A model generated the notes under the pieces. It was given only the letters and a program-made list of their open reading frames with translations, did no database searches and was not told the DNA's origin. A program made the position numbers and the translations under genes. A stretch of DNA of 48,997 nucleotides from Methyloversatilis sp. (lineage in GTDB: Bacteria; Pseudomonadota; Gammaproteobacteria; Burkholderiales; Rhodocyclaceae), in NCBI GenBank assembly GCA_016791045.1, contig JAEUNO010000007.1, positions 1 through 48,997 on the forward strand. The letters run 5' to 3'. Each line of letters starts with the position of its first letter. Positions within the stretch are counted from its first letter, which is position 1. This document shows, one piece after another, positions 1 to 48,997 of the stretch.

Positions 1-304
1 CTACGGCGCTGGCCAGGTGACCTTCGCCGACGCCGCGCGCAAGCAGCTCGAAAGCTGGAACGCCGACTACGGCCACTTCCCGGTGTGCATGGCCAAGACC
101 CAGATGTCGTTCTCGGCCGACGCCAACGCCAAGGGTGCCCCCAGCGGCCACACCCTGAACGTGCGCGAAGTGCGCCTGGCCAACGGCGCGGGTTTCGTCG
201 TCGCCGTCTGCGGCGACATGATGACCATGCCCGGCCTGCCGAAGGTACCGAGCGCGGAGAAGATCGACATCGACGACCACGGCAAGGTGTCGGGGTTGTT
301 CTGA
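1..304 (+). CDS. fhs: Formate-tetrahydrofolate ligase, C-terminal part (5' end outside the window)
   Basis: The reading frame is open from base 2 to the TGA at 302-304 and encodes about the last 100 residues of formate-tetrahydrofolate ligase, which makes 10-formyl-THF from formate, THF and ATP in the cytoplasm. The family's typical C-terminal stretches are visible: [43 protein letters not shown] and a final GLF. A full enzyme is about 555 residues, so most of it is missing here. The first 74 bases are identical to the last 74 of the window, which carry the same gene in the same frame. If the ends join, this is not an intact enzyme but the end of a 167-codon fragment starting at 48724. A diverged second copy lies at 5931-6215. 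The family call is secure; whether the gene is functional cannot be seen. Confidence 0.9.
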
Positions 305-330
305 TCTGGGTTGATGGAGATGAAATGAAA

Positions 331-356
331 ACGCCGCCTTCGGGCGGCGTTTTTTC
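331..356 (+). terminator. Rho-independent terminator after fhs
   Basis: A perfect 8-bp stem (331-338 with 343-350) closes a TTCG loop and runs into a T tract at 350-355, 27 bp after the fhs stop codon. The copy of fhs at 5931-6215 has an equivalent but not identical hairpin, so gene end and terminator appear to have been duplicated as a unit. Confidence 0.85.
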
Positions 357-519
357 TTCATTTATGGGCGTAGTGATCTACCCACGTATTTCGCATTTGG
401 CATTTATGCTGCGCACTACGCGTGCGTGTGGAGTACTGCACGAGTGCTATCGTTAGCCGCGCGTTTTTGCTAACTAACTACGCTAACTAACTACTTGTGG
501 TCGATTGCCCGATGCTTTA
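357..519. other. Short gene-free stretch between the fhs terminator and the defence genes
   Basis: No coding frame with supporting start signals or family resemblance is seen. It contains the 13-bp tandem repeat at 469-494 and marks the change from GC-rich fhs DNA to the AT-richer 3' end of the interrupted TOPRIM-like gene, so the left boundary of the inserted defence segment probably lies here. Confidence 0.5.
469..494. repeat. Two perfect tandem copies of a 13-bp unit
   Basis: The unit gctaactaactac occurs at 469-481 and again at 482-494 with no spacer. It lies just beyond the 3' end of the interrupted defence gene, close to the composition boundary. It could be simple slippage or part of a recombination site; no matching copy was noticed at the other end of the defence segment. 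Confidence 0.7.
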
Positions 520-595
520 CTAATTGAAAACTGCATCTTCCAAGCATGATACGTATTGATCGAGAGATGGTGAGTTTGAACGAACATTGGTATAA

Positions 596-1913
596 CAGGC
601 TGGTGAGAAACCCTTGAATCCTTCCGGATCATGACCTTCCGTTCATTTTTCCGGCACCGGAAGTGCGCCGTGGCGCTTGATTCAGGGCTCTTTCACCCCT
701 GCACTCCGCCGCTCGCCAAGCGGCGGACGCACTTGTCCTTACGCGGTCGCCGCCTGCCGCATCAGATTCAGCAGTCTGGTCAGGTTGTAGGCCGCGAACG
801 CAAACAGCGCCTGCCCCGACAGCTTCTCCAGCCCCTTGTGCCGCGTCTTGCGCAGACCGCCCACCGTCTTGATCCAGCCGAAGGCCTCTTCGATCATCTT
901 CCGACGTCTCAGGCTCATCGCATAGCCCTTGCCGCGCGCGGTACGTCCGTCGACTGCGCTGCCGGTGACCTTTCGAGCCACATGCGCGCGGATGCCGCGT
1001 CGCTCAAGTTCGCCGACGAATTCGGCGGTGTCGTAGCCCTTGTCGGCACCGATCGAGGCGCCCGGTTTGCGCACGCTGCGATCCACCATCCGGAGCGCCG
1101 CTTCCCACTCCGCGCGGCCGGTGGCCTGTGTGCTCTCGACGTCGACGACGAGCCCGTTACGGTTCTCCGACAGCGCATGCGTCATGTAGCGCAACTTCGC
1201 CTCGGTGAATTCGCCTTTCTTGTACAGCCGCGCCTGCGGGTCGGTTGTGCTCTGGTGCGTGGCGTTGCTGCGCTTCTCTCCCTTGAAATTCGTCTCGGGG
1301 TTGCGCCCCGCCGGTTTGTCCGGGCCGCTGCCGTCCTTGGGCACGAAGCTCTTGTGGCTGGCCCAGGCCTCGATCATCGTGCCGTCGACGCTGAAGTGCT
1401 CATCCGACACGAAACCCTGCCACTGGGCCAGATGCAGCACGCGGCGGAAGAACGGGCGGGCAATGTCGTCGTCGAGCAGTCGGTCGCGGTTGATGCTGAA
1501 CACCGTGCGATCCCACACCACATCGTCCATGCCCAGGCCGACGAACCAGCGAAACAGCAGGTTGTAGTCGAGTTGCTCGACGAGCTGGCGCTCGCTGCGA
1601 ATGGTGAAAAGGATCTGCAGGAGCAGTGCGCGCAGCAACTGCTCGGGCGGGATAGACGGGCGGCCGGTATGCGAATAGCGTTCGTCGAACAATGCACTCA
1701 TGTTCGCGAGGATGCCGTCGACCAGCGCACGCAGGGCGCGCAGCGGATGGTCCTTCGGAACACGTTGCTCAAGGCTCACGTAGCTGAACATCGACGTCTG
1801 GGGATTCTCTTGGCCGCGCATGGAAAATCTGGAAAAGTAGGAAGACGATTCGAGGTCGAAGTCTGCCTCAAAACCCGCGCCCGGAAACAGGAGCGGGGTT
1901 TCTCACCAGCCTG
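596..1913 (-). mobile_element. IS5-family insertion sequence, complete, with 18-bp perfect terminal inverted repeats
   Basis: The element runs between perfect 18-bp inverted repeats at 596-613 (caggctggtgagaaaccc) and 1896-1913. It is flanked by a 4-bp ATAA direct repeat at 592-595 and 1914-1917, which fits the 4-bp target duplications common in the IS5 family. The 1,318-bp element holds one full transposase gene on the minus strand. Intact repeats, an uninterrupted transposase and exact reconstruction of the target gene all point to a recent insertion. Confidence 0.93.
739..1821 (-). CDS. IS5-family DDE transposase
   Basis: A 360-residue transposase that cuts and joins the ends of the surrounding IS. 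It opens with FSYVSLEQRVPKDHPLR, followed by GRPSIPPEQLLRALLLQ and NLLFRWFVGL, all characteristic of this IS5 branch. The DDE catalytic residues can be placed: Asp146 in SVDGTMIEAW, Asp260 in GADKGYD and Glu312 in MIEEAFGWIK. The length is full for the group and there are no internal stops or frameshifts, so the element may still be mobile. The gene lies wholly inside the inverted repeats. A long open frame on the opposite strand (631-1914) is its shadow. Confidence 0.95.
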   Translation of the reverse strand: MRGQENPQTSMFSYVSLEQRVPKDHPLRALRALVDGILANMSALFDERYSHTGRPSIPPEQLLRALLLQILFTIRSERQLVEQLDYNLLFRWFVGLGMDDVVWDRTVFSINRDRLLDDDIARPFFRRVLHLAQWQGFVSDEHFSVDGTMIEAWASHKSFVPKDGSGPDKPAGRNPETNFKGEKRSNATHQSTTDPQARLYKKGEFTEAKLRYMTHALSENRNGLVVDVESTQATGRAEWEAALRMVDRSVRKPGASIGADKGYDTAEFVGELERRGIRAHVARKVTGSAVDGRTARGKGYAMSLRRRKMIEEAFGWIKTVGGLRKTRHKGLEKLSGQALFAFAAYNLTRLLNLMRQAATA

Positions 1914-2530
1914 ATAAAGCTCCTCGTAAGACAAAGAGTTAACTGTTCTTTGGATCTGCCTTCTGCTCTTTTGATATCTCTTTTCTACTGTACTGTAGAT
2001 ATCATCCAAGGTTCTTGCGGGATTAGGGAGTTCATGGGCGCGTGTGGTTAGTGGATTAAATCCATTGTCAATCAAGCTTTGTTTGCTAAGGTTTGAGTCA
2101 ATTCTTTGGAAGTGTGTGATTTCTTCGAGAAACCAAGCTTCTATTTCCATGATCGCCAAGTGAATTCGTATTGGCACGGCGCCGTTTGGTAAGCCGGTGT
2201 ATAAATTCTCTTCTAGATCTGGAATTTCTGAATGACTAAATGGGAATACATCTCTGAGGCCGATGATCATCGAGTAACCAACGGATAGAAGGTTGTTGTA
2301 CTGATCTCGAATTTGAGATTTAACTTGGTTGTCACAACAGCAGTTTGCAATAAGTATGTGAATTTCCGGGGTGGCTGTATTTTTTTTCCGAACTTCAACG
2401 GTTGAGAGATGGCCATTTCGTTGCATTGCAATCTCGAAACTGATGCCCCTCCTTCCGGTTAGCTCTGTTATAAGTTTTAAGGTGAATTCTTGTTCGGTTA
2501 ACCCTTCGACAAATACAGCGATTTTTTTAG

Positions 2531-3676
2531 TCATTTTTTACCTTCTGGTTTGAAGAAACGAGAGGCAAAAAAGTCGAAGTTGTTCAATCCGACATACTTA
2601 AAATTTTCAAAGATATCTTTTGAGTTCTCTGAGTTATAAATATTAACTTTACCAGAGCTACGTTCTAATATTGACCAGTATTCTAGAGGGACTTCATTCA
2701 TGACGAAACGATCGTTGCTGGTCATGATTAGCTGGAGTTCTCCTTTTTTGGCTTTTTCAATCAAAAGATTGATCGTTCTCACTGCTCGATCGTAATCTAG
2801 TCCTTCTCCAATATCGTCGACCAAAATTAACTTTTTGTTATTGGAGAACGTGCAGAGATTTAGGTGAATGGTAAGAGCAAGAGCTCTAAACATTCCTTGA
2901 GAAAGATGCATTTGTGGAACTTTAAATCCAAGGTCCTTCTCGACCGTGAATATGCCGATAGCTGCCGCTGGAAAGTAGTTTGTTATTGTGCGTAAATCTT
3001 CCGAGCCCACATCGGTGAGTTCGTAGCCCAGTTTTCCCATGTCAGTGATTATTGCTTTGTCGAAATCTTCGCCGTATTTTAGAAAGGCGGAAGAGTAAAC
3101 CTGAACGAGATTGTCGGGGTCGTCGAATAGTGGAGTGTTTGGAGAACGAAAAGCGATCTCTGCCTCCTGAATGCCTAGAACGCGTGTACGGCCAAAGTCA
3201 GACCCGAAATGATAGAGCGCGACACTTGATGCCCATTGATTCAAATCCATTAAATACGGGTGCTGGATTTCATCGCGGCGATTAACTGCTGCTAAAGCGT
3301 CCGCAGGAAGCTTAAAGTCAAGGTATTGCCTCTCTTTTTCGTACCAGATTGAACCAGCTCCATCATTGTTTCGCCTTATTTTTTCTACGCTGTCAATTTT
3401 AAGGAGCTCGTGTGAGACTGATTTGTTTAAAAAATTAATTTCGTACTCGTAAATTTTGTTATTGATATTTATTCGGGCGGAAAAACTGCAGTTTTCGTAA
3501 GGTAGGTGTTGACCGGTAATTAGTTTTGAGAATGAGTTGATTACACTCAAAAGCCGTGATTTCCCGCTTGAGTTTTTTCCTACGACTAGATTTATTTTTG
3601 AGAATGTGGCGTCGGCTATTTCCCAGTGCTTCGGAGTATCTTTGTACTCAGCGTAACTTATTTTTTCTAAAGACAT
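2531..3676 (-). CDS. AAA/ABC-like ATPase of a two-gene ATPase-TOPRIM module
   Basis: This 381-residue protein looks like an AAA_15/AAA_21-type ATPase. It has a Walker A motif GKNSSGKS at residues 33-40, an ABC-like signature LSQGMFRALAL, a Walker B stretch KLILVDDIGEGLD and a following IMTSND segment. Such ATPases act as sensors or gatekeepers for a nuclease or toxin partner in antiphage modules (for example AriA of PARIS). Here the partner is the adjoining TOPRIM-like gene, whose ATG overlaps this gene's stop. A GGAGA ribosome-binding site lies about 5 bp upstream of the ATG on the minus strand (plus-strand 3681-3685). The gene is strikingly AT-rich compared with everything around it, a sign of transfer. 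ATPase identity is firm; the defence role is inferred from architecture. Confidence 0.8.
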   Translation of the reverse strand: MSLEKISYAEYKDTPKHWEIADATFSKINLVVGKNSSGKSRLLSVINSFSKLITGQHLPYENCSFSARININNKIYEYEINFLNKSVSHELLKIDSVEKIRRNNDGAGSIWYEKERQYLDFKLPADALAAVNRRDEIQHPYLMDLNQWASSVALYHFGSDFGRTRVLGIQEAEIAFRSPNTPLFDDPDNLVQVYSSAFLKYGEDFDKAIITDMGKLGYELTDVGSEDLRTITNYFPAAAIGIFTVEKDLGFKVPQMHLSQGMFRALALTIHLNLCTFSNNKKLILVDDIGEGLDYDRAVRTINLLIEKAKKGELQLIMTSNDRFVMNEVPLEYWSILERSSGKVNIYNSENSKDIFENFKYVGLNNFDFFASRFFKPEGKK

Positions 3677-3873
3677 GATTTCTCCAGATTGTATAAAAAT
3701 TTTTAGGTTTCTTTTGTTTTAATTTTTTCTAGGCTTGGCCTGCATTTAATTTTGTTTTATTCGTGGTATTAGTTCTGCGAAAATTGATGCGGGGTAGGCC
3801 ACGAGATAGATATCCGGTGTTCGAGCGAGTATTCGTTGTCTGCTTCTTACGCTTCAATTTTTTCCTAGGTCTC

Positions 3874-5592
3874 TCAAAGCCTCGGCGTCGCCCGCCGCGC
3901 CACCGCCACGATGTCATCCAGCACCCGCAGCACTTCCGCATCCAGTTGATCCAGCGGCAGTGCGTCCGCCAGACCGTGGTAGTCGCGCTTGTACAGTTGC
4001 TGTGGTGTGCCGAGCTGCTGAAAGTAGTTTTCCATCAGCGGGTCGAGAAATTCGTCGGTCACCTTGATGTCGGCGCCCCAGGGTGAAGGGCGGCGGGTGA
4101 TTTCGAGCGCTTTCAGCAGTTCGGCGAGGCAGCGTTCAAGTACCTCGAGCCGCTTCGCGCGCTCGGCGGCGTCCACCAGATCGTTGTCGCGCAGGTCGAG
4201 TTGCACGAAGCCGCGCAGGCTGTCGGGCGTGACCAGATAGTTCTCGATTTCGCGTCGTGACCACTGATATTCGGTCAGTGGCGTACCGGCCTGCAGTTCT
4301 CTGTCCAGCCGGTCGAACAGTGCGTAGCCGACCAGATCGGGCTTGGCTTCGCGCAGGCCGTAGAAGTGGTTGCGCGCGTCCTGCGGCTGGTTACTGCCGA
4401 GATAGGTGACAGGCACCGAATCGTTCAGTACCGCCTGCGCCGGATGATCCAGCCGCTGCGCCAGCCGCCGCAGGATGGCGAGATCGGTCGATCCTTCGAC
4501 ATAGAGCATCCAGCCCTTCTGCTCGGCGAGGTAGTAGTCCGCCATGCGTATGCTTTCCAGCGCCTTTTTCACCTGACCGCGCGCACGCGTGTCGATGCGG
4601 TGCGGCGCGCCGACGAAAGCCATCACCACGTCGCGCTCGGCCGCCTCCTGCAGCACGACTTCGGAATGGCTGGCGGCGACGATCTGCGAGCCATTGCCGG
4701 CGGCGATTTCGGTGATGAGGTTGTACACGTCGCGCTGGCGCAGGATTTCAAGGTGCGCGTCCGGCTCGTCGAGCAACAGCACGGCGCCGGGGTTGGCGAG
4801 CAGGAAGGACAGCAGAAGGATGACCTGCTGGCAGCCGCGCCCGGACGAGGACAGATCCAGCTCCACACCATTGCGCTCGCGGTAGGTGAGCACCAGTTCG
4901 CTGCGTTCCTTGATGTACTGCGGGTCGTTCAAGCGGATCTGGAACAGCGCGTCGATGCGCTCGACGAGCAGTCTCCAGCCGGCCTTGTCGTCCTGCGAAT
5001 GAAGCTGCCAGCAAAGATTGCGCAATACCTGCGCGGTCTGGCCTTCGCCGATCAGTACGCCGATTTCGCCCTTTTCCTTGCGGTACTCGCGCTCGGCCAG
5101 CCCGGACATCGGCGGCAGGAACACTACCGCGTGCTTGCGCGCGGCAGCCGGCACCTTGCCTTCGGTGTCGCCTTCGACCAAGCGGCAGTAGAAGGACTCT
5201 TCATTGGCGTAATAGAAGTCGAGCACGCAGCGCCAGGGCAGGTCGTCCTCAATGCCGTCGGCTTCGAGCGTGATGTAAACCTTCTCGGTCTTCGGCTTGC
5301 CGCTGCTGCGGTCACTGTCGTGGGTGTGCAGGTCGTTCCACAGCAGGCGCGCATTCGGCACCGGAATCGCATTCAGATCACGCCGGTTGATCGTCACGCC
5401 CTGGCGTTCGCTGGCACTGCTGCGATCCCGCTTTTCCGCCCAGCGCCGCCAGCCGATGTCCCACAGCGCGAGCGCCTGAAGGGCAGTCGTCTTGCCTGAA
5501 TTGTTCGGCCCGATGAAAACGGCGGCCGTACCCAGTTCGAGTTCGGCCGAAGTCAGGCGCTTGAAATTCCGGATGCAGAAGCGGGTGATCAT
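3874..5592 (-). CDS. OLD-like ATPase with C-terminal TOPRIM domain
   Basis: A 572-residue protein with an N-terminal ATP-binding domain (Walker A GPNNSGKT at residues 28-35), a signature-like LDLSSSGRGCQQ, Walker B AVLLLDEPDAH near residue 272 and VAASHSEVV. A TOPRIM domain begins near residue 360 with the acidic motif MLYVEGSTD, and a later FDRLDRE could supply the second metal-binding acids. This order matches the overcoming-lysogenization-defect (OLD) family of ATP-regulated nucleases, several of which act against phage. Its GC content matches the chromosome, unlike the AT-rich pair downstream on the same strand, from which it is separated by 197 bp of AT-rich DNA with no gene. The two systems therefore probably arrived separately. 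Nuclease activity is inferred. Confidence 0.85.
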   Translation of the reverse strand: MITRFCIRNFKRLTSAELELGTAAVFIGPNNSGKTTALQALALWDIGWRRWAEKRDRSSASERQGVTINRRDLNAIPVPNARLLWNDLHTHDSDRSSGKPKTEKVYITLEADGIEDDLPWRCVLDFYYANEESFYCRLVEGDTEGKVPAAARKHAVVFLPPMSGLAEREYRKEKGEIGVLIGEGQTAQVLRNLCWQLHSQDDKAGWRLLVERIDALFQIRLNDPQYIKERSELVLTYRERNGVELDLSSSGRGCQQVILLLSFLLANPGAVLLLDEPDAHLEILRQRDVYNLITEIAAGNGSQIVAASHSEVVLQEAAERDVVMAFVGAPHRIDTRARGQVKKALESIRMADYYLAEQKGWMLYVEGSTDLAILRRLAQRLDHPAQAVLNDSVPVTYLGSNQPQDARNHFYGLREAKPDLVGYALFDRLDRELQAGTPLTEYQWSRREIENYLVTPDSLRGFVQLDLRDNDLVDAAERAKRLEVLERCLAELLKALEITRRPSPWGADIKVTDEFLDPLMENYFQQLGTPQQLYKRDYHGLADALPLDQLDAEVLRVLDDIVAVARRATPRL

Positions 5593-5930
5593 GAGGCGGA
5601 AGAATACCGGCGAGCGGATGGCGACTCATTATGCCCCGGCGCCATCGGACCGTCTTCCTGACGGTGTGACGGTGCAGCGGCCGACGATGCGCGGGTTATC
5701 CGCCGACTGCCTTGTGGCCGGTTGCCCGTCGTCGAATTAGCTTCCGAGCACGGCGACAGGGCGAAGTCGAAACGGAAACCCGCCGCGCCGGACACCGTGC
5801 TTGTGGCAAGCTTCGTCAAGTCGAGCGCCCCCGTGCCGGGTCACCTTCATCTTGGTTTGGTGTCGCTCAGACCGAACACGTTTCGGGTGATGTTGCGGTA
5901 TGGAACTTCGGAGCCTTGGCCATTGGCGGC
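5593..5930. other. Gene-free stretch between the OLD-like gene and the fhs remnant
   Basis: About 340 bp with no convincing gene. Open frames exist on both strands but lack start signals and family resemblance. It should hold the promoter of the leftward OLD-like gene. The plus-strand frame that enters the fhs remnant from about 5712 has no resemblance to fhs before 5931, so the 5' breakpoint of the remnant lies there. Confidence 0.5.
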
Positions 5931-6215
5931 GCCGATGCTGCGCGCAAGCAGCTCGAAAGCTGGACGGCCGACTACCGCCACTTCCCGGTGTGCATGGCCA
6001 AGACCCAGATGTCCTTTTCGGCCGACGCCAACGCCAACGTCAAGGGTGCCCCCAGCGGCTACATCCTGAACGTGCACGAAGTGAGCCTGGCAAACGGCGC
6101 CGGCTTCGTCGTCGCTGTCTGCGGCGACATGATGACCATGCCGGGGCTGCCGAAGTTGCCGAGCGCGGAGAAGATCAACATCGACGACAACGGCAAGGTG
6201 TCGGGGTTGTTCTGA
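5931..6215 (+). pseudogene. Second, diverged copy of the fhs 3' end (truncated)
   Basis: From 5931 to the TGA at 6213-6215 the frame again encodes the formate-tetrahydrofolate ligase C-terminus ([42 protein letters not shown], final GLF). It differs from the copy at 1-304 by scattered silent and amino-acid changes and by two extra residues (Asn-Val) after SADANA. The enzyme's N-terminal five-sixths are missing and the upstream sequence is unrelated, so it cannot make active enzyme. Copy 1 and this copy lie in the same orientation and bracket the defence genes and the IS. It may be the scar of an integration or recombination event that targeted the end of fhs; no integrase is present. Confidence 0.85.
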
Positions 6216-6236
6216 TTCCGTTACGCCCGCAATGAA

Positions 6237-6263
6237 AAAGGCCGCCTTCGGGCGGCCTTTTCT
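6237..6263 (+). terminator. Rho-independent terminator after the fhs remnant
   Basis: A 10-bp stem (6237-6246 with 6251-6260) closes a TTCG loop and ends in a short T run. It sits 21 bp after the remnant's stop codon, as the matching hairpin does after copy 1. It insulates the giant RHS gene from upstream transcription. Confidence 0.8.
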
Positions 6264-6433
6264 GTTTCCTGCCCATCGCACGGGGATGGTGTTCGAAGCC
6301 TCTTTTCCATGTTTGCTGCAGTCCGTGACAGTCGAAGCGCGCGGCCCGCTTGAATCTGGAAGTCCTCCCGGAAAACATTTTTTATCTGAATCGCTAAACA
6401 AATTCCGGAATCGCTGGATGTATTGGTCATTAA

Positions 6434-6468
6434 GGCCGGTGCATCGAGTTGAGCGCATTGCACCGGCC
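6434..6468. promoter_or_regulatory. Perfect 10-bp inverted repeat upstream of the giant RHS gene
   Basis: The arms ggccggtgca (6434-6443) and tgcaccggcc (6459-6468) are exact reverse complements separated by 15 bp, and the right arm ends 32 bp before the chosen start codon at 6501. It could be an operator for a dimeric regulator or a leader hairpin near the ribosome-binding site. No T tract follows, so it is not a typical terminator. Confidence 0.45.
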
Positions 6469-6500
6469 GGGTCATGGACGCGGTACTGGAGGTCGGAGCA

Positions 6501-9500
6501 ATGGTTGCAATCGTCAGCGGTAACGGACTGGGTCTGCTGGGTGGTTCAGCGGGTGTGCTGGGCAGCGGGGGTCAGACGGGTGCGGCCGGTCTGGGTCAGG
6601 CCGGAGAAGGCGCCTGGATCAACGCCAAGACCGGAAACCTGCTCTTGCAGCGCCAGGACGAACTGCTGGCCGGGCGAGGTCCTGACATCGGGGTCGTGCG
6701 CACCTACAACAGTCAGGGCGGCTTCGACTTCGACAATGGTGACAGCTGGCAGCTGTCGCTGTACCGCAAGCTTGGCGAGAAGAGCACTCATGCCCTCAAT
6801 ACTGCCGGCAGCACCATCAAGCGCTTCGAGGCCGATGGCAGCCAGCTCACCTATGCATTCGATGCGGCGCAGGGCAAGTACATCAACCGCGATGGCGCGG
6901 GCGCCTACGACACGCTCAGCTACGACGCCACGGGCAACACCTGGACATGGCGCGATGGCGACAGCGGCCTCACCGAAACCTTCGAAACCAGCCCCACCGC
7001 AGGCGAATGGCGCATCAAGAGTGTGGCCGACCGCGACGGCAATGCGCTCACCTACGGGTACGACACCACCAGCGGCCTCATCACCAGCGTGCAGACCGCC
7101 AACGGCGAAACCACGCTGCTGCAGTACAACGCGAGCCGCCAGCTCACCCGGATCGACATCGTCACCGCGGGCAACGTCACCACTACACGGGTGCGCTACG
7201 AGTACGAGAGCACGGCGCCTACCGCTCGCCTGTTAAAAGTGGACACCGACCTCACCCCCCAGGACGGATCGGTCGCCGACAACAACACCTTCGTTACCAC
7301 CTACACCTACCACGGCACCACCGACCGGGTGGCCTCGATCACCCACGGTGACGGCACACAGCTCAGTTTTACCTACTACCCCGACGGCAAGCTTCACACC
7401 TACACCGATGGCAGCGGTGCCCTCACCACGCTGACCTATAACAGCGGTAACACCACGGTGACCGACGCGCTGGGCCAGGTCACCACGTTGCACTACGACA
7501 GCAACGGCAACCTGACGCGCCTACAAGGGCCGGCCGGCAGCGGGCAGGACGTGAGCTACACGTACAACGCGCGCGGCGACGTCACGCAGGTGACCGACAG
7601 CCGGGGCAACGTGGCGATGTATGGCTACGACAGCCAGGGCAACCGTATCCGCGAGCAGGACGCCGCGGGCAACGTGACCGAGCGCTACTACAACGCGTCG
7701 AACCAGCTGGTACGCCAGACGGTGTATGCCGTGGCCGACCCGGACGGCGTGGCCGGTGCGCAGCAGGCCACGCAGGCGCAGAGCACGCACTACATCTACG
7801 ACGCCAACCAGCGTCTGCGCTTTGCCGTGAGCCCCGAAGGACGGGTGGCCGAGTACCGCTACGACGGTTACGGCCAGCAAAGTGCCTCGATCCAGCACGC
7901 CGGCGTGATCGATTTGGCCAGTCTTGCCTCGCTGAACTACTCGCAGGACTTCAATGCGGGCACCGCGGGTCTGAGTGCGTTGCCGGCGGCGATCCTGCGC
8001 ACCAACAACGCGCTGACGATCACATCGACGCAGCAAGCGACGGATTCCTGGCCCTCAGTTACGGGTAGTGCGATGCCTCTTGGGGCGACCTGGCGTTTCG
8101 AAGTAACGACACCGGCCAGCTTCAGTAACAGTTTGCTGCAGGCGGGGGTTCAGTCGGGCACGTGGAACACATCGGCTTACCGACGCCACTTTGTGAACTT
8201 CACCAGGAACGGCAACAACGAAGGTGTCGTTCAAGCGCAGGTCTATGAAGGGGATGCCACGAAGGGGGGCTCGGTCACACTGGGGACGGTCAAAGCCAAC
8301 ACCACCTATGTGGTCGAACTGGCGACACAGCCGGACGGCAGCTCGACGCTCTACATCTATGAGAAGGGGCTCACGCCCGCTCAGGGCTACGTCAACCAAC
8401 GGAAACTCAGTGGCTGGACGCAAGCCCAGTTCGTGGCCTCGACTTATGCGGGTAGTGGAGCTGCCGGAGGCACATCAGCGCCGGGTTCGACCAACACGAT
8501 CGTTCTGGATAATCTCTCGGTCACCACGCAGGCGGGGCTGAGCGCGCTGGAGACCTGGTCGGCAAGTCAGGACAAGAGCAGCATCGAACGCACGGACTAC
8601 GGTTACGACGCGCGCGGCCTGTTGCAGGAGATCAAGCGTTTTACGCGTACTGACAGCGCTGGTGCGGGCATCGTCGACGCATCGACCTCGATTACCCAGT
8701 ATGTCCGCGATGCCGCTGGCCGCTTACTCCAGAGCATTGATGCGCGAGGTGTCGCCAGCACTGGAGTAAGCAACGACTACCGTACTTCCTACGTCTACGA
8801 CGGACTGGGCCGGGTGATCACACTCACCCAGTACGATGAGGCGGGCAGCGCGGTGGGTAGCGGCACGACACGTCACACCTCCACCAGCTATCAGGATGCC
8901 ACGGGCAAGATCCAGCTCACCCAGGCCGACGGGCTGATCCGTATCAGCCAGTACGATGCGCGAGGGGTGCTGATCCGTTCCGAAGAGCGCAACAGCACGC
9001 AAACCTTGCTCGCGTCGAGCACCTACCAGTACGACGCGGCCGGCCGGTTGCGCGTGCTCACCGACGCTGCCGGCGGCAAGACCTACTATCTGTACGACAG
9101 CGCAGGACGCCAGACCGGCTTCATCAATGCCTCGGGCGCACTGACCGAGTTCATCTACAACAACGCTGGACAGGTCGTTCGGACCCAGCGTTACGCCAAC
9201 GCGGTTACTGCCAGTCTCGCCACATTGTTTGCGCCGAATGCCAACCAAGTCATCGGCAACGTTGCTCTGTCGTCGGTGCGTCCGGCCAGCAATGGTGCGG
9301 ATCAGATTGCACGGACGATCTTCGACGAGACGGGCCGGGAACGCTTCCGGATCGACGAACGCGGGTACGTGGTGGAGTCGCGCTACGACGGTGCCGGTCG
9401 CCTGATCCAGACGCTGGCTTACGCGCGCGCCCTGACCAATGTCATTGGCCTGGACGCACTCGGGCGCGAAGCGCGGCCAAGCGACATCGCCCTGCTCGAT

Positions 9501-12500
9501 GCAGCGCCCGTGACCGGTCAGACAGGTATCCACCGCGACGCGAGCAACGACCGCGTCGCCCGTCGCCTCTACGACGGTGACGGACTGCTGCGCGCAGAAC
9601 TCGACGCTGTGGGCTATCTGACCGAGTACCGCTACGACGCGCTGGACCGGATGACACAGCGCATCCGCCACGCGGGGGCGACTGACAGCGCGTACCGAGC
9701 CAGTGGCACCCTGGCGCAACTGCTCTCCAGCACCGCCGTGGTCAGCAGCGCTTCGAGCAATCTCAACCACTACACGTTCCATGACGGTCAGGGCCGGGTC
9801 ACCGGCGAGATCGACGACGCGGGTTACTACACAACCTATGGCTACGACCTGGCGGGCAATCGGGTCAGCCAGAAACGCCACGCCAACGCGCTGGTGGGCA
9901 CCGCGATTGCCGGTCAGCCGCCGCTGCTCACCGCCACGGTCCCGGGCACGACGCCCGCAGGCGGATATGTCAAGACCGGTTCCGAAGACCAGACCCTGTC
10001 GAGCGGCTACTCGGCCTTCAACCAGCTGCTCTGGCAACAAGCGGCAGATGGCACGGTAAGCCGCATCGGCTACGACACGGCGGGTCGGGTGGTATCGAGC
10101 AGCACGGGCTGGACGCTGTCGGGCAGCTCCTTCGTCGCGACCGACGTGCGCGGCCAGCAACAGCGCTACGACCTGCAGGGCCGGCTGACCGGTGAGCTCA
10201 ATGCACTGGGGGCGGTTGCCTTGGCGGCACTGGGCAGCACTCCGACACAGGCGCAGATCGATGCCGTGTGGGCCGCCTACAGCACGCGCCACGAGTACGA
10301 CGCCGCCGGGCGTCGCACGCGCACGACGGACGCCAACGGCAACCAGACGCTGTTCTTCTACGACGCCATGGGCCGGATCACCTACGCCGTGCGCCGCGTC
10401 AAGAACCCGGACCCCGCCCACGCCAGCGAGTGGGTCGGCGAAGCGAGCAAGCGCGAGTACAACGCGCTGGGGCAGCTCACGCGCGAGCGACAGATGGCCA
10501 CCTTCATCAGCGCCACCAGGCTTGCGACGCTCACGGGTGGGGCGCAGTCGCAGATCACGGCCGGTGGCGCGCCCACCGAAACCACCGACGACCGCGTTCT
10601 GGACTACACCTACTACCTGACCGGGCAGATCAAGGAAACCAAGACCTATCTGGACGCAACGACGGCGCAGACAACAACCGTCACCCAGCACTACAACGCC
10701 TTCGGTCAGTTGTATGCGCTCTACACCCCTCAAGTGTCCGGGCGCACACACTTGCAGGAGTTTTACTACGATCGGCGCGGATTGCTCACCTGGCACAAAC
10801 AGGATGTACCCTGGACCAACAGTCAGGGCACCGTGGGCAGTGGTCCCGCTACCGACAATCAGGTCCGTCAGGAATGGAACCCGTTCGGTGATCTGGCCCG
10901 GCGCATTGATTCGCGTGGCGTGATCGAGCGCTACGCCTACGACAAGCTGGGCCGGCAGATCGCGGTGCGCACCGATCCGGACGACGCCACCGGCGCACCT
11001 GAACTCAATCGCCTGCGCCAGATTGCCTTCGACGCCTTCGACCGGGTCATCAAGCAGACCGATGCGCTGGGCCGGGAAACGCTGTACAGCTACGACACGG
11101 CCAACCGCACGGTCACGGTGACCACGCCCGAAGGCATCGTCACCAAAACCACGCACAACCGGCACGGCGAAGTGATCGTGCTGGTCGATGGCTTGGGCAA
11201 CGAGACGCGCTTCGGGTACGACAAGAACGGCAACCTCGTCAGCGAGAAGCGCTGGGACAAGACCGCCAACGTCGAAACCACGGTCGCGACCCACGGCTAC
11301 GACACCGCCGGCCTCTTGAAGCTCAGCACGACCGACGCCAACGGCAACTTGGTGGCCTACACCTATGACGCGGCCGGCCGCGTGCTCACCCGCAACGTGG
11401 GCGCCGGCACGCTGAACCTCACCACCACCTACCAGTACGACGCCAAGGGCCAGGCGGTCACGGTGACCGACGCCAACGGCAACGTCACGCAGACCACCTT
11501 CGATCGCTCGGGCCGGGTGATCGAAGTGGCGGTGGATCCGGCAAGCCTGAACCTGCGCACGCGCTACGAGTACGACCTGGACGGTCACGTGCTCACGCTG
11601 ACCGAAGGGTATGGCACGCCCGAGGCGCGTCGCACCGCCTACGAATACGACAACCTGGGCCGGCGCATAAAGCAGGTGGTCGATCCGGACGCCGCCGGCT
11701 ACACAGGGTTAAAACTCACGACGACCTGGACCTACGACGGCAACGACAATGTGGTCGCACGCATCGACGGCGTGGGTACGCCCGAGGTGCGCACCACGCG
11801 CTACACCTACGACGCGCTGGACCGGCTCACCGACACCATCGATGCACTCGGCGGGGTCACGCGCAACGAATACGACCTGGAAGGTCGCATCGTGCGCACC
11901 ACGGCCTACGCGCAGGCCATCAACATGGCTACGTTCGGGGCGCCCGCAACGTACACCCTGCCCCTGGTCACCGCACTGCTCAACCAGACCGACCCGAACA
12001 ACCGGGTGAGCCGCTCGGCCTACGACCGTGATGGTCGGCTGCGCTTCGTGATCGACGCGTTGGGCGCGGTGACCGAGCGGCAGTACGACGCCGCCGGCAA
12101 CCTCAAGGTGCAGGTGCGTTACGCCAACGCACTCGCCGGCACGCTGGCCGCCAACACGCTGCCGCAGGTCGTGAGCACACCCGCCTCCAGCGGGGCCTGG
12201 GTCGTCACCAGTACGGCCGACCGCACGAGCAGCTACACCTACGACGCCTTCAACCGCCTGATCGAGAAGCGCGACGGCGTGGGCGCCAAAGACCCCAACA
12301 ACGCTGCCGTCAGCATCGAAACCGTCGAATCGTGGGCCTACGACAAGGTGGGCAATGTGATCCGCCACACCGATGTGCGTGGGCAGCGAGAGTGGTTCGC
12401 CCACGATGCCGCGAACCGCCAGATCAGACGTATCGACGCAGGCGGTTACGTGACGGATACAACATGGCGCGCAGATGGTCAAAAACAATCGGAAACGCGC

Positions 12501-15500
12501 TATCTGAAGGCGGTGACACTCAGTGTCAGCGACGACGCCTGGGCCTACACAGGCCACAGCGCGAATCCGATTGCCACGACAGATCCCCTGTCCGGAGACC
12601 GGACCACCGGATATGACTATGACGGTGCCGGGAGATTGCTCACGCTCACCGATGCGCTGGGCAATATCACGCATTATGGTTACGACGCCGTTGGCAACCT
12701 GCTGGAAACCACGGAAGCCTTTGGTACATCGTCCGCATCCGTTACATCAAGAAGTTACGATTCTGCCGGTCGCATCGTCACGGAAACAATCGCCCATGGT
12801 ACGGCTGACGCAAGTACCGCGACATACGCCCACGACGCCCACGGAAATCAAACGGGCATCATGGTTGCCGTGGGTACGAGCGCCGTTCGCACGACGTTAC
12901 AGACCTTTGATCTAGTCGGTCGAAAGATCAGTGTTGCCGACGGGGTGGGCGCGATCACAAGGACCACGCACAACGTCTTCGGAGATATTGTCAAGGTAAC
13001 CGATGCGTTGAATAACGTCGGTTACTTCTATAACGATGCGCTGGGCCGCGTGACTCTGCAGATCGACCCTGCAGGCGCGGTCATCCGGACCACTTACGAT
13101 CTGCACGGTAACGCCGTCGACGTTGTCAAGTTTGCGAATCGGGTTCAGGGAACACCCAACGAAAACAGCGTTGTGCAGATACTTCAAGCGGCCGGTACAG
13201 GGGTGTATGTCGTCGCCGATGCCGGGGCGGATCAGCACCAGAGCACGATCGTTGATGCGCGTGGTCGCGCTTCGCAAATCAAGACCTGGTTTGGTGCGAA
13301 TGCAGTCGACTTCTACACCGAAGCATTCACCTATGACGCTGGCGACAACGTACTCAGCCATACGGCCCGCAATGGCGCTACAACCAGCTATACCTACAAC
13401 GCGCTTGGTCAGAAGAGCAGCGAAACACTGCCCGTGACCACCAGGACCAGTGGTGGTGCTGTCATTTCCGTACAGAACAGCTTCGCCTACGATGCCTTTG
13501 GCAATATCACCGTCCGGGCCGAGGCTGTTGGTGCGATGGAGCAGCGCGAGACCGCCTACTCCTACGATAAGGCGAACCGGCGCCTGACCGAAACAGGGCA
13601 GCAGCTTGGCGTCTTTGACGCGGTCAGTGGAACGACCAGCATGGTTACTCCTGTCAAGCGTTCGTTCTACGATCGCCTCGGCAATCTGATTGAGGAGGTC
13701 GATGCCAGAGGCGCACGCACGCTGCACTACTATGATCACGCCAGTCGCGAAGTCGGGCGGATCGACGGCAGTGGTGCCTACACTGCCTGGGCCTATGATG
13801 CCGCAGGCAACAGGATCAGCGAGACACGCTATGCCAATGCGGTCGAAGTCATCGGGCCCGGAGCAATCCCGAACCAGTTGGAAAGTGGTGGTGCAATACC
13901 GCTCGTCGTAAGCAGCATGCCTGTCGCCGGCACCTATGTGTTGCGTGATACCGCCAACGATCGCACCACATTTTTCAGCTTTGATTCAATGGGTCGCCTT
14001 ACCGGTAGCCGTATTGATGGAATGATGATCGGCGCCTACGACCCCTCGGCGCTAAGTGGGCAGGGTCAGTACCAGATCAACTTTGACAGCCTGCTCTCAC
14101 AGACGGTTTATGACGCCAGCGGGAATGTGTCGCAGATCATCGACGCCAATGGCAAGGTGACTAGACGCTACTACGACGCTGCCGGACAGCTGGCCGGACA
14201 GCTCGATGCACTGAACTACCTGACGATCTGGACGCGCGACGCCTACGGCAATGTTGCACAGGAAACCCGCTACGCCAACGCACTGACGCTAGCAGTAAGC
14301 AACGGTACGACGCTTGCGACCCTGACGAGCGCCGTAACGGAAAGCACCTCCGATCGCACAACCATTTATGTGTATGACAAGCTTAACCGGGTGCTTGCAC
14401 AGACGGTAACCAACGTTTCATCGGGTAGCGTCAATGCGAGCAATGGTGTGCTGACAGAAGTCGTGACCAACGCAACCACAAGTTACGTCTACGACGGTTT
14501 GGGCAACGTCACGACGAAAATCGATGCGACGGGTGCCCTTGGCAACTGGACCTATGACGGGCTTGGGCGCAAGCTCCAGGAGCAGCGTCCGGCTTATGCG
14601 GATTATCAGGGGACGATGGTTCGACCCACTACGGACTGGGAGTATGACGGCCTCAATCAGATCAAGCGCGAGCTGGAGCGCGGCACCAACAACAATGTCG
14701 AGACCGATGATCGCATCACGACGTACACCTATGGCACAGGTGGCTTTCTTGCAAGCCAGACTGATCCGGCCGGCGCTCAGCTGGTCTATGGGGTCGATGC
14801 CAATGGCAACATCACCAGAAAGACACTGCTTGGGCGTCTGAATGTCGATGGCGCGAGTACCAATGATGTCACGACCTATATCTATGATGCGTTGAACCGC
14901 CAGATCCGGAGCACCGACGTTGGTACAGGGACGACGCAAGAGGTGCGTTACAACACCTTCGGAGAGATTTCAGGCAAGCGGATCAACGGCGGCGGTACCG
15001 ACGTGACGTGGCAGGAAAGTGCCGATTATGACCGCGCGGGGCGTGCCTGGCGGAGCAACTTCGGGGACGGCATTACACGGGTTTATGTATTCGATGCCAA
15101 CGGCAACGCCACGCTGACACTTGGCAACCCTTCGGCAAATCTGGCTGGCCAGACGCTGGCCAGCACGCTTGCGCTCGGCAGCAACAGCCAGACGGTAAGC
15201 GTGTTCGATGCACGCAATCAGCTCATCGACACAATCCAGCCTTCCATGACTGGCGGGCATACCCAGATCGCGATCCAGCAGACGCTGGCCGAACAGGGTG
15301 GCACGTCCTTTGCGGGCGTGGGAGGGAGCACGCTGGGCGTGGCGGCGGGCCAGAGCGTTGCGGGCGCAGTGACCATGCCGGCAATTGTCGGCGGCGTAAC
15401 GGTTTCCCGCAGCCAGGCGCTGAACGTCACGGATAACGCAACTTATGTATGGGGCGGCGATTACTACACAAGAACTTTGAGCAGCGCGACCCACTCGCTG

Positions 15501-18500
15501 ACGCTCAATCTTCCCGATACCAGTGCCTGGGGCTCGGGGAACGTTCGGATTCATTTCGATATCGACCCCGGGTTCGTGAACACCACGATGAACGGGGTGA
15601 CGACTACTTATCAAGTGAGCACTGGCGCTCACAAGGATGTCTGGACCGCGCCAACGTCGGGCAGCGTAACGGTGAGCTTCACCGAGGGCGGGTTGGCTTC
15701 AGCGTCTTCCCTTGGGACATCGGCGGCGGTTAACCGTGCATACAGCTACAGTCTGTACAAGCAAACTGCGACCGGCGATGTGTTGCTCGGCAGCTATACG
15801 GGCATGGCATCGGGGCCGACCGGGATTTCCATGGGAAGCGGAAGCACCGTGGGGACAACCTCCACCAGTTCGAGCACGACCGTGGTGCCCAAGTTGATCC
15901 AGTTCTCCGGGCAGAGCGCGAGTACGACCCGGTTGGTATTGTTGAGCCGACCGGTAGGTGCCAACAGTGGCTGGACCGTGACCAACGTACCGCAGTATCT
16001 GGTGAATGGAGTGGCTGTGGCCGGGGGGTTTGCGCTGGACTGGAGCTCCTGGGCGGCAGGGAGTTACGAGTTTCGATACATGGGACTTGACGCCAGCGGC
16101 AGCGTGATCAATTCGGAGCAAGGCACGCTGGTCCTGAGCAACACCGCGCCGAGTGCCACCCAGGTGGCACACAGTATCGGCGGTGCCGGGCGCGCCTTCA
16201 TGGATTCCGCTGGAAAAGTGCATTTCACCGAACAGGGAAATGGCGCGACGCAGCTGGAAGTGAAGTACCGGGCCGAGAACAGCAGCAACGCATGGACCAC
16301 AGTGAATCTGACCCCGTACATGATCGGCGGGGCGGCGATCAATGGTTGGTTTGTGCTGGAAACAGCCGGACTGTCAGGCGGCTACGAATATCAGATCACC
16401 GCCAGGAATGCGGCCGGCGCAACGATCAACAAGGGCGGTGGGACGTTTGCCGTCGGTAATGCAAACAGCGTCGTCGATCCATCCGGGACAACGATACAGA
16501 CGAATCCGACGGTGGGTGTGAGCGCAGTCTCGGCCGGCGTACTTGCGGTCAGCGGCTCCGTTTCCCGCACCTTTACGGATACCAGCTATATGGCTGGAAA
16601 GCATGTTGTACAAAGTCTGAACGACAGGTTCACGCTCTCGGTGCCCGACACCAGTGCGTGGGGTACCGGCAACGTACGTATTGCGGTCAATGTTGCTGGG
16701 TCCACCAGCAGCGGGAGTTTCAGCTCCACCAATTACAGTACTACCTATGGGGGCGGTAGCAGCAATACGTATGTCAGTAGCGGCGCGCAGCTTGTAACGA
16801 TCGATATTTCCGAGTCGGTGACGTCGACCTACAATTCAACATTACGTCTTTACTTCGGTGCCACCGACGCAAATTACAGCTACGCCCTATACAAGCAGAC
16901 GGCTAACGGCGAAATCTATCTCGGCGGGTACGCCGGCAACACGGCGAGTGCTGGCGCTTACACGTCAACCGGGAGCAGCACGAGCGGAAGCTCCCGGGTC
17001 ACCTCCAAGACGGTTGCCTCCAATTCCGTCATTACCGGTAACCGCACGCTTTTTACCGTCTCTCCCGCGTCAGCGACGCGACTGATGCTTCAGTACCGGG
17101 TCGCCGGTTCGGGTAGCGGCTGGTCGACGACATCGGTGCCAGCGGGTTCCCTGCCGGGTCAATTCGTGCTGGACTGGAGTTCATGGGCGCTTGCCACCTA
17201 TGAAATTCGTCAGAGCGCACTGGACGCCGCCGGCAACGTGCTGAACACCGGTGCCGGTACGATGGTGTTGTCCAGCGGGGCACCGTCTATCAGTCTGTCC
17301 AATGATCTGATTGGCGGCGCCGGCCGAGCATTCATGGGCACCAACATCAGCGGCGTGCTCAACTTCACCGAGCAAGGGGCCTCGGCGACAACGGCCACGA
17401 TCCGCTATCGCACCGCAGGTTCTGCCGGGCTCTGGAGTACCCGGCAAACGCTACTTCCCGCAACGCGCGGGGGCGTTTTGACGCCGGGCTGGTTCCAATT
17501 CGATGCGGCGTCCTTCGGACTGGCCGGCAACATCGAATACGTGCTCGAAGCGCGCAATGCCAGTGGTCAAATCATCAACAAGGTCGCCGGCTCTTTCACG
17601 ACCGGTGTGGCCAACAGCGTCAGCGCGCTGACCGGGTATCTCGAGCCGCCGGTAGTGATGCACTTCACTACCCAGCCGGCCAGTGCGACGCGTCTGCAAC
17701 TGGGTTACCGACCTGTCGGCAGCAACGGTGCCTTCACCCACATCGACCTGGCGCGGGTTGGCAGTGGTGCGTTCGATTGGGACACCAGCAGCGTTTTCGC
17801 GTCGGACACGAGCAGCGCCGGCTACGAATATCAATACACCAGCTATGACGGTAATGGCGTGGTGGTGAACAAGGCGCACGGTACGGTGACGCTTGGAGCC
17901 GCACCTGCGCTGATCAGTCACATCAACGACCCGATACCCACCCTGCTCAGTCTTCAGCCGCCGACAGGGAATCCGGTTGCAGCGACAGCCACGCAACTGT
18001 TGCTGCAGTACCGTCTCACAGGCAGTGGCAGCTACAGCACGACGACACTGACGCGAACCGACACCGCGCAAGCTTTCGTCTGGGACGCCAGCGCCCTGAT
18101 CCCGCCGGGCGGCACCGGCAGCATCGACTACAGCTACACGCTCAAGAACGCGGGCAACACGCTGTTGCTTGATGCCTCCGGTGCTGCCATAACGGTTGCA
18201 GGCACACTCCAGGTCGGTGCCAGCGCAAGCGATCCGGAACTGGTCTACGTGGCGACCGGAAGCACCACTCTGAACAGCGTCATCCATCGGCGTCAGAGCC
18301 ATGACGCCTTTGGCCAGGTCATCCAGGAAACAGACGGCCTGGGCAACGTGACCGATCTGAGCTACAACGCGCTCGGCCGGCTCGTCCAGAAGCAAGACCC
18401 GACCACCACTGCCACGCTCGCCAACGGCTTCCAGCAAACACTGCGTCCGACCACCCGCTACATCTACGATCTGGCGGGTCATCTGGTGGCGATGCAGGAC

Positions 18501-21500
18501 CCCAACGGCAACTACAGCAAACAGACCCTGTTGCCGGGCGACGGCGAGGACGACCAGCCGCTCGTCCTCGCCGAATTCCATGCAGATGGCGGCATCAAGC
18601 GATCCGGCTACGACATCTTTGGCGACCTGCGCTACGGCATCGACGAGATCGGGCGCCGCACCGACTACAGCTACGACAAGGCCAGCCGCCTGGTGCGCCT
18701 CGATCGGCCCAGCCGCGCCACCGCCACCTACGACGCGGCGGGCAATCGCACCGACCTGCACGCCTGGGACCAATACGCCTACGATGCGGCCGGCAACCGC
18801 ATCAGTCATCGCACCCGCGCCGACGGTGCCGCCAGCAGCGCAAGCGACTATGTAGACAAGACCTGGTACGACAGTCTCGGGCGCGTGACCAGGAGCACCA
18901 CGGCGCTGGGTCGCAGCACCACCTACACCTATGCCTGGGACGCTACCGTCGTCGGACTGGCCAGTCAGCGCACAGGCGGCTGGATCAAGACCGCAACCGA
19001 TCCGCTGGGACGCACACTGGTCGATCGCATGGATCAATTCGGTCGGGTGACCCAGCACATCGATCGTGGCGCGCATGTATTCAGCTACAGCTACAACAAT
19101 GCCGGCTGGCTGACCAACCAGAGCAACAGTGCCGGCCAGAACGTGGTGACCGATTACTACGCCAACGGCTACGTCAAACGCATTACCGATGTAGCCCTGG
19201 GCACAGTCTCCGACTACGAGTACGACGCCAACGGCAACCGCACCTACGAGGCCTACAGCCGCACAGTGGGGGGCGTCACCGAGAACCTGCAGAACGCCAG
19301 CGTCACCTACGACGCGCTCAACCGCGTGCAGGAAATCAAGGACCTGCGCGCCGACATCCGTTACGAATACGACGCCAACGGCAACCGCCGCCGGGTCTGG
19401 AGCTACTACCATGACGGCATCGGCGGCAGCATGCAGACCCAGGACAACTGGTACCTCTACGACAGCATGAACCGCTTCACGCTGTCGATGGGCAAGCTGG
19501 GCAGCGCGGACGGACACCGGGGTACCAGCGAGAGCGACGCCACGGTTGCCATCGTGCTGGGCAATGCGGCCGGCAGCGCCGTCGTCAATCCGGACGGCGT
19601 GCAGCTGTTCTACGACCTGGCCGGGCAGCGCAAGCGCATCATTTCCGCGCGTGACGGCCATCGCGAAGACTACAGCTATACCGTTGAAGGCTATCTGGCC
19701 AACACCTGGCTCAACAGCAGCGGCAGCGCGAGCCAGGGCCCCCTCGCTGCGGCGCGTACCAATGACACACTGGGCCGCGTGACCGCCTACACCGAATACA
19801 CTGGTACAGGCGCCATCGAGTTCACCCGCACCACCACCTACGACGCCGACAGCCGCAGCCTGACGCAGGTCGAGACCACGGTCTCAAGCAATACCACCGC
19901 CAGCACGACCTTTCGCTACTACACCTCGGTCGCCGGAGAAAACAGCGTCACCAGCGCCACCGCTTACACCGACACCAGCGTACTGGCCACCAACGGCGCG
20001 GGCGAACTGGCGAACCTGCGCACGTCGACCTCGGTGAATGGCGCCGCACCCACCGTGACCAACAGCTGGACGCGCTACACCTACTGGGACGACGCCAAAC
20101 AGCTGTACCAGACGATCAGCGCCTCCAATTCGTCGCTGGGCGCGAACAACAGCCTGTGGAAGAAGGGCATTTCAGCCTACAGCTACAACGTCAACGGCCA
20201 CCTGAGCAGCGCGGTCGATGCCGGCGCCGACGGGTCGGTGGGGACGGCCGACGACGTGAGCTTCAGCTACCTCGACAACGCCCAGGGTCTGACCCTGCGA
20301 CGAGACCAGATGAAGGGCGGCGGGCTGGACAAGCAACACCGCTATCTCTATTTGAACGGCCAGACCGTGGGCGACATCGGCAACGACGGCGACACCCGCC
20401 TGGACTACGCCCAAAGTCTGGCGCAAGCGCCGACCGACCGGGCGACCCAGTACAGGAACTGGCAGCCGATCGCCAGTGCCGATTTCGACCAGAACTACCA
20501 GCCGATCAATGCCAGCTACCCGAGTGCCACCGCGTCGAGCTACACGGTGCGCGCCGGCGAGAGCCTCTATCAGATCGCGGCCAGCGTGTGGGGCGATGCC
20601 AGCCTGTGGTATCTGCTGGCCGACGCCAATGGTCTGAACGCAGGCGTCGCGCTGACTGCCGGGCAGGTGCTGACCATTCCGAACAAGGTCACCAACCTGC
20701 ATAACAACAGCAGCACCTTCCGGCCCTACAACGCGGGCGAGATCATCGGCGACACAAGCCCGACGCTGCCGGACGCGCCGCCGCCACCGCCACCGCCGCG
20801 CAAGAAGAAAAAGTGCGGGGGGCTGGGCGGCATCATCGTGGCGGTGGTGACGGTGGCGGTAGCGGTGGCCACCTCGAACTATCAACTCATTCCTGCCGCA
20901 CTGAAGGGGTCTGCGGTGGCGTCCGCCGCATTTGCGGCAGGCATGGGCAACATCGCCGGCCAGATCGTCGGCAACGCCATCGGCGTGCAGAGCGGCTTCA
21001 ATTTCAGCGGTCTGGCGACTGATGTATTGAGCGCCGGCATCACCCGGGGATTACTCGGCAACACACCGCTTGGCGCGGTCGTGGGAGAGTCCGCCGCAGC
21101 CACCGCCGCCCTGAACAACGTCGTGCGCCAGGGCGTGGCCAACGTCACCGGACAGCAGCGCGGGTTCAGCTGGGCCAGCGTGGCGGCGAGTGCGATCAGT
21201 GCGCCGATTGCCAGCAGCATTAACAACAGCCTCTTCGGTGACGTGGCGAAGGACGGATTGCGTTACGGTGGGTCGTTAGGCATCGTCGATCAGACGGCCA
21301 AGATCCTGGCGGAGAGCATGACCAGTGCACTGGTTTCAGCGACGACGAGAGTCGCTATCGTCGGTGGGAGGCTTCAATGGGAAGCCGTTGCCGCAGATGC
21401 GTTGAGTAGTTTTGTAAGCAGCAGGATTTCGAGAGACGGGGCGATTGAACTTTCCAACATAGTCGACGGTGCCCTAAAGCAAGCGTCGGCAAATGTGGAT

Positions 21501-22574
21501 ATAAACAAAGGGATAAGCGCGTACGCTGATGATGCAGAAAAAATGCGTGCCTACACCAAAGCACTTGAACAAGGTAAAACTGAAAAAGATGCTGCTATCA
21601 CTGCAAATTTGGTCGACATCAAGCGAGAAGTGGATAGTCTTACTGAGCGCATCGCGGCCAATACAGACGACCCATCGCGGCCAGATTTGATTAAGACTCG
21701 CACAGTACTCATCGACGCATTGGCCAGCAAAGACGTCTACTTTGGACAAAGTATTTCAGAAATCTTACCGAATGGTGTCAGTCGCATGAACGACGCCGCA
21801 TTGGCAGCAAAAGAGTTGAGTTATACGAACACAGACTTACAGAACAAAGAAGGTTTTTTCGGTGCACTTTACGAAAACACCAACACATCATCAGGGCGAG
21901 CGACCTATATTTTTGCCAATCGCGGAACGGAATCCGGGGGGGCTGGATTCCGCGACTGGATCACCAACTTCCTTCAAGCGTTCGGATACAAGGATGCGCA
22001 ATTTGCGAAAGCGGTTGATGTAGGACGAGTGCTGTATGACCAACTTGGTGGGAATATGACCTTCACCGGGCACTCACTCGGCGGAGGACTGGCAGCAGCT
22101 CAGGCAATGGCGGTTCAGAATGGTCGCGCCATTACTTTTAACGCCGAGGGTCTCAGCGATGGCACCATCCGGCGTTATGGTCTGAATACGCAAGGGATCG
22201 ATCAGCGTATCGCTGCCTTTTATGTCAATGGTGAGGTGCTCGCACGTTTGCAAGACAGTCCGATCAGTAGTGCAATCACGCTGGCTTACGGCACAGTGCC
22301 AAAAAATCTCCTCGGATTAGCTGGCATGGTAGGCGACGTCTTGAGTGGGACTGTCCCTGACACGTCGCGGCTCGGTTTGCCGGTCGTCGCGTCAGCGCAA
22401 GGGAGGCGCGTTGAGATGCCCGCAGTGAATTTAAGTGGGCAATCTCTTGATGTTCTAGATCGCTTCACCAATACCGTCTCATTGCACTTCATGGACTATG
22501 CACTGCAATCGCTACATACCCAGATGCAACCGAACGGTACGTTGCCCGCCAATTACCTTAGAAACATTCGCTGA
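6501..22574 (+). CDS. Giant RHS/YD-repeat protein with LysM domain and C-terminal lipase-like toxin region
   Basis: One uninterrupted frame encodes 5,357 residues. The ATG at 6501 is preferred over the in-frame ATG at 6474 because a GGAGG lies 8 bp upstream. After a Gly-rich N-terminus come dozens of YD repeats (YDAAGR-type) to about residue 2950, interrupted near 474-676 by a probable concanavalin-like beta domain. Two tandem beta-rich modules occupy about 2998-3710, YD repeats resume at 3930-4670, and a LysM domain (YTVRAGESLYQIA) follows at about 4680-4730. Next come a PPPPPPPRKKKK linker and an Ala/Gly-rich hydrophobic stretch. The C-terminus has lipase-class-3 features: FANRGTESG (Arg5141), FTGHSLGGG with candidate nucleophile Ser5192, and SLHFMDY with candidate His5329. 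No signal peptide, PAAR or VgrG is seen, nor the usual RHS core ending DPxGL. A polymorphic lipase toxin is the likeliest reading; its export route is unknown. Confidence 0.88.
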   Translation: MVAIVSGNGLGLLGGSAGVLGSGGQTGAAGLGQAGEGAWINAKTGNLLLQRQDELLAGRGPDIGVVRTYNSQGGFDFDNGDSWQLSLYRKLGEKSTHALNTAGSTIKRFEADGSQLTYAFDAAQGKYINRDGAGAYDTLSYDATGNTWTWRDGDSGLTETFETSPTAGEWRIKSVADRDGNALTYGYDTTSGLITSVQTANGETTLLQYNASRQLTRIDIVTAGNVTTTRVRYEYESTAPTARLLKVDTDLTPQDGSVADNNTFVTTYTYHGTTDRVASITHGDGTQLSFTYYPDGKLHTYTDGSGALTTLTYNSGNTTVTDALGQVTTLHYDSNGNLTRLQGPAGSGQDVSYTYNARGDVTQVTDSRGNVAMYGYDSQGNRIREQDAAGNVTERYYNASNQLVRQTVYAVADPDGVAGAQQATQAQSTHYIYDANQRLRFAVSPEGRVAEYRYDGYGQQSASIQHAGVIDLASLASLNYSQDFNAGTAGLSALPAAILRTNNALTITSTQQATDSWPSVTGSAMPLGATWRFEVTTPASFSNSLLQAGVQSGTWNTSAYRRHFVNFTRNGNNEGVVQAQVYEGDATKGGSVTLGTVKANTTYVVELATQPDGSSTLYIYEKGLTPAQGYVNQRKLSGWTQAQFVASTYAGSGAAGGTSAPGSTNTIVLDNLSVTTQAGLSALETWSASQDKSSIERTDYGYDARGLLQEIKRFTRTDSAGAGIVDASTSITQYVRDAAGRLLQSIDARGVASTGVSNDYRTSYVYDGLGRVITLTQYDEAGSAVGSGTTRHTSTSYQDATGKIQLTQADGLIRISQYDARGVLIRSEERNSTQTLLASSTYQYDAAGRLRVLTDAAGGKTYYLYDSAGRQTGFINASGALTEFIYNNAGQVVRTQRYANAVTASLATLFAPNANQVIGNVALSSVRPASNGADQIARTIFDETGRERFRIDERGYVVESRYDGAGRLIQTLAYARALTNVIGLDALGREARPSDIALLDAAPVTGQTGIHRDASNDRVARRLYDGDGLLRAELDAVGYLTEYRYDALDRMTQRIRHAGATDSAYRASGTLAQLLSSTAVVSSASSNLNHYTFHDGQGRVTGEIDDAGYYTTYGYDLAGNRVSQKRHANALVGTAIAGQPPLLTATVPGTTPAGGYVKTGSEDQTLSSGYSAFNQLLWQQAADGTVSRIGYDTAGRVVSSSTGWTLSGSSFVATDVRGQQQRYDLQGRLTGELNALGAVALAALGSTPTQAQIDAVWAAYSTRHEYDAAGRRTRTTDANGNQTLFFYDAMGRITYAVRRVKNPDPAHASEWVGEASKREYNALGQLTRERQMATFISATRLATLTGGAQSQITAGGAPTETTDDRVLDYTYYLTGQIKETKTYLDATTAQTTTVTQHYNAFGQLYALYTPQVSGRTHLQEFYYDRRGLLTWHKQDVPWTNSQGTVGSGPATDNQVRQEWNPFGDLARRIDSRGVIERYAYDKLGRQIAVRTDPDDATGAPELNRLRQIAFDAFDRVIKQTDALGRETLYSYDTANRTVTVTTPEGIVTKTTHNRHGEVIVLVDGLGNETRFGYDKNGNLVSEKRWDKTANVETTVATHGYDTAGLLKLSTTDANGNLVAYTYDAAGRVLTRNVGAGTLNLTTTYQYDAKGQAVTVTDANGNVTQTTFDRSGRVIEVAVDPASLNLRTRYEYDLDGHVLTLTEGYGTPEARRTAYEYDNLGRRIKQVVDPDAAGYTGLKLTTTWTYDGNDNVVARIDGVGTPEVRTTRYTYDALDRLTDTIDALGGVTRNEYDLEGRIVRTTAYAQAINMATFGAPATYTLPLVTALLNQTDPNNRVSRSAYDRDGRLRFVIDALGAVTERQYDAAGNLKVQVRYANALAGTLAANTLPQVVSTPASSGAWVVTSTADRTSSYTYDAFNRLIEKRDGVGAKDPNNAAVSIETVESWAYDKVGNVIRHTDVRGQREWFAHDAANRQIRRIDAGGYVTDTTWRADGQKQSETRYLKAVTLSVSDDAWAYTGHSANPIATTDPLSGDRTTGYDYDGAGRLLTLTDALGNITHYGYDAVGNLLETTEAFGTSSASVTSRSYDSAGRIVTETIAHGTADASTATYAHDAHGNQTGIMVAVGTSAVRTTLQTFDLVGRKISVADGVGAITRTTHNVFGDIVKVTDALNNVGYFYNDALGRVTLQIDPAGAVIRTTYDLHGNAVDVVKFANRVQGTPNENSVVQILQAAGTGVYVVADAGADQHQSTIVDARGRASQIKTWFGANAVDFYTEAFTYDAGDNVLSHTARNGATTSYTYNALGQKSSETLPVTTRTSGGAVISVQNSFAYDAFGNITVRAEAVGAMEQRETAYSYDKANRRLTETGQQLGVFDAVSGTTSMVTPVKRSFYDRLGNLIEEVDARGARTLHYYDHASREVGRIDGSGAYTAWAYDAAGNRISETRYANAVEVIGPGAIPNQLESGGAIPLVVSSMPVAGTYVLRDTANDRTTFFSFDSMGRLTGSRIDGMMIGAYDPSALSGQGQYQINFDSLLSQTVYDASGNVSQIIDANGKVTRRYYDAAGQLAGQLDALNYLTIWTRDAYGNVAQETRYANALTLAVSNGTTLATLTSAVTESTSDRTTIYVYDKLNRVLAQTVTNVSSGSVNASNGVLTEVVTNATTSYVYDGLGNVTTKIDATGALGNWTYDGLGRKLQEQRPAYADYQGTMVRPTTDWEYDGLNQIKRELERGTNNNVETDDRITTYTYGTGGFLASQTDPAGAQLVYGVDANGNITRKTLLGRLNVDGASTNDVTTYIYDALNRQIRSTDVGTGTTQEVRYNTFGEISGKRINGGGTDVTWQESADYDRAGRAWRSNFGDGITRVYVFDANGNATLTLGNPSANLAGQTLASTLALGSNSQTVSVFDARNQLIDTIQPSMTGGHTQIAIQQTLAEQGGTSFAGVGGSTLGVAAGQSVAGAVTMPAIVGGVTVSRSQALNVTDNATYVWGGDYYTRTLSSATHSLTLNLPDTSAWGSGNVRIHFDIDPGFVNTTMNGVTTTYQVSTGAHKDVWTAPTSGSVTVSFTEGGLASASSLGTSAAVNRAYSYSLYKQTATGDVLLGSYTGMASGPTGISMGSGSTVGTTSTSSSTTVVPKLIQFSGQSASTTRLVLLSRPVGANSGWTVTNVPQYLVNGVAVAGGFALDWSSWAAGSYEFRYMGLDASGSVINSEQGTLVLSNTAPSATQVAHSIGGAGRAFMDSAGKVHFTEQGNGATQLEVKYRAENSSNAWTTVNLTPYMIGGAAINGWFVLETAGLSGGYEYQITARNAAGATINKGGGTFAVGNANSVVDPSGTTIQTNPTVGVSAVSAGVLAVSGSVSRTFTDTSYMAGKHVVQSLNDRFTLSVPDTSAWGTGNVRIAVNVAGSTSSGSFSSTNYSTTYGGGSSNTYVSSGAQLVTIDISESVTSTYNSTLRLYFGATDANYSYALYKQTANGEIYLGGYAGNTASAGAYTSTGSSTSGSSRVTSKTVASNSVITGNRTLFTVSPASATRLMLQYRVAGSGSGWSTTSVPAGSLPGQFVLDWSSWALATYEIRQSALDAAGNVLNTGAGTMVLSSGAPSISLSNDLIGGAGRAFMGTNISGVLNFTEQGASATTATIRYRTAGSAGLWSTRQTLLPATRGGVLTPGWFQFDAASFGLAGNIEYVLEARNASGQIINKVAGSFTTGVANSVSALTGYLEPPVVMHFTTQPASATRLQLGYRPVGSNGAFTHIDLARVGSGAFDWDTSSVFASDTSSAGYEYQYTSYDGNGVVVNKAHGTVTLGAAPALISHINDPIPTLLSLQPPTGNPVAATATQLLLQYRLTGSGSYSTTTLTRTDTAQAFVWDASALIPPGGTGSIDYSYTLKNAGNTLLLDASGAAITVAGTLQVGASASDPELVYVATGSTTLNSVIHRRQSHDAFGQVIQETDGLGNVTDLSYNALGRLVQKQDPTTTATLANGFQQTLRPTTRYIYDLAGHLVAMQDPNGNYSKQTLLPGDGEDDQPLVLAEFHADGGIKRSGYDIFGDLRYGIDEIGRRTDYSYDKASRLVRLDRPSRATATYDAAGNRTDLHAWDQYAYDAAGNRISHRTRADGAASSASDYVDKTWYDSLGRVTRSTTALGRSTTYTYAWDATVVGLASQRTGGWIKTATDPLGRTLVDRMDQFGRVTQHIDRGAHVFSYSYNNAGWLTNQSNSAGQNVVTDYYANGYVKRITDVALGTVSDYEYDANGNRTYEAYSRTVGGVTENLQNASVTYDALNRVQEIKDLRADIRYEYDANGNRRRVWSYYHDGIGGSMQTQDNWYLYDSMNRFTLSMGKLGSADGHRGTSESDATVAIVLGNAAGSAVVNPDGVQLFYDLAGQRKRIISARDGHREDYSYTVEGYLANTWLNSSGSASQGPLAAARTNDTLGRVTAYTEYTGTGAIEFTRTTTYDADSRSLTQVETTVSSNTTASTTFRYYTSVAGENSVTSATAYTDTSVLATNGAGELANLRTSTSVNGAAPTVTNSWTRYTYWDDAKQLYQTISASNSSLGANNSLWKKGISAYSYNVNGHLSSAVDAGADGSVGTADDVSFSYLDNAQGLTLRRDQMKGGGLDKQHRYLYLNGQTVGDIGNDGDTRLDYAQSLAQAPTDRATQYRNWQPIASADFDQNYQPINASYPSATASSYTVRAGESLYQIAASVWGDASLWYLLADANGLNAGVALTAGQVLTIPNKVTNLHNNSSTFRPYNAGEIIGDTSPTLPDAPPPPPPPRKKKKCGGLGGIIVAVVTVAVAVATSNYQLIPAALKGSAVASAAFAAGMGNIAGQIVGNAIGVQSGFNFSGLATDVLSAGITRGLLGNTPLGAVVGESAAATAALNNVVRQGVANVTGQQRGFSWASVAASAISAPIASSINNSLFGDVAKDGLRYGGSLGIVDQTAKILAESMTSALVSATTRVAIVGGRLQWEAVAADALSSFVSSRISRDGAIELSNIVDGALKQASANVDINKGISAYADDAEKMRAYTKALEQGKTEKDAAITANLVDIKREVDSLTERIAANTDDPSRPDLIKTRTVLIDALASKDVYFGQSISEILPNGVSRMNDAALAAKELSYTNTDLQNKEGFFGALYENTNTSSGRATYIFANRGTESGGAGFRDWITNFLQAFGYKDAQFAKAVDVGRVLYDQLGGNMTFTGHSLGGGLAAAQAMAVQNGRAITFNAEGLSDGTIRRYGLNTQGIDQRIAAFYVNGEVLARLQDSPISSAITLAYGTVPKNLLGLAGMVGDVLSGTVPDTSRLGLPVVASAQGRRVEMPAVNLSGQSLDVLDRFTNTVSLHFMDYALQSLHTQMQPNGTLPANYLRNIR
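15495..17625 (+). repeat. Internal tandem duplication of a beta-rich module inside the RHS gene
   Basis: Two protein-level copies of a module of about 330 residues lie at roughly 15495-16475 and 16625-17625. Landmarks recur in order: PDTSAWGSGNVRI and PDTSAWGTGNVRI; SLYKQTATGDVLLGSY and ALYKQTANGEIYLGGY; LDWSSWA in both; IGGAGRAFM in both; FTEQG in both; and INKGGGTF against INKVAGSF, each ending near ANSV. The DNA copies have diverged, so the duplication is not recent. Further shortened units with ATRLQLGYRP-like segments follow to about 18230. The modules look like extracellular beta-sandwich spacers; no function can be assigned. Confidence 0.75.
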
Positions 22575-22586
22575 CATGGAGAGAAC

Positions 22587-23327
22587 ATGGGGAAACAACA
22601 GTTCTGGATCGCCGCACTCGCTGGCTGTCTGATCATGACGACGAGTTGTGCGGAAACCAGAGTCGGTGGCAAAGGTGTGCACGAGGTGTTTATCGATCGG
22701 CGCGTCGCCGCGCTTGTGGCTGCGGTCAGCGAGGGAAGCATGGATGCCGCCGACAAAGCGCTTCAGTTAGGCGCGGATGTCAATGCCGTGGGTGCCGAGG
22801 GACTGTCCCCGTTGCTATGGGTAATGGGCACTACGCTGAACGTCAGCAAGATTGAATACCTGCTCAAGAAAGGCGCCGACCCAAATTACCGTGATAACGA
22901 GAGACAGGCCTCGGCGATGTCTTTAGCTGCGGGTGGAGACAGGGCGGATATTCTGGAACTGTTGCTTCAGTACAGAGGAGACCCGAATCTGCTTGGGCCG
23001 GGCGGCGACACGATGTTGATGATTGCCGTCTCGCAACTTCGAGACAAAAATCTTGATCTACTGCTCAAATACGGCGCGAACCTCAACCAAACGGACCGCC
23101 ATCACGAAACGGTAGCCAATAAAGCGGCGGGATATGGCCGATACGATTTGGTTGCGAAGTTCTTGGATATTGGGCTTGATTACAATTTGCAAGGGTTGGC
23201 GAGGACCGTTGAAGTAAGAGTGGTACCCCCTGGTTCCGAGCAACAAAGTTGGAAAGAAAAGGTGATCGAGATGCTGAAAGCGCGCGGCGCAAAATTTCCG
23301 GCATTTGTCCCGCATCGAGAAGAGTAG
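22587..23327 (+). CDS. Ankyrin-repeat lipoprotein, candidate immunity protein for the lipase-like toxin
   Basis: A 246-residue protein starts 12 bp after the RHS stop, behind a GGAGAG ribosome-binding site. The N-terminus looks like a lipoprotein signal (MGKQQFWIAALAGC), with Cys14 in LAGC or Cys21 in TTSC as the lipidation site, so the mature protein should sit in the periplasm. Ankyrin-like units follow: LQLGADVNAVGAEGLSPLL, LLKKGADPNYRD, LLLQYRGDPNLLGPGGDTML and LLLKYGANLNQTD. Ankyrin lipoproteins are known immunity partners of secreted lipase effectors, and the gene's place directly behind a lipase-like C-terminus fits well. This also suggests the toxin acts from the periplasm on membrane lipids. 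Its role as the immunity protein is inferred, not shown. Confidence 0.78.
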   Translation: MGKQQFWIAALAGCLIMTTSCAETRVGGKGVHEVFIDRRVAALVAAVSEGSMDAADKALQLGADVNAVGAEGLSPLLWVMGTTLNVSKIEYLLKKGADPNYRDNERQASAMSLAAGGDRADILELLLQYRGDPNLLGPGGDTMLMIAVSQLRDKNLDLLLKYGANLNQTDRHHETVANKAAGYGRYDLVAKFLDIGLDYNLQGLARTVEVRVVPPGSEQQSWKEKVIEMLKARGAKFPAFVPHREE

Positions 23328-23641
23328 TAAGAAAATCCCAAGGGTAAGAGGTAATAAGGGTCAGAGCAAGATTCTTTGTCATAGGGAGAAATAAGGGTCG
23401 AACCACTGATTCCACGAGTACGCTGCTGACCGCCGCCTGGCGCAGATCGAGACTACGGCCGGCATCACCTTCGCTGCTGCGCCTCAGTCGCCGCTGCTGC
23501 TGTCGCATCAACCGCTGCGCACAGTACCGTACCTTTGCGCCCTGAAGACGCGAATTCCGTCAAAGGGATTTCCGTGGCGTAAAACCCGGGCGGTCGATAT
23601 TGATCATGAATTTGCTTGACTCAAGCCCGGAAGGAGGGATT
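23328..23641. other. Gene-free stretch with a short direct repeat, possibly a mobile-element scar
   Basis: No gene is supported. The 10-bp word aataagggtc occurs at 23353-23362 and 23390-23399. Similar 'agggtcagagc' sequence is often seen beside REP-associated transposase genes, which is a recollection rather than a search result. From about 23425 the DNA becomes GC-rich and has an open frame (YAADRRLAQIE) that is not recognised and has no start. Confidence 0.4.
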
Positions 23642-24019
23642 GTGGAAATACAATACGAGATGGTTGAATTTTATCCGGAAACCGGCAGCATTCAGGTCAG
23701 GTTTTACAACGATGACCTGCCGCAAGGCGTCATGTTTTCCATCTCCTTGCCCATCGGTGGTGGTCGATACCCTCAGGGTGCGGATCTGGACAGACTCATA
23801 CGAAATCATGTTCCGACCGACATTTTCGAGCGCGCGCGTGCGCTTAAAGTCATCGCCCCGCCCGTGGAGGGAGAACTGGGGCAGGCACTTCGAAGCACGT
23901 CTCCGATGGAAGAGGCGGATGAAGAGTTCATATACATCCGGGATGGCAAGGAACGCGTCTTCAAGCTGGAACCACTTTTGAGACGATATTCCCTGGATAT
24001 TCCGGTGGAGATATTTTAA
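23642..24019 (+). CDS. Small protein of unknown function, first of an overlapping pair
   Basis: The GTG at 23642 is chosen because a near-perfect AAGGAGG (23631-23637) lies just upstream; an in-frame ATG at 23606 has no ribosome-binding site. The 125-residue product begins MEIQYEMVEFYPETGSIQV and continues SISLPIGGGRYPQGADLD, then an acidic segment before RVFKLEPLLRR. The opening resembles small virion or tail-associated proteins of some tailed phages, but this is an impression only. It has no signal peptide or membrane segment. Its stop overlaps the next ATG by one base (TAATG), so the two genes are probably co-translated. No function is assigned. Confidence 0.65.
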   Translation: MEIQYEMVEFYPETGSIQVRFYNDDLPQGVMFSISLPIGGGRYPQGADLDRLIRNHVPTDIFERARALKVIAPPVEGELGQALRSTSPMEEADEEFIYIRDGKERVFKLEPLLRRYSLDIPVEIF

Positions 24020-24549
24020 TGTCGTTCAAGTACACTGCCGCATATATCGGCCCGTTTTGCATCGCATTGGGTCGCGGAAAGGCCGGGGATATCCAGCGGT
24101 TTTTCTTTTCGATCCCGCGGACGATCGACGAAGAGTTGGGTAGTGCACAATTTGTCACGGAAGGCCGAATTGGAATTACATGGAAATCCGACAGGAAATT
24201 CGATTCCGAATTGGAAGTCGGCGGTCGCCTGTATCACGATACCGCGAAGCCCCCTCCGGCAATCAACGAAGAGGCTACATTGATTGCCATCACCGAGTGC
24301 GCGTATGTGTGCGTATCGGCATCTGGAATCGCACAAGCGGTGCATCTGAACGTGGTCAGCCTGGATGCCGGAGAAACCATCACGATGGATCGCTACAGTC
24401 TGATTGCGGTGGGTGGCAAGGATTCGTCAATCACCATCAATGGAAGTGAAGCCAGAAATGGTCCGCGAATCATTTATGCCCGATCGTCGGAGTTGACCAT
24501 CGAAGCCCGCGCTCCCAGTGTGATGGGAAACTTCTCATTTCTGGGCTGA
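24019..24549 (+). CDS. Protein of unknown function, second of an overlapping pair
   Basis: A 176-residue soluble protein starting at the ATG that overlaps the previous stop codon, with a GGTGGAG ribosome-binding site at about 24003. It is rich in beta-type segments (GRIGITWKSDRKFDSELEVG, VHLNVVSLDAGETITMDRYS, LIAVGGKDSSITING). The C-terminal half recalls a cupin-like or beta-sandwich fold, but no diagnostic motif is visible. The pair is isolated between the toxin-immunity genes and a gene-poor stretch, so it may be a small cargo cassette, perhaps left by a prophage. Not recognised. Confidence 0.65.
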   Translation: MSFKYTAAYIGPFCIALGRGKAGDIQRFFFSIPRTIDEELGSAQFVTEGRIGITWKSDRKFDSELEVGGRLYHDTAKPPPAINEEATLIAITECAYVCVSASGIAQAVHLNVVSLDAGETITMDRYSLIAVGGKDSSITINGSEARNGPRIIYARSSELTIEARAPSVMGNFSFLG

Positions 24550-25414
24550 ACAGTGCTCGCAACACGCGAATCGAGGCTGGGGCATCACACACGGATTGTG
24601 TTTCGTGACATCGAAAACAGCGGGGGCGTGCCGCGAATGCCAAACGAACAGTCCCGGGTGGATGTCCGAGCGCGATGCGGGGGCCGCGCGTTGTTTCGGG
24701 ACCGGAACAGTTCTTCCGATTCATGCATCATGGCCTTTCCGGGACGCCGGACTTTTGTCTTGGGTGAAGCGATCATCGCCGGGCATGAGCTTGCTGCTGG
24801 TGGCCCGTTGATTCCGGTCGATCAGGCAGGTTCGACATACTGACGGACGAGGTCGGGTCGCAGCGGGCGCGAGGTCGGGCTTCTGCGTGTCGGCAAGTGC
24901 GGGATGGAGGGCGATGCGAGAAGCGGATTCCATTCGCACGGCGTGGCAGCGCGTTGGAAGGATCCGCGGTAGTTTGCGGGTGGGGGGGGCAACGATGCTG
25001 GCACGGAGCGGGGTCAGTCGATGTGGTGCCGGCCGAGCCGTCTCATCGTGACACCGGTGTGCGGGGGAAGGGGGGCGTGCGACGACATCGGCAGGTGAAC
25101 GTGGGGACATCAGCGTAGACGTGGGTCTGTCACGCGTTTCCGCGCTGGATCATGTGTAGCGGAACACCTGCAGCGGCGATGCGCGCGGGGCGGGGCAGCG
25201 GTTTCTCCAGGTTTTCGACGATGAGTTGCCGGGCATGTTTCGTTGTTGCCATCGCGGTACCCGCATGCATCCCCCTTGTTGCAGCATCCGTCTGTGCGAC
25301 CCACCACCCCGGTTGCATCTCTTGCATCCTGCCATGCCCCGCGTTCGTAGCCTGTTCCGGGCGAATCGATTAGTCTGCTGCCTCCGTCAAACCACATCCG
25401 ATCTGCGTTCGATC
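24550..25414. other. Gene-poor stretch of about 860 bp
   Basis: No intact gene is supported. Several frames are open because of GC content, but they lack ribosome-binding sites, family motifs and neighbours in phase. The only recognisable content is the transposase remnant at 25130-25195. Homopolymer G runs near 24980 and 25060 give the stretch the look of decayed DNA between the accessory block and the flagellar-type cluster. Confidence 0.5.
25130..25195 (-). pseudogene. N-terminal remnant of a REP-associated (Y1/RAYT) transposase
   Basis: On the minus strand 21 codons read PRPARIAAAGVPLHMIQRGN and then Ala-stop. The pattern 'RPxRI...G.P.H...RGN' is the conserved start of Y1_Tnp/RAYT transposases, whose HxH-type metal site and catalytic Tyr would lie further on. 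Everything after RGN is missing, so this is a dead fragment. The short length keeps confidence moderate. Confidence 0.5.
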
Positions 25415-26611
25415 ATGTCAAAAACACCGTCAACCACCGATGCCGCACGCGCACGCCTGCAACGCCTGGAAGGTTTTATCGAACGCGATCCCGATAACGT
25501 GAATCTGCTTGCCGACGCAGCCGAGTGCGCGTTGTCGCAGGGCGATCTGCCGCGTGCGAGAGAGCATCTGCAGCGTGCGCTCGAACTTGCACCGGGAAAT
25601 GCGCCCCTGAAGCAGCAGCTTTCTTCGGTGGCAATCGCCGAGGGCAATTTCGACGACGGCCTGGCGCTGACCGCGGCGTTGCTCGATGACGGTGTCGACG
25701 AGGCGGCCGTCCGTTTCAACCATGCTTTCGCGCTGGTGTCGCTGCAGCGGCACGAAGAGGCCTTGCCGATGCTCGCGCGTCTCCACGACGAGCAAGTGCC
25801 CTACCCGATGGTGGTCCGGCTGCTCATCCGCTGCCATCACTATCTGGGCGATCTGGACGAAGCCATCGCCGTGGCGGATGCGCATCTGGCTGCGCATGGC
25901 GACGACGCCGACGTCGCGGGCATGCTGGCGCTGCTTCATTTCGACAACGAGGACTTCGGCGCTGCCAGGACATGGGGCGCGCGTGCGCTGGGCGGTGCGC
26001 CGGACAATCTCGATGCCTTGCTGGCCGCCGGCATGGTGGCGCTGAGCGACGAGGAGGTCGATGCCGGAAAGGCCCTGCTGCAGCGGGCGGTGAGCGCGCA
26101 GCCACGCAACGGCCGCGCATGGGCCGGGCTTGGGTTGGCCGAAATGATGACTTTCGATCTACCTGCTGCCGAACGCATGTTCGGTCAGGCCGTGAAAAAC
26201 ATGCCCACGCATATCGGCAGCTGGCACACGCTGGGTTGGGTGCAGCTGCTGCAGGGGCAGGTCGATGCGGCCGAAGCGAGCTTCAGAGCGGCGTTCGATA
26301 TCGACGACACCTTCGGCGAGTCGCATGGTGCGCTGGCGGCTGTCGCGGCCACGCGGGGCGAATGGGACAAGGCCGAGCGACTGGCCGAGGTGGCGAAACG
26401 GCTCGACCCCGAATCGATGTCGGTGCGCTATGTGGATTTGCTCAAGGCGCACCGCGACGCACCGATGGACCCGGCCGTGACGCAACGCTTCCTCAGGCAG
26501 GTGTTGCAGGCAACGCGTGCGCCGGGCGGTACCGGCACGCTTGCCGACATGGCCGAGCGCCTGGGTGTCCGCGGCGCGATGAAATCATCGGACGGTCAAT
26601 CGCGTTCGTGA
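25415..26611 (+). CDS. TPR-repeat protein upstream of the flagellar-type cluster
   Basis: A 398-residue soluble protein built of tetratricopeptide repeats, for example NVNLLADAAECALSQGDLPR, AREHLQRALELAPGNAPL, GSWHTLGWVQLLQGQVDAAE and EWDKAERLAEVAKRLDPES. The start at 25415 is the first ATG that leads directly into repeats; no strong ribosome-binding site is visible. It has no signal peptide or enzymatic domain. A second, smaller TPR gene closes the flagellar-type cluster at 47738, so TPR genes flank it on both sides. Chaperone, scaffold or regulator roles are possible. It is separated from fliQ by 259 bp and is probably its own transcription unit. Confidence 0.75.
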   Translation: MSKTPSTTDAARARLQRLEGFIERDPDNVNLLADAAECALSQGDLPRAREHLQRALELAPGNAPLKQQLSSVAIAEGNFDDGLALTAALLDDGVDEAAVRFNHAFALVSLQRHEEALPMLARLHDEQVPYPMVVRLLIRCHHYLGDLDEAIAVADAHLAAHGDDADVAGMLALLHFDNEDFGAARTWGARALGGAPDNLDALLAAGMVALSDEEVDAGKALLQRAVSAQPRNGRAWAGLGLAEMMTFDLPAAERMFGQAVKNMPTHIGSWHTLGWVQLLQGQVDAAEASFRAAFDIDDTFGESHGALAAVAATRGEWDKAERLAEVAKRLDPESMSVRYVDLLKAHRDAPMDPAVTQRFLRQVLQATRAPGGTGTLADMAERLGVRGAMKSSDGQSRS

Positions 26612-26870
26612 ATATTTGTTACCGACGCGGCGGCTTTGCGATCGATTTTCGTTCGCCTTTCGCGACTTGTTTCCTGCCTGGTGTGGATTTGGACGCGATC
26701 AGGCTATGTCACTACCGAGCATCGACTCTACCCAAAGGATGATTGTTGCGTCGCTGGCTTTTGTATAACCTCCGCCCGCCATGTTTGATGACTAGGACCT
26801 GTGCATTTTTACCGGGAGAAACTCCCGGTCCGGCGATGTGAATGCATCAGATACACGCAGCGGGGCTTTC
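26612..26870 (+). promoter_or_regulatory. Leader region of the flagellar-type operon with a perfect 8-bp hairpin
   Basis: This is the only sizeable gap before the 22-kb gene run, so the main promoter is expected here. A perfect inverted repeat accgggag/ctcccggt with a 3-base loop lies at 26811-26829. It is not followed by a T tract, so it is more likely a regulatory or leader structure than a terminator. A TATAAC at 26764-26769 could be a -10 element but lacks a well-spaced -35. No sigma-54 (-24/-12) or FliA-type promoter was recognised. Confidence 0.4.
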
Positions 26871-27137
26871 ATGACGGGTGATGTGGCGTTACAACTGCTT
26901 GCAAGAATGCTCTGGGTGGCCGTGCAGATTTCGGCGCCATTGCTACTTATCACGCTGGCTGTCGGTCTGCTGGTCAGCATCTTTCAGGTGGTGACACAGA
27001 TCCAGGACATGTCGCTGTCCTTCATTCCAAAGTTGCTGACTGTGGTGCTGGTGCTTGTCGCGTTCGGGCCATGGATGCTGAAGCAGCTCGTGGGCTACTC
27101 GGCCTCGGTGATTTCAGGCATTCCGGGGTTCTTTTGA
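26871..27137 (+). CDS. fliQ: Flagellar-type export gate protein FliQ
   Basis: An 88-residue membrane protein with two hydrophobic helices and the family segments LLITLAVGLLVSIFQVVTQI and LSFIPKLLTVVLVLVAFGPWM. FliQ joins FliP and FliR in the helical gate through which type III substrates cross the inner membrane. The ATG at 26871 gives the normal family length; an in-frame ATG at 26838 would add 11 atypical residues. It opens the operon and is followed after 4 bp by fliR. fliP and fliO sit about 19 kb away at the other end of the same cluster, whereas most flagellar operons keep fliOPQR together. Confidence 0.93.
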   Translation: MTGDVALQLLARMLWVAVQISAPLLLITLAVGLLVSIFQVVTQIQDMSLSFIPKLLTVVLVLVAFGPWMLKQLVGYSASVISGIPGFF

Positions 27138-27141
27138 AGCC

Positions 27142-27876
27142 ATGGAATGGCTTTTCAAGGTCGCACTCGTTTCGCTGCGCCTTTCCCCGCTGGTCGTCGG
27201 TGCGCCCGTATTCGGCAACATTCCGGTGCCGGCCGCCGCGCGCATCGTGCTGCTGGTGGCGCTGGCGACCGGCCTCGCCGGCAGTCTGACCGTCGCGCCG
27301 CAGAACGTCGAAACCCTGCCGTGGATGGCACTGCACGAGTTGCTGGTCGGCGCAACGCTCGCCGCGGGGCTGTACACCGGCTTCGCCGCGCTGCATTTCG
27401 GCGGCCGCCTGCTGGACTTGCAGATCGGTTTCGGGATTGCCAGCCTGGTCGATTTCGCCAACAGCACCAATATGCCGCTGATCGGCACCCTGCTCAGCAT
27501 GGCCGGCGTGCTGTTCTTCTTTGCGATCGACGGACACCACGTGCTGTTTCACGTCCTGCAGTTGTCGCTGACCCGGATACCGCCGGGCGGCGCGCTCGAC
27601 GGCATCGATGCCGGCGCCGTCGTGGCGCAGTTCGGAAGTGCCTTCTCCTTCGGCTTCATGATCGTTGCGCCGGTGGTGATCTGCCTGCTGCTGGTCGATC
27701 TCGGCATGGCGTTCATGTCGCGCACCATGCCGCAGATGAATGTGTTCATCCTTTCGCTGGCAGTCAAGGTGCTGGTTGGCCTCGTGGTGCTCGCCCTGTC
27801 GATACCTTTCGCAGGCGCCGTGATGCAGAGGGTGTTCGACGCCGTGTTCGAGGGCTGGGCGAGGGTGGTGTCGTAA
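27142..27876 (+). CDS. fliR: Flagellar-type export gate protein FliR
   Basis: A 244-residue polytopic membrane protein with typical FliR segments: RLSPLVVGAPVFGNIPVPAA near the start, HELLVGATLAAGLYTGFAAL, GRLLDLQIGFGIASLVD, and the C-terminal LGMAFMSRTMPQMNVFILSL. FliR completes the FliPQR gate and contacts FlhB. The stop TAA overlaps the flhB ATG (TAATG), implying coupled translation. Length is slightly short for the family (about 260) but complete at both ends. Confidence 0.95.
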   Translation: MEWLFKVALVSLRLSPLVVGAPVFGNIPVPAAARIVLLVALATGLAGSLTVAPQNVETLPWMALHELLVGATLAAGLYTGFAALHFGGRLLDLQIGFGIASLVDFANSTNMPLIGTLLSMAGVLFFFAIDGHHVLFHVLQLSLTRIPPGGALDGIDAGAVVAQFGSAFSFGFMIVAPVVICLLLVDLGMAFMSRTMPQMNVFILSLAVKVLVGLVVLALSIPFAGAVMQRVFDAVFEGWARVVS

Positions 27877-28961
27877 TGGCCGAGCAGCAGCAGGACCAGG
27901 ATCGCAGCGAAGCCGCGACACCGTTCAAGCTGGAGGAGGCGCGCAAGCGCGGTTCCGTTGCCAAAAGCATGGACGTGAACAGCGTACTGGTGCTGGGCAC
28001 GGCGGCTTTCATGCTTCATTTTTCGGGCAGCCAGATCGTGTCGAGCCAACTGGCCTTGTATCGGTCGATGCTGTCGAATGCCGATGCGCGCTCGTTCGCG
28101 CTCGGCGATCTGTCCAGTTATTTCGGCCAGTTGCTGGTCGAGATGCTGTTGTCCTTGCTCCCCGTGCTGCTGCCCGTTGTCGTGATTGCCGCCCTCGGCA
28201 ATTTCCTTCAGACCGGGCCGGTCTTTTCCTTCTTCCCGCTCAAGCCCGATCTTGACCGCGTCAATCCGGTCAGCGGATTCAAGCGGCTGTTCTCCATGCG
28301 CCTGCTGGTCGAAGGTGTCAAGACCGTGTTGAAGATGTTGCTGCTCGGGGCGGTGCTCTATGCGGCGATTTCCTCGTCGCTGCCGGCCTTTCTGCGCAGC
28401 CTGTCCGTGGCGCCGGTTTCGGTGGGGCGCATCATCCTCCCGGAATTGGGTGATCTGCTGTTCCGGATGACCGCGGCGCTGTTGGTGGTCGCCCTGATCG
28501 ATGCCGTCTATAGCCGCTGGGATTTCGCCCGCCGCATGCGCATGAGTCGCCGCGATGTACGCGACGAGGTGAAACGACGGGAAGGTGACCCGCGCGTGAA
28601 ATCGCGCGTGCGCGAATTGCAGCGCGAGGCGCTGAAGCGTGCCGCCAGCCTCGGGCGTGTCAAGGACGCCGATGTGCTGATCACGAACCCGGTACATCTG
28701 GCGGTGGCGGTGCGCTACGACCGCGATACGCTCGATGCGCCGCGGGTGATTGCAAAGGGCGCGGGCTTTCTGGCCGCCCGCATGCGCCTGATGGCACGCC
28801 GCCACGGCGTGCCAGTGGTCGAAAACCGCCGGCTTGCCCGCGCGCTGTTCCATGGTGTGGCGATCGATCGGCCGGTGCCGCCCGAGCAGTATTCGGCGGT
28901 GGCCCGAGTGCTGGTCTGGGTCTATTCGATGCGGCGACCGGCGCCGGGAGTGCCGGCATGA
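27876..28961 (+). CDS. flhB: Flagellar-type export switch protein FlhB with NPVH in place of NPTH
   Basis: A 361-residue protein with an N-terminal cytoplasmic segment (ATPFKLEEARKRGSVAKS), four membrane helices, the linker PRVKSRVRELQREALKRAA and a C-terminal FlhB/SctU domain. FlhB switches export specificity after autocleavage between Asn and Pro of the NPTH motif. Here the motif reads TNPVHLAVAV, with Asn271, Pro and His kept and Thr replaced by Val. The cyclising Asn is present, so cleavage may persist, perhaps with altered rate. The domain continues APRVIAKGAGFLAARMRLMA to a normal end. The gene overlaps flhA by 4 bp. A paralogue of this C-terminal domain is encoded at 32174. Confidence 0.95.
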   Translation: MAEQQQDQDRSEAATPFKLEEARKRGSVAKSMDVNSVLVLGTAAFMLHFSGSQIVSSQLALYRSMLSNADARSFALGDLSSYFGQLLVEMLLSLLPVLLPVVVIAALGNFLQTGPVFSFFPLKPDLDRVNPVSGFKRLFSMRLLVEGVKTVLKMLLLGAVLYAAISSSLPAFLRSLSVAPVSVGRIILPELGDLLFRMTAALLVVALIDAVYSRWDFARRMRMSRRDVRDEVKRREGDPRVKSRVRELQREALKRAASLGRVKDADVLITNPVHLAVAVRYDRDTLDAPRVIAKGAGFLAARMRLMARRHGVPVVENRRLARALFHGVAIDRPVPPEQYSAVARVLVWVYSMRRPAPGVPA

Positions 28962-31003
28962 TCAGCCAGTTGCGCAGGATTGTTGGCGACAACTCCGACA
29001 TGCTGATGGTTGTCGGCATGCTCGGCATCCTCATCGTGCTGTTCACGCCGATTCCGCCGCAGGTGCTGGATTTTCTGCTGCTGGCCAACCTCGCCTTCGC
29101 GCTGCTGTTGCTGGTGCTGACCTTTTATGTCGAAAAGCCGGTGGAGTTTTCGACCTATCCTTCGCTGCTGCTGATTGCGACGCTGTTCAGGTTGTCGCTG
29201 AACATCGCGGCGACTCGCCTGATTCTCTCCGGCGCCGACGCGGGCAAGGTGATCGGTGCGATCGGCTCCTATGTGGTGCAGGGCAATTACGTCATCGGGT
29301 TGATCGTCTTCCTGATCCTGGTCGTGGTGCAGTACGTGGTCGTGACCAACGGCGCGCAGCGCGTGGCCGAGGTTGCCGCGCGCTTCACGCTCGACAGCAT
29401 GCCGGGCCAGCAGATGAGCATCGACGCCGACCTCAACATGGGGTTCATCGATCAGGTCGAAGCGCAGCGGCGGCGGAAGGAAATCGAGAAGGAAGCCAAC
29501 TTTTACGGCGCGATGGATGGCGCGAGCAAGTTCGTCAAGGGCGACGCGATTGCCGGCATCGTCATCCTGCTCATCGACATTTTCGGCGGGCTGGCCATCG
29601 GTGTGATGCAGATGGGCATGGGGTGGGGCGAGGCAGCCCGGACGTTCACGCTGCTCACGGTGGGTGATGGCATCGTGACCCAGGTGCCTGCACTGGTCAT
29701 TGCGGTAGGCACGGGCATCATCGTGACGCGATCCGGTTCGGACAGCCGCCTGAGCCGCGAAGTCATGACTCAGGTCGCAGCCTTTCCTAAGGCCATCGTC
29801 ATCGTGCTGATCGCGCTGCTCGGCATCGGCCTGCTGCCGGGCATGCCGATGCTGCCGGTGCTGGCGGTCGCTCTGGTGATGGGCGCCGTTGCCTACATGG
29901 TCAGTCGTGGCGTGGCGCGGAGCGCTGCCGAATCGGCGGAGGACAAGGCGGGCGCGCAGGCGACCGGCGAGCAGATCGAGGACCTGCTGACGATAGAGCC
30001 GGTCGAGGTGAGGGTGGGGCAGAACCTCATCGCGCTGGTGAACGACACCGATGCCGGTCTTGCCGACCGCATCACCGCGTTCCGCAAGCAATTTGCCCAG
30101 GACGCCGGATTCATCGTGCCGGGCATCAAGATCCGTGACGACAAGAAGCTGCCACCGCAGGGTTATCAGATATCGGTGTTCGGCATCGTGGCCGGCGAGG
30201 CGGAGTTGCTGCCGGACCGGATGCTGGCCATACATCCGCGTGGCAGCAAGGGCGCGCTCGAAGGCATCGAAACGAAAGATCCCACCTACGGCTTGCCTGC
30301 ACTCTGGATCGATGACGCGCAGAAGGCGGTGGCGCGAAGCGCCGGTTTCACGCTGGTTGACCCGATGACCGTCTTCGTCACCCACCTGACCGAGGTGCTG
30401 CGCCGCAACGCCGCCAACCTGCTCACGCGTTCGGCGACCGGTGCGCTCATCGAGCGGGTGCGCGAGCGCAACGCCGGTCTGGTCGAGGAGATCGTGCCGG
30501 GTGTGCTTTCGCTGGTCGAAATTCAGAAGGTGCTGCAGAACCTGCTGGGCGAAAAGGTTTCGATCCGGAATCTCGAAGCCATTCTCGAAGTGCTGGCTGA
30601 TGCAGGCCGGAGCGTAAAAAGTGCGGACGCGCTTACGGAGACGGTGCGGCAGCGGCTGGGCGCGGCGATCTGCCAGTCCCTGGTCGGCAACAAGGGGGAG
30701 CTGCCCGTGCTGACCTTCGATCCGGCCACGGAACAGCGCATCGCCAGCAGCCTGCAGGCGGCCGACGATGGCGTGCGCCTGCTGCTCGAACCGAAGTTCG
30801 CTGAAGCCGTGGTGGGACGTCTGGCGGGCCAGGTCGAGCAGATGATGAAGAGCAATGTGTCGCCGGTGCTGTTGTGCGCGCCGGAACTGAGGCGCCATCT
30901 GCGACGCATAACCGAGCGCGTGCTGCCGCACCTCGCGGTGCTGTCCATGGCCGAAGTGCCGCCGACATGCAGCCTGCGCTCCTACGGTGTGGTGAAGGTA
31001 TGA
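28958..31003 (+). CDS. flhA: Flagellar-type export gate protein FlhA
   Basis: A 681-residue protein of normal family length. The N-terminal half holds about eight membrane helices and the FHIPEP-family signature KGDAIAGIVILLIDIFGG, preceded by LDSMPGQQMSIDADLNMG. The C-terminal half is the cytoplasmic substrate-docking domain (from about residue 340), with YQISVFGIVAGEAELLPDRM and GLPALWIDDAQ. FlhA forms a nonameric ring that binds chaperone-substrate complexes below the FliPQR gate. The ATG overlaps the flhB stop and the stop overlaps the next ATG, so it lies in the core of the translationally coupled operon. Confidence 0.97.
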   Translation: MISQLRRIVGDNSDMLMVVGMLGILIVLFTPIPPQVLDFLLLANLAFALLLLVLTFYVEKPVEFSTYPSLLLIATLFRLSLNIAATRLILSGADAGKVIGAIGSYVVQGNYVIGLIVFLILVVVQYVVVTNGAQRVAEVAARFTLDSMPGQQMSIDADLNMGFIDQVEAQRRRKEIEKEANFYGAMDGASKFVKGDAIAGIVILLIDIFGGLAIGVMQMGMGWGEAARTFTLLTVGDGIVTQVPALVIAVGTGIIVTRSGSDSRLSREVMTQVAAFPKAIVIVLIALLGIGLLPGMPMLPVLAVALVMGAVAYMVSRGVARSAAESAEDKAGAQATGEQIEDLLTIEPVEVRVGQNLIALVNDTDAGLADRITAFRKQFAQDAGFIVPGIKIRDDKKLPPQGYQISVFGIVAGEAELLPDRMLAIHPRGSKGALEGIETKDPTYGLPALWIDDAQKAVARSAGFTLVDPMTVFVTHLTEVLRRNAANLLTRSATGALIERVRERNAGLVEEIVPGVLSLVEIQKVLQNLLGEKVSIRNLEAILEVLADAGRSVKSADALTETVRQRLGAAICQSLVGNKGELPVLTFDPATEQRIASSLQAADDGVRLLLEPKFAEAVVGRLAGQVEQMMKSNVSPVLLCAPELRRHLRRITERVLPHLAVLSMAEVPPTCSLRSYGVVKV

Positions 31004-32172
31004 AGATACTGCCCGCCATCCCGCTTGCGCAGCCACAATCCGGCCAGGCACAGTTTCTGTCTCTCGCCGATGGAGGCGCCTGGGCCGATACGCTGACCAT
31101 GGGCCAGATACTCAAGGCCCGGGTGCTTCGCCAGCTTTCCGAAGGACGCTACCAGCTCGACTTCGCCGGGCAGACGCGCGTAGTCGATTCGGCGATCCCG
31201 CTGTCGGTCGGCGATGTCCTGCATGGCAAGGTGGTCGGGCTTTCCGGTCAGGTCATGCTTGAGCGTGTGCAGGTCCCGCGGGATATTCATGCGGCCGGGA
31301 TTCCGCGCGACGGCGAGCACAGCGGCGCTGTGGCCCGCCATCCGCCCGCGGCGGACGGCGTTCTGAACGCGACCGAGCGCGCCGCGCTTGCCCGGATCAG
31401 CCGCAGTCTTGCTGATCCTGCACTGGCCGACCGGATCGGTCGTTTTCTGGTGCGGCTCGGGCTTCCGCTGTCTGCCGATCTCGTGAGGGTGCTGTACGAC
31501 GCCGTTTCGCCGGCTTTGCGTTCCGCGCAGGCGGTGGCGACGCCGGAGCTTGCGCAGGTGCCCCGACTGCAGTCGCTTCATGAGGCGCTGCTGCCGGCAG
31601 AAGGCGACGTCGCCGCCGAGCTGGCGGATCTGTGGTTTCGGTCAGGGCGCGACATCGACGATGACGCACCCACGGACGACGCTGCGGCCGACCCGGCTGA
31701 GGGCGATGCAAGCGACGGCGAGAGTGCCGAGCGGGCACCGGCCGACCTGATTCGCCAACTTCTGAACATACGGACCGGGGCTGCGTTCCAGCATCGCTTC
31801 CAGACCCTGCCGGTGGTGATCGATGGCCGGTTGATCGAGTTCGATCTGGCGCTGTTCGATCATCAGGCGCCGGATGAAAAGTCCGCAACGCGCAGTCGTC
31901 GCATACGCATGGATCTGCAGACCACGCTGGGTGTCGTGCAACTGGATGCCCGGGTCACCGGTGAGCGCGTCCGCATGGCGATCACGGCGGAGAACGAGGC
32001 CTTTGCGCTGGCACTTTCTTCGTTCCGACCGGAACTGGAACACGACCTTGATTCTGCCGGATGGGCGCTCGAACAGGCGGACTACCTGGCCGGCCCGGTC
32101 GTCGATGCAGGCGCTGCAGATGCCGTGATCGCTCACGTGCTGGCGCAGGACAGCCTGAGGATGGTGATCTGA
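31000..32172 (+). CDS. FliK-like hook-length control protein (Flg_hook-type C-terminus)
   Basis: A 390-residue protein starting at the ATG that overlaps the flhA stop. The middle is acidic and low in complexity (DDDAPTDDAAADPAEGDASD). The C-terminal part, about residues 260-370, has the FliK/Flg_hook pattern: LQTTLGVVQLDARVTGERVR, MAITAENEAFALALSSFRPE and LEHDLDSAGWALEQADYLAG. FliK is secreted as a ruler and triggers the FlhB switch, and the next gene encodes an FlhB-like domain. A second, smaller FliK-like gene sits at 42359. The domain match is by pattern, with no diagnostic residue. If both are real FliKs the system has two rulers. Confidence 0.7.
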   Translation: MKILPAIPLAQPQSGQAQFLSLADGGAWADTLTMGQILKARVLRQLSEGRYQLDFAGQTRVVDSAIPLSVGDVLHGKVVGLSGQVMLERVQVPRDIHAAGIPRDGEHSGAVARHPPAADGVLNATERAALARISRSLADPALADRIGRFLVRLGLPLSADLVRVLYDAVSPALRSAQAVATPELAQVPRLQSLHEALLPAEGDVAAELADLWFRSGRDIDDDAPTDDAAADPAEGDASDGESAERAPADLIRQLLNIRTGAAFQHRFQTLPVVIDGRLIEFDLALFDHQAPDEKSATRSRRIRMDLQTTLGVVQLDARVTGERVRMAITAENEAFALALSSFRPELEHDLDSAGWALEQADYLAGPVVDAGAADAVIAHVLAQDSLRMVI

Positions 32173-32173
32173 C

Positions 32174-32464
32174 ATGCGCGAACCGGCACAGCGCGTCGTG
32201 GGACTTTCATACGGAGGCGAGTCAGGACGCGTATTGCCGCGACTGGTGCTGAAAGGCTCCGGTCCCGCCGCGGGTGACATTCGAAACGCCTTCGTGCGCA
32301 GGCATGGCGTACACCGCGTCGTTCGCGATGACGCACTGGTCGACAAGCTCTTCCGACTGCCGACCGACGCGGAAATTTCACCGGATCTTTACCGGCTTGT
32401 CGCCTTGCTGCTGGTACACGTCTTTGCAGTAGAAGCCCATTTGCGGAGCAATCGAGATGCTTGA
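32174..32464 (+). CDS. FlhB C-terminal-domain paralogue (FhlB/YlqH-like)
   Basis: A 96-residue soluble protein that aligns by eye with the cytoplasmic C-terminal domain of FlhB: VVGLSYGGESGRVLPRLVLK, then RNAFVRRHGVHRVVRDDALV, LFRLPTDAEISPDLYRLVAL and a final HVFAVEAH. It lacks the NPTH region and all membrane helices. Stand-alone FlhB C-terminal domains are known in several flagellar clusters and can partly replace the cleaved FlhB fragment. It follows the FliK-like gene by 1 bp and overlaps flgF by 8 bp, placing both candidate switch components together. Confidence 0.85.
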   Translation: MREPAQRVVGLSYGGESGRVLPRLVLKGSGPAAGDIRNAFVRRHGVHRVVRDDALVDKLFRLPTDAEISPDLYRLVALLLVHVFAVEAHLRSNRDA

Positions 32465-33185
32465 CCCGATCACACTGACGCTCGCCAGCATGCAGAACGA
32501 CATGCAGCGCATGAACCTGATTGCCAACAATGCGGCGAATGCGCTCACGCCCGGTTTCAAGCGTGAATTTGGCGTGATCGCCGGTCAGGTCGTCGACCGC
32601 ACGGCGGCGCCTTCCGGTCTGGCTGCGAGTGCCGAGGGGATTCCCCTGCTGGGCATACGTTCCGACGATCGCCCCGGTACGCCCCGGCAGACAGGCAATC
32701 CGCTCGACGTGGCACTGCTGGGCGAAGGTTATTTCGAGGTGCGCACCCCGGATGGATTTGCCTATACGCGCACCGGTGCGTGGCGGCTGGATGCCGACGG
32801 GCGCGTGGTGACCGAAGCGGGGCACGCCGTCATGGGCACCGGCGGCGAAATCGTGCTGACCAGCCCGACGCCGAAAATCGGTCGCGACGGTCGCATATTC
32901 GACGGCACGCGGGAACTGGGCAGGCTGAAGGTGGTGACATTCGAGGCAGGCGAATCGCTGAGCCGGATCGGTGGCGGGTTGCTTGTGCCGCACGCCTCGT
33001 CGCGTCACCGGGTGCTCGATCAGCCACGGGTTGCACAGGCGCATCTGGAGGCGTCCAACGTCGATTCAGCGCGGGAGATGGTGCAGATGATGGAAACCTT
33101 CAGACACTTCGAACAGAGCAGCCGCGTGCTGCAGGCCTACGACCAGGTACGTGACAAGGTGTTCACGAGCCTGGGACAGTTCTGA
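32457..33185 (+). CDS. flgF: Flagellar-type rod protein FlgF
   Basis: A 242-residue axial protein. The N-terminus has the rod/hook family signature (MQRMNLIANNAANALTPGFK), the middle has GNPLDVALLGEGYFEVRTPD and YTRTGAWRLDADGRVVTEAG, and the C-terminus has LEASNVDSAREMVQMMETFR, the heptad region of axial proteins. The order flgF before flgG supports FlgF, the proximal rod subunit. It overlaps the upstream gene by 8 bp. Length is normal for FlgF. Confidence 0.9.
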   Translation: MLDPITLTLASMQNDMQRMNLIANNAANALTPGFKREFGVIAGQVVDRTAAPSGLAASAEGIPLLGIRSDDRPGTPRQTGNPLDVALLGEGYFEVRTPDGFAYTRTGAWRLDADGRVVTEAGHAVMGTGGEIVLTSPTPKIGRDGRIFDGTRELGRLKVVTFEAGESLSRIGGGLLVPHASSRHRVLDQPRVAQAHLEASNVDSAREMVQMMETFRHFEQSSRVLQAYDQVRDKVFTSLGQF

Positions 33186-33228
33186 GCATGGGCAGCCATT
33201 CACGGATTTCAGACGGAGGAAGAATGCA

Positions 33229-34008
33229 ATGATCGATTCCCTGTACATCGGCGCGACCGGCATGCATGCGCAGCAACTGCATGTCGACTCGATCGCGAAC
33301 AATCTGGCCAACGTCAATACAACGGGCTTCAAGAAAAGCCGCGTTTCGTTCGAGGACGCGTTCTACCGCATCAGTCAGGCCGGACAGGCTGATCCCACCG
33401 CGGGCGTTCAGCCGCTCGTACTGGGGCTGGGTACGCTGGTGTCGAGCAACGCGAAGTCCTTTCTGCCGGGCGAGATCAAGCAGACCGAATCGCCGCTCGA
33501 TCTGGCTATCCGTGGCAATGGCTTCTTCGAAATCACGATGCCGGACGGCTCGTCGGCCTACACCCGACACGGGGTGTTTCGGGTCAACAGCGACGGTGCG
33601 CTCGCGACGACGTCCGGGCATCCGCTCAAGCCGTCGTTGCAGATTCCGACCGACGCGCTCGAAGTGGTCATCGCGCCGAACGGTGTCGTGTCGGCACGCA
33701 TGCCCGACGAAACGACGCTGAGCGAGATCGGGCAGATCGAACTGGCCACCTTCACCAATCCGGCAGGGCTCGATCCGATCGGCGAAAACCTCTATCTGGC
33801 AACCGAACCTTCCGGCCAGGCACTCGTCGTTCGGCCGGGTGAAGAAGGCAGCGGGGCGCTGGCCCAGGGCTTTCTTGAGTCGTCCAACGTCAAGCTGGCC
33901 GAGGAAATGGTCAATCTGGTACTGGCTCAGCGTGCCTATGAGCTCAATGCACGTGTGATCCAGGTGTCCGATGAAATGCTGTCGATCAGCAATAACCTGC
34001 GCCGCTGA
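33229..34008 (+). CDS. flgG: Flagellar-type distal rod protein FlgG
   Basis: A 259-residue protein starting at the ATG at 33229 with a GGAGGA ribosome-binding site around 33214-33219. It has the N-terminal axial signature (SIANNLANVNTTGFKKSRVS), SPLDLAIRGNGFFEITMPDG, YTRHGVFRVNSDGALATTSG and the C-terminal motif LESSNVKLAEEMVNLVLAQR followed by AYELNARVIQ, which is typical of FlgG. It builds the distal rod that crosses the peptidoglycan and outer-membrane rings. Length is normal for the family. Confidence 0.96.
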   Translation: MIDSLYIGATGMHAQQLHVDSIANNLANVNTTGFKKSRVSFEDAFYRISQAGQADPTAGVQPLVLGLGTLVSSNAKSFLPGEIKQTESPLDLAIRGNGFFEITMPDGSSAYTRHGVFRVNSDGALATTSGHPLKPSLQIPTDALEVVIAPNGVVSARMPDETTLSEIGQIELATFTNPAGLDPIGENLYLATEPSGQALVVRPGEEGSGALAQGFLESSNVKLAEEMVNLVLAQRAYELNARVIQVSDEMLSISNNLRR

Positions 34009-34013
34009 TCCGC

Positions 34014-34835
34014 ATGGTCATGCTGCGCGCTTTCCTGTCACTGATGATGTTCGCGTTGTCGAGCACGATACCGGCATGGGCCGGGACGGCTTTCGTGCGG
34101 ATGGAGCCATCCGCACTGCTTGACCGGGCGGAAGTGCGGCTCGGCGATGTGGCGTCGGTGTCGTCTTCGGATGCGCTGCTGGCGCGGCAGTTGTCAGGTG
34201 TCGTCATCGCGCGCCTGCAGTCAATCGCCGTTCCGGTGCGGATACGTCAGGTGGACGCCGAGGCGGCCGTACGTATCGCTCTGCCCGGGCTGGCGTCAGC
34301 CGTCCTGTGGGGCGGCGCTGCGGAGACCCGGGCCAGCGGGCGACCCATCCGGCGCGACCTCGGCGCGGCGGTCGATGATGCGGCGCGCGGGCTTTTCCGT
34401 CGCCTCGGGTCCGGACGCGTCGTCGAGGTCCGTCTGGCGACTGCACCCGGTGCGCTGGAACTGCCGCCGGGCCGGTTCGAGGCCCGGCCCGATTTTGCGG
34501 CGGCGGTGCTGATCGGATCGCGGCTTGATGTGCCGCTCCGCACCTATGTCGACGGTATTCCGATGGCTGTTGCACACGCACGCTTCGACATCCGTTTGCT
34601 GCGTCCGGATGTGCCGGGCCCGGGGGCGGGGCGAAGTGCGGAGAGCGTTGCCGTGCGGCGTGACCAGCCGGTGCGACTGCTGGTTGATGGCGGCGGTTTG
34701 AGGATTGAAACCGAAGGCGTTGCGCTGGACGACGCGGCAATCGGTGCTCCGGTCAGGATCCGGCGACAGGGGTCAGCGGCGACGCTGTCGGGGCAGGTCA
34801 TGGCGGCGGGAATGGTGCGAGTCGATGAAAACTGA
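34014..34835 (+). CDS. flgA: P-ring assembly chaperone FlgA
   Basis: A 273-residue exported protein with a clear signal peptide (MVMLRAFLSLMMFALSSTIP, cleavage after AWA) and a C-terminal SAF-type domain: VRRDQPVRLLVDGGGLRIET, GAPVRIRRQGSAATLSGQVM and AAGMVRVDEN. FlgA is the periplasmic chaperone for FlgI, encoded two genes downstream. The order flgF-flgG-flgA-flgH is familiar from several alphaproteobacterial clusters. The end overlaps flgH by 11 bp. Confidence 0.92.
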   Translation: MVMLRAFLSLMMFALSSTIPAWAGTAFVRMEPSALLDRAEVRLGDVASVSSSDALLARQLSGVVIARLQSIAVPVRIRQVDAEAAVRIALPGLASAVLWGGAAETRASGRPIRRDLGAAVDDAARGLFRRLGSGRVVEVRLATAPGALELPPGRFEARPDFAAAVLIGSRLDVPLRTYVDGIPMAVAHARFDIRLLRPDVPGPGAGRSAESVAVRRDQPVRLLVDGGGLRIETEGVALDDAAIGAPVRIRRQGSAATLSGQVMAAGMVRVDEN

Positions 34836-35415
34836 CCGGGCAGCTTTGCTTGGGGCGATCGTGGCCATCGTGTCTGCGGTGTTGCCGCAGCCTGCAATGG
34901 CTGCAGATCTTTATAGCGATGGGTCCTATCGCGCTCTTACTTCGGATCGTCGAGCGAGAGCGGTCGGCGACGTGCTGACCGTTCTGGTCGTCGAGAACTC
35001 GAGTGCGTCGAGCAGTGCCGGCACCAATACCGAAAAGGAGGCTGACTCCGGCGTGCGCTTCGCGTCGCCAAACCGGCAGCGATCCTACGGTCTGGGCCTC
35101 GAAGAGAATTTCGACGGTTCAGGCAAGGTAAGCCGGTCCGGACGCCTGCTGGCCCAGCTCTCCGTCTCCATCGTCGGTGTCCAGGCGAATGGCGATCTGC
35201 TGGTCAGGGGCGAACAGCTGATCGAAATCAACGGCGAGAAGCAGTCGATCAATCTTGAAGGCCGTGTCAGGCCGGTCGATGTCAGCGAGGGCAATGCGGT
35301 GTTGTCCAGCCGGATTGCGGATTCCCGCATTACCTACATCGGCGACGGTGTGCTCGCGGAGAGCCAGCGCAAGGGCTGGCTGCCGCGCATCCTTTCATTG
35401 CTCGGATTGCTTTAA
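34825..35415 (+). CDS. flgH: L-ring protein FlgH, with a plain signal peptide and no lipobox cysteine
   Basis: A 196-residue protein with the FlgH core: YSDGSYRALTSDRRARAVGD, VLTVLVVENSSASSSAGTNT, LLVRGEQLIEINGEKQSINL, EGRVRPVDVSEGNAVLSSRI and ITYIGDGVLAESQRKGWLPR. FlgH forms the outer-membrane bushing. Standard FlgH is a lipoprotein; here the leader (ALLGAIVAIVSAVLPQPAMA) ends in AMA and the whole protein has no cysteine, so it should be cut by signal peptidase I and stay unlipidated. The ATG at 34825 gives the natural signal peptide. It is slightly shorter than usual because the region before the YSDGS core is missing. Confidence 0.9.
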   Translation: MKTDRAALLGAIVAIVSAVLPQPAMAADLYSDGSYRALTSDRRARAVGDVLTVLVVENSSASSSAGTNTEKEADSGVRFASPNRQRSYGLGLEENFDGSGKVSRSGRLLAQLSVSIVGVQANGDLLVRGEQLIEINGEKQSINLEGRVRPVDVSEGNAVLSSRIADSRITYIGDGVLAESQRKGWLPRILSLLGLL

Positions 35416-35418
35416 GTC

Positions 35419-36525
35419 ATGAAGATTATCTGGACGATGCTCTTGCTGTGCGCATGCAATGCCTTTGCCGAGGACATGGTCAGGTTGAAGGATCTGGGTC
35501 GGCTGGATGGCTGGCGCGAGAACCACCTTGTCGGATTCGGCGTGGTAACCGGTCTTGCGGGTACCGGGGATTCGCCACGCAGCAAGGCGACCCGGCAGTC
35601 CGTGGCCAATCTGCTCTCGAACTTCGACATGACGATCACGGCCGACCAGATCAACAGCCGGAATGTGGCCATCGTCAGCGTGATGGCTGCGCTTCCACCG
35701 GTTACCCGCCGCGGTGATCGGGTCGATGTCGTCGTGACGTCGCTCGGCGATGCGCGCAGCCTCGTGGGCGGCACGCTCCTGCTTGCACCGCTCAAGGGAC
35801 CGGACGCCCGCGTCTATGCACTGGCGCAGGGTCCGATCTCTATCGGCGGCTACCGATACGATCAGAACGGGAATGTCGCGCAGAAGAATCATCCGACCGT
35901 TGGCTCGATTCCGGGAGGCGCGCAGGTTGAAGCGGAGGTGCTCGCCGACTCGTTGCGCAGCGACGGGTCGTTCGATTTCGTTCTTGGCCAGCCTGACCAC
36001 ACGACGGCGCAGCGTATCGCCGCCATCGTCAATACCTCATTCGGGATGGGTATTGCCGAGGTTCGGGATTCGGGCGCCATCCGCATCCATCCTTCCGCGG
36101 CATTGACCGGCGACCTGCCGGCGTTTCTTGCTCGTCTGGAGAATCTGGAGGTCGCGCCGGACGTGCGCGCCCGCGTCGTCATCAATGAGCGTACCGGCAT
36201 CATCGTTTCGGGCGGCGATGTGCGCATTTCGAAGGTGACCGTCGCGCACAGCGATCTCAAGGTGTCGGTCGTGACCGATTTTGCCGTGTCTCAGCCCATC
36301 GTCGTTGGCCGGCCCGGCCCAGGATTGCGTACCACTGTGATCCCGAATACGCGGATCAATGTGGATGAAGGCGTCGGTGGGGTGGTCGAGATACCGACGC
36401 GCAGCAGTGTTGCGGAACTGGTTTCGGCATTGAACCGGATCAACGCCAGCACGCGCGACATCATCGCCATCCTTCAGGGCATCAAGGCGGCAGGCGCACT
36501 GCATGCCGAATTGATCATCCAGTAA
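35419..36525 (+). CDS. flgI: P-ring protein FlgI
   Basis: A 368-residue exported protein with a short signal peptide (MKIIWTMLLLCACNAFA). Family landmarks run throughout: VRLKDLGRLDGWRENHLVGF, GVVTGLAGTGDSPRSKATRQ, SRNVAIVSVMAALPPVTRRG, ARVVINERTGIIVSGGDVRI and LVSALNRINASTRDIIAILQ. FlgI subunits assemble the periplasmic P ring around the rod. Length and both ends are normal. It starts 3 bp after flgH. Confidence 0.97.
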   Translation: MKIIWTMLLLCACNAFAEDMVRLKDLGRLDGWRENHLVGFGVVTGLAGTGDSPRSKATRQSVANLLSNFDMTITADQINSRNVAIVSVMAALPPVTRRGDRVDVVVTSLGDARSLVGGTLLLAPLKGPDARVYALAQGPISIGGYRYDQNGNVAQKNHPTVGSIPGGAQVEAEVLADSLRSDGSFDFVLGQPDHTTAQRIAAIVNTSFGMGIAEVRDSGAIRIHPSAALTGDLPAFLARLENLEVAPDVRARVVINERTGIIVSGGDVRISKVTVAHSDLKVSVVTDFAVSQPIVVGRPGPGLRTTVIPNTRINVDEGVGGVVEIPTRSSVAELVSALNRINASTRDIIAILQGIKAAGALHAELIIQ

Positions 36526-36554
36526 CCGCAAGCAGATATCTGGAAGGAATCGTC

Positions 36555-36941
36555 GTGACATCAGCAGCAATCGGTGGATTTACCGCAGGCGTGATCGGTT
36601 ATGCGCTCGACGGCCTTTCGTTGCGCCATGCAGCGATTGCATCGAACATCGCGAATGCGAACTCGCCGGCGTTTCGCCCGCGAGAGGTCGCATTCGAGGC
36701 ACAGCTGTCGGCATTGCTCGCGCAGCAGCGGACCGGTGCGGGTATGGGTGCGAGCACCGAGCATTTGCCCCCGCCACTGGTCACCGAAAGCCTGCCGCGT
36801 GCAGGCCTGACCGGTCAGCGCGCGGTGGAAGCCGAAATCGTTCGCCTGAACCAGAATGTGGTGCAGTACCACGCGTTGATCAGGGGTCTGGAAAAGCACA
36901 TGGCGTCGCTCTCGACTGCCATCAACGAGGGGCGACGCTGA
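36555..36941 (+). CDS. flgB: Flagellar-type proximal rod protein FlgB
   Basis: A 128-residue protein from a GTG start with AAGGAA about 7 bp upstream. It has the FlgB pattern: GYALDGLSLRHAAIASNIAN, ANSPAFRPREVAFEAQLSAL, and a C-terminal helix EIVRLNQNVVQYHALIRGLE. FlgB contacts the export gate as the most proximal rod piece. It overlaps flgC by one base (TGATG). Its place after flgI rather than before flgC-flgD differs from the enterobacterial order. Confidence 0.9.
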   Translation: MTSAAIGGFTAGVIGYALDGLSLRHAAIASNIANANSPAFRPREVAFEAQLSALLAQQRTGAGMGASTEHLPPPLVTESLPRAGLTGQRAVEAEIVRLNQNVVQYHALIRGLEKHMASLSTAINEGRR

Positions 36942-37375
36942 TGGATTTCGCGAGCGTTTCTGCCATCAGTGCGTCCGGCATGGATGTCGAATCGGCACGC
37001 CTGAATGCGGCAGCCATCAATCTGGCCAATATTCACACTTCGCGCAGCGCGGAAGGCGGGCCGTTCAAGCCCTTGCGCGTCGTTTCCGGAACCCATTCGC
37101 CTTTCGGCAAACATCTTCACAGCGCGGCCATGGCGCAGTTTCCCGCAGCGGCCGTTGTTTCGGTGGAGCGCACCAGCCTGGCGCCCAGACTGGTGCACGA
37201 GCCGGGTCATCCCGACGCCGATGCAAAGGGATTCGTCGCGTATCCGGGCATCGACTCGGTGTCCGAAATGGTCGGCTTGATGACGGCCGTACGGGCGTAC
37301 GAGGCGAATGTGATCGCGCTCAACGCAGCCAAGGCCATGGCGACACGCGCCCTCGAAATCGGGAGCGCGTCATGA
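36941..37375 (+). CDS. flgC: Flagellar-type rod protein FlgC
   Basis: A 144-residue rod subunit. It starts ASVSAISASGMDVESARLNA with AAINLANIHTSRSAEGGPFK, the FlgC variant of the axial N-terminal motif. It ends KGFVAYPGIDSVSEMVGLMT followed by AVRAYEANVIALNAAKAMAT, the family's typical end. It is coupled to flgB by TGATG and to fliE by a 4-bp overlap. Length is normal. Confidence 0.95.
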   Translation: MDFASVSAISASGMDVESARLNAAAINLANIHTSRSAEGGPFKPLRVVSGTHSPFGKHLHSAAMAQFPAAAVVSVERTSLAPRLVHEPGHPDADAKGFVAYPGIDSVSEMVGLMTAVRAYEANVIALNAAKAMATRALEIGSAS

Positions 37376-37680
37376 CCACGTCGATTTCGGGTATCGCCGG
37401 GCTTGCGCTGGACGCCTCGCCGACGGCAGCCACCCCGTTCGCCGAACACTCGAGCACGGGGGCCGGCTTTTCGCAGCGCCTGCACGCCGAAATATCTGCG
37501 GTCAACGACCAGCTTGTGGGCGCCGAGAACTCGCTTCGTACGCTCGCTTCAGGCGAGGTCAGCAACCTTCATCACGTGATGCTCGAACTCGAAGAGGCCC
37601 GATTGTCCTTTCAACTGCTGGTTCAGGTCCGCAACAAGGTGCTGGACGGATACCAGGAACTGATGCGGATGCAGATCTGA
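37372..37680 (+). CDS. fliE: MS-ring/rod junction protein FliE
   Basis: A 102-residue protein whose C-terminal half carries the FliE signature: VSNLHHVMLELEEARLSFQL and LVQVRNKVLDGYQELMRMQI. FliE links the MS ring to FlgB and lines the export gate exit. It overlaps flgC by 4 bp. A 66-bp gap to fliF is one of the few non-coding gaps in the cluster. Confidence 0.95.
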   Translation: MTTSISGIAGLALDASPTAATPFAEHSSTGAGFSQRLHAEISAVNDQLVGAENSLRTLASGEVSNLHHVMLELEEARLSFQLLVQVRNKVLDGYQELMRMQI

Positions 37681-37746
37681 CGATGCGGCTGCCGTATGGG
37701 GGGTTCCGGGTCTCCGGAACGCATTCTGGTGATTTGGAGATGAAGC

Positions 37747-39213
37747 GTGTTTGAAGCAATGACGAGAGGCTGGCCGGGTGCTTCGATGGCCGCGCGGGGT
37801 GCCTTGCTGGTCGGCGTACTGATCGTGTTGGTGGCGTTCGGGGCTGGTGCCTTCTGGCTGATGCAGGAGGATTACGACGTTTTGTTCGCCGATCTGAATG
37901 CGCAGGACGCCGCGTCCATGGTCAAGGAACTGGACCGCATGAAGGTGCCTTACCGACTGTCGGACGAAGGGGCCACCATCCTGGTCGACCGCGCTTCGGT
38001 CTACAAGACGCGCCTGGGTCTGATGGGCAAGGGCCTCGACCTGCATGGTGCGGTTGGGTTCGAAATATTCAACGAAGCCGATTTCGGCATGACCGAGTTC
38101 GCGCAGAAGGTGAATTTCCAGCGCGCCCTCCAGGGCGAGCTCGCCCGCACCATCATGGCACTCGACGAAATCAGACAGGCGCGCGTGCATCTCGTATTGC
38201 CCGAAACCGGCCTGTTCAAGCGCCAGAGCGCACAGCCCAAGGCGTCGGTCAGCGTGCTGATGAAGGGCGACGCGGAGCTTGCCGCCGACCGCATTTCGGG
38301 CATCCAGCGCCTGGTTGCGGCGTCGGTACCCGGCATACGCCCGGAGGACGTGACCCTTGTCGATCACCGTGGTGTCGCACTGTCCCGGCCGCTGCCAGCA
38401 GGCGACAGCGACGCGGGCGTGCCCGCCCGCTGGGAAGCGAAGCAGAAGATCGAGGAGTACCTTGCGCGCAAGATCGTGGCCGTTCTTGACCGCGCCGTAG
38501 GGCCCGGCAAGGCCATCGTCAGTGTCGATGCGTCGATCAACTACGATCAGTTGAAAGTCACCCGTGAGGACGTTTTGCCAACCGGGCCCGATACGCAGGG
38601 CGCTCTGGTTCGTCGGCGCGAGTCGCGCCAGGGTGCGGGCGGCCTCGATCTACTGACGGGTACGCAAGCGTCGAGCGACGCAAGCGGGGCGTCCGGCCCC
38701 GTTTCATCGACGACCGAGCTGGAGTTCTCGAACGGCCGACGCGTCGAGCACGCGGTCTATGCACCGGGTGGCATCCACCGCCTCAGCGTCGGTGTACTGG
38801 TCCCCGAGGTGTCGGATCCGGTCGAACTGGCGAAGCTGCGCGAGATGGTGGCCATGGCTGCGGGCATCAACACTGCGCGTGGCGACGCGTTGGCCGTGTA
38901 TCACGTTGCCGTGCCGGCGCAGGGCGCGACAGTCATTGGCGCGGAGCGTCTTGATGCTCAGCGATTGGACGGTGAGGACAGCGTTGCTGCAGCGGACGAC
39001 CTGCAGCCCGCGCGGCGGGACACGGCGCCGCGTGTGCCGGCTATCCCCGAATTGCCGGAATGGGCGCTTCAGGCACTGTTGTTTGTTGCAGTGGCAGCCG
39101 TGCTGGTCTACGCGTTTCGCGCTCGCCGGCCGGCCGCGCCAAGACTGAGCCCGGATGCGCGCGCGCGCATGCTGGCCGAAATAAACGAATGGGCAAGCGG
39201 GCCGCGGACATGA
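37747..39213 (+). CDS. fliF: MS-ring protein FliF with a short cytoplasmic tail
   Basis: A 488-residue protein from a GTG at 37747, with GGAGA at 37735-37740. Two membrane helices bracket the periplasmic ring-building domains (helix 1 LLVGVLIVLVAFGAGAFWLM; helix 2 WALQALLFVAVAAVLVYAF). Landmarks include DYDVLFADLNAQDAASMVKE, YKTRLGLMGKGLDLHGAVGF, FNEADFGMTEFAQKVNFQRA and ARTIMALDEIRQARVHLVLP. Typical FliF is about 550 residues, with a longer tail after helix 2 that binds FliG. Here only about 31 residues follow, ending RARMLAEINEWASGPRT, perhaps a shortened FliG-binding helix. That fits the absence of a normal fliG next door. Confidence 0.95.
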   Translation: MFEAMTRGWPGASMAARGALLVGVLIVLVAFGAGAFWLMQEDYDVLFADLNAQDAASMVKELDRMKVPYRLSDEGATILVDRASVYKTRLGLMGKGLDLHGAVGFEIFNEADFGMTEFAQKVNFQRALQGELARTIMALDEIRQARVHLVLPETGLFKRQSAQPKASVSVLMKGDAELAADRISGIQRLVAASVPGIRPEDVTLVDHRGVALSRPLPAGDSDAGVPARWEAKQKIEEYLARKIVAVLDRAVGPGKAIVSVDASINYDQLKVTREDVLPTGPDTQGALVRRRESRQGAGGLDLLTGTQASSDASGASGPVSSTTELEFSNGRRVEHAVYAPGGIHRLSVGVLVPEVSDPVELAKLREMVAMAAGINTARGDALAVYHVAVPAQGATVIGAERLDAQRLDGEDSVAAADDLQPARRDTAPRVPAIPELPEWALQALLFVAVAAVLVYAFRARRPAAPRLSPDARARMLAEINEWASGPRT

Positions 39214-39815
39214 GCGTGTCGACGACGCATGACACCGACCTGAGCGCCAGAGATCGCGAGACGGCTTTGCGGCTCGCTGCGCTGCACCCTGCCGACAGGG
39301 AATGGATGCTGGCCAGGTTGCCGGAAGGGGCTCGCGCTCGACTGCAGGCACTATTGGCCGAACTTGACGAGCTGGGATTCAGGATCGATGACGCCGCCAT
39401 CGCCGGGATGTCGGCGCGCACGCGAGCGTCGTCCGGATCGGTCGCAACGGCCGTTGCAGACCCGGCAACCAGTGCCCTGATGACGGCGCACGCCGAGCAG
39501 ATCCGCCGGCTGCTCGCGAAAGAACCTGCTGCCATCGCACATGCGCTGCTGGATGCGCAGCACTGGCCGTGGGCGGGCACGCTGCACGAGCGCGAACGAC
39601 ACGGCGGGCATGTGACCGATGCAACGCTGACGACGCGGACGCGCCGGGCATTGATCGAAGCTGCCGCTGTGCGCCTGCCCGAGCACCGGGGCGTATCGTC
39701 GGCGATGCCGCCAAGCCGTACTTCACGCCTTTCTCCGAACATGTCGTCGGCGCTCTCGTCCGCGCGGCAGTGGGCGAAGCGCGCACTCGGACAACGCATC
39801 GGAGGGGGCTCGTGA
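39210..39815 (+). CDS. Unknown protein in the fliG position (201 residues)
   Basis: The ATG at 39210 overlaps the fliF stop; longer readings of this frame upstream are within fliF. The product is helical: LSARDRETALRLAALHPADR, then EWMLARLPEGARARLQALLA, ELDELGFRI, and later EQIRRLLAKEPAAIAHALLD followed by AQHWPW. It sits exactly where fliG normally is, between fliF and fliH, but is far too short (FliG is about 330) and shows neither the EHPQ motif nor the charged torque helix of FliG. It may be a cut-down adaptor between the MS ring and the FliH-SctQ platform, comparable in position to SctK of injectisomes. No family is claimed. Confidence 0.7.
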   Translation: MSVSTTHDTDLSARDRETALRLAALHPADREWMLARLPEGARARLQALLAELDELGFRIDDAAIAGMSARTRASSGSVATAVADPATSALMTAHAEQIRRLLAKEPAAIAHALLDAQHWPWAGTLHERERHGGHVTDATLTTRTRRALIEAAAVRLPEHRGVSSAMPPSRTSRLSPNMSSALSSARQWAKRALGQRIGGGS

Positions 39816-40552
39816 GCGCGCTGATCCGTACATCGCTGGAAGAAGAAGGATTTCTGCTGGCTGTCCCGACCGGAACATCCAGGCGTGATGCCTCGCCACA
39901 TCCGGCGACCGAGGCGCCTGCGCGCCAGATGTTGATGGGTGACGCACCTGACAAGGCGGGTGTTCCACCCGTGGCGGTCGCGCAGGAGCCGGTGGTCATT
40001 TCGCGCGAGGAGATGGCAAAGGCAGAAGCGGGAATGCTGCAGGCCCTGCGTCAGGATGCAGAAGCCAAAGGCCATGCCGAGGGACTGGCCCGTGGCGAAC
40101 AGACCGGGCTGGCGAAGTATCGCGACGCGGTCCAGCGACTGGACGCCGTTGTGCGCGCGTTCGAGCATGCTCAGGCCAGAGAGCTCGACGCACTCGAACA
40201 CGTTCTGGGCGCCGTTGTGTTCGAAGCGGTGTGCCGGATTGCCGGCGATGCGCTGACGACCGAAGAGGGTTGTCGCGCGCTGGTCGCCGGCATCGTCGAG
40301 CGCGAGAAGGCATCCGGCATTCTGGCGATACGGGTGTCGGCTGAGGACGTGGCGCGCTTGAGCGATGTGGCGCCGGATGACGACAGTCACCCAGTTTTCC
40401 GGAACATTCCTCTTGTGGCGGACGAATCGGTCGAAGCCGGCGGATGCGTCCTGTCGCTGCGTCATGGCGAGATCGATGCCCGTATCGACGGCCAGTTGCA
40501 GATGTTTGCCCAGCGCATGAAAGAATTCGTGCGTGGTGCGCCGGTGAAATGA
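39812..40552 (+). CDS. fliH: ATPase stator-stalk protein FliH
   Basis: A 246-residue protein from a GTG that overlaps the previous stop (GTGA). It has the long helical region with A/G-rich heptads (EAKGHAEGLARGEQTGLAKY, RDAVQRLDAVVRAFEHAQAR) and a C-terminal domain with VFEAVCRIAGDALTTEEGCR and IPLVADESVEAGGCVLSLRH ending GEIDARIDGQLQMF. FliH holds the ATPase FliI to the C-ring or platform. It overlaps fliI by 3 bp. Length is normal. Confidence 0.92.
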   Translation: MSALIRTSLEEEGFLLAVPTGTSRRDASPHPATEAPARQMLMGDAPDKAGVPPVAVAQEPVVISREEMAKAEAGMLQALRQDAEAKGHAEGLARGEQTGLAKYRDAVQRLDAVVRAFEHAQARELDALEHVLGAVVFEAVCRIAGDALTTEEGCRALVAGIVEREKASGILAIRVSAEDVARLSDVAPDDDSHPVFRNIPLVADESVEAGGCVLSLRHGEIDARIDGQLQMFAQRMKEFVRGAPVK

Positions 40553-41898
40553 CAACAGACGTCAGCGAACGACTCGCCCGCTGGCAGGGCTTGCGCGCAG
40601 GTCTTGCGCATGACGACTTCCGTCGCCGTACCGGGCGGGTAAACCGTGTGTCCAGCCTCATGGTGGAAGCATCCGGTCCCGATGTGTTCGTGGGTGAGCT
40701 GTGCCGCATCGAATTCGCCGGCAGGCGCGGCGAGACCTGCCTGGCCGAAGTCGTCGGCTTGCGTGAAGGCAGCGTGCTGCTGATGCCGTTCGGCGAGACG
40801 CGCGGGATCGGCCTCGACAGCGAGGTTGTGTCGACTGGCCGTCCGGTTTCGTTGAAGGTCGGTCGAGGACTGCTCGGACGCGTGATCGATCCATTCGGCC
40901 AACCCATCGACGGCGAGCCGCTCCTGGACGCGGACGTGTCGCTGCCCTTGCGGGGGCAGCACCGGAATCCGCTCAGTCGCCGCGCAATCGATCAGCCTTT
41001 CATGACCGGATTGCGGGCGATCGATGTTTTCCTGCCGATGGGGAAGGGGCAGCGCGTGGGCATCTTTGCGGGCAGCGGTGTCGGCAAGAGCACGCTGCTT
41101 GGCATGGTCGCGCGAGATGCTAGAAGCGATGTGAACGTGATTGCACTGATCGGCGAGCGGGGTCGGGAAGTGGGCGATTTTCTGTCCCGGGTGCTCGGCC
41201 CTGAAGGACTCGCCCGCTCTGTCGTCGTGGTTGCGACGTCGGACCAGCCGGCGCTGGTGCGTGAGCTTGCGGCGCATACGGCAACGGCGGTCGCCGAGTA
41301 TTTCAGCGGGCAGGGCGAGGATGTGCTCCTCATCATGGATTCGGTGACGCGGTTCGCGATGGCGCACCGCGAGATCGGCCTGTCGGTGGGCGAGCCGCCG
41401 ACCGCGCGTGGCTACACGCCATCTGCCTTTGCCGCGTTGCCCCGGCTGCTGGAGCGCGTCGGCAACTTCGAACGCTGCGGCTCGATCACGGGTATCTACA
41501 CGGTGCTGGTCGAGGGCGATGATCTGCACGAGCCGGTGTCCGATCACATGCGGGCCATACTCGACGGGCACATCGTGCTGTCGCGGGATCTCGCAAACCA
41601 GGGGCACTACCCCGCCATCGACCTGCTCAAGAGCGTCAGCCGCCTGTCCGGCGATCTGTGGTCCGCTGGCGAGCGTGATCTGGTGCGACGCGTACTGCGC
41701 GGGCTGAGCGTGCGTGAGCGCCAGCTCGACATGATCGAGATCGGTGCCTACAAGGCGGGTTCGAATCCCGAGCTTGACGACGTCATCCGTATGTATCCCG
41801 CGCTGGAGGCCTTCCTTCTGCAGGGGCCAGGCGAGCACACATCACGCGACGACATGTACGCGCGCCTGGAATCGCTGATGTCGCAAGGAGCGCATTGA
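40549..41898 (+). CDS. fliI: Type III export ATPase FliI
   Basis: A 449-residue F1-beta-like ATPase. It has Walker A GSGVGKST at residues 175-182, Walker B VLLIMDSVTRFAMA, LIGERGREVGDFL and GEPPTARGYTPSAFAALPRL. FliI forms the hexamer that unloads chaperones from substrates beneath FlhA. The N-terminal region keeps the FliI pattern (GRVNRVSSLMVEASGP). The ATG overlaps the fliH stop. All catalytic motifs are intact, so active export is expected. Confidence 0.98.
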   Translation: MTTDVSERLARWQGLRAGLAHDDFRRRTGRVNRVSSLMVEASGPDVFVGELCRIEFAGRRGETCLAEVVGLREGSVLLMPFGETRGIGLDSEVVSTGRPVSLKVGRGLLGRVIDPFGQPIDGEPLLDADVSLPLRGQHRNPLSRRAIDQPFMTGLRAIDVFLPMGKGQRVGIFAGSGVGKSTLLGMVARDARSDVNVIALIGERGREVGDFLSRVLGPEGLARSVVVVATSDQPALVRELAAHTATAVAEYFSGQGEDVLLIMDSVTRFAMAHREIGLSVGEPPTARGYTPSAFAALPRLLERVGNFERCGSITGIYTVLVEGDDLHEPVSDHMRAILDGHIVLSRDLANQGHYPAIDLLKSVSRLSGDLWSAGERDLVRRVLRGLSVRERQLDMIEIGAYKAGSNPELDDVIRMYPALEAFLLQGPGEHTSRDDMYARLESLMSQGAH

Positions 41899-41901
41899 GC
41901 C

Positions 41902-42366
41902 GTGGGTGCGCAACGGACACAGCGTTCACTGACGCGACTGGCGGACATGAAACGCCAGCAGGTCGACGCGTTGCGCGCCGATCTGATGCGTTTGCGCGAT
42001 CTGCAGCAGCAGGTCGAACGCGAGCATGCGCAGGCGCTGGAGGTGGAAAGCGGTTTCCTGGACGTGATGCGTGCGGCGGAGCAGCGCTCCGGGATGCGTG
42101 CCGACACGATGATCGAACATCGCGCCTATCTCGCACATCTGTCTGCGGGCGTTTTCCGCTGCAACGAAAGCGTTCGTCGCGTCGTGGCGCAGGTGGACGA
42201 GGCGCGCGACGCGCTTGAACGGGCCCGGAAGGATGTGAAGGTGCTCGAGAAGCTGTTCGAACGCCGGGCGATCACGCTTCGCGGCGAAGCGCAACGAAAG
42301 GACTGCATCATGGCGGATGCCCAGCAACTGGTCGGGCGTGCGGGCAAGGCGTGCGCAGATGGCTGA
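41902..42366 (+). CDS. fliJ: Export ATPase central-stalk protein FliJ
   Basis: A 154-residue, almost wholly helical protein from a GTG 3 bp after fliI. It has two long amphipathic helices (MKRQQVDALRADLMRLRDLQ; VAQVDEARDALERARKDVKV) and KLFERRAITLRGEAQRKDC, as expected for the FliJ coiled-coil hairpin inside the FliI ring. Identity rests on coiled-coil character and position between fliI and fliK. It overlaps the next gene by 8 bp. Confidence 0.85.
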   Translation: MGAQRTQRSLTRLADMKRQQVDALRADLMRLRDLQQQVEREHAQALEVESGFLDVMRAAEQRSGMRADTMIEHRAYLAHLSAGVFRCNESVRRVVAQVDEARDALERARKDVKVLEKLFERRAITLRGEAQRKDCIMADAQQLVGRAGKACADG

Positions 42367-43042
42367 CCTGTCCGGAATCATGCCGCACGACGCTACGAGC
42401 GCATCGGGTACCTCGGGGCGCGCCAGAAGCTACCGGCAAGCCTGGCTCGACGCGCTCGAAGACGCTTCGATGAGCCGCAGCGACCGCTGGAAAATGCCCG
42501 CCCATGATCCGGCAGGCGACGAACGCGAACGCGGGCGGCCGGCGTCGCCGGTCGTGCCCATCGGCGTGTCGACGTCGCAGGGTGCCACATCGCCCACGGC
42601 GACTGCACGTGTGCGCCGGGCAACCCCGGATCCTGCGCACGGCGAAGGAACGGCGATGCGCGCGCCACATGACGCGATGCGGTCGTCACCGGGAGCTGCC
42701 GTGTCCGGAATCGAACGGGCACCTCGCGTGCGCAGTACGGCACCCGTCGTCGAATCCTTGCCTGCCAGTCCGGTGAGCAGTCGCCCCGAAGCGCTGCTGT
42801 GGCAGCGGCAGCGTCTGACCGTCCTGCCGTCGGCGGAGGGCGGCGTCGAAGTGTGGGTGCGCGACGCGGCCCTGAGCGGCGCATCCCGCGTGGCCGGCTT
42901 GCTGCAGGACCTGCGGCGGACCTTTGGTGAAACGGCGGCCAGCCTCGTGAAGGTGGCCGTCAATGGAAAAGTGATCTATCGACAGGACGCGGCCACCCGT
43001 GCCGGACGTCCACATTCCGAGGTGACACGCGATGGCAGTTGA
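42359..43042 (+). CDS. Second FliK-like / SctP-like protein in the fliK position
   Basis: The ATG at 42359 overlaps fliJ. The 227-residue product has a long disordered, Arg/Ser/Pro-rich N-terminal part and a compact end from about residue 145: LLWQRQRLTVLPSAEGGVEV, WVRDAALSGASRVAGLLQDL and SLVKVAVNGKVIYRQDA. A disordered body with a small folded C-terminus is typical for secreted rulers (FliK/SctP), and the slot between fliJ and flgD is the usual fliK site. The C-terminus is unlike the Flg_hook domain seen in the gene at 31000. Function inferred from position and architecture only. Confidence 0.6.
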   Translation: MADLSGIMPHDATSASGTSGRARSYRQAWLDALEDASMSRSDRWKMPAHDPAGDERERGRPASPVVPIGVSTSQGATSPTATARVRRATPDPAHGEGTAMRAPHDAMRSSPGAAVSGIERAPRVRSTAPVVESLPASPVSSRPEALLWQRQRLTVLPSAEGGVEVWVRDAALSGASRVAGLLQDLRRTFGETAASLVKVAVNGKVIYRQDAATRAGRPHSEVTRDGS

Positions 43043-43451
43043 TTTGATAGGCGGCTCGGCCGCAGCAGCGACCGAAGCGCTGGATCTGCAGTCTTCGGCG
43101 CTCGGGCAGGAGGAGTTCCTGCGCATCCTGCTGGCGCAGTTGCGATTTCAGGACCCGCTCAAGCCGCTCGACAACCAGCAGTTTCTTGCCCAGATCGCCC
43201 AGTTTTCGGCGCTCGCGCAGACCTCGCAACTCAACGATCGCGTCGATACGCTGTTGAGCATCCAGGCCGCCACGCAATCAATCGGCTTGATCGGACGCAC
43301 CGTCGAAGTGAGCAGTGAATCCGGGGCGGGCGGGGTTGGGCAGGTGGCCTCGCTGCGCTTCGTCGACGGCCAGGCTGACATCACGGTACGTACCGCGTCG
43401 GGCGAATTGCTGACCGGCATCCGTCTTTCCCAGATTTCCGTCGTTCGCTAG
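43032..43451 (+). CDS. flgD: Hook cap protein FlgD, short form
   Basis: A 139-residue protein with the diagnostic FlgD N-terminal region LGQEEFLRILLAQLRFQDPL and KPLDNQQFLAQIAQFSALAQ, then IGLIGRTVEVSSESG and a C-terminal half-domain ending TGIRLSQISVVR. Usual FlgD is about 220 residues with an inserted Ig-like domain, which is missing here. FlgD caps the growing hook and allows FlgE polymerisation. It overlaps the upstream gene by 11 bp. Confidence 0.93.
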   Translation: MAVDLIGGSAAAATEALDLQSSALGQEEFLRILLAQLRFQDPLKPLDNQQFLAQIAQFSALAQTSQLNDRVDTLLSIQAATQSIGLIGRTVEVSSESGAGGVGQVASLRFVDGQADITVRTASGELLTGIRLSQISVVR

Positions 43452-43461
43452 GAGAAGCATC

Positions 43462-44649
43462 GTGTTCGACTCCATCTACACCGGCATGAGCGGCCTGATG
43501 AGCTATTCAAAGGGCTTGTCGAGCATTGGCAACAACGTCGCAAACCTCAACACGGCAGGGTTCAAGGGCAGCGATCTCGAGTTCCTCGACCTGTTCTATC
43601 GCCACCAGTACTCCGGTTCACCGGATCAACAGTCATCGCCCTACGCGCAGGGCTCCGGCGTCACGACCGGGGCGACCGTCACGCGGTTTTCCCAGGGGGA
43701 CTTCCGCCAGACCGGCAACCTGCTGGACGCAGCGATCGACGGCAATGGTTTCTTCGTATTGATGAAGGATGGCAAAACCATTTACAGCCGCTCGGGGCAG
43801 TTCGAGTTTGACGATCAGGGGGTGCTGGTCAGTCGCGAGGACGGCGCGCAGGTGGCGGGTCTGGAGGGCGGCGGACTGACGACGATCAGTCTTGCAGGCC
43901 GTCGCAGCGTGGCAGCGACGGCGACTACACAGGTGAGCTTCACGGATTCGCTGTCGGTGGGCTCGCCCAGTTTCGAGGTGACCAATATCAGCCTGTATGA
44001 CAGTCTGGGTGTGCAGCATGTGCTCACGCTGGCGCTGACCAACAACAATGCCGCCACGCCGGGAAGCTGGACCTACTCGCTCAACGAAGGGAGCCAGGTG
44101 CTCACGACCGGCGAGGTCCGTTACTCGGGCAGCGGCACGCCGGTCGCCGGATTCGAGCGCCGCGTCTTCACCTACTCGCCCGGCAATGGCGCTCGTGCCA
44201 CGGCGGTGACGCTTGATTTTTCGGCGTCCAATGCCTTTTCGAGTGCAACGTCAACACTCAAGGTCGGTTCGCAGAACGGCAAGGCGGCGGGTTTCCTGTC
44301 GTCGGCCGAACTCGATGCCCAGGGTGGCCTCGTGTTGTCATACTCCAACGGCGACAAGATCAACGGCCCCCGCCTCGCGCTGGCGAACTTCGTCAGCACG
44401 TCGGTGCTGCAACAGCAGGGCAGCAATCGCTTCGCGGTCTTCGGCGAAGCACGGCCACAGCTGGGTACCGCCGGGCAAGGGGTGTTCGGCAGCCTGCGTG
44501 CGGGCAGTGTCGAGCTGTCCAACGTTGATCTGGCGCGCGAGTTCAGCGAACTGATCGTCGTGCAGCGCGGCTACCAGGCCTCTTCGCAAGTCATCTCGGC
44601 TGCCAACGAAATGATCCAGCAGCTGGGCGAAATCCGGGGGCGTCGCTGA
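43462..44649 (+). CDS. flgE: Hook protein FlgE
   Basis: A 395-residue axial protein from a GTG with AGGAGAA at 43450-43456. N-terminal signature SIGNNVANLNTAGFKGSDLE; middle SQGDFRQTGNLLDAAIDGNG and FEVTNISLYDSLGVQHVLTL; C-terminal LSNVDLAREFSELIVVQRGY and QVISAANEMIQQLG. This is the complete FlgE layout, so a true hook should form. No hook-associated proteins (FlgK, FlgL) or flagellin are encoded nearby to continue it. It overlaps the next gene by one base. Confidence 0.96.
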   Translation: MFDSIYTGMSGLMSYSKGLSSIGNNVANLNTAGFKGSDLEFLDLFYRHQYSGSPDQQSSPYAQGSGVTTGATVTRFSQGDFRQTGNLLDAAIDGNGFFVLMKDGKTIYSRSGQFEFDDQGVLVSREDGAQVAGLEGGGLTTISLAGRRSVAATATTQVSFTDSLSVGSPSFEVTNISLYDSLGVQHVLTLALTNNNAATPGSWTYSLNEGSQVLTTGEVRYSGSGTPVAGFERRVFTYSPGNGARATAVTLDFSASNAFSSATSTLKVGSQNGKAAGFLSSAELDAQGGLVLSYSNGDKINGPRLALANFVSTSVLQQQGSNRFAVFGEARPQLGTAGQGVFGSLRAGSVELSNVDLAREFSELIVVQRGYQASSQVISAANEMIQQLGEIRGRR

Positions 44650-45443
44650 TGCAGGCCAGGCCTTTTCGCTTGTCGGGCGAGCGTGCGCATGCGGCGGTCA
44701 AAGCACTGCTGCGCATCGAGGCGACCGCCTGGGCGAAAGAGTGGTTCATTCAGCCGCAGGAACCCCAGGTCGAAGTCGACATCGGCGAATGCGCACTGCT
44801 GGACGGCGGCTGGCGTCACGCAGGAGCCGGTGACGAAAGCTGGGTGGCGTTGCGCTTGCGCGATGGTCTGTGGCGAGAGTTGGCCGCAGAGCTGTTCGGT
44901 TCAAGCGGTCTGGGCGGTGCGCAACCCAGTGTTCTGATGTCCGCAGTCATGGACGAATCGTTAGGCGATCTCCTGAACCGCCTGCTGGCTGCAGCCGGGG
45001 GGAGTGAAGCCGTGAGTCACCCCGCCGCGGGTTTGGCGAGTCTGCGTACCGGTTACGGCTCGGGCGCGCTCCTGGCGGCAGTGTCGCTGGGGGCCTTGCA
45101 TATCGATCTGGGCATTGGCGGCCATGTCGTCACCGCGCTTGCGGCCCGTGACACACCTCGCAGCCCTCGGGTGCAGCCCTTGAGCCCGCGCGAGGCATGT
45201 ATTGCAGGAGGGCGCATCGCGGTCGAGGTGAGGGTGGGGGAGGCAGAGCTCACGGTGGGTGAATTGTCGCAACTCATGATCGGTGACGTGATCCGGCTTG
45301 ACGCGCTTCACAGCAAACCGCTGAGCGTGCGCACGCGCAGCGGGCGTGTGGTGGGAGCCGCCTACCTCGGTCTCCGCGAAGACCACAAAGCCGTGCAGAT
45401 GGCAGTACAGATTTCAGACAGGAAAGAAGCGAAACATGCATGA
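44649..45443 (+). CDS. SctQ/FliM-position protein with one C-terminal SpoA domain
   Basis: A 264-residue protein. Residues about 190-253 form a SpoA (FliN/SctQ) domain: VEVRVGEAELTVGELSQLMI, GDVIRLDALHSKPLSVRTRS and GRVVGAAYLGL. The N-terminal part (to about 180) is not recognisable as the CheC-like middle domain of FliM. The FliM opening with the EIDALL-type CheY-binding motif is absent; the protein starts MQARPFRLSGERAHAAVKAL. The overall plan, an unknown N-domain plus one SpoA, matches injectisome SctQ better than FliM. It sits directly before fliN, with an 8-bp overlap, and should form the cytoplasmic sorting platform rather than a switchable rotor. Confidence 0.82.
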   Translation: MQARPFRLSGERAHAAVKALLRIEATAWAKEWFIQPQEPQVEVDIGECALLDGGWRHAGAGDESWVALRLRDGLWRELAAELFGSSGLGGAQPSVLMSAVMDESLGDLLNRLLAAAGGSEAVSHPAAGLASLRTGYGSGALLAAVSLGALHIDLGIGGHVVTALAARDTPRSPRVQPLSPREACIAGGRIAVEVRVGEAELTVGELSQLMIGDVIRLDALHSKPLSVRTRSGRVVGAAYLGLREDHKAVQMAVQISDRKEAKHA

Positions 45444-45780
45444 AGAATCAAAGCACATCGCACCGCCAGCCCAGATCGTGACGCTGCGCGAACTTCCGGC
45501 CGGGGCGACGAGCGGTCAGAAGCTGCTGAATGGCGGGTTGTCCATCGTATCCGGCGTGAAGGTGAAAGTGGATGTATGGGTGGGCGAGGCCGAAATGACC
45601 ATCCAGCAATTGTTCGATCTGAGGGCGGAATCGGTCGTGGTCCTGGACCAGTTGTACGACGCGCCGGTGTCGGTGCGCCTTGATGGGCAGACGATTGCCA
45701 CCGGAACCTTGGTGGTCGTGGGCGACCATTTTGGTGTCAAGGTGTCCGATATCCTGCCTGCGCCAGCTTTGGCGGAATGA
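45436..45780 (+). CDS. fliN: Cytoplasmic ring/platform protein FliN
   Basis: A 114-residue protein with one SpoA domain at about residues 40-105: VKVKVDVWVGEAEMTIQQLF, DLRAESVVVLDQLYDAPVSV, RLDGQTIATGTLVVVGDHFG and VKVSDIL. FliN (SctQ-C) docks FliH and substrate complexes at the base. Its length fits short FliN proteins. Start and stop overlap both neighbours (upstream by 8 bp, fliO by 4 bp). Confidence 0.94.
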   Translation: MHEESKHIAPPAQIVTLRELPAGATSGQKLLNGGLSIVSGVKVKVDVWVGEAEMTIQQLFDLRAESVVVLDQLYDAPVSVRLDGQTIATGTLVVVGDHFGVKVSDILPAPALAE

Positions 45781-46208
45781 GCGTTCGTATCGTGCTGCTT
45801 GCTGTCGTTATCGCATTCGGCGGCCTGCTCGACGGTCTGTCGCCACACTCAGCCCTGGCGGCCACCCCGCAGAGTGCCATTCCTTTCAAGAGCGAGCCAT
45901 CGCCGCTCGAAACGCATGGCGAACGCGTGCTCTATGCACTGGGCGGGTTGATCGTGCTCGCCCTCGGCGGCCTGTGGTTACAGCGCAAACTGCGCCCGGG
46001 AACGCCCTTGTTCCCGCCGTCTCAACGGCCGCTGCAGGTCATTGGCCGGACGCGTCTCACGGCGCGCAGCATGCTCGTCGTCGTGCGTTATCGCGACGAG
46101 GAAATGCTGCTTGCCGTCAGCGGTGACCGTGTCGTTCGTCTGGATACGGCAGCGTCCGTGGTGGTTCCGCCGTCGGGCGCCGCGCGTGAGGATGGCGACC
46201 ATGCATGA
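45777..46208 (+). CDS. fliO: Export gate assembly protein FliO
   Basis: A 143-residue protein with an N-terminal hydrophobic leader (RIVLLAVVIAFGGLLDGL), a second helix (VLYALGGLIVLALGGLWL) and the FliO-type cytoplasmic domain LQVIGRTRLTARSMLVVVRY then RDEEMLLAVSGDRVVRLDTA. FliO helps FliP form its hexamer. It is tied to fliN (ATGA) and to fliP (8-bp overlap). Family sequence is weakly conserved, but position and topology agree. Confidence 0.88.
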   Translation: MSVRIVLLAVVIAFGGLLDGLSPHSALAATPQSAIPFKSEPSPLETHGERVLYALGGLIVLALGGLWLQRKLRPGTPLFPPSQRPLQVIGRTRLTARSMLVVVRYRDEEMLLAVSGDRVVRLDTAASVVVPPSGAAREDGDHA

Positions 46209-46971
46209 AAGGCTGAAAAGGGGTTCGGTGGTTGCCGTGCTCGTTCTTGCTGGCGGTCTGCTACCGGCTTGCGTGCAGGCTGATGCGCCGGCTGCGACCG
46301 ACGCACTGGCATCGCTGGTGGCACCCGGCAAGGCAGACGCGGCCGAACTGTCCAACGCGCTGCGCATCCTCGTACTGCTCACGGTGTTGAGCCTGGTGCC
46401 GGCGCTGATGATCGCGACCACATCCTTCCTGCGCATCATCGTGGTGCTGTCCATGCTCAGACAGGCGCTTGGCATGCCGGACACACCGCCCAATGCGGCG
46501 CTGATCAGCATTGCGCTGTTCCTGACGCTGTTCACGATGTCGCCCGTCCTGCGCAATATCGACCAGCATGCCTGGCAGCCTTTCCAGGCCCGTCAGCTAT
46601 CTCTTGACCAGGCGCTTGTCGAAGGGCTGAAGCCGTTGCGCGACTTCATGGTGCGGCAGACGCGCGAGAACGATCTCGCGCTCATGGTCGAACTGGCCGG
46701 CACGGCACAGCCCGAGTCGGTGGACGATATCGGCATCACCCAACTCATTCCGGCTTTCATGCTCAGTGAACTGCGCTCGGCCTTCCAGATCGGTTTCATG
46801 ATCTTCCTGCCGTTCCTGATGATAGATATCGTCATCGCCAGCATCCTCACCTCGCTGGGCATGATGATGGTGCCGCCGATCACCATCGCGCTGCCGCTGA
46901 AGATACTGATGTTCATCCTGATCGACGGCTGGAATCTGGTCGTCCGTTCGCTGATGAGCAGCTTCCAGTAA
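46201..46971 (+). CDS. fliP: Export gate protein FliP
   Basis: A 256-residue protein with a cleavable-type leader (VVAVLVLAGGLLPACVQADA) and classic FliP blocks: LVPALMIATTSFLRIIVVLS, MLRQALGMPDTPPNAALISI, ALFLTLFTMSPVLRNI, LIPAFMLSELRSAFQIGFMI and LTSLGMMMVPPITIALPLKI. FliP is the main ring of the export gate together with FliQ and FliR, which are encoded at the far start of this operon. Normal length, intact. Confidence 0.97.
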   Translation: MHERLKRGSVVAVLVLAGGLLPACVQADAPAATDALASLVAPGKADAAELSNALRILVLLTVLSLVPALMIATTSFLRIIVVLSMLRQALGMPDTPPNAALISIALFLTLFTMSPVLRNIDQHAWQPFQARQLSLDQALVEGLKPLRDFMVRQTRENDLALMVELAGTAQPESVDDIGITQLIPAFMLSELRSAFQIGFMIFLPFLMIDIVIASILTSLGMMMVPPITIALPLKILMFILIDGWNLVVRSLMSSFQ

Positions 46972-46988
46972 GAGCGTGGGAGCCGGCT

Positions 46989-47705
46989 GTGGATGCGCGC
47001 GAGGAACAGGCAGTCTGGCAGCGCTTCATCGCCGAGGGCGATGCCATGGCGCGCGCGAATCTCATCGGCCACTACACCTCGCTGGCCAATCTGCACGCGG
47101 CGATGGCATTCCGGCGCCGGCAGCAGCGCGAAATGGACTTCGACGACTTCCGCCACTATGCGCTGGTCGGGTTGATCGAGGCGGTGGACCGCTATCGGCC
47201 GGAAGGTGGTGCGAGCTTCCGCACCTTTTCCAGCCAGCGCATACGCGGTGCCATCCTGAATGGCATCGAAAAGCACAGCGAAGCGCAGGAGCAGATGGCG
47301 ATGCGGCGACGCCTGCGTAAAGAGCGCGTCGGCGCGCTGCAGACCGGCGCCGCAGAGGCGGGCAGCGACCCTTTCACGCGCCTGGTCGACATCGCCATCG
47401 GTGCGGCGATCGGATTCATGCTTGAAGACTCGGGCCTGTTCAGGGGTGACGAGGCCTACGAGCACAACATCTATCGCAGCCGCGAGTTGCGCGATCTCGC
47501 GCGACTGCTCGAAGGCATTGTCGATACCCTGCCGGATCAGGAAGGCCGGATGATCCGCTACCATTATTTCCAGCAGATGCGGATCGACGACATCGCGCAG
47601 CAACTGGGTATATCCAGAGGCCGCGTATCGCAGATCCACCATCGCGCACTGCGACGCATGCGCGAGCATTACGACCGGCTCAAGGTGCATCGCACCGACT
47701 ATTGA
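46989..47705 (+). CDS. FliA-type (sigma-28-like) RNA polymerase sigma factor
   Basis: A 238-residue protein from a GTG with GGGAG at 46978-46982. Region 2: FDDFRHYALVGLIEAVDRYR and GASFRTFSSQRIRGAILNGI. Region 4: LEGIVDTLPDQEGRMIRYHY, then the helix-turn-helix RIDDIAQQLGISRGRVSQIH followed by HRALRRMR. These are FliA-group features. In motility systems FliA drives late genes (flagellin, motors) and is held by FlgM; neither the late genes nor flgM are present. It may control this operon, effectors elsewhere, or the two genes that follow. Confidence 0.92.
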   Translation: MDAREEQAVWQRFIAEGDAMARANLIGHYTSLANLHAAMAFRRRQQREMDFDDFRHYALVGLIEAVDRYRPEGGASFRTFSSQRIRGAILNGIEKHSEAQEQMAMRRRLRKERVGALQTGAAEAGSDPFTRLVDIAIGAAIGFMLEDSGLFRGDEAYEHNIYRSRELRDLARLLEGIVDTLPDQEGRMIRYHYFQQMRIDDIAQQLGISRGRVSQIHHRALRRMREHYDRLKVHRTDY

Positions 47706-47737
47706 GCGATCCGCAACCCACAGACGAAAGGCGCACC

Positions 47738-48301
47738 ATGACCTCCTCCTCAGCGGTATTCGACCAGGACGAACTGCTGCATCTGGCCATCGACGCCACC
47801 CGCCGCGGCGACCACGGCGCAGCACTCGCTTTCCTGAAGGAGGGCGCACAGCGCTTTCCGGACGATGCCAGGCTCGCCTACATGCTCGGCGCCGAGCATG
47901 CGCAGATCGGCCTGTACGACCGCGCCGAACAGGAATTCGAACGCGCGCTCGACCTCGCGCCCGAACTGCATACCGCGCGCTTCCAGCTCGGCCTGTTGCG
48001 CATGACCAACGGCAACGTCGAGGGCGCACGTACGGGCTGGCGGCCGCTGGAAGACATGCTGCCCGCCGGCCATGCGCTGGTGCTGTTCAAACAGGGGCTT
48101 GAAGCACTGTCGGAAGAACGCATCGACGCTGCGCGCGGCCTGATCGAAAGCGGGCTGGCCGCCAATGATTTCAGCGCCGAACTGAATACCGACATGGAGA
48201 ACCTGCTGGCGCGCATCAACGCCTCGCCGGTCGAAGAAGCGCAGGATTCCGACAGTAGTCACGTGTGGCTGTCCGCCTACCGGAATGACGGCAGTCATTG
48301 A
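47738..48301 (+). CDS. Small TPR-repeat protein at the end of the flagellar-type cluster
   Basis: A 187-residue soluble protein. The ATG at 47738, 6 bp after GAAAGG, is preferred to the in-frame TTG at 47702. TPR units: DELLHLAIDATRRGDHGAAL, YMLGAEHAQIGLYDRAEQEF, ERALDLAPELHTARFQLGLL and EERIDAARGLIESGLAANDF. Small TPR proteins serve as class II chaperones in injectisomes, so a secretion chaperone is one option, but the repeats alone do not show it. It follows the sigma factor and is probably in the same transcript. Confidence 0.75.
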   Translation: MTSSSAVFDQDELLHLAIDATRRGDHGAALAFLKEGAQRFPDDARLAYMLGAEHAQIGLYDRAEQEFERALDLAPELHTARFQLGLLRMTNGNVEGARTGWRPLEDMLPAGHALVLFKQGLEALSEERIDAARGLIESGLAANDFSAELNTDMENLLARINASPVEEAQDSDSSHVWLSAYRNDGSH

Positions 48302-48346
48302 GCAGATTCGCCGCAATCCCCCTGACCCTGACGCGGAAACCACATC

Positions 48347-48727
48347 ATGGACCCGATCAAACCGCTTTCCGCGCTGAACGCACTGCTCGGCCAGCGCCTC
48401 GCCAGCCGCCGCAGCGAGCAGGGTACGGCGACGGGAAAGGCAGCCCATCCTGCGCCGGGCTCGACGGTGGCGATGGCCGGGGGCGGAGCGGTAACGCTTG
48501 AAGAACTGCGACGCGGCATCAGCGAAGCCGTGCAGTCGATCGAACCGACCGACCCCGACCGCCGCCGCAAGACCGCCCGCGTGTTCGCCGAGCACGTACT
48601 ACGCTGGCAGTTCGGCGACGACATCCTCAACGACCCGCGCTTCGCAGAGCTGCTGGACGAAGTAGGCGCGGTGCTGGAGCTGGAAGGCGACGGACTGATT
48701 GCCGCACTGCAGGACGGTGGCCTGTGA
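48347..48727 (+). CDS. Conserved-looking protein of unknown function, last gene of the cluster
   Basis: A 126-residue soluble protein. The N-terminal 45 residues are Ala/Gly/Ser-rich and probably flexible (ALNALLGQRLASRRSEQGTA). The rest is helical: TLEELRRGISEAVQSIEPTD, PDRRRKTARVFAEHVLRWQF and GDDILNDPRFAELLDEVGAV. A flexible start before a helical body is compatible with a secreted or chaperone-bound protein, but this is speculation. Its stop overlaps a GTG that reads in frame into an fhs 3' fragment, so the cluster ends at a rearrangement point. Confidence 0.65.
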   Translation: MDPIKPLSALNALLGQRLASRRSEQGTATGKAAHPAPGSTVAMAGGGAVTLEELRRGISEAVQSIEPTDPDRRRKTARVFAEHVLRWQFGDDILNDPRFAELLDEVGAVLELEGDGLIAALQDGGL

Positions 48728-48997
48728 CGCTGCAAGCGTGGCGGCAGTGGAGTTGCGCTCCACACCACGTCATCGCCCGCCACTGGGCGGGCGATGGTGC
48801 CGGCGCCGAAGAGCTGGCCCGCATGGTCGCCGACATCTGCGACAACGCGCCCGGCCAGCACACCTTCGTGTACGACGCCAACGCCACGCTGCAGGACAAG
48901 ATCACCACCATCGCCACCAAGATCTACGGCGCTGGCCAGGTGACCTTCGCCGACGCCGCGCGCAAGCAGCTCGAAAGCTGGAACGCCGACTACGGCC
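48724..48997 (+). pseudogene. 3' fragment of fhs fused behind the flagellar-type cluster (continues past the window end)
   Basis: From the GTG at 48724 (overlapping the previous stop as GTGA) an open frame runs to the window end. Within about 16 codons it becomes recognisable formate-tetrahydrofolate ligase: VIARHWAGDGAGAEELARMV, FVYDANATLQDKITTIATKI and [20 protein letters not shown]. About the first 390 residues of the enzyme are absent. The last 74 bases equal bases 1-74 in the same frame; joining the ends gives a 167-codon fragment ending at 304. Start and expression are uncertain. It is best read as a recombination scar. Confidence 0.82.
48924..48997. repeat. 74-bp exact direct repeat of the window's first 74 bases
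   Basis: Bases 48924-48997 and 1-74 are identical and lie in the same reading frame of fhs. Identical ends are what a circular sequence with a short overlap would give, or a contig closed through a repeated segment. The unique length would be 48,923 bp. Confidence 0.95.

Follow-up and report, generated by a model that had tools for sequence, protein, structure and literature searches.

What does a bacterium do with a hook-basal body that comes with neither motor nor filament genes? The question is raised by a gene cluster of Methyloversatilis sp. lying in a window, the whole stretch of DNA analysed, of 48,997 nucleotides. The original prediction was of a structure descended from a flagellum, for secretion or on the cell surface, that does not serve swimming. 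It finds good support in the type of the cluster's FlhA, in the separate group that this protein forms in a tree, and in eight genomes that hold the cluster and no FliG_C, flagellin or second FlgI. The machine probably exports RHS proteins instead of swimming, and a probability of roughly 0.7 is given here to the reading that it is a type III system derived from a flagellum, does not rotate and has giant polymorphic RHS toxins as its cargo.

Composition of the cluster and its predicted, reduced C-ring

Open reading frame calling places 29 genes in one direction on the + strand (26838-48727), and Pfam matches to the encoded proteins confirm both this unidirectional set and the predicted export gate, ATPase complex, MS, P and L rings, rod, hook, FliN, FliO and sigma factor. 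Unless stated otherwise, each gene named here was recognised by Pfam; NCBIfam profiles were used in addition for FlhB, FlhA, FlgI, FliF, FliI, FlgE, the FliM-like protein, FliN, FliP and the sigma factor. The cluster opens with fliQ (26838..27137; Bac_export_3, 6e-26), fliR (27142..27876; 9.9e-53), flhB (27876..28961) and flhA (28958..31003). These are followed by a first fliK-like gene (31000..32172), whose weak Flg_hook domain (PF02120, 6.4e-6, 26.3 bits) lies below the cut-off of 29.8, and by a separate gene for an FlhB C-terminal domain (32174..32464; 1.4e-4, below cut-off), which is a short ORF of its own in seven loci, one of them (L044) resembling a split flhB. The rod and ring genes are flgF (32457..33185), flgG (33229..34008), flgA (34014..34835), flgH of the L ring (34825..35415; 3.9e-47), flgI of the P ring (35419..36525; 3.4e-114), flgB (36555..36941; assigned by a weak Pfam match below cut-off and by position), flgC (36941..37375), fliE (37372..37680) and fliF of the MS ring (37747..39213), in which a C-terminal helix-like segment appears by eye to be retained. 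Behind a reduced fliG-like gene, termed orfG (39210..39815), lie fliH (39569..40552, its true start probably near 39790), the ATPase gene fliI (40549..41898), fliJ (41902..42366; 8e-7) and a second fliK-like gene (42359..43042), placed by position and a C-terminal pattern seen by eye and having no Pfam match. The cluster closes with flgD of the hook cap (43032..43451), the hook gene flgE (43462..44649), a truncated fliM-like gene (44649..45443), fliN (45436..45780), fliO (45777..46208), fliP (46201..46971), a FliA/WhiG-like sigma factor below its family cut-off (46989..47705), a TPR protein (47702..48301) and orfZ (48347..48727), a small conserved protein with no Pfam family. A promoter scan upstream of fliQ found nothing, and the window holds no tRNA genes. 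Upstream on the same strand, a further TPR protein (25415..26611), possibly a chaperone, stands beside the cluster in 15 of 80 loci; the majority of the 80 end short of this position.

The export core is flagellar in its family assignments. FlhA, FliF, FliP and FlgI all exceed the NCBIfam flagellar cut-offs, FlhA reaching 793.4 bits against TIGR01398 (cut-off 772.1) and 580.7 bits, under the cut-off of 692.25, against TIGR01399; judged by these profiles, FlhA is of the flagellar kind and not SctV. FlhB falls slightly under its cut-off (347.4 vs 349.25), FliI passes that of the FliI/YscN subfamily but, in the matches listed (25 of 38 families), reaches that of no FliI or SctN equivalog, and FliN, the FliM-like protein and the sigma factor miss theirs. 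The prediction that all catalytic motifs are intact holds for the Walker A motif of FliI (AGSGVGKST) and has to be qualified for FlhB, which reads NPVH where NPTH is canonical; among 60 matches from other loci, NPTH occurs in 48 and NPVH in three.

Although no FliG had been recognised, a FliG-like gene is present, and it is the torque domain, FliG_C, that profiles and a predicted model find to be missing. Situated directly after fliF, orfG occurs in all 73 loci holding fliF and fliI (71 by HMM, two by eye), with a median product length of 203 aa (70 products). Pfam FliG_M and FliG_N each match five of 51 products (best 4.5e-4 and 0.021, respectively) and MgtE_N matches 13 of 51. The five top Foldseek matches are to FliG, or to C-ring chains as long as FliG, at E 0.45 or worse, and the model aligns with FliG to about residue 190 of full-length chains. 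The product is modelled as the N and M domains of FliG without the torque domain. In flagella, these domains form the part that binds FliF and FliM.

The absence of a canonical FliM is likewise borne out in part: the CheY-binding start is missing, but a FliM-like fold is present in a 264-aa FliMN_C protein with a CheC-like middle and SpoA domains. This protein scores 22.8 bits with the NCBIfam FliM profile, against a cut-off of 219.6, and its predicted fold is FliM-like, tied with FliY and CheC. The model alignment begins at FliM residue 40-44 in whole C-ring chains, and an EIDALL-like pattern occurs within the first 60 residues of none of 71 such proteins. As modelled, only the N-terminus, that is the CheY-binding start, would be lacking.

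Independence from the motility flagellum

The predicted lack of motor and filament genes in the cluster is upheld, as Pfam finds no FliG_C, flagellin, FlgK/L, FliD, FliS or Mot among the scanned window proteins (30 proteins plus pieces of the RHS protein). Extended to the whole genome, the profile search does locate such genes elsewhere: FliG_C on contig C23, flagellins on C41, C45 and C4, MotB on C4 and C38, and a second FlhA on C4. The host genome also carries a separate, ordinary flagellum. One possibility is that the cluster serves motility as a second flagellum, with FliG_C, stators and filament proteins supplied by the ordinary set, as is suggested by FliG_C, MotB and flagellins outside the cluster in this genome and in five of five comparison genomes. 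Eight of 49 cluster genomes examined (by title, seven isolates and one MAG, L030) have no other FlgI, however, and genome-wide searches of 13 genomes, all eight of these and five picked by hand, find neither FliG_C nor Flagellin_N in any of the eight and both in each of the five. MotB_plug is absent from seven of the eight; in the remaining genome, G185, a single match of 28.1 bits exceeds the cut-off of 24. The MotA family also includes ExbB/TolQ. In eight genomes, then, the cluster is independent of a motility flagellum. With the FliG position occupied by the short FliG_N+M-like protein in all 73 loci that hold fliF and fliI, and with cluster FlhA forming a group apart, a borrowed motor is highly improbable.

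This grouping comes from a quick tree of 42 rows (the window and 20 of 60 usable cluster rows among them) in which cluster FlhA stands beside and outside the sampled flagellar FlhA. The rows were typed through NCBIfam for ten proteins, four flagellar-typed rows falling just under the FlhA cut-off, and the branches of the four SctV rows, which stand apart from cluster FlhA, are long. A true injectisome delivering effectors into eukaryotic cells would also be a type III system without a motor, and some members are plant-associated (Paracidovorax, Herbaspirillum). The FlhA scores and the tree speak against this, as do a FliF that scores as FliF, far above SctJ, and the presence of rod, hook and P and L rings; moreover, the recognised RHS tips are kinds known from bacterial competition. 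An injectisome is accordingly considered very unlikely.

The machine recurs in many soil and water bacteria. A search for FlgI relatives gave 114, and 80 of these were kept; by title, 72 of the 80 belong to Burkholderiales or other Betaproteobacteria. Across these 80 loci the frames are open and the gene order is near-fixed as far as each locus extends; the cluster is a distinct and widespread FlhA lineage. It is also found on plasmids. In close pairs, from mechanically called ORFs of which some have false 5' parts, dN/dS is below 1 for all genes and pairs computed (maximum 0.83). For flhA it is 0.05-0.21 in the seven of nine pairs that hold this gene, one of which (L061/L068) joins two genomes without an ordinary FlgI. 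Values for the fliM-like gene, fliN and orfG exceed those of flhA in most pairs, and the pair L036/L041 spans 0.38-0.83.

Several flagellar genes are missing, and a passage in one source holds that incomplete modules may be leftovers of gene loss (PMC12199754), so that the cluster might be the remnant of a decaying flagellum. Purifying selection in close pairs, together with the occurrence of the set in the eight genomes that lack FliG_C, flagellin and a second FlgI, makes decay unlikely, as had been argued from the window. The open frames, the conserved order, the presence on plasmids and the loss of identical domains throughout likewise count against this explanation, which can be given almost no credence.

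A giant RHS protein as companion

The earlier reading of the locus was right about the composition of the machine and overlooked the RHS gene upstream, a frequent companion. This gene (6474..22574, + strand) encodes a protein of 5366 aa, a putative exported polymorphic toxin, with DUF6531, 23+2 stretches of RHS repeats, LysM and a lipase-like C-terminal tip (Lipase_3, E 1.7e-4, 21.9 bits, narrowly missing the cut-off of 22); at E 0.01, no PAAR is among its Pfam matches. Only 12 nt past its stop begins the gene of an ankyrin-repeat protein (22587..23327, + strand; Ank_2, 2.1e-15) with, by eye, a lipoprotein-like N-terminus, a candidate immunity protein. Across loci the RHS bodies are conserved and the C-terminal tips are nearly all different: the last 350 aa align on average with 0.1-0.4 of 19 other tails, whereas the segment 550-749 aa from the end aligns with 12.4-13. 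Besides the lipase-like tip of the window, those recognised are a GH-E nuclease (twice), a CDI EC869-like nuclease and HINT. In 18 of 20 cases an ORF of at least 80 codons follows at the RHS stop, against 1506 of 4000 random positions; the small downstream gene is a candidate immunity gene. RHS repeats with a variable tip fit the pattern of polymorphic toxins, and the toxicity is putative.

The cluster is linked to these polymorphic RHS proteins. Among 49 cluster genomes, chosen by hand from the 80 loci and not at random, 47 contain the RHS N-terminus. In 29 cases it shares the contig of the cluster, some of these matches being short frames at contig ends, and in 28 of the 29 its distance from flgI is at most 22 kb. 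A survey of 399 genomes of the order found both in 12, the cluster only in four and the RHS N-terminus only in three, that is 12/16 cluster genomes vs 3/383 others (Fisher p 2.8e-17, kinship ignored). Here the cluster was called by FlgI identity of at least 45%, the least sure calls being G312 (48%) and G236 (45%), and up to 12 RHS and up to five FlgI candidates were scored per genome. The 12 double-positive genomes are spread over nine families. A Burkholderia ubonensis plasmid, typed conjugative, carries the cluster together with a 4,897-aa RHS protein; when plasmids were searched for the 94-aa RHS N-terminus, partial matches only were obtained, in five records.

It may still be that the machine is real and non-rotating while the RHS protein merely shares its genomic islands and exits otherwise, the machine then making a hook-like structure on the surface or a nanotube-like conduit, or exporting other substrates. 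RHS proteins use other delivery routes as well, a link between type III cores and nanotubes has been drawn, export is here a matter of inference, and each partner does occur alone in a few genomes of the order. The enrichment in cluster genomes, the adjacency, the single N-terminus shared despite differing tips and the joint presence on a conjugative-type plasmid make such a bystander role unlikely, though deserving of serious consideration.

A proposed export machine and its meaning

For the preferred reading, a non-rotating exporter of RHS proteins, the following course may be envisaged. FliF, FliG N+M, the FliM-like protein without its CheY-binding start and FliN would form a platform in the cytoplasm for FliHIJ and the FlhAB-FliPQR gate to work on, and the rod, P and L rings and hook would provide a channel through both membranes. 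Compared with a flagellum, the machine would have lost the FliG_C torque domain, CheY binding, stators and filament. We infer that the giant RHS protein takes flagellin's place as late export substrate, and likewise the order of its export, its delivery and its target. Unfolded and led by its N-terminus, the protein would travel through the channel, and outside the cell would become a folded RHS shell with a variable C-terminal toxin, the producer being protected by the small gene downstream.

With the motility flagellum the cluster has in common the export gate, ATPase complex, MS, P and L rings, rod, hook, FliN, FliO and a FliA-like sigma factor; unlike it, the cluster has no FliG_C, CheY-binding FliM start, stator, hook-associated or filament gene, and has a separate FlhA group and a giant RHS partner. 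Like the injectisome, the cluster encodes a type III exporter that does not rotate and probably handles toxins, but FlhA is not of the SctV type, rod, hook and P and L rings are kept, and no needle, secretin or translocon is among the genes annotated here. Buchnera-type hook-basal bodies, a reduced set in symbionts, are also without filament, whereas here the set is conserved, occurs on plasmids as well and has its own partner gene. RHS polymorphic toxins are best known from type VI secretion, and a usual Rhs protein measures about 1,500 aa. The type VI-linked toxins resemble those described here in their RHS repeats, differing tips and small gene behind, a concept set out in two sources (PMC3482391, PMC8636562). 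The present proteins are, however, roughly three to seven times that size, their genes sit with a flagellar-type system, and no PAAR was matched in the window protein. Burkholderia fla2, too, is a second flagellar cluster in a genome having another, but it is described as a motility system (PMC3885511), and the present cluster is without motor and filament. Among the top literature matches listed (open-licence PMC), none describes a flagellar cluster that lacks FliG and is associated with RHS proteins.

It appears reasonably likely that the cluster represents a third functional type III class, distinct from flagellum and injectisome. Such a machine would be a hook-basal body that is mobile, has no motor and carries a FliG without the torque domain; it would be dedicated to the export of giant RHS toxins and widespread in Burkholderiales and some other Gammaproteobacteria. 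If this is true, one use of half a flagellar motor is export, with the torque, switch-input and filament parts removed, and the cluster would offer a natural test of what the C-ring contributes to export alone. It would also point to a way of delivering giant RHS proteins that, like the one in the window, have no matched PAAR domain, and non-swimming bacteria annotated with 'flagellar' genes may carry a secretion weapon.

Gene content and the missing motor

The predicted gene set was recovered as 29 consecutive plus-strand genes (26838-48727) by open reading frames and Pfam and NCBIfam matches. The window is the entire contig C18 of a 3.54 Mb genome in 47 contigs that is 92% complete, and an ordinary flagellum is additionally present in this genome. 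FliG_C is matched on C23, MotB on C4 and C38, and Flagellin_N three times, on C41, C45 and C4 (the last resembling FlgL by eye), with a second FlhA on C4. Because this ordinary flagellum sits elsewhere in the genome, the window's lack of motor genes by itself proves nothing.

Of 49 genomes with the cluster that were examined, eight have no FlgI other than that of the cluster. FliG_C and Flagellin_N were each found in none of these eight, versus all five comparison genomes, and MotB_plug had no match in seven; the eighth, G185, carries one weak MotB_plug match (C12:589190-589297, 28.1 bits) and no flagellin or FliG_C match. With neither FliG_C nor flagellin in any of the eight, and MotB_plug missing from seven, the system thus exists in the absence of motor and filament, as the original prediction had claimed. 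That the cluster is merely a decaying flagellum, which had already been held improbable, is unlikely given dN/dS, which is 0.05-0.21 for flhA in all seven pairs containing this gene and <1 for every other value computed.

Lineage and conservation of gene order

The FlhA of the window scores over the NCBIfam FlhA cut-off and under that of SctV. In a quick 42-row tree, comparing the cluster with motility flagella as originally proposed, the 21 cluster rows form a group of their own (SH-aLRT 100); the 17 flagellar FlhA rows lie next to it, and the four SctV rows are separate from it. Among 150 relatives, FlhA of 60-74% identity occurs in four other genomes, each from another family of the order, the remaining matches spanning most of FlhA reach at most 47% identity, and the close form is found in none of the 12 genomes of the same genus. 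The contigs of the four follow the gene order of the window, most unnamed genes included.

An FlgI alignment scanned against a collection of named genomes gave 114 relatives, and 72 of the best 80 are Burkholderiales or other Betaproteobacteria by label (Massilia, Duganella, Collimonas, Janthinobacterium, Variovorax, Ramlibacter, Paracidovorax, Pandoraea, Trinickia, Methylobacillus and others), with Hahella and Microbulbifer in the remainder. The order sought elsewhere proved near-fixed in profile searches, as far as each locus extends: fliQ-fliR-flhB-flhA-flgF-flgG-flgA-flgH-flgI-flgB-flgC-fliE-fliF-orfG-fliH-fliI-orfK2-flgD-flgE-fliM-like-fliN-fliO-fliP, where orfG is predicted to encode FliG N and M domains and orfK2 is the second fliK-like gene.

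A giant RHS protein as putative substrate

Upstream of the cluster, a 16 kb gene (6474-22574, plus strand) encodes an RHS protein of 5,366 aa that carries LysM and ends in a lipase-like tip, which scores a tenth of a bit below cut-off. A 94-residue model of the RHS N-terminus, built from this protein and two copies from genome G145, matches in 47 of the 49 cluster genomes, and 39 have at least one frame of ≥3,000 codons with this N-terminus. The longest, 10,955 codons, lies at G165:C66:22182 on the contig of the cluster (L042, labelled Massilia frigida). Cluster and N-terminus share a contig in 29 genomes, with the RHS frame ≤22 kb from flgI in 28 (115 kb in the other) and on the same strand in 25. 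Of 399 genomes drawn evenly from the order, 16 carry the cluster, 15 the RHS N-terminus and 12 both (Fisher p 2.8e-17, kinship ignored). The cluster lacks the N-terminus in G114, G211, G236 and G469; the miss in G114 is probably due to an assembly break, because its contig starts within an RHS gene. The N-terminus occurs without the cluster in G382, G430 and, weakly, G468.

Twenty RHS tails were compared (19 fetched and that of the window). On average, the last 350 residues are alignable with 0.1-0.4 of the 19 others, and the stretch 550-749 residues before the end with 12.4-13. Recognised tips are GH-E nuclease (two), a CDI EC869-like nuclease and a HINT domain; WHH and Mur_ligase_C matches are weak, and 12 of the 18 fetched tails scanned have no family at E 0.01. 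The tail in draft genome L123 is apparently frame-shifted close to its end. An ORF of ≥80 codons starts ≤30 nt from the RHS stop in 18 of 20 cases, versus 1506 of 4000 random positions; that of the window encodes an ankyrin-repeat protein whose start, by eye, resembles that of a lipoprotein.

The best-supported reading makes the cluster a type III exporter that derives from the flagellum and does not rotate. The giant RHS protein would be its late substrate; we infer this protein's export, and the order, delivery and target thereof. The fliK-like genes and FlhB suggest a surviving substrate switch, and cleavage of the window's FlhB (27876-28961) is uncertain because NPVH replaces the expected NPTH. 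A separate gene (32174-32464) repeats the FlhB C-terminal domain, and seven loci have short separate copies, of which one is probably a split flhB. Among the literature matches listed, none describes a motorless flagellar set with an RHS partner.

A possible island border and plasmid-borne copies

Close to the left end of the contig, a transposase-like gene (739-1821, by eye) suggests an island border. Back-to-back AAA_21 ATPase and DUF4276 genes (1776-3676, minus strand) look like a defence-type pair, in a stretch with a G+C of 42% (2001-4000). A second large ATPase-like gene (3874-5592, minus strand, by eye) lies upstream of the RHS gene.

The annotated cluster is found on two plasmids, pUYM01 of Undibacterium sp. 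YM2 and pMSMB2035 of Burkholderia ubonensis, the latter typed as conjugative. On pUYM01 (L145, NZ_AP018442.1) its surroundings include a gene of 38.8 kb with the annotation 'tandem-95 repeat protein', and flgI is annotated in two pieces. A 1.2 Mb Variovorax replicon, whose genes are unannotated, has an FlgI of 54% identity and an RHS N-terminus ~15 kb off. Past the TPR gene that ends the B. ubonensis cluster, the next gene on the plasmid encodes a 4,897-aa protein alignable with the RHS protein of the window starting at the N-terminus. With cluster and giant RHS gene together on a conjugative-typed plasmid (L143 and L144, NZ_CP013415.1), the whole module may be transferred between cells.
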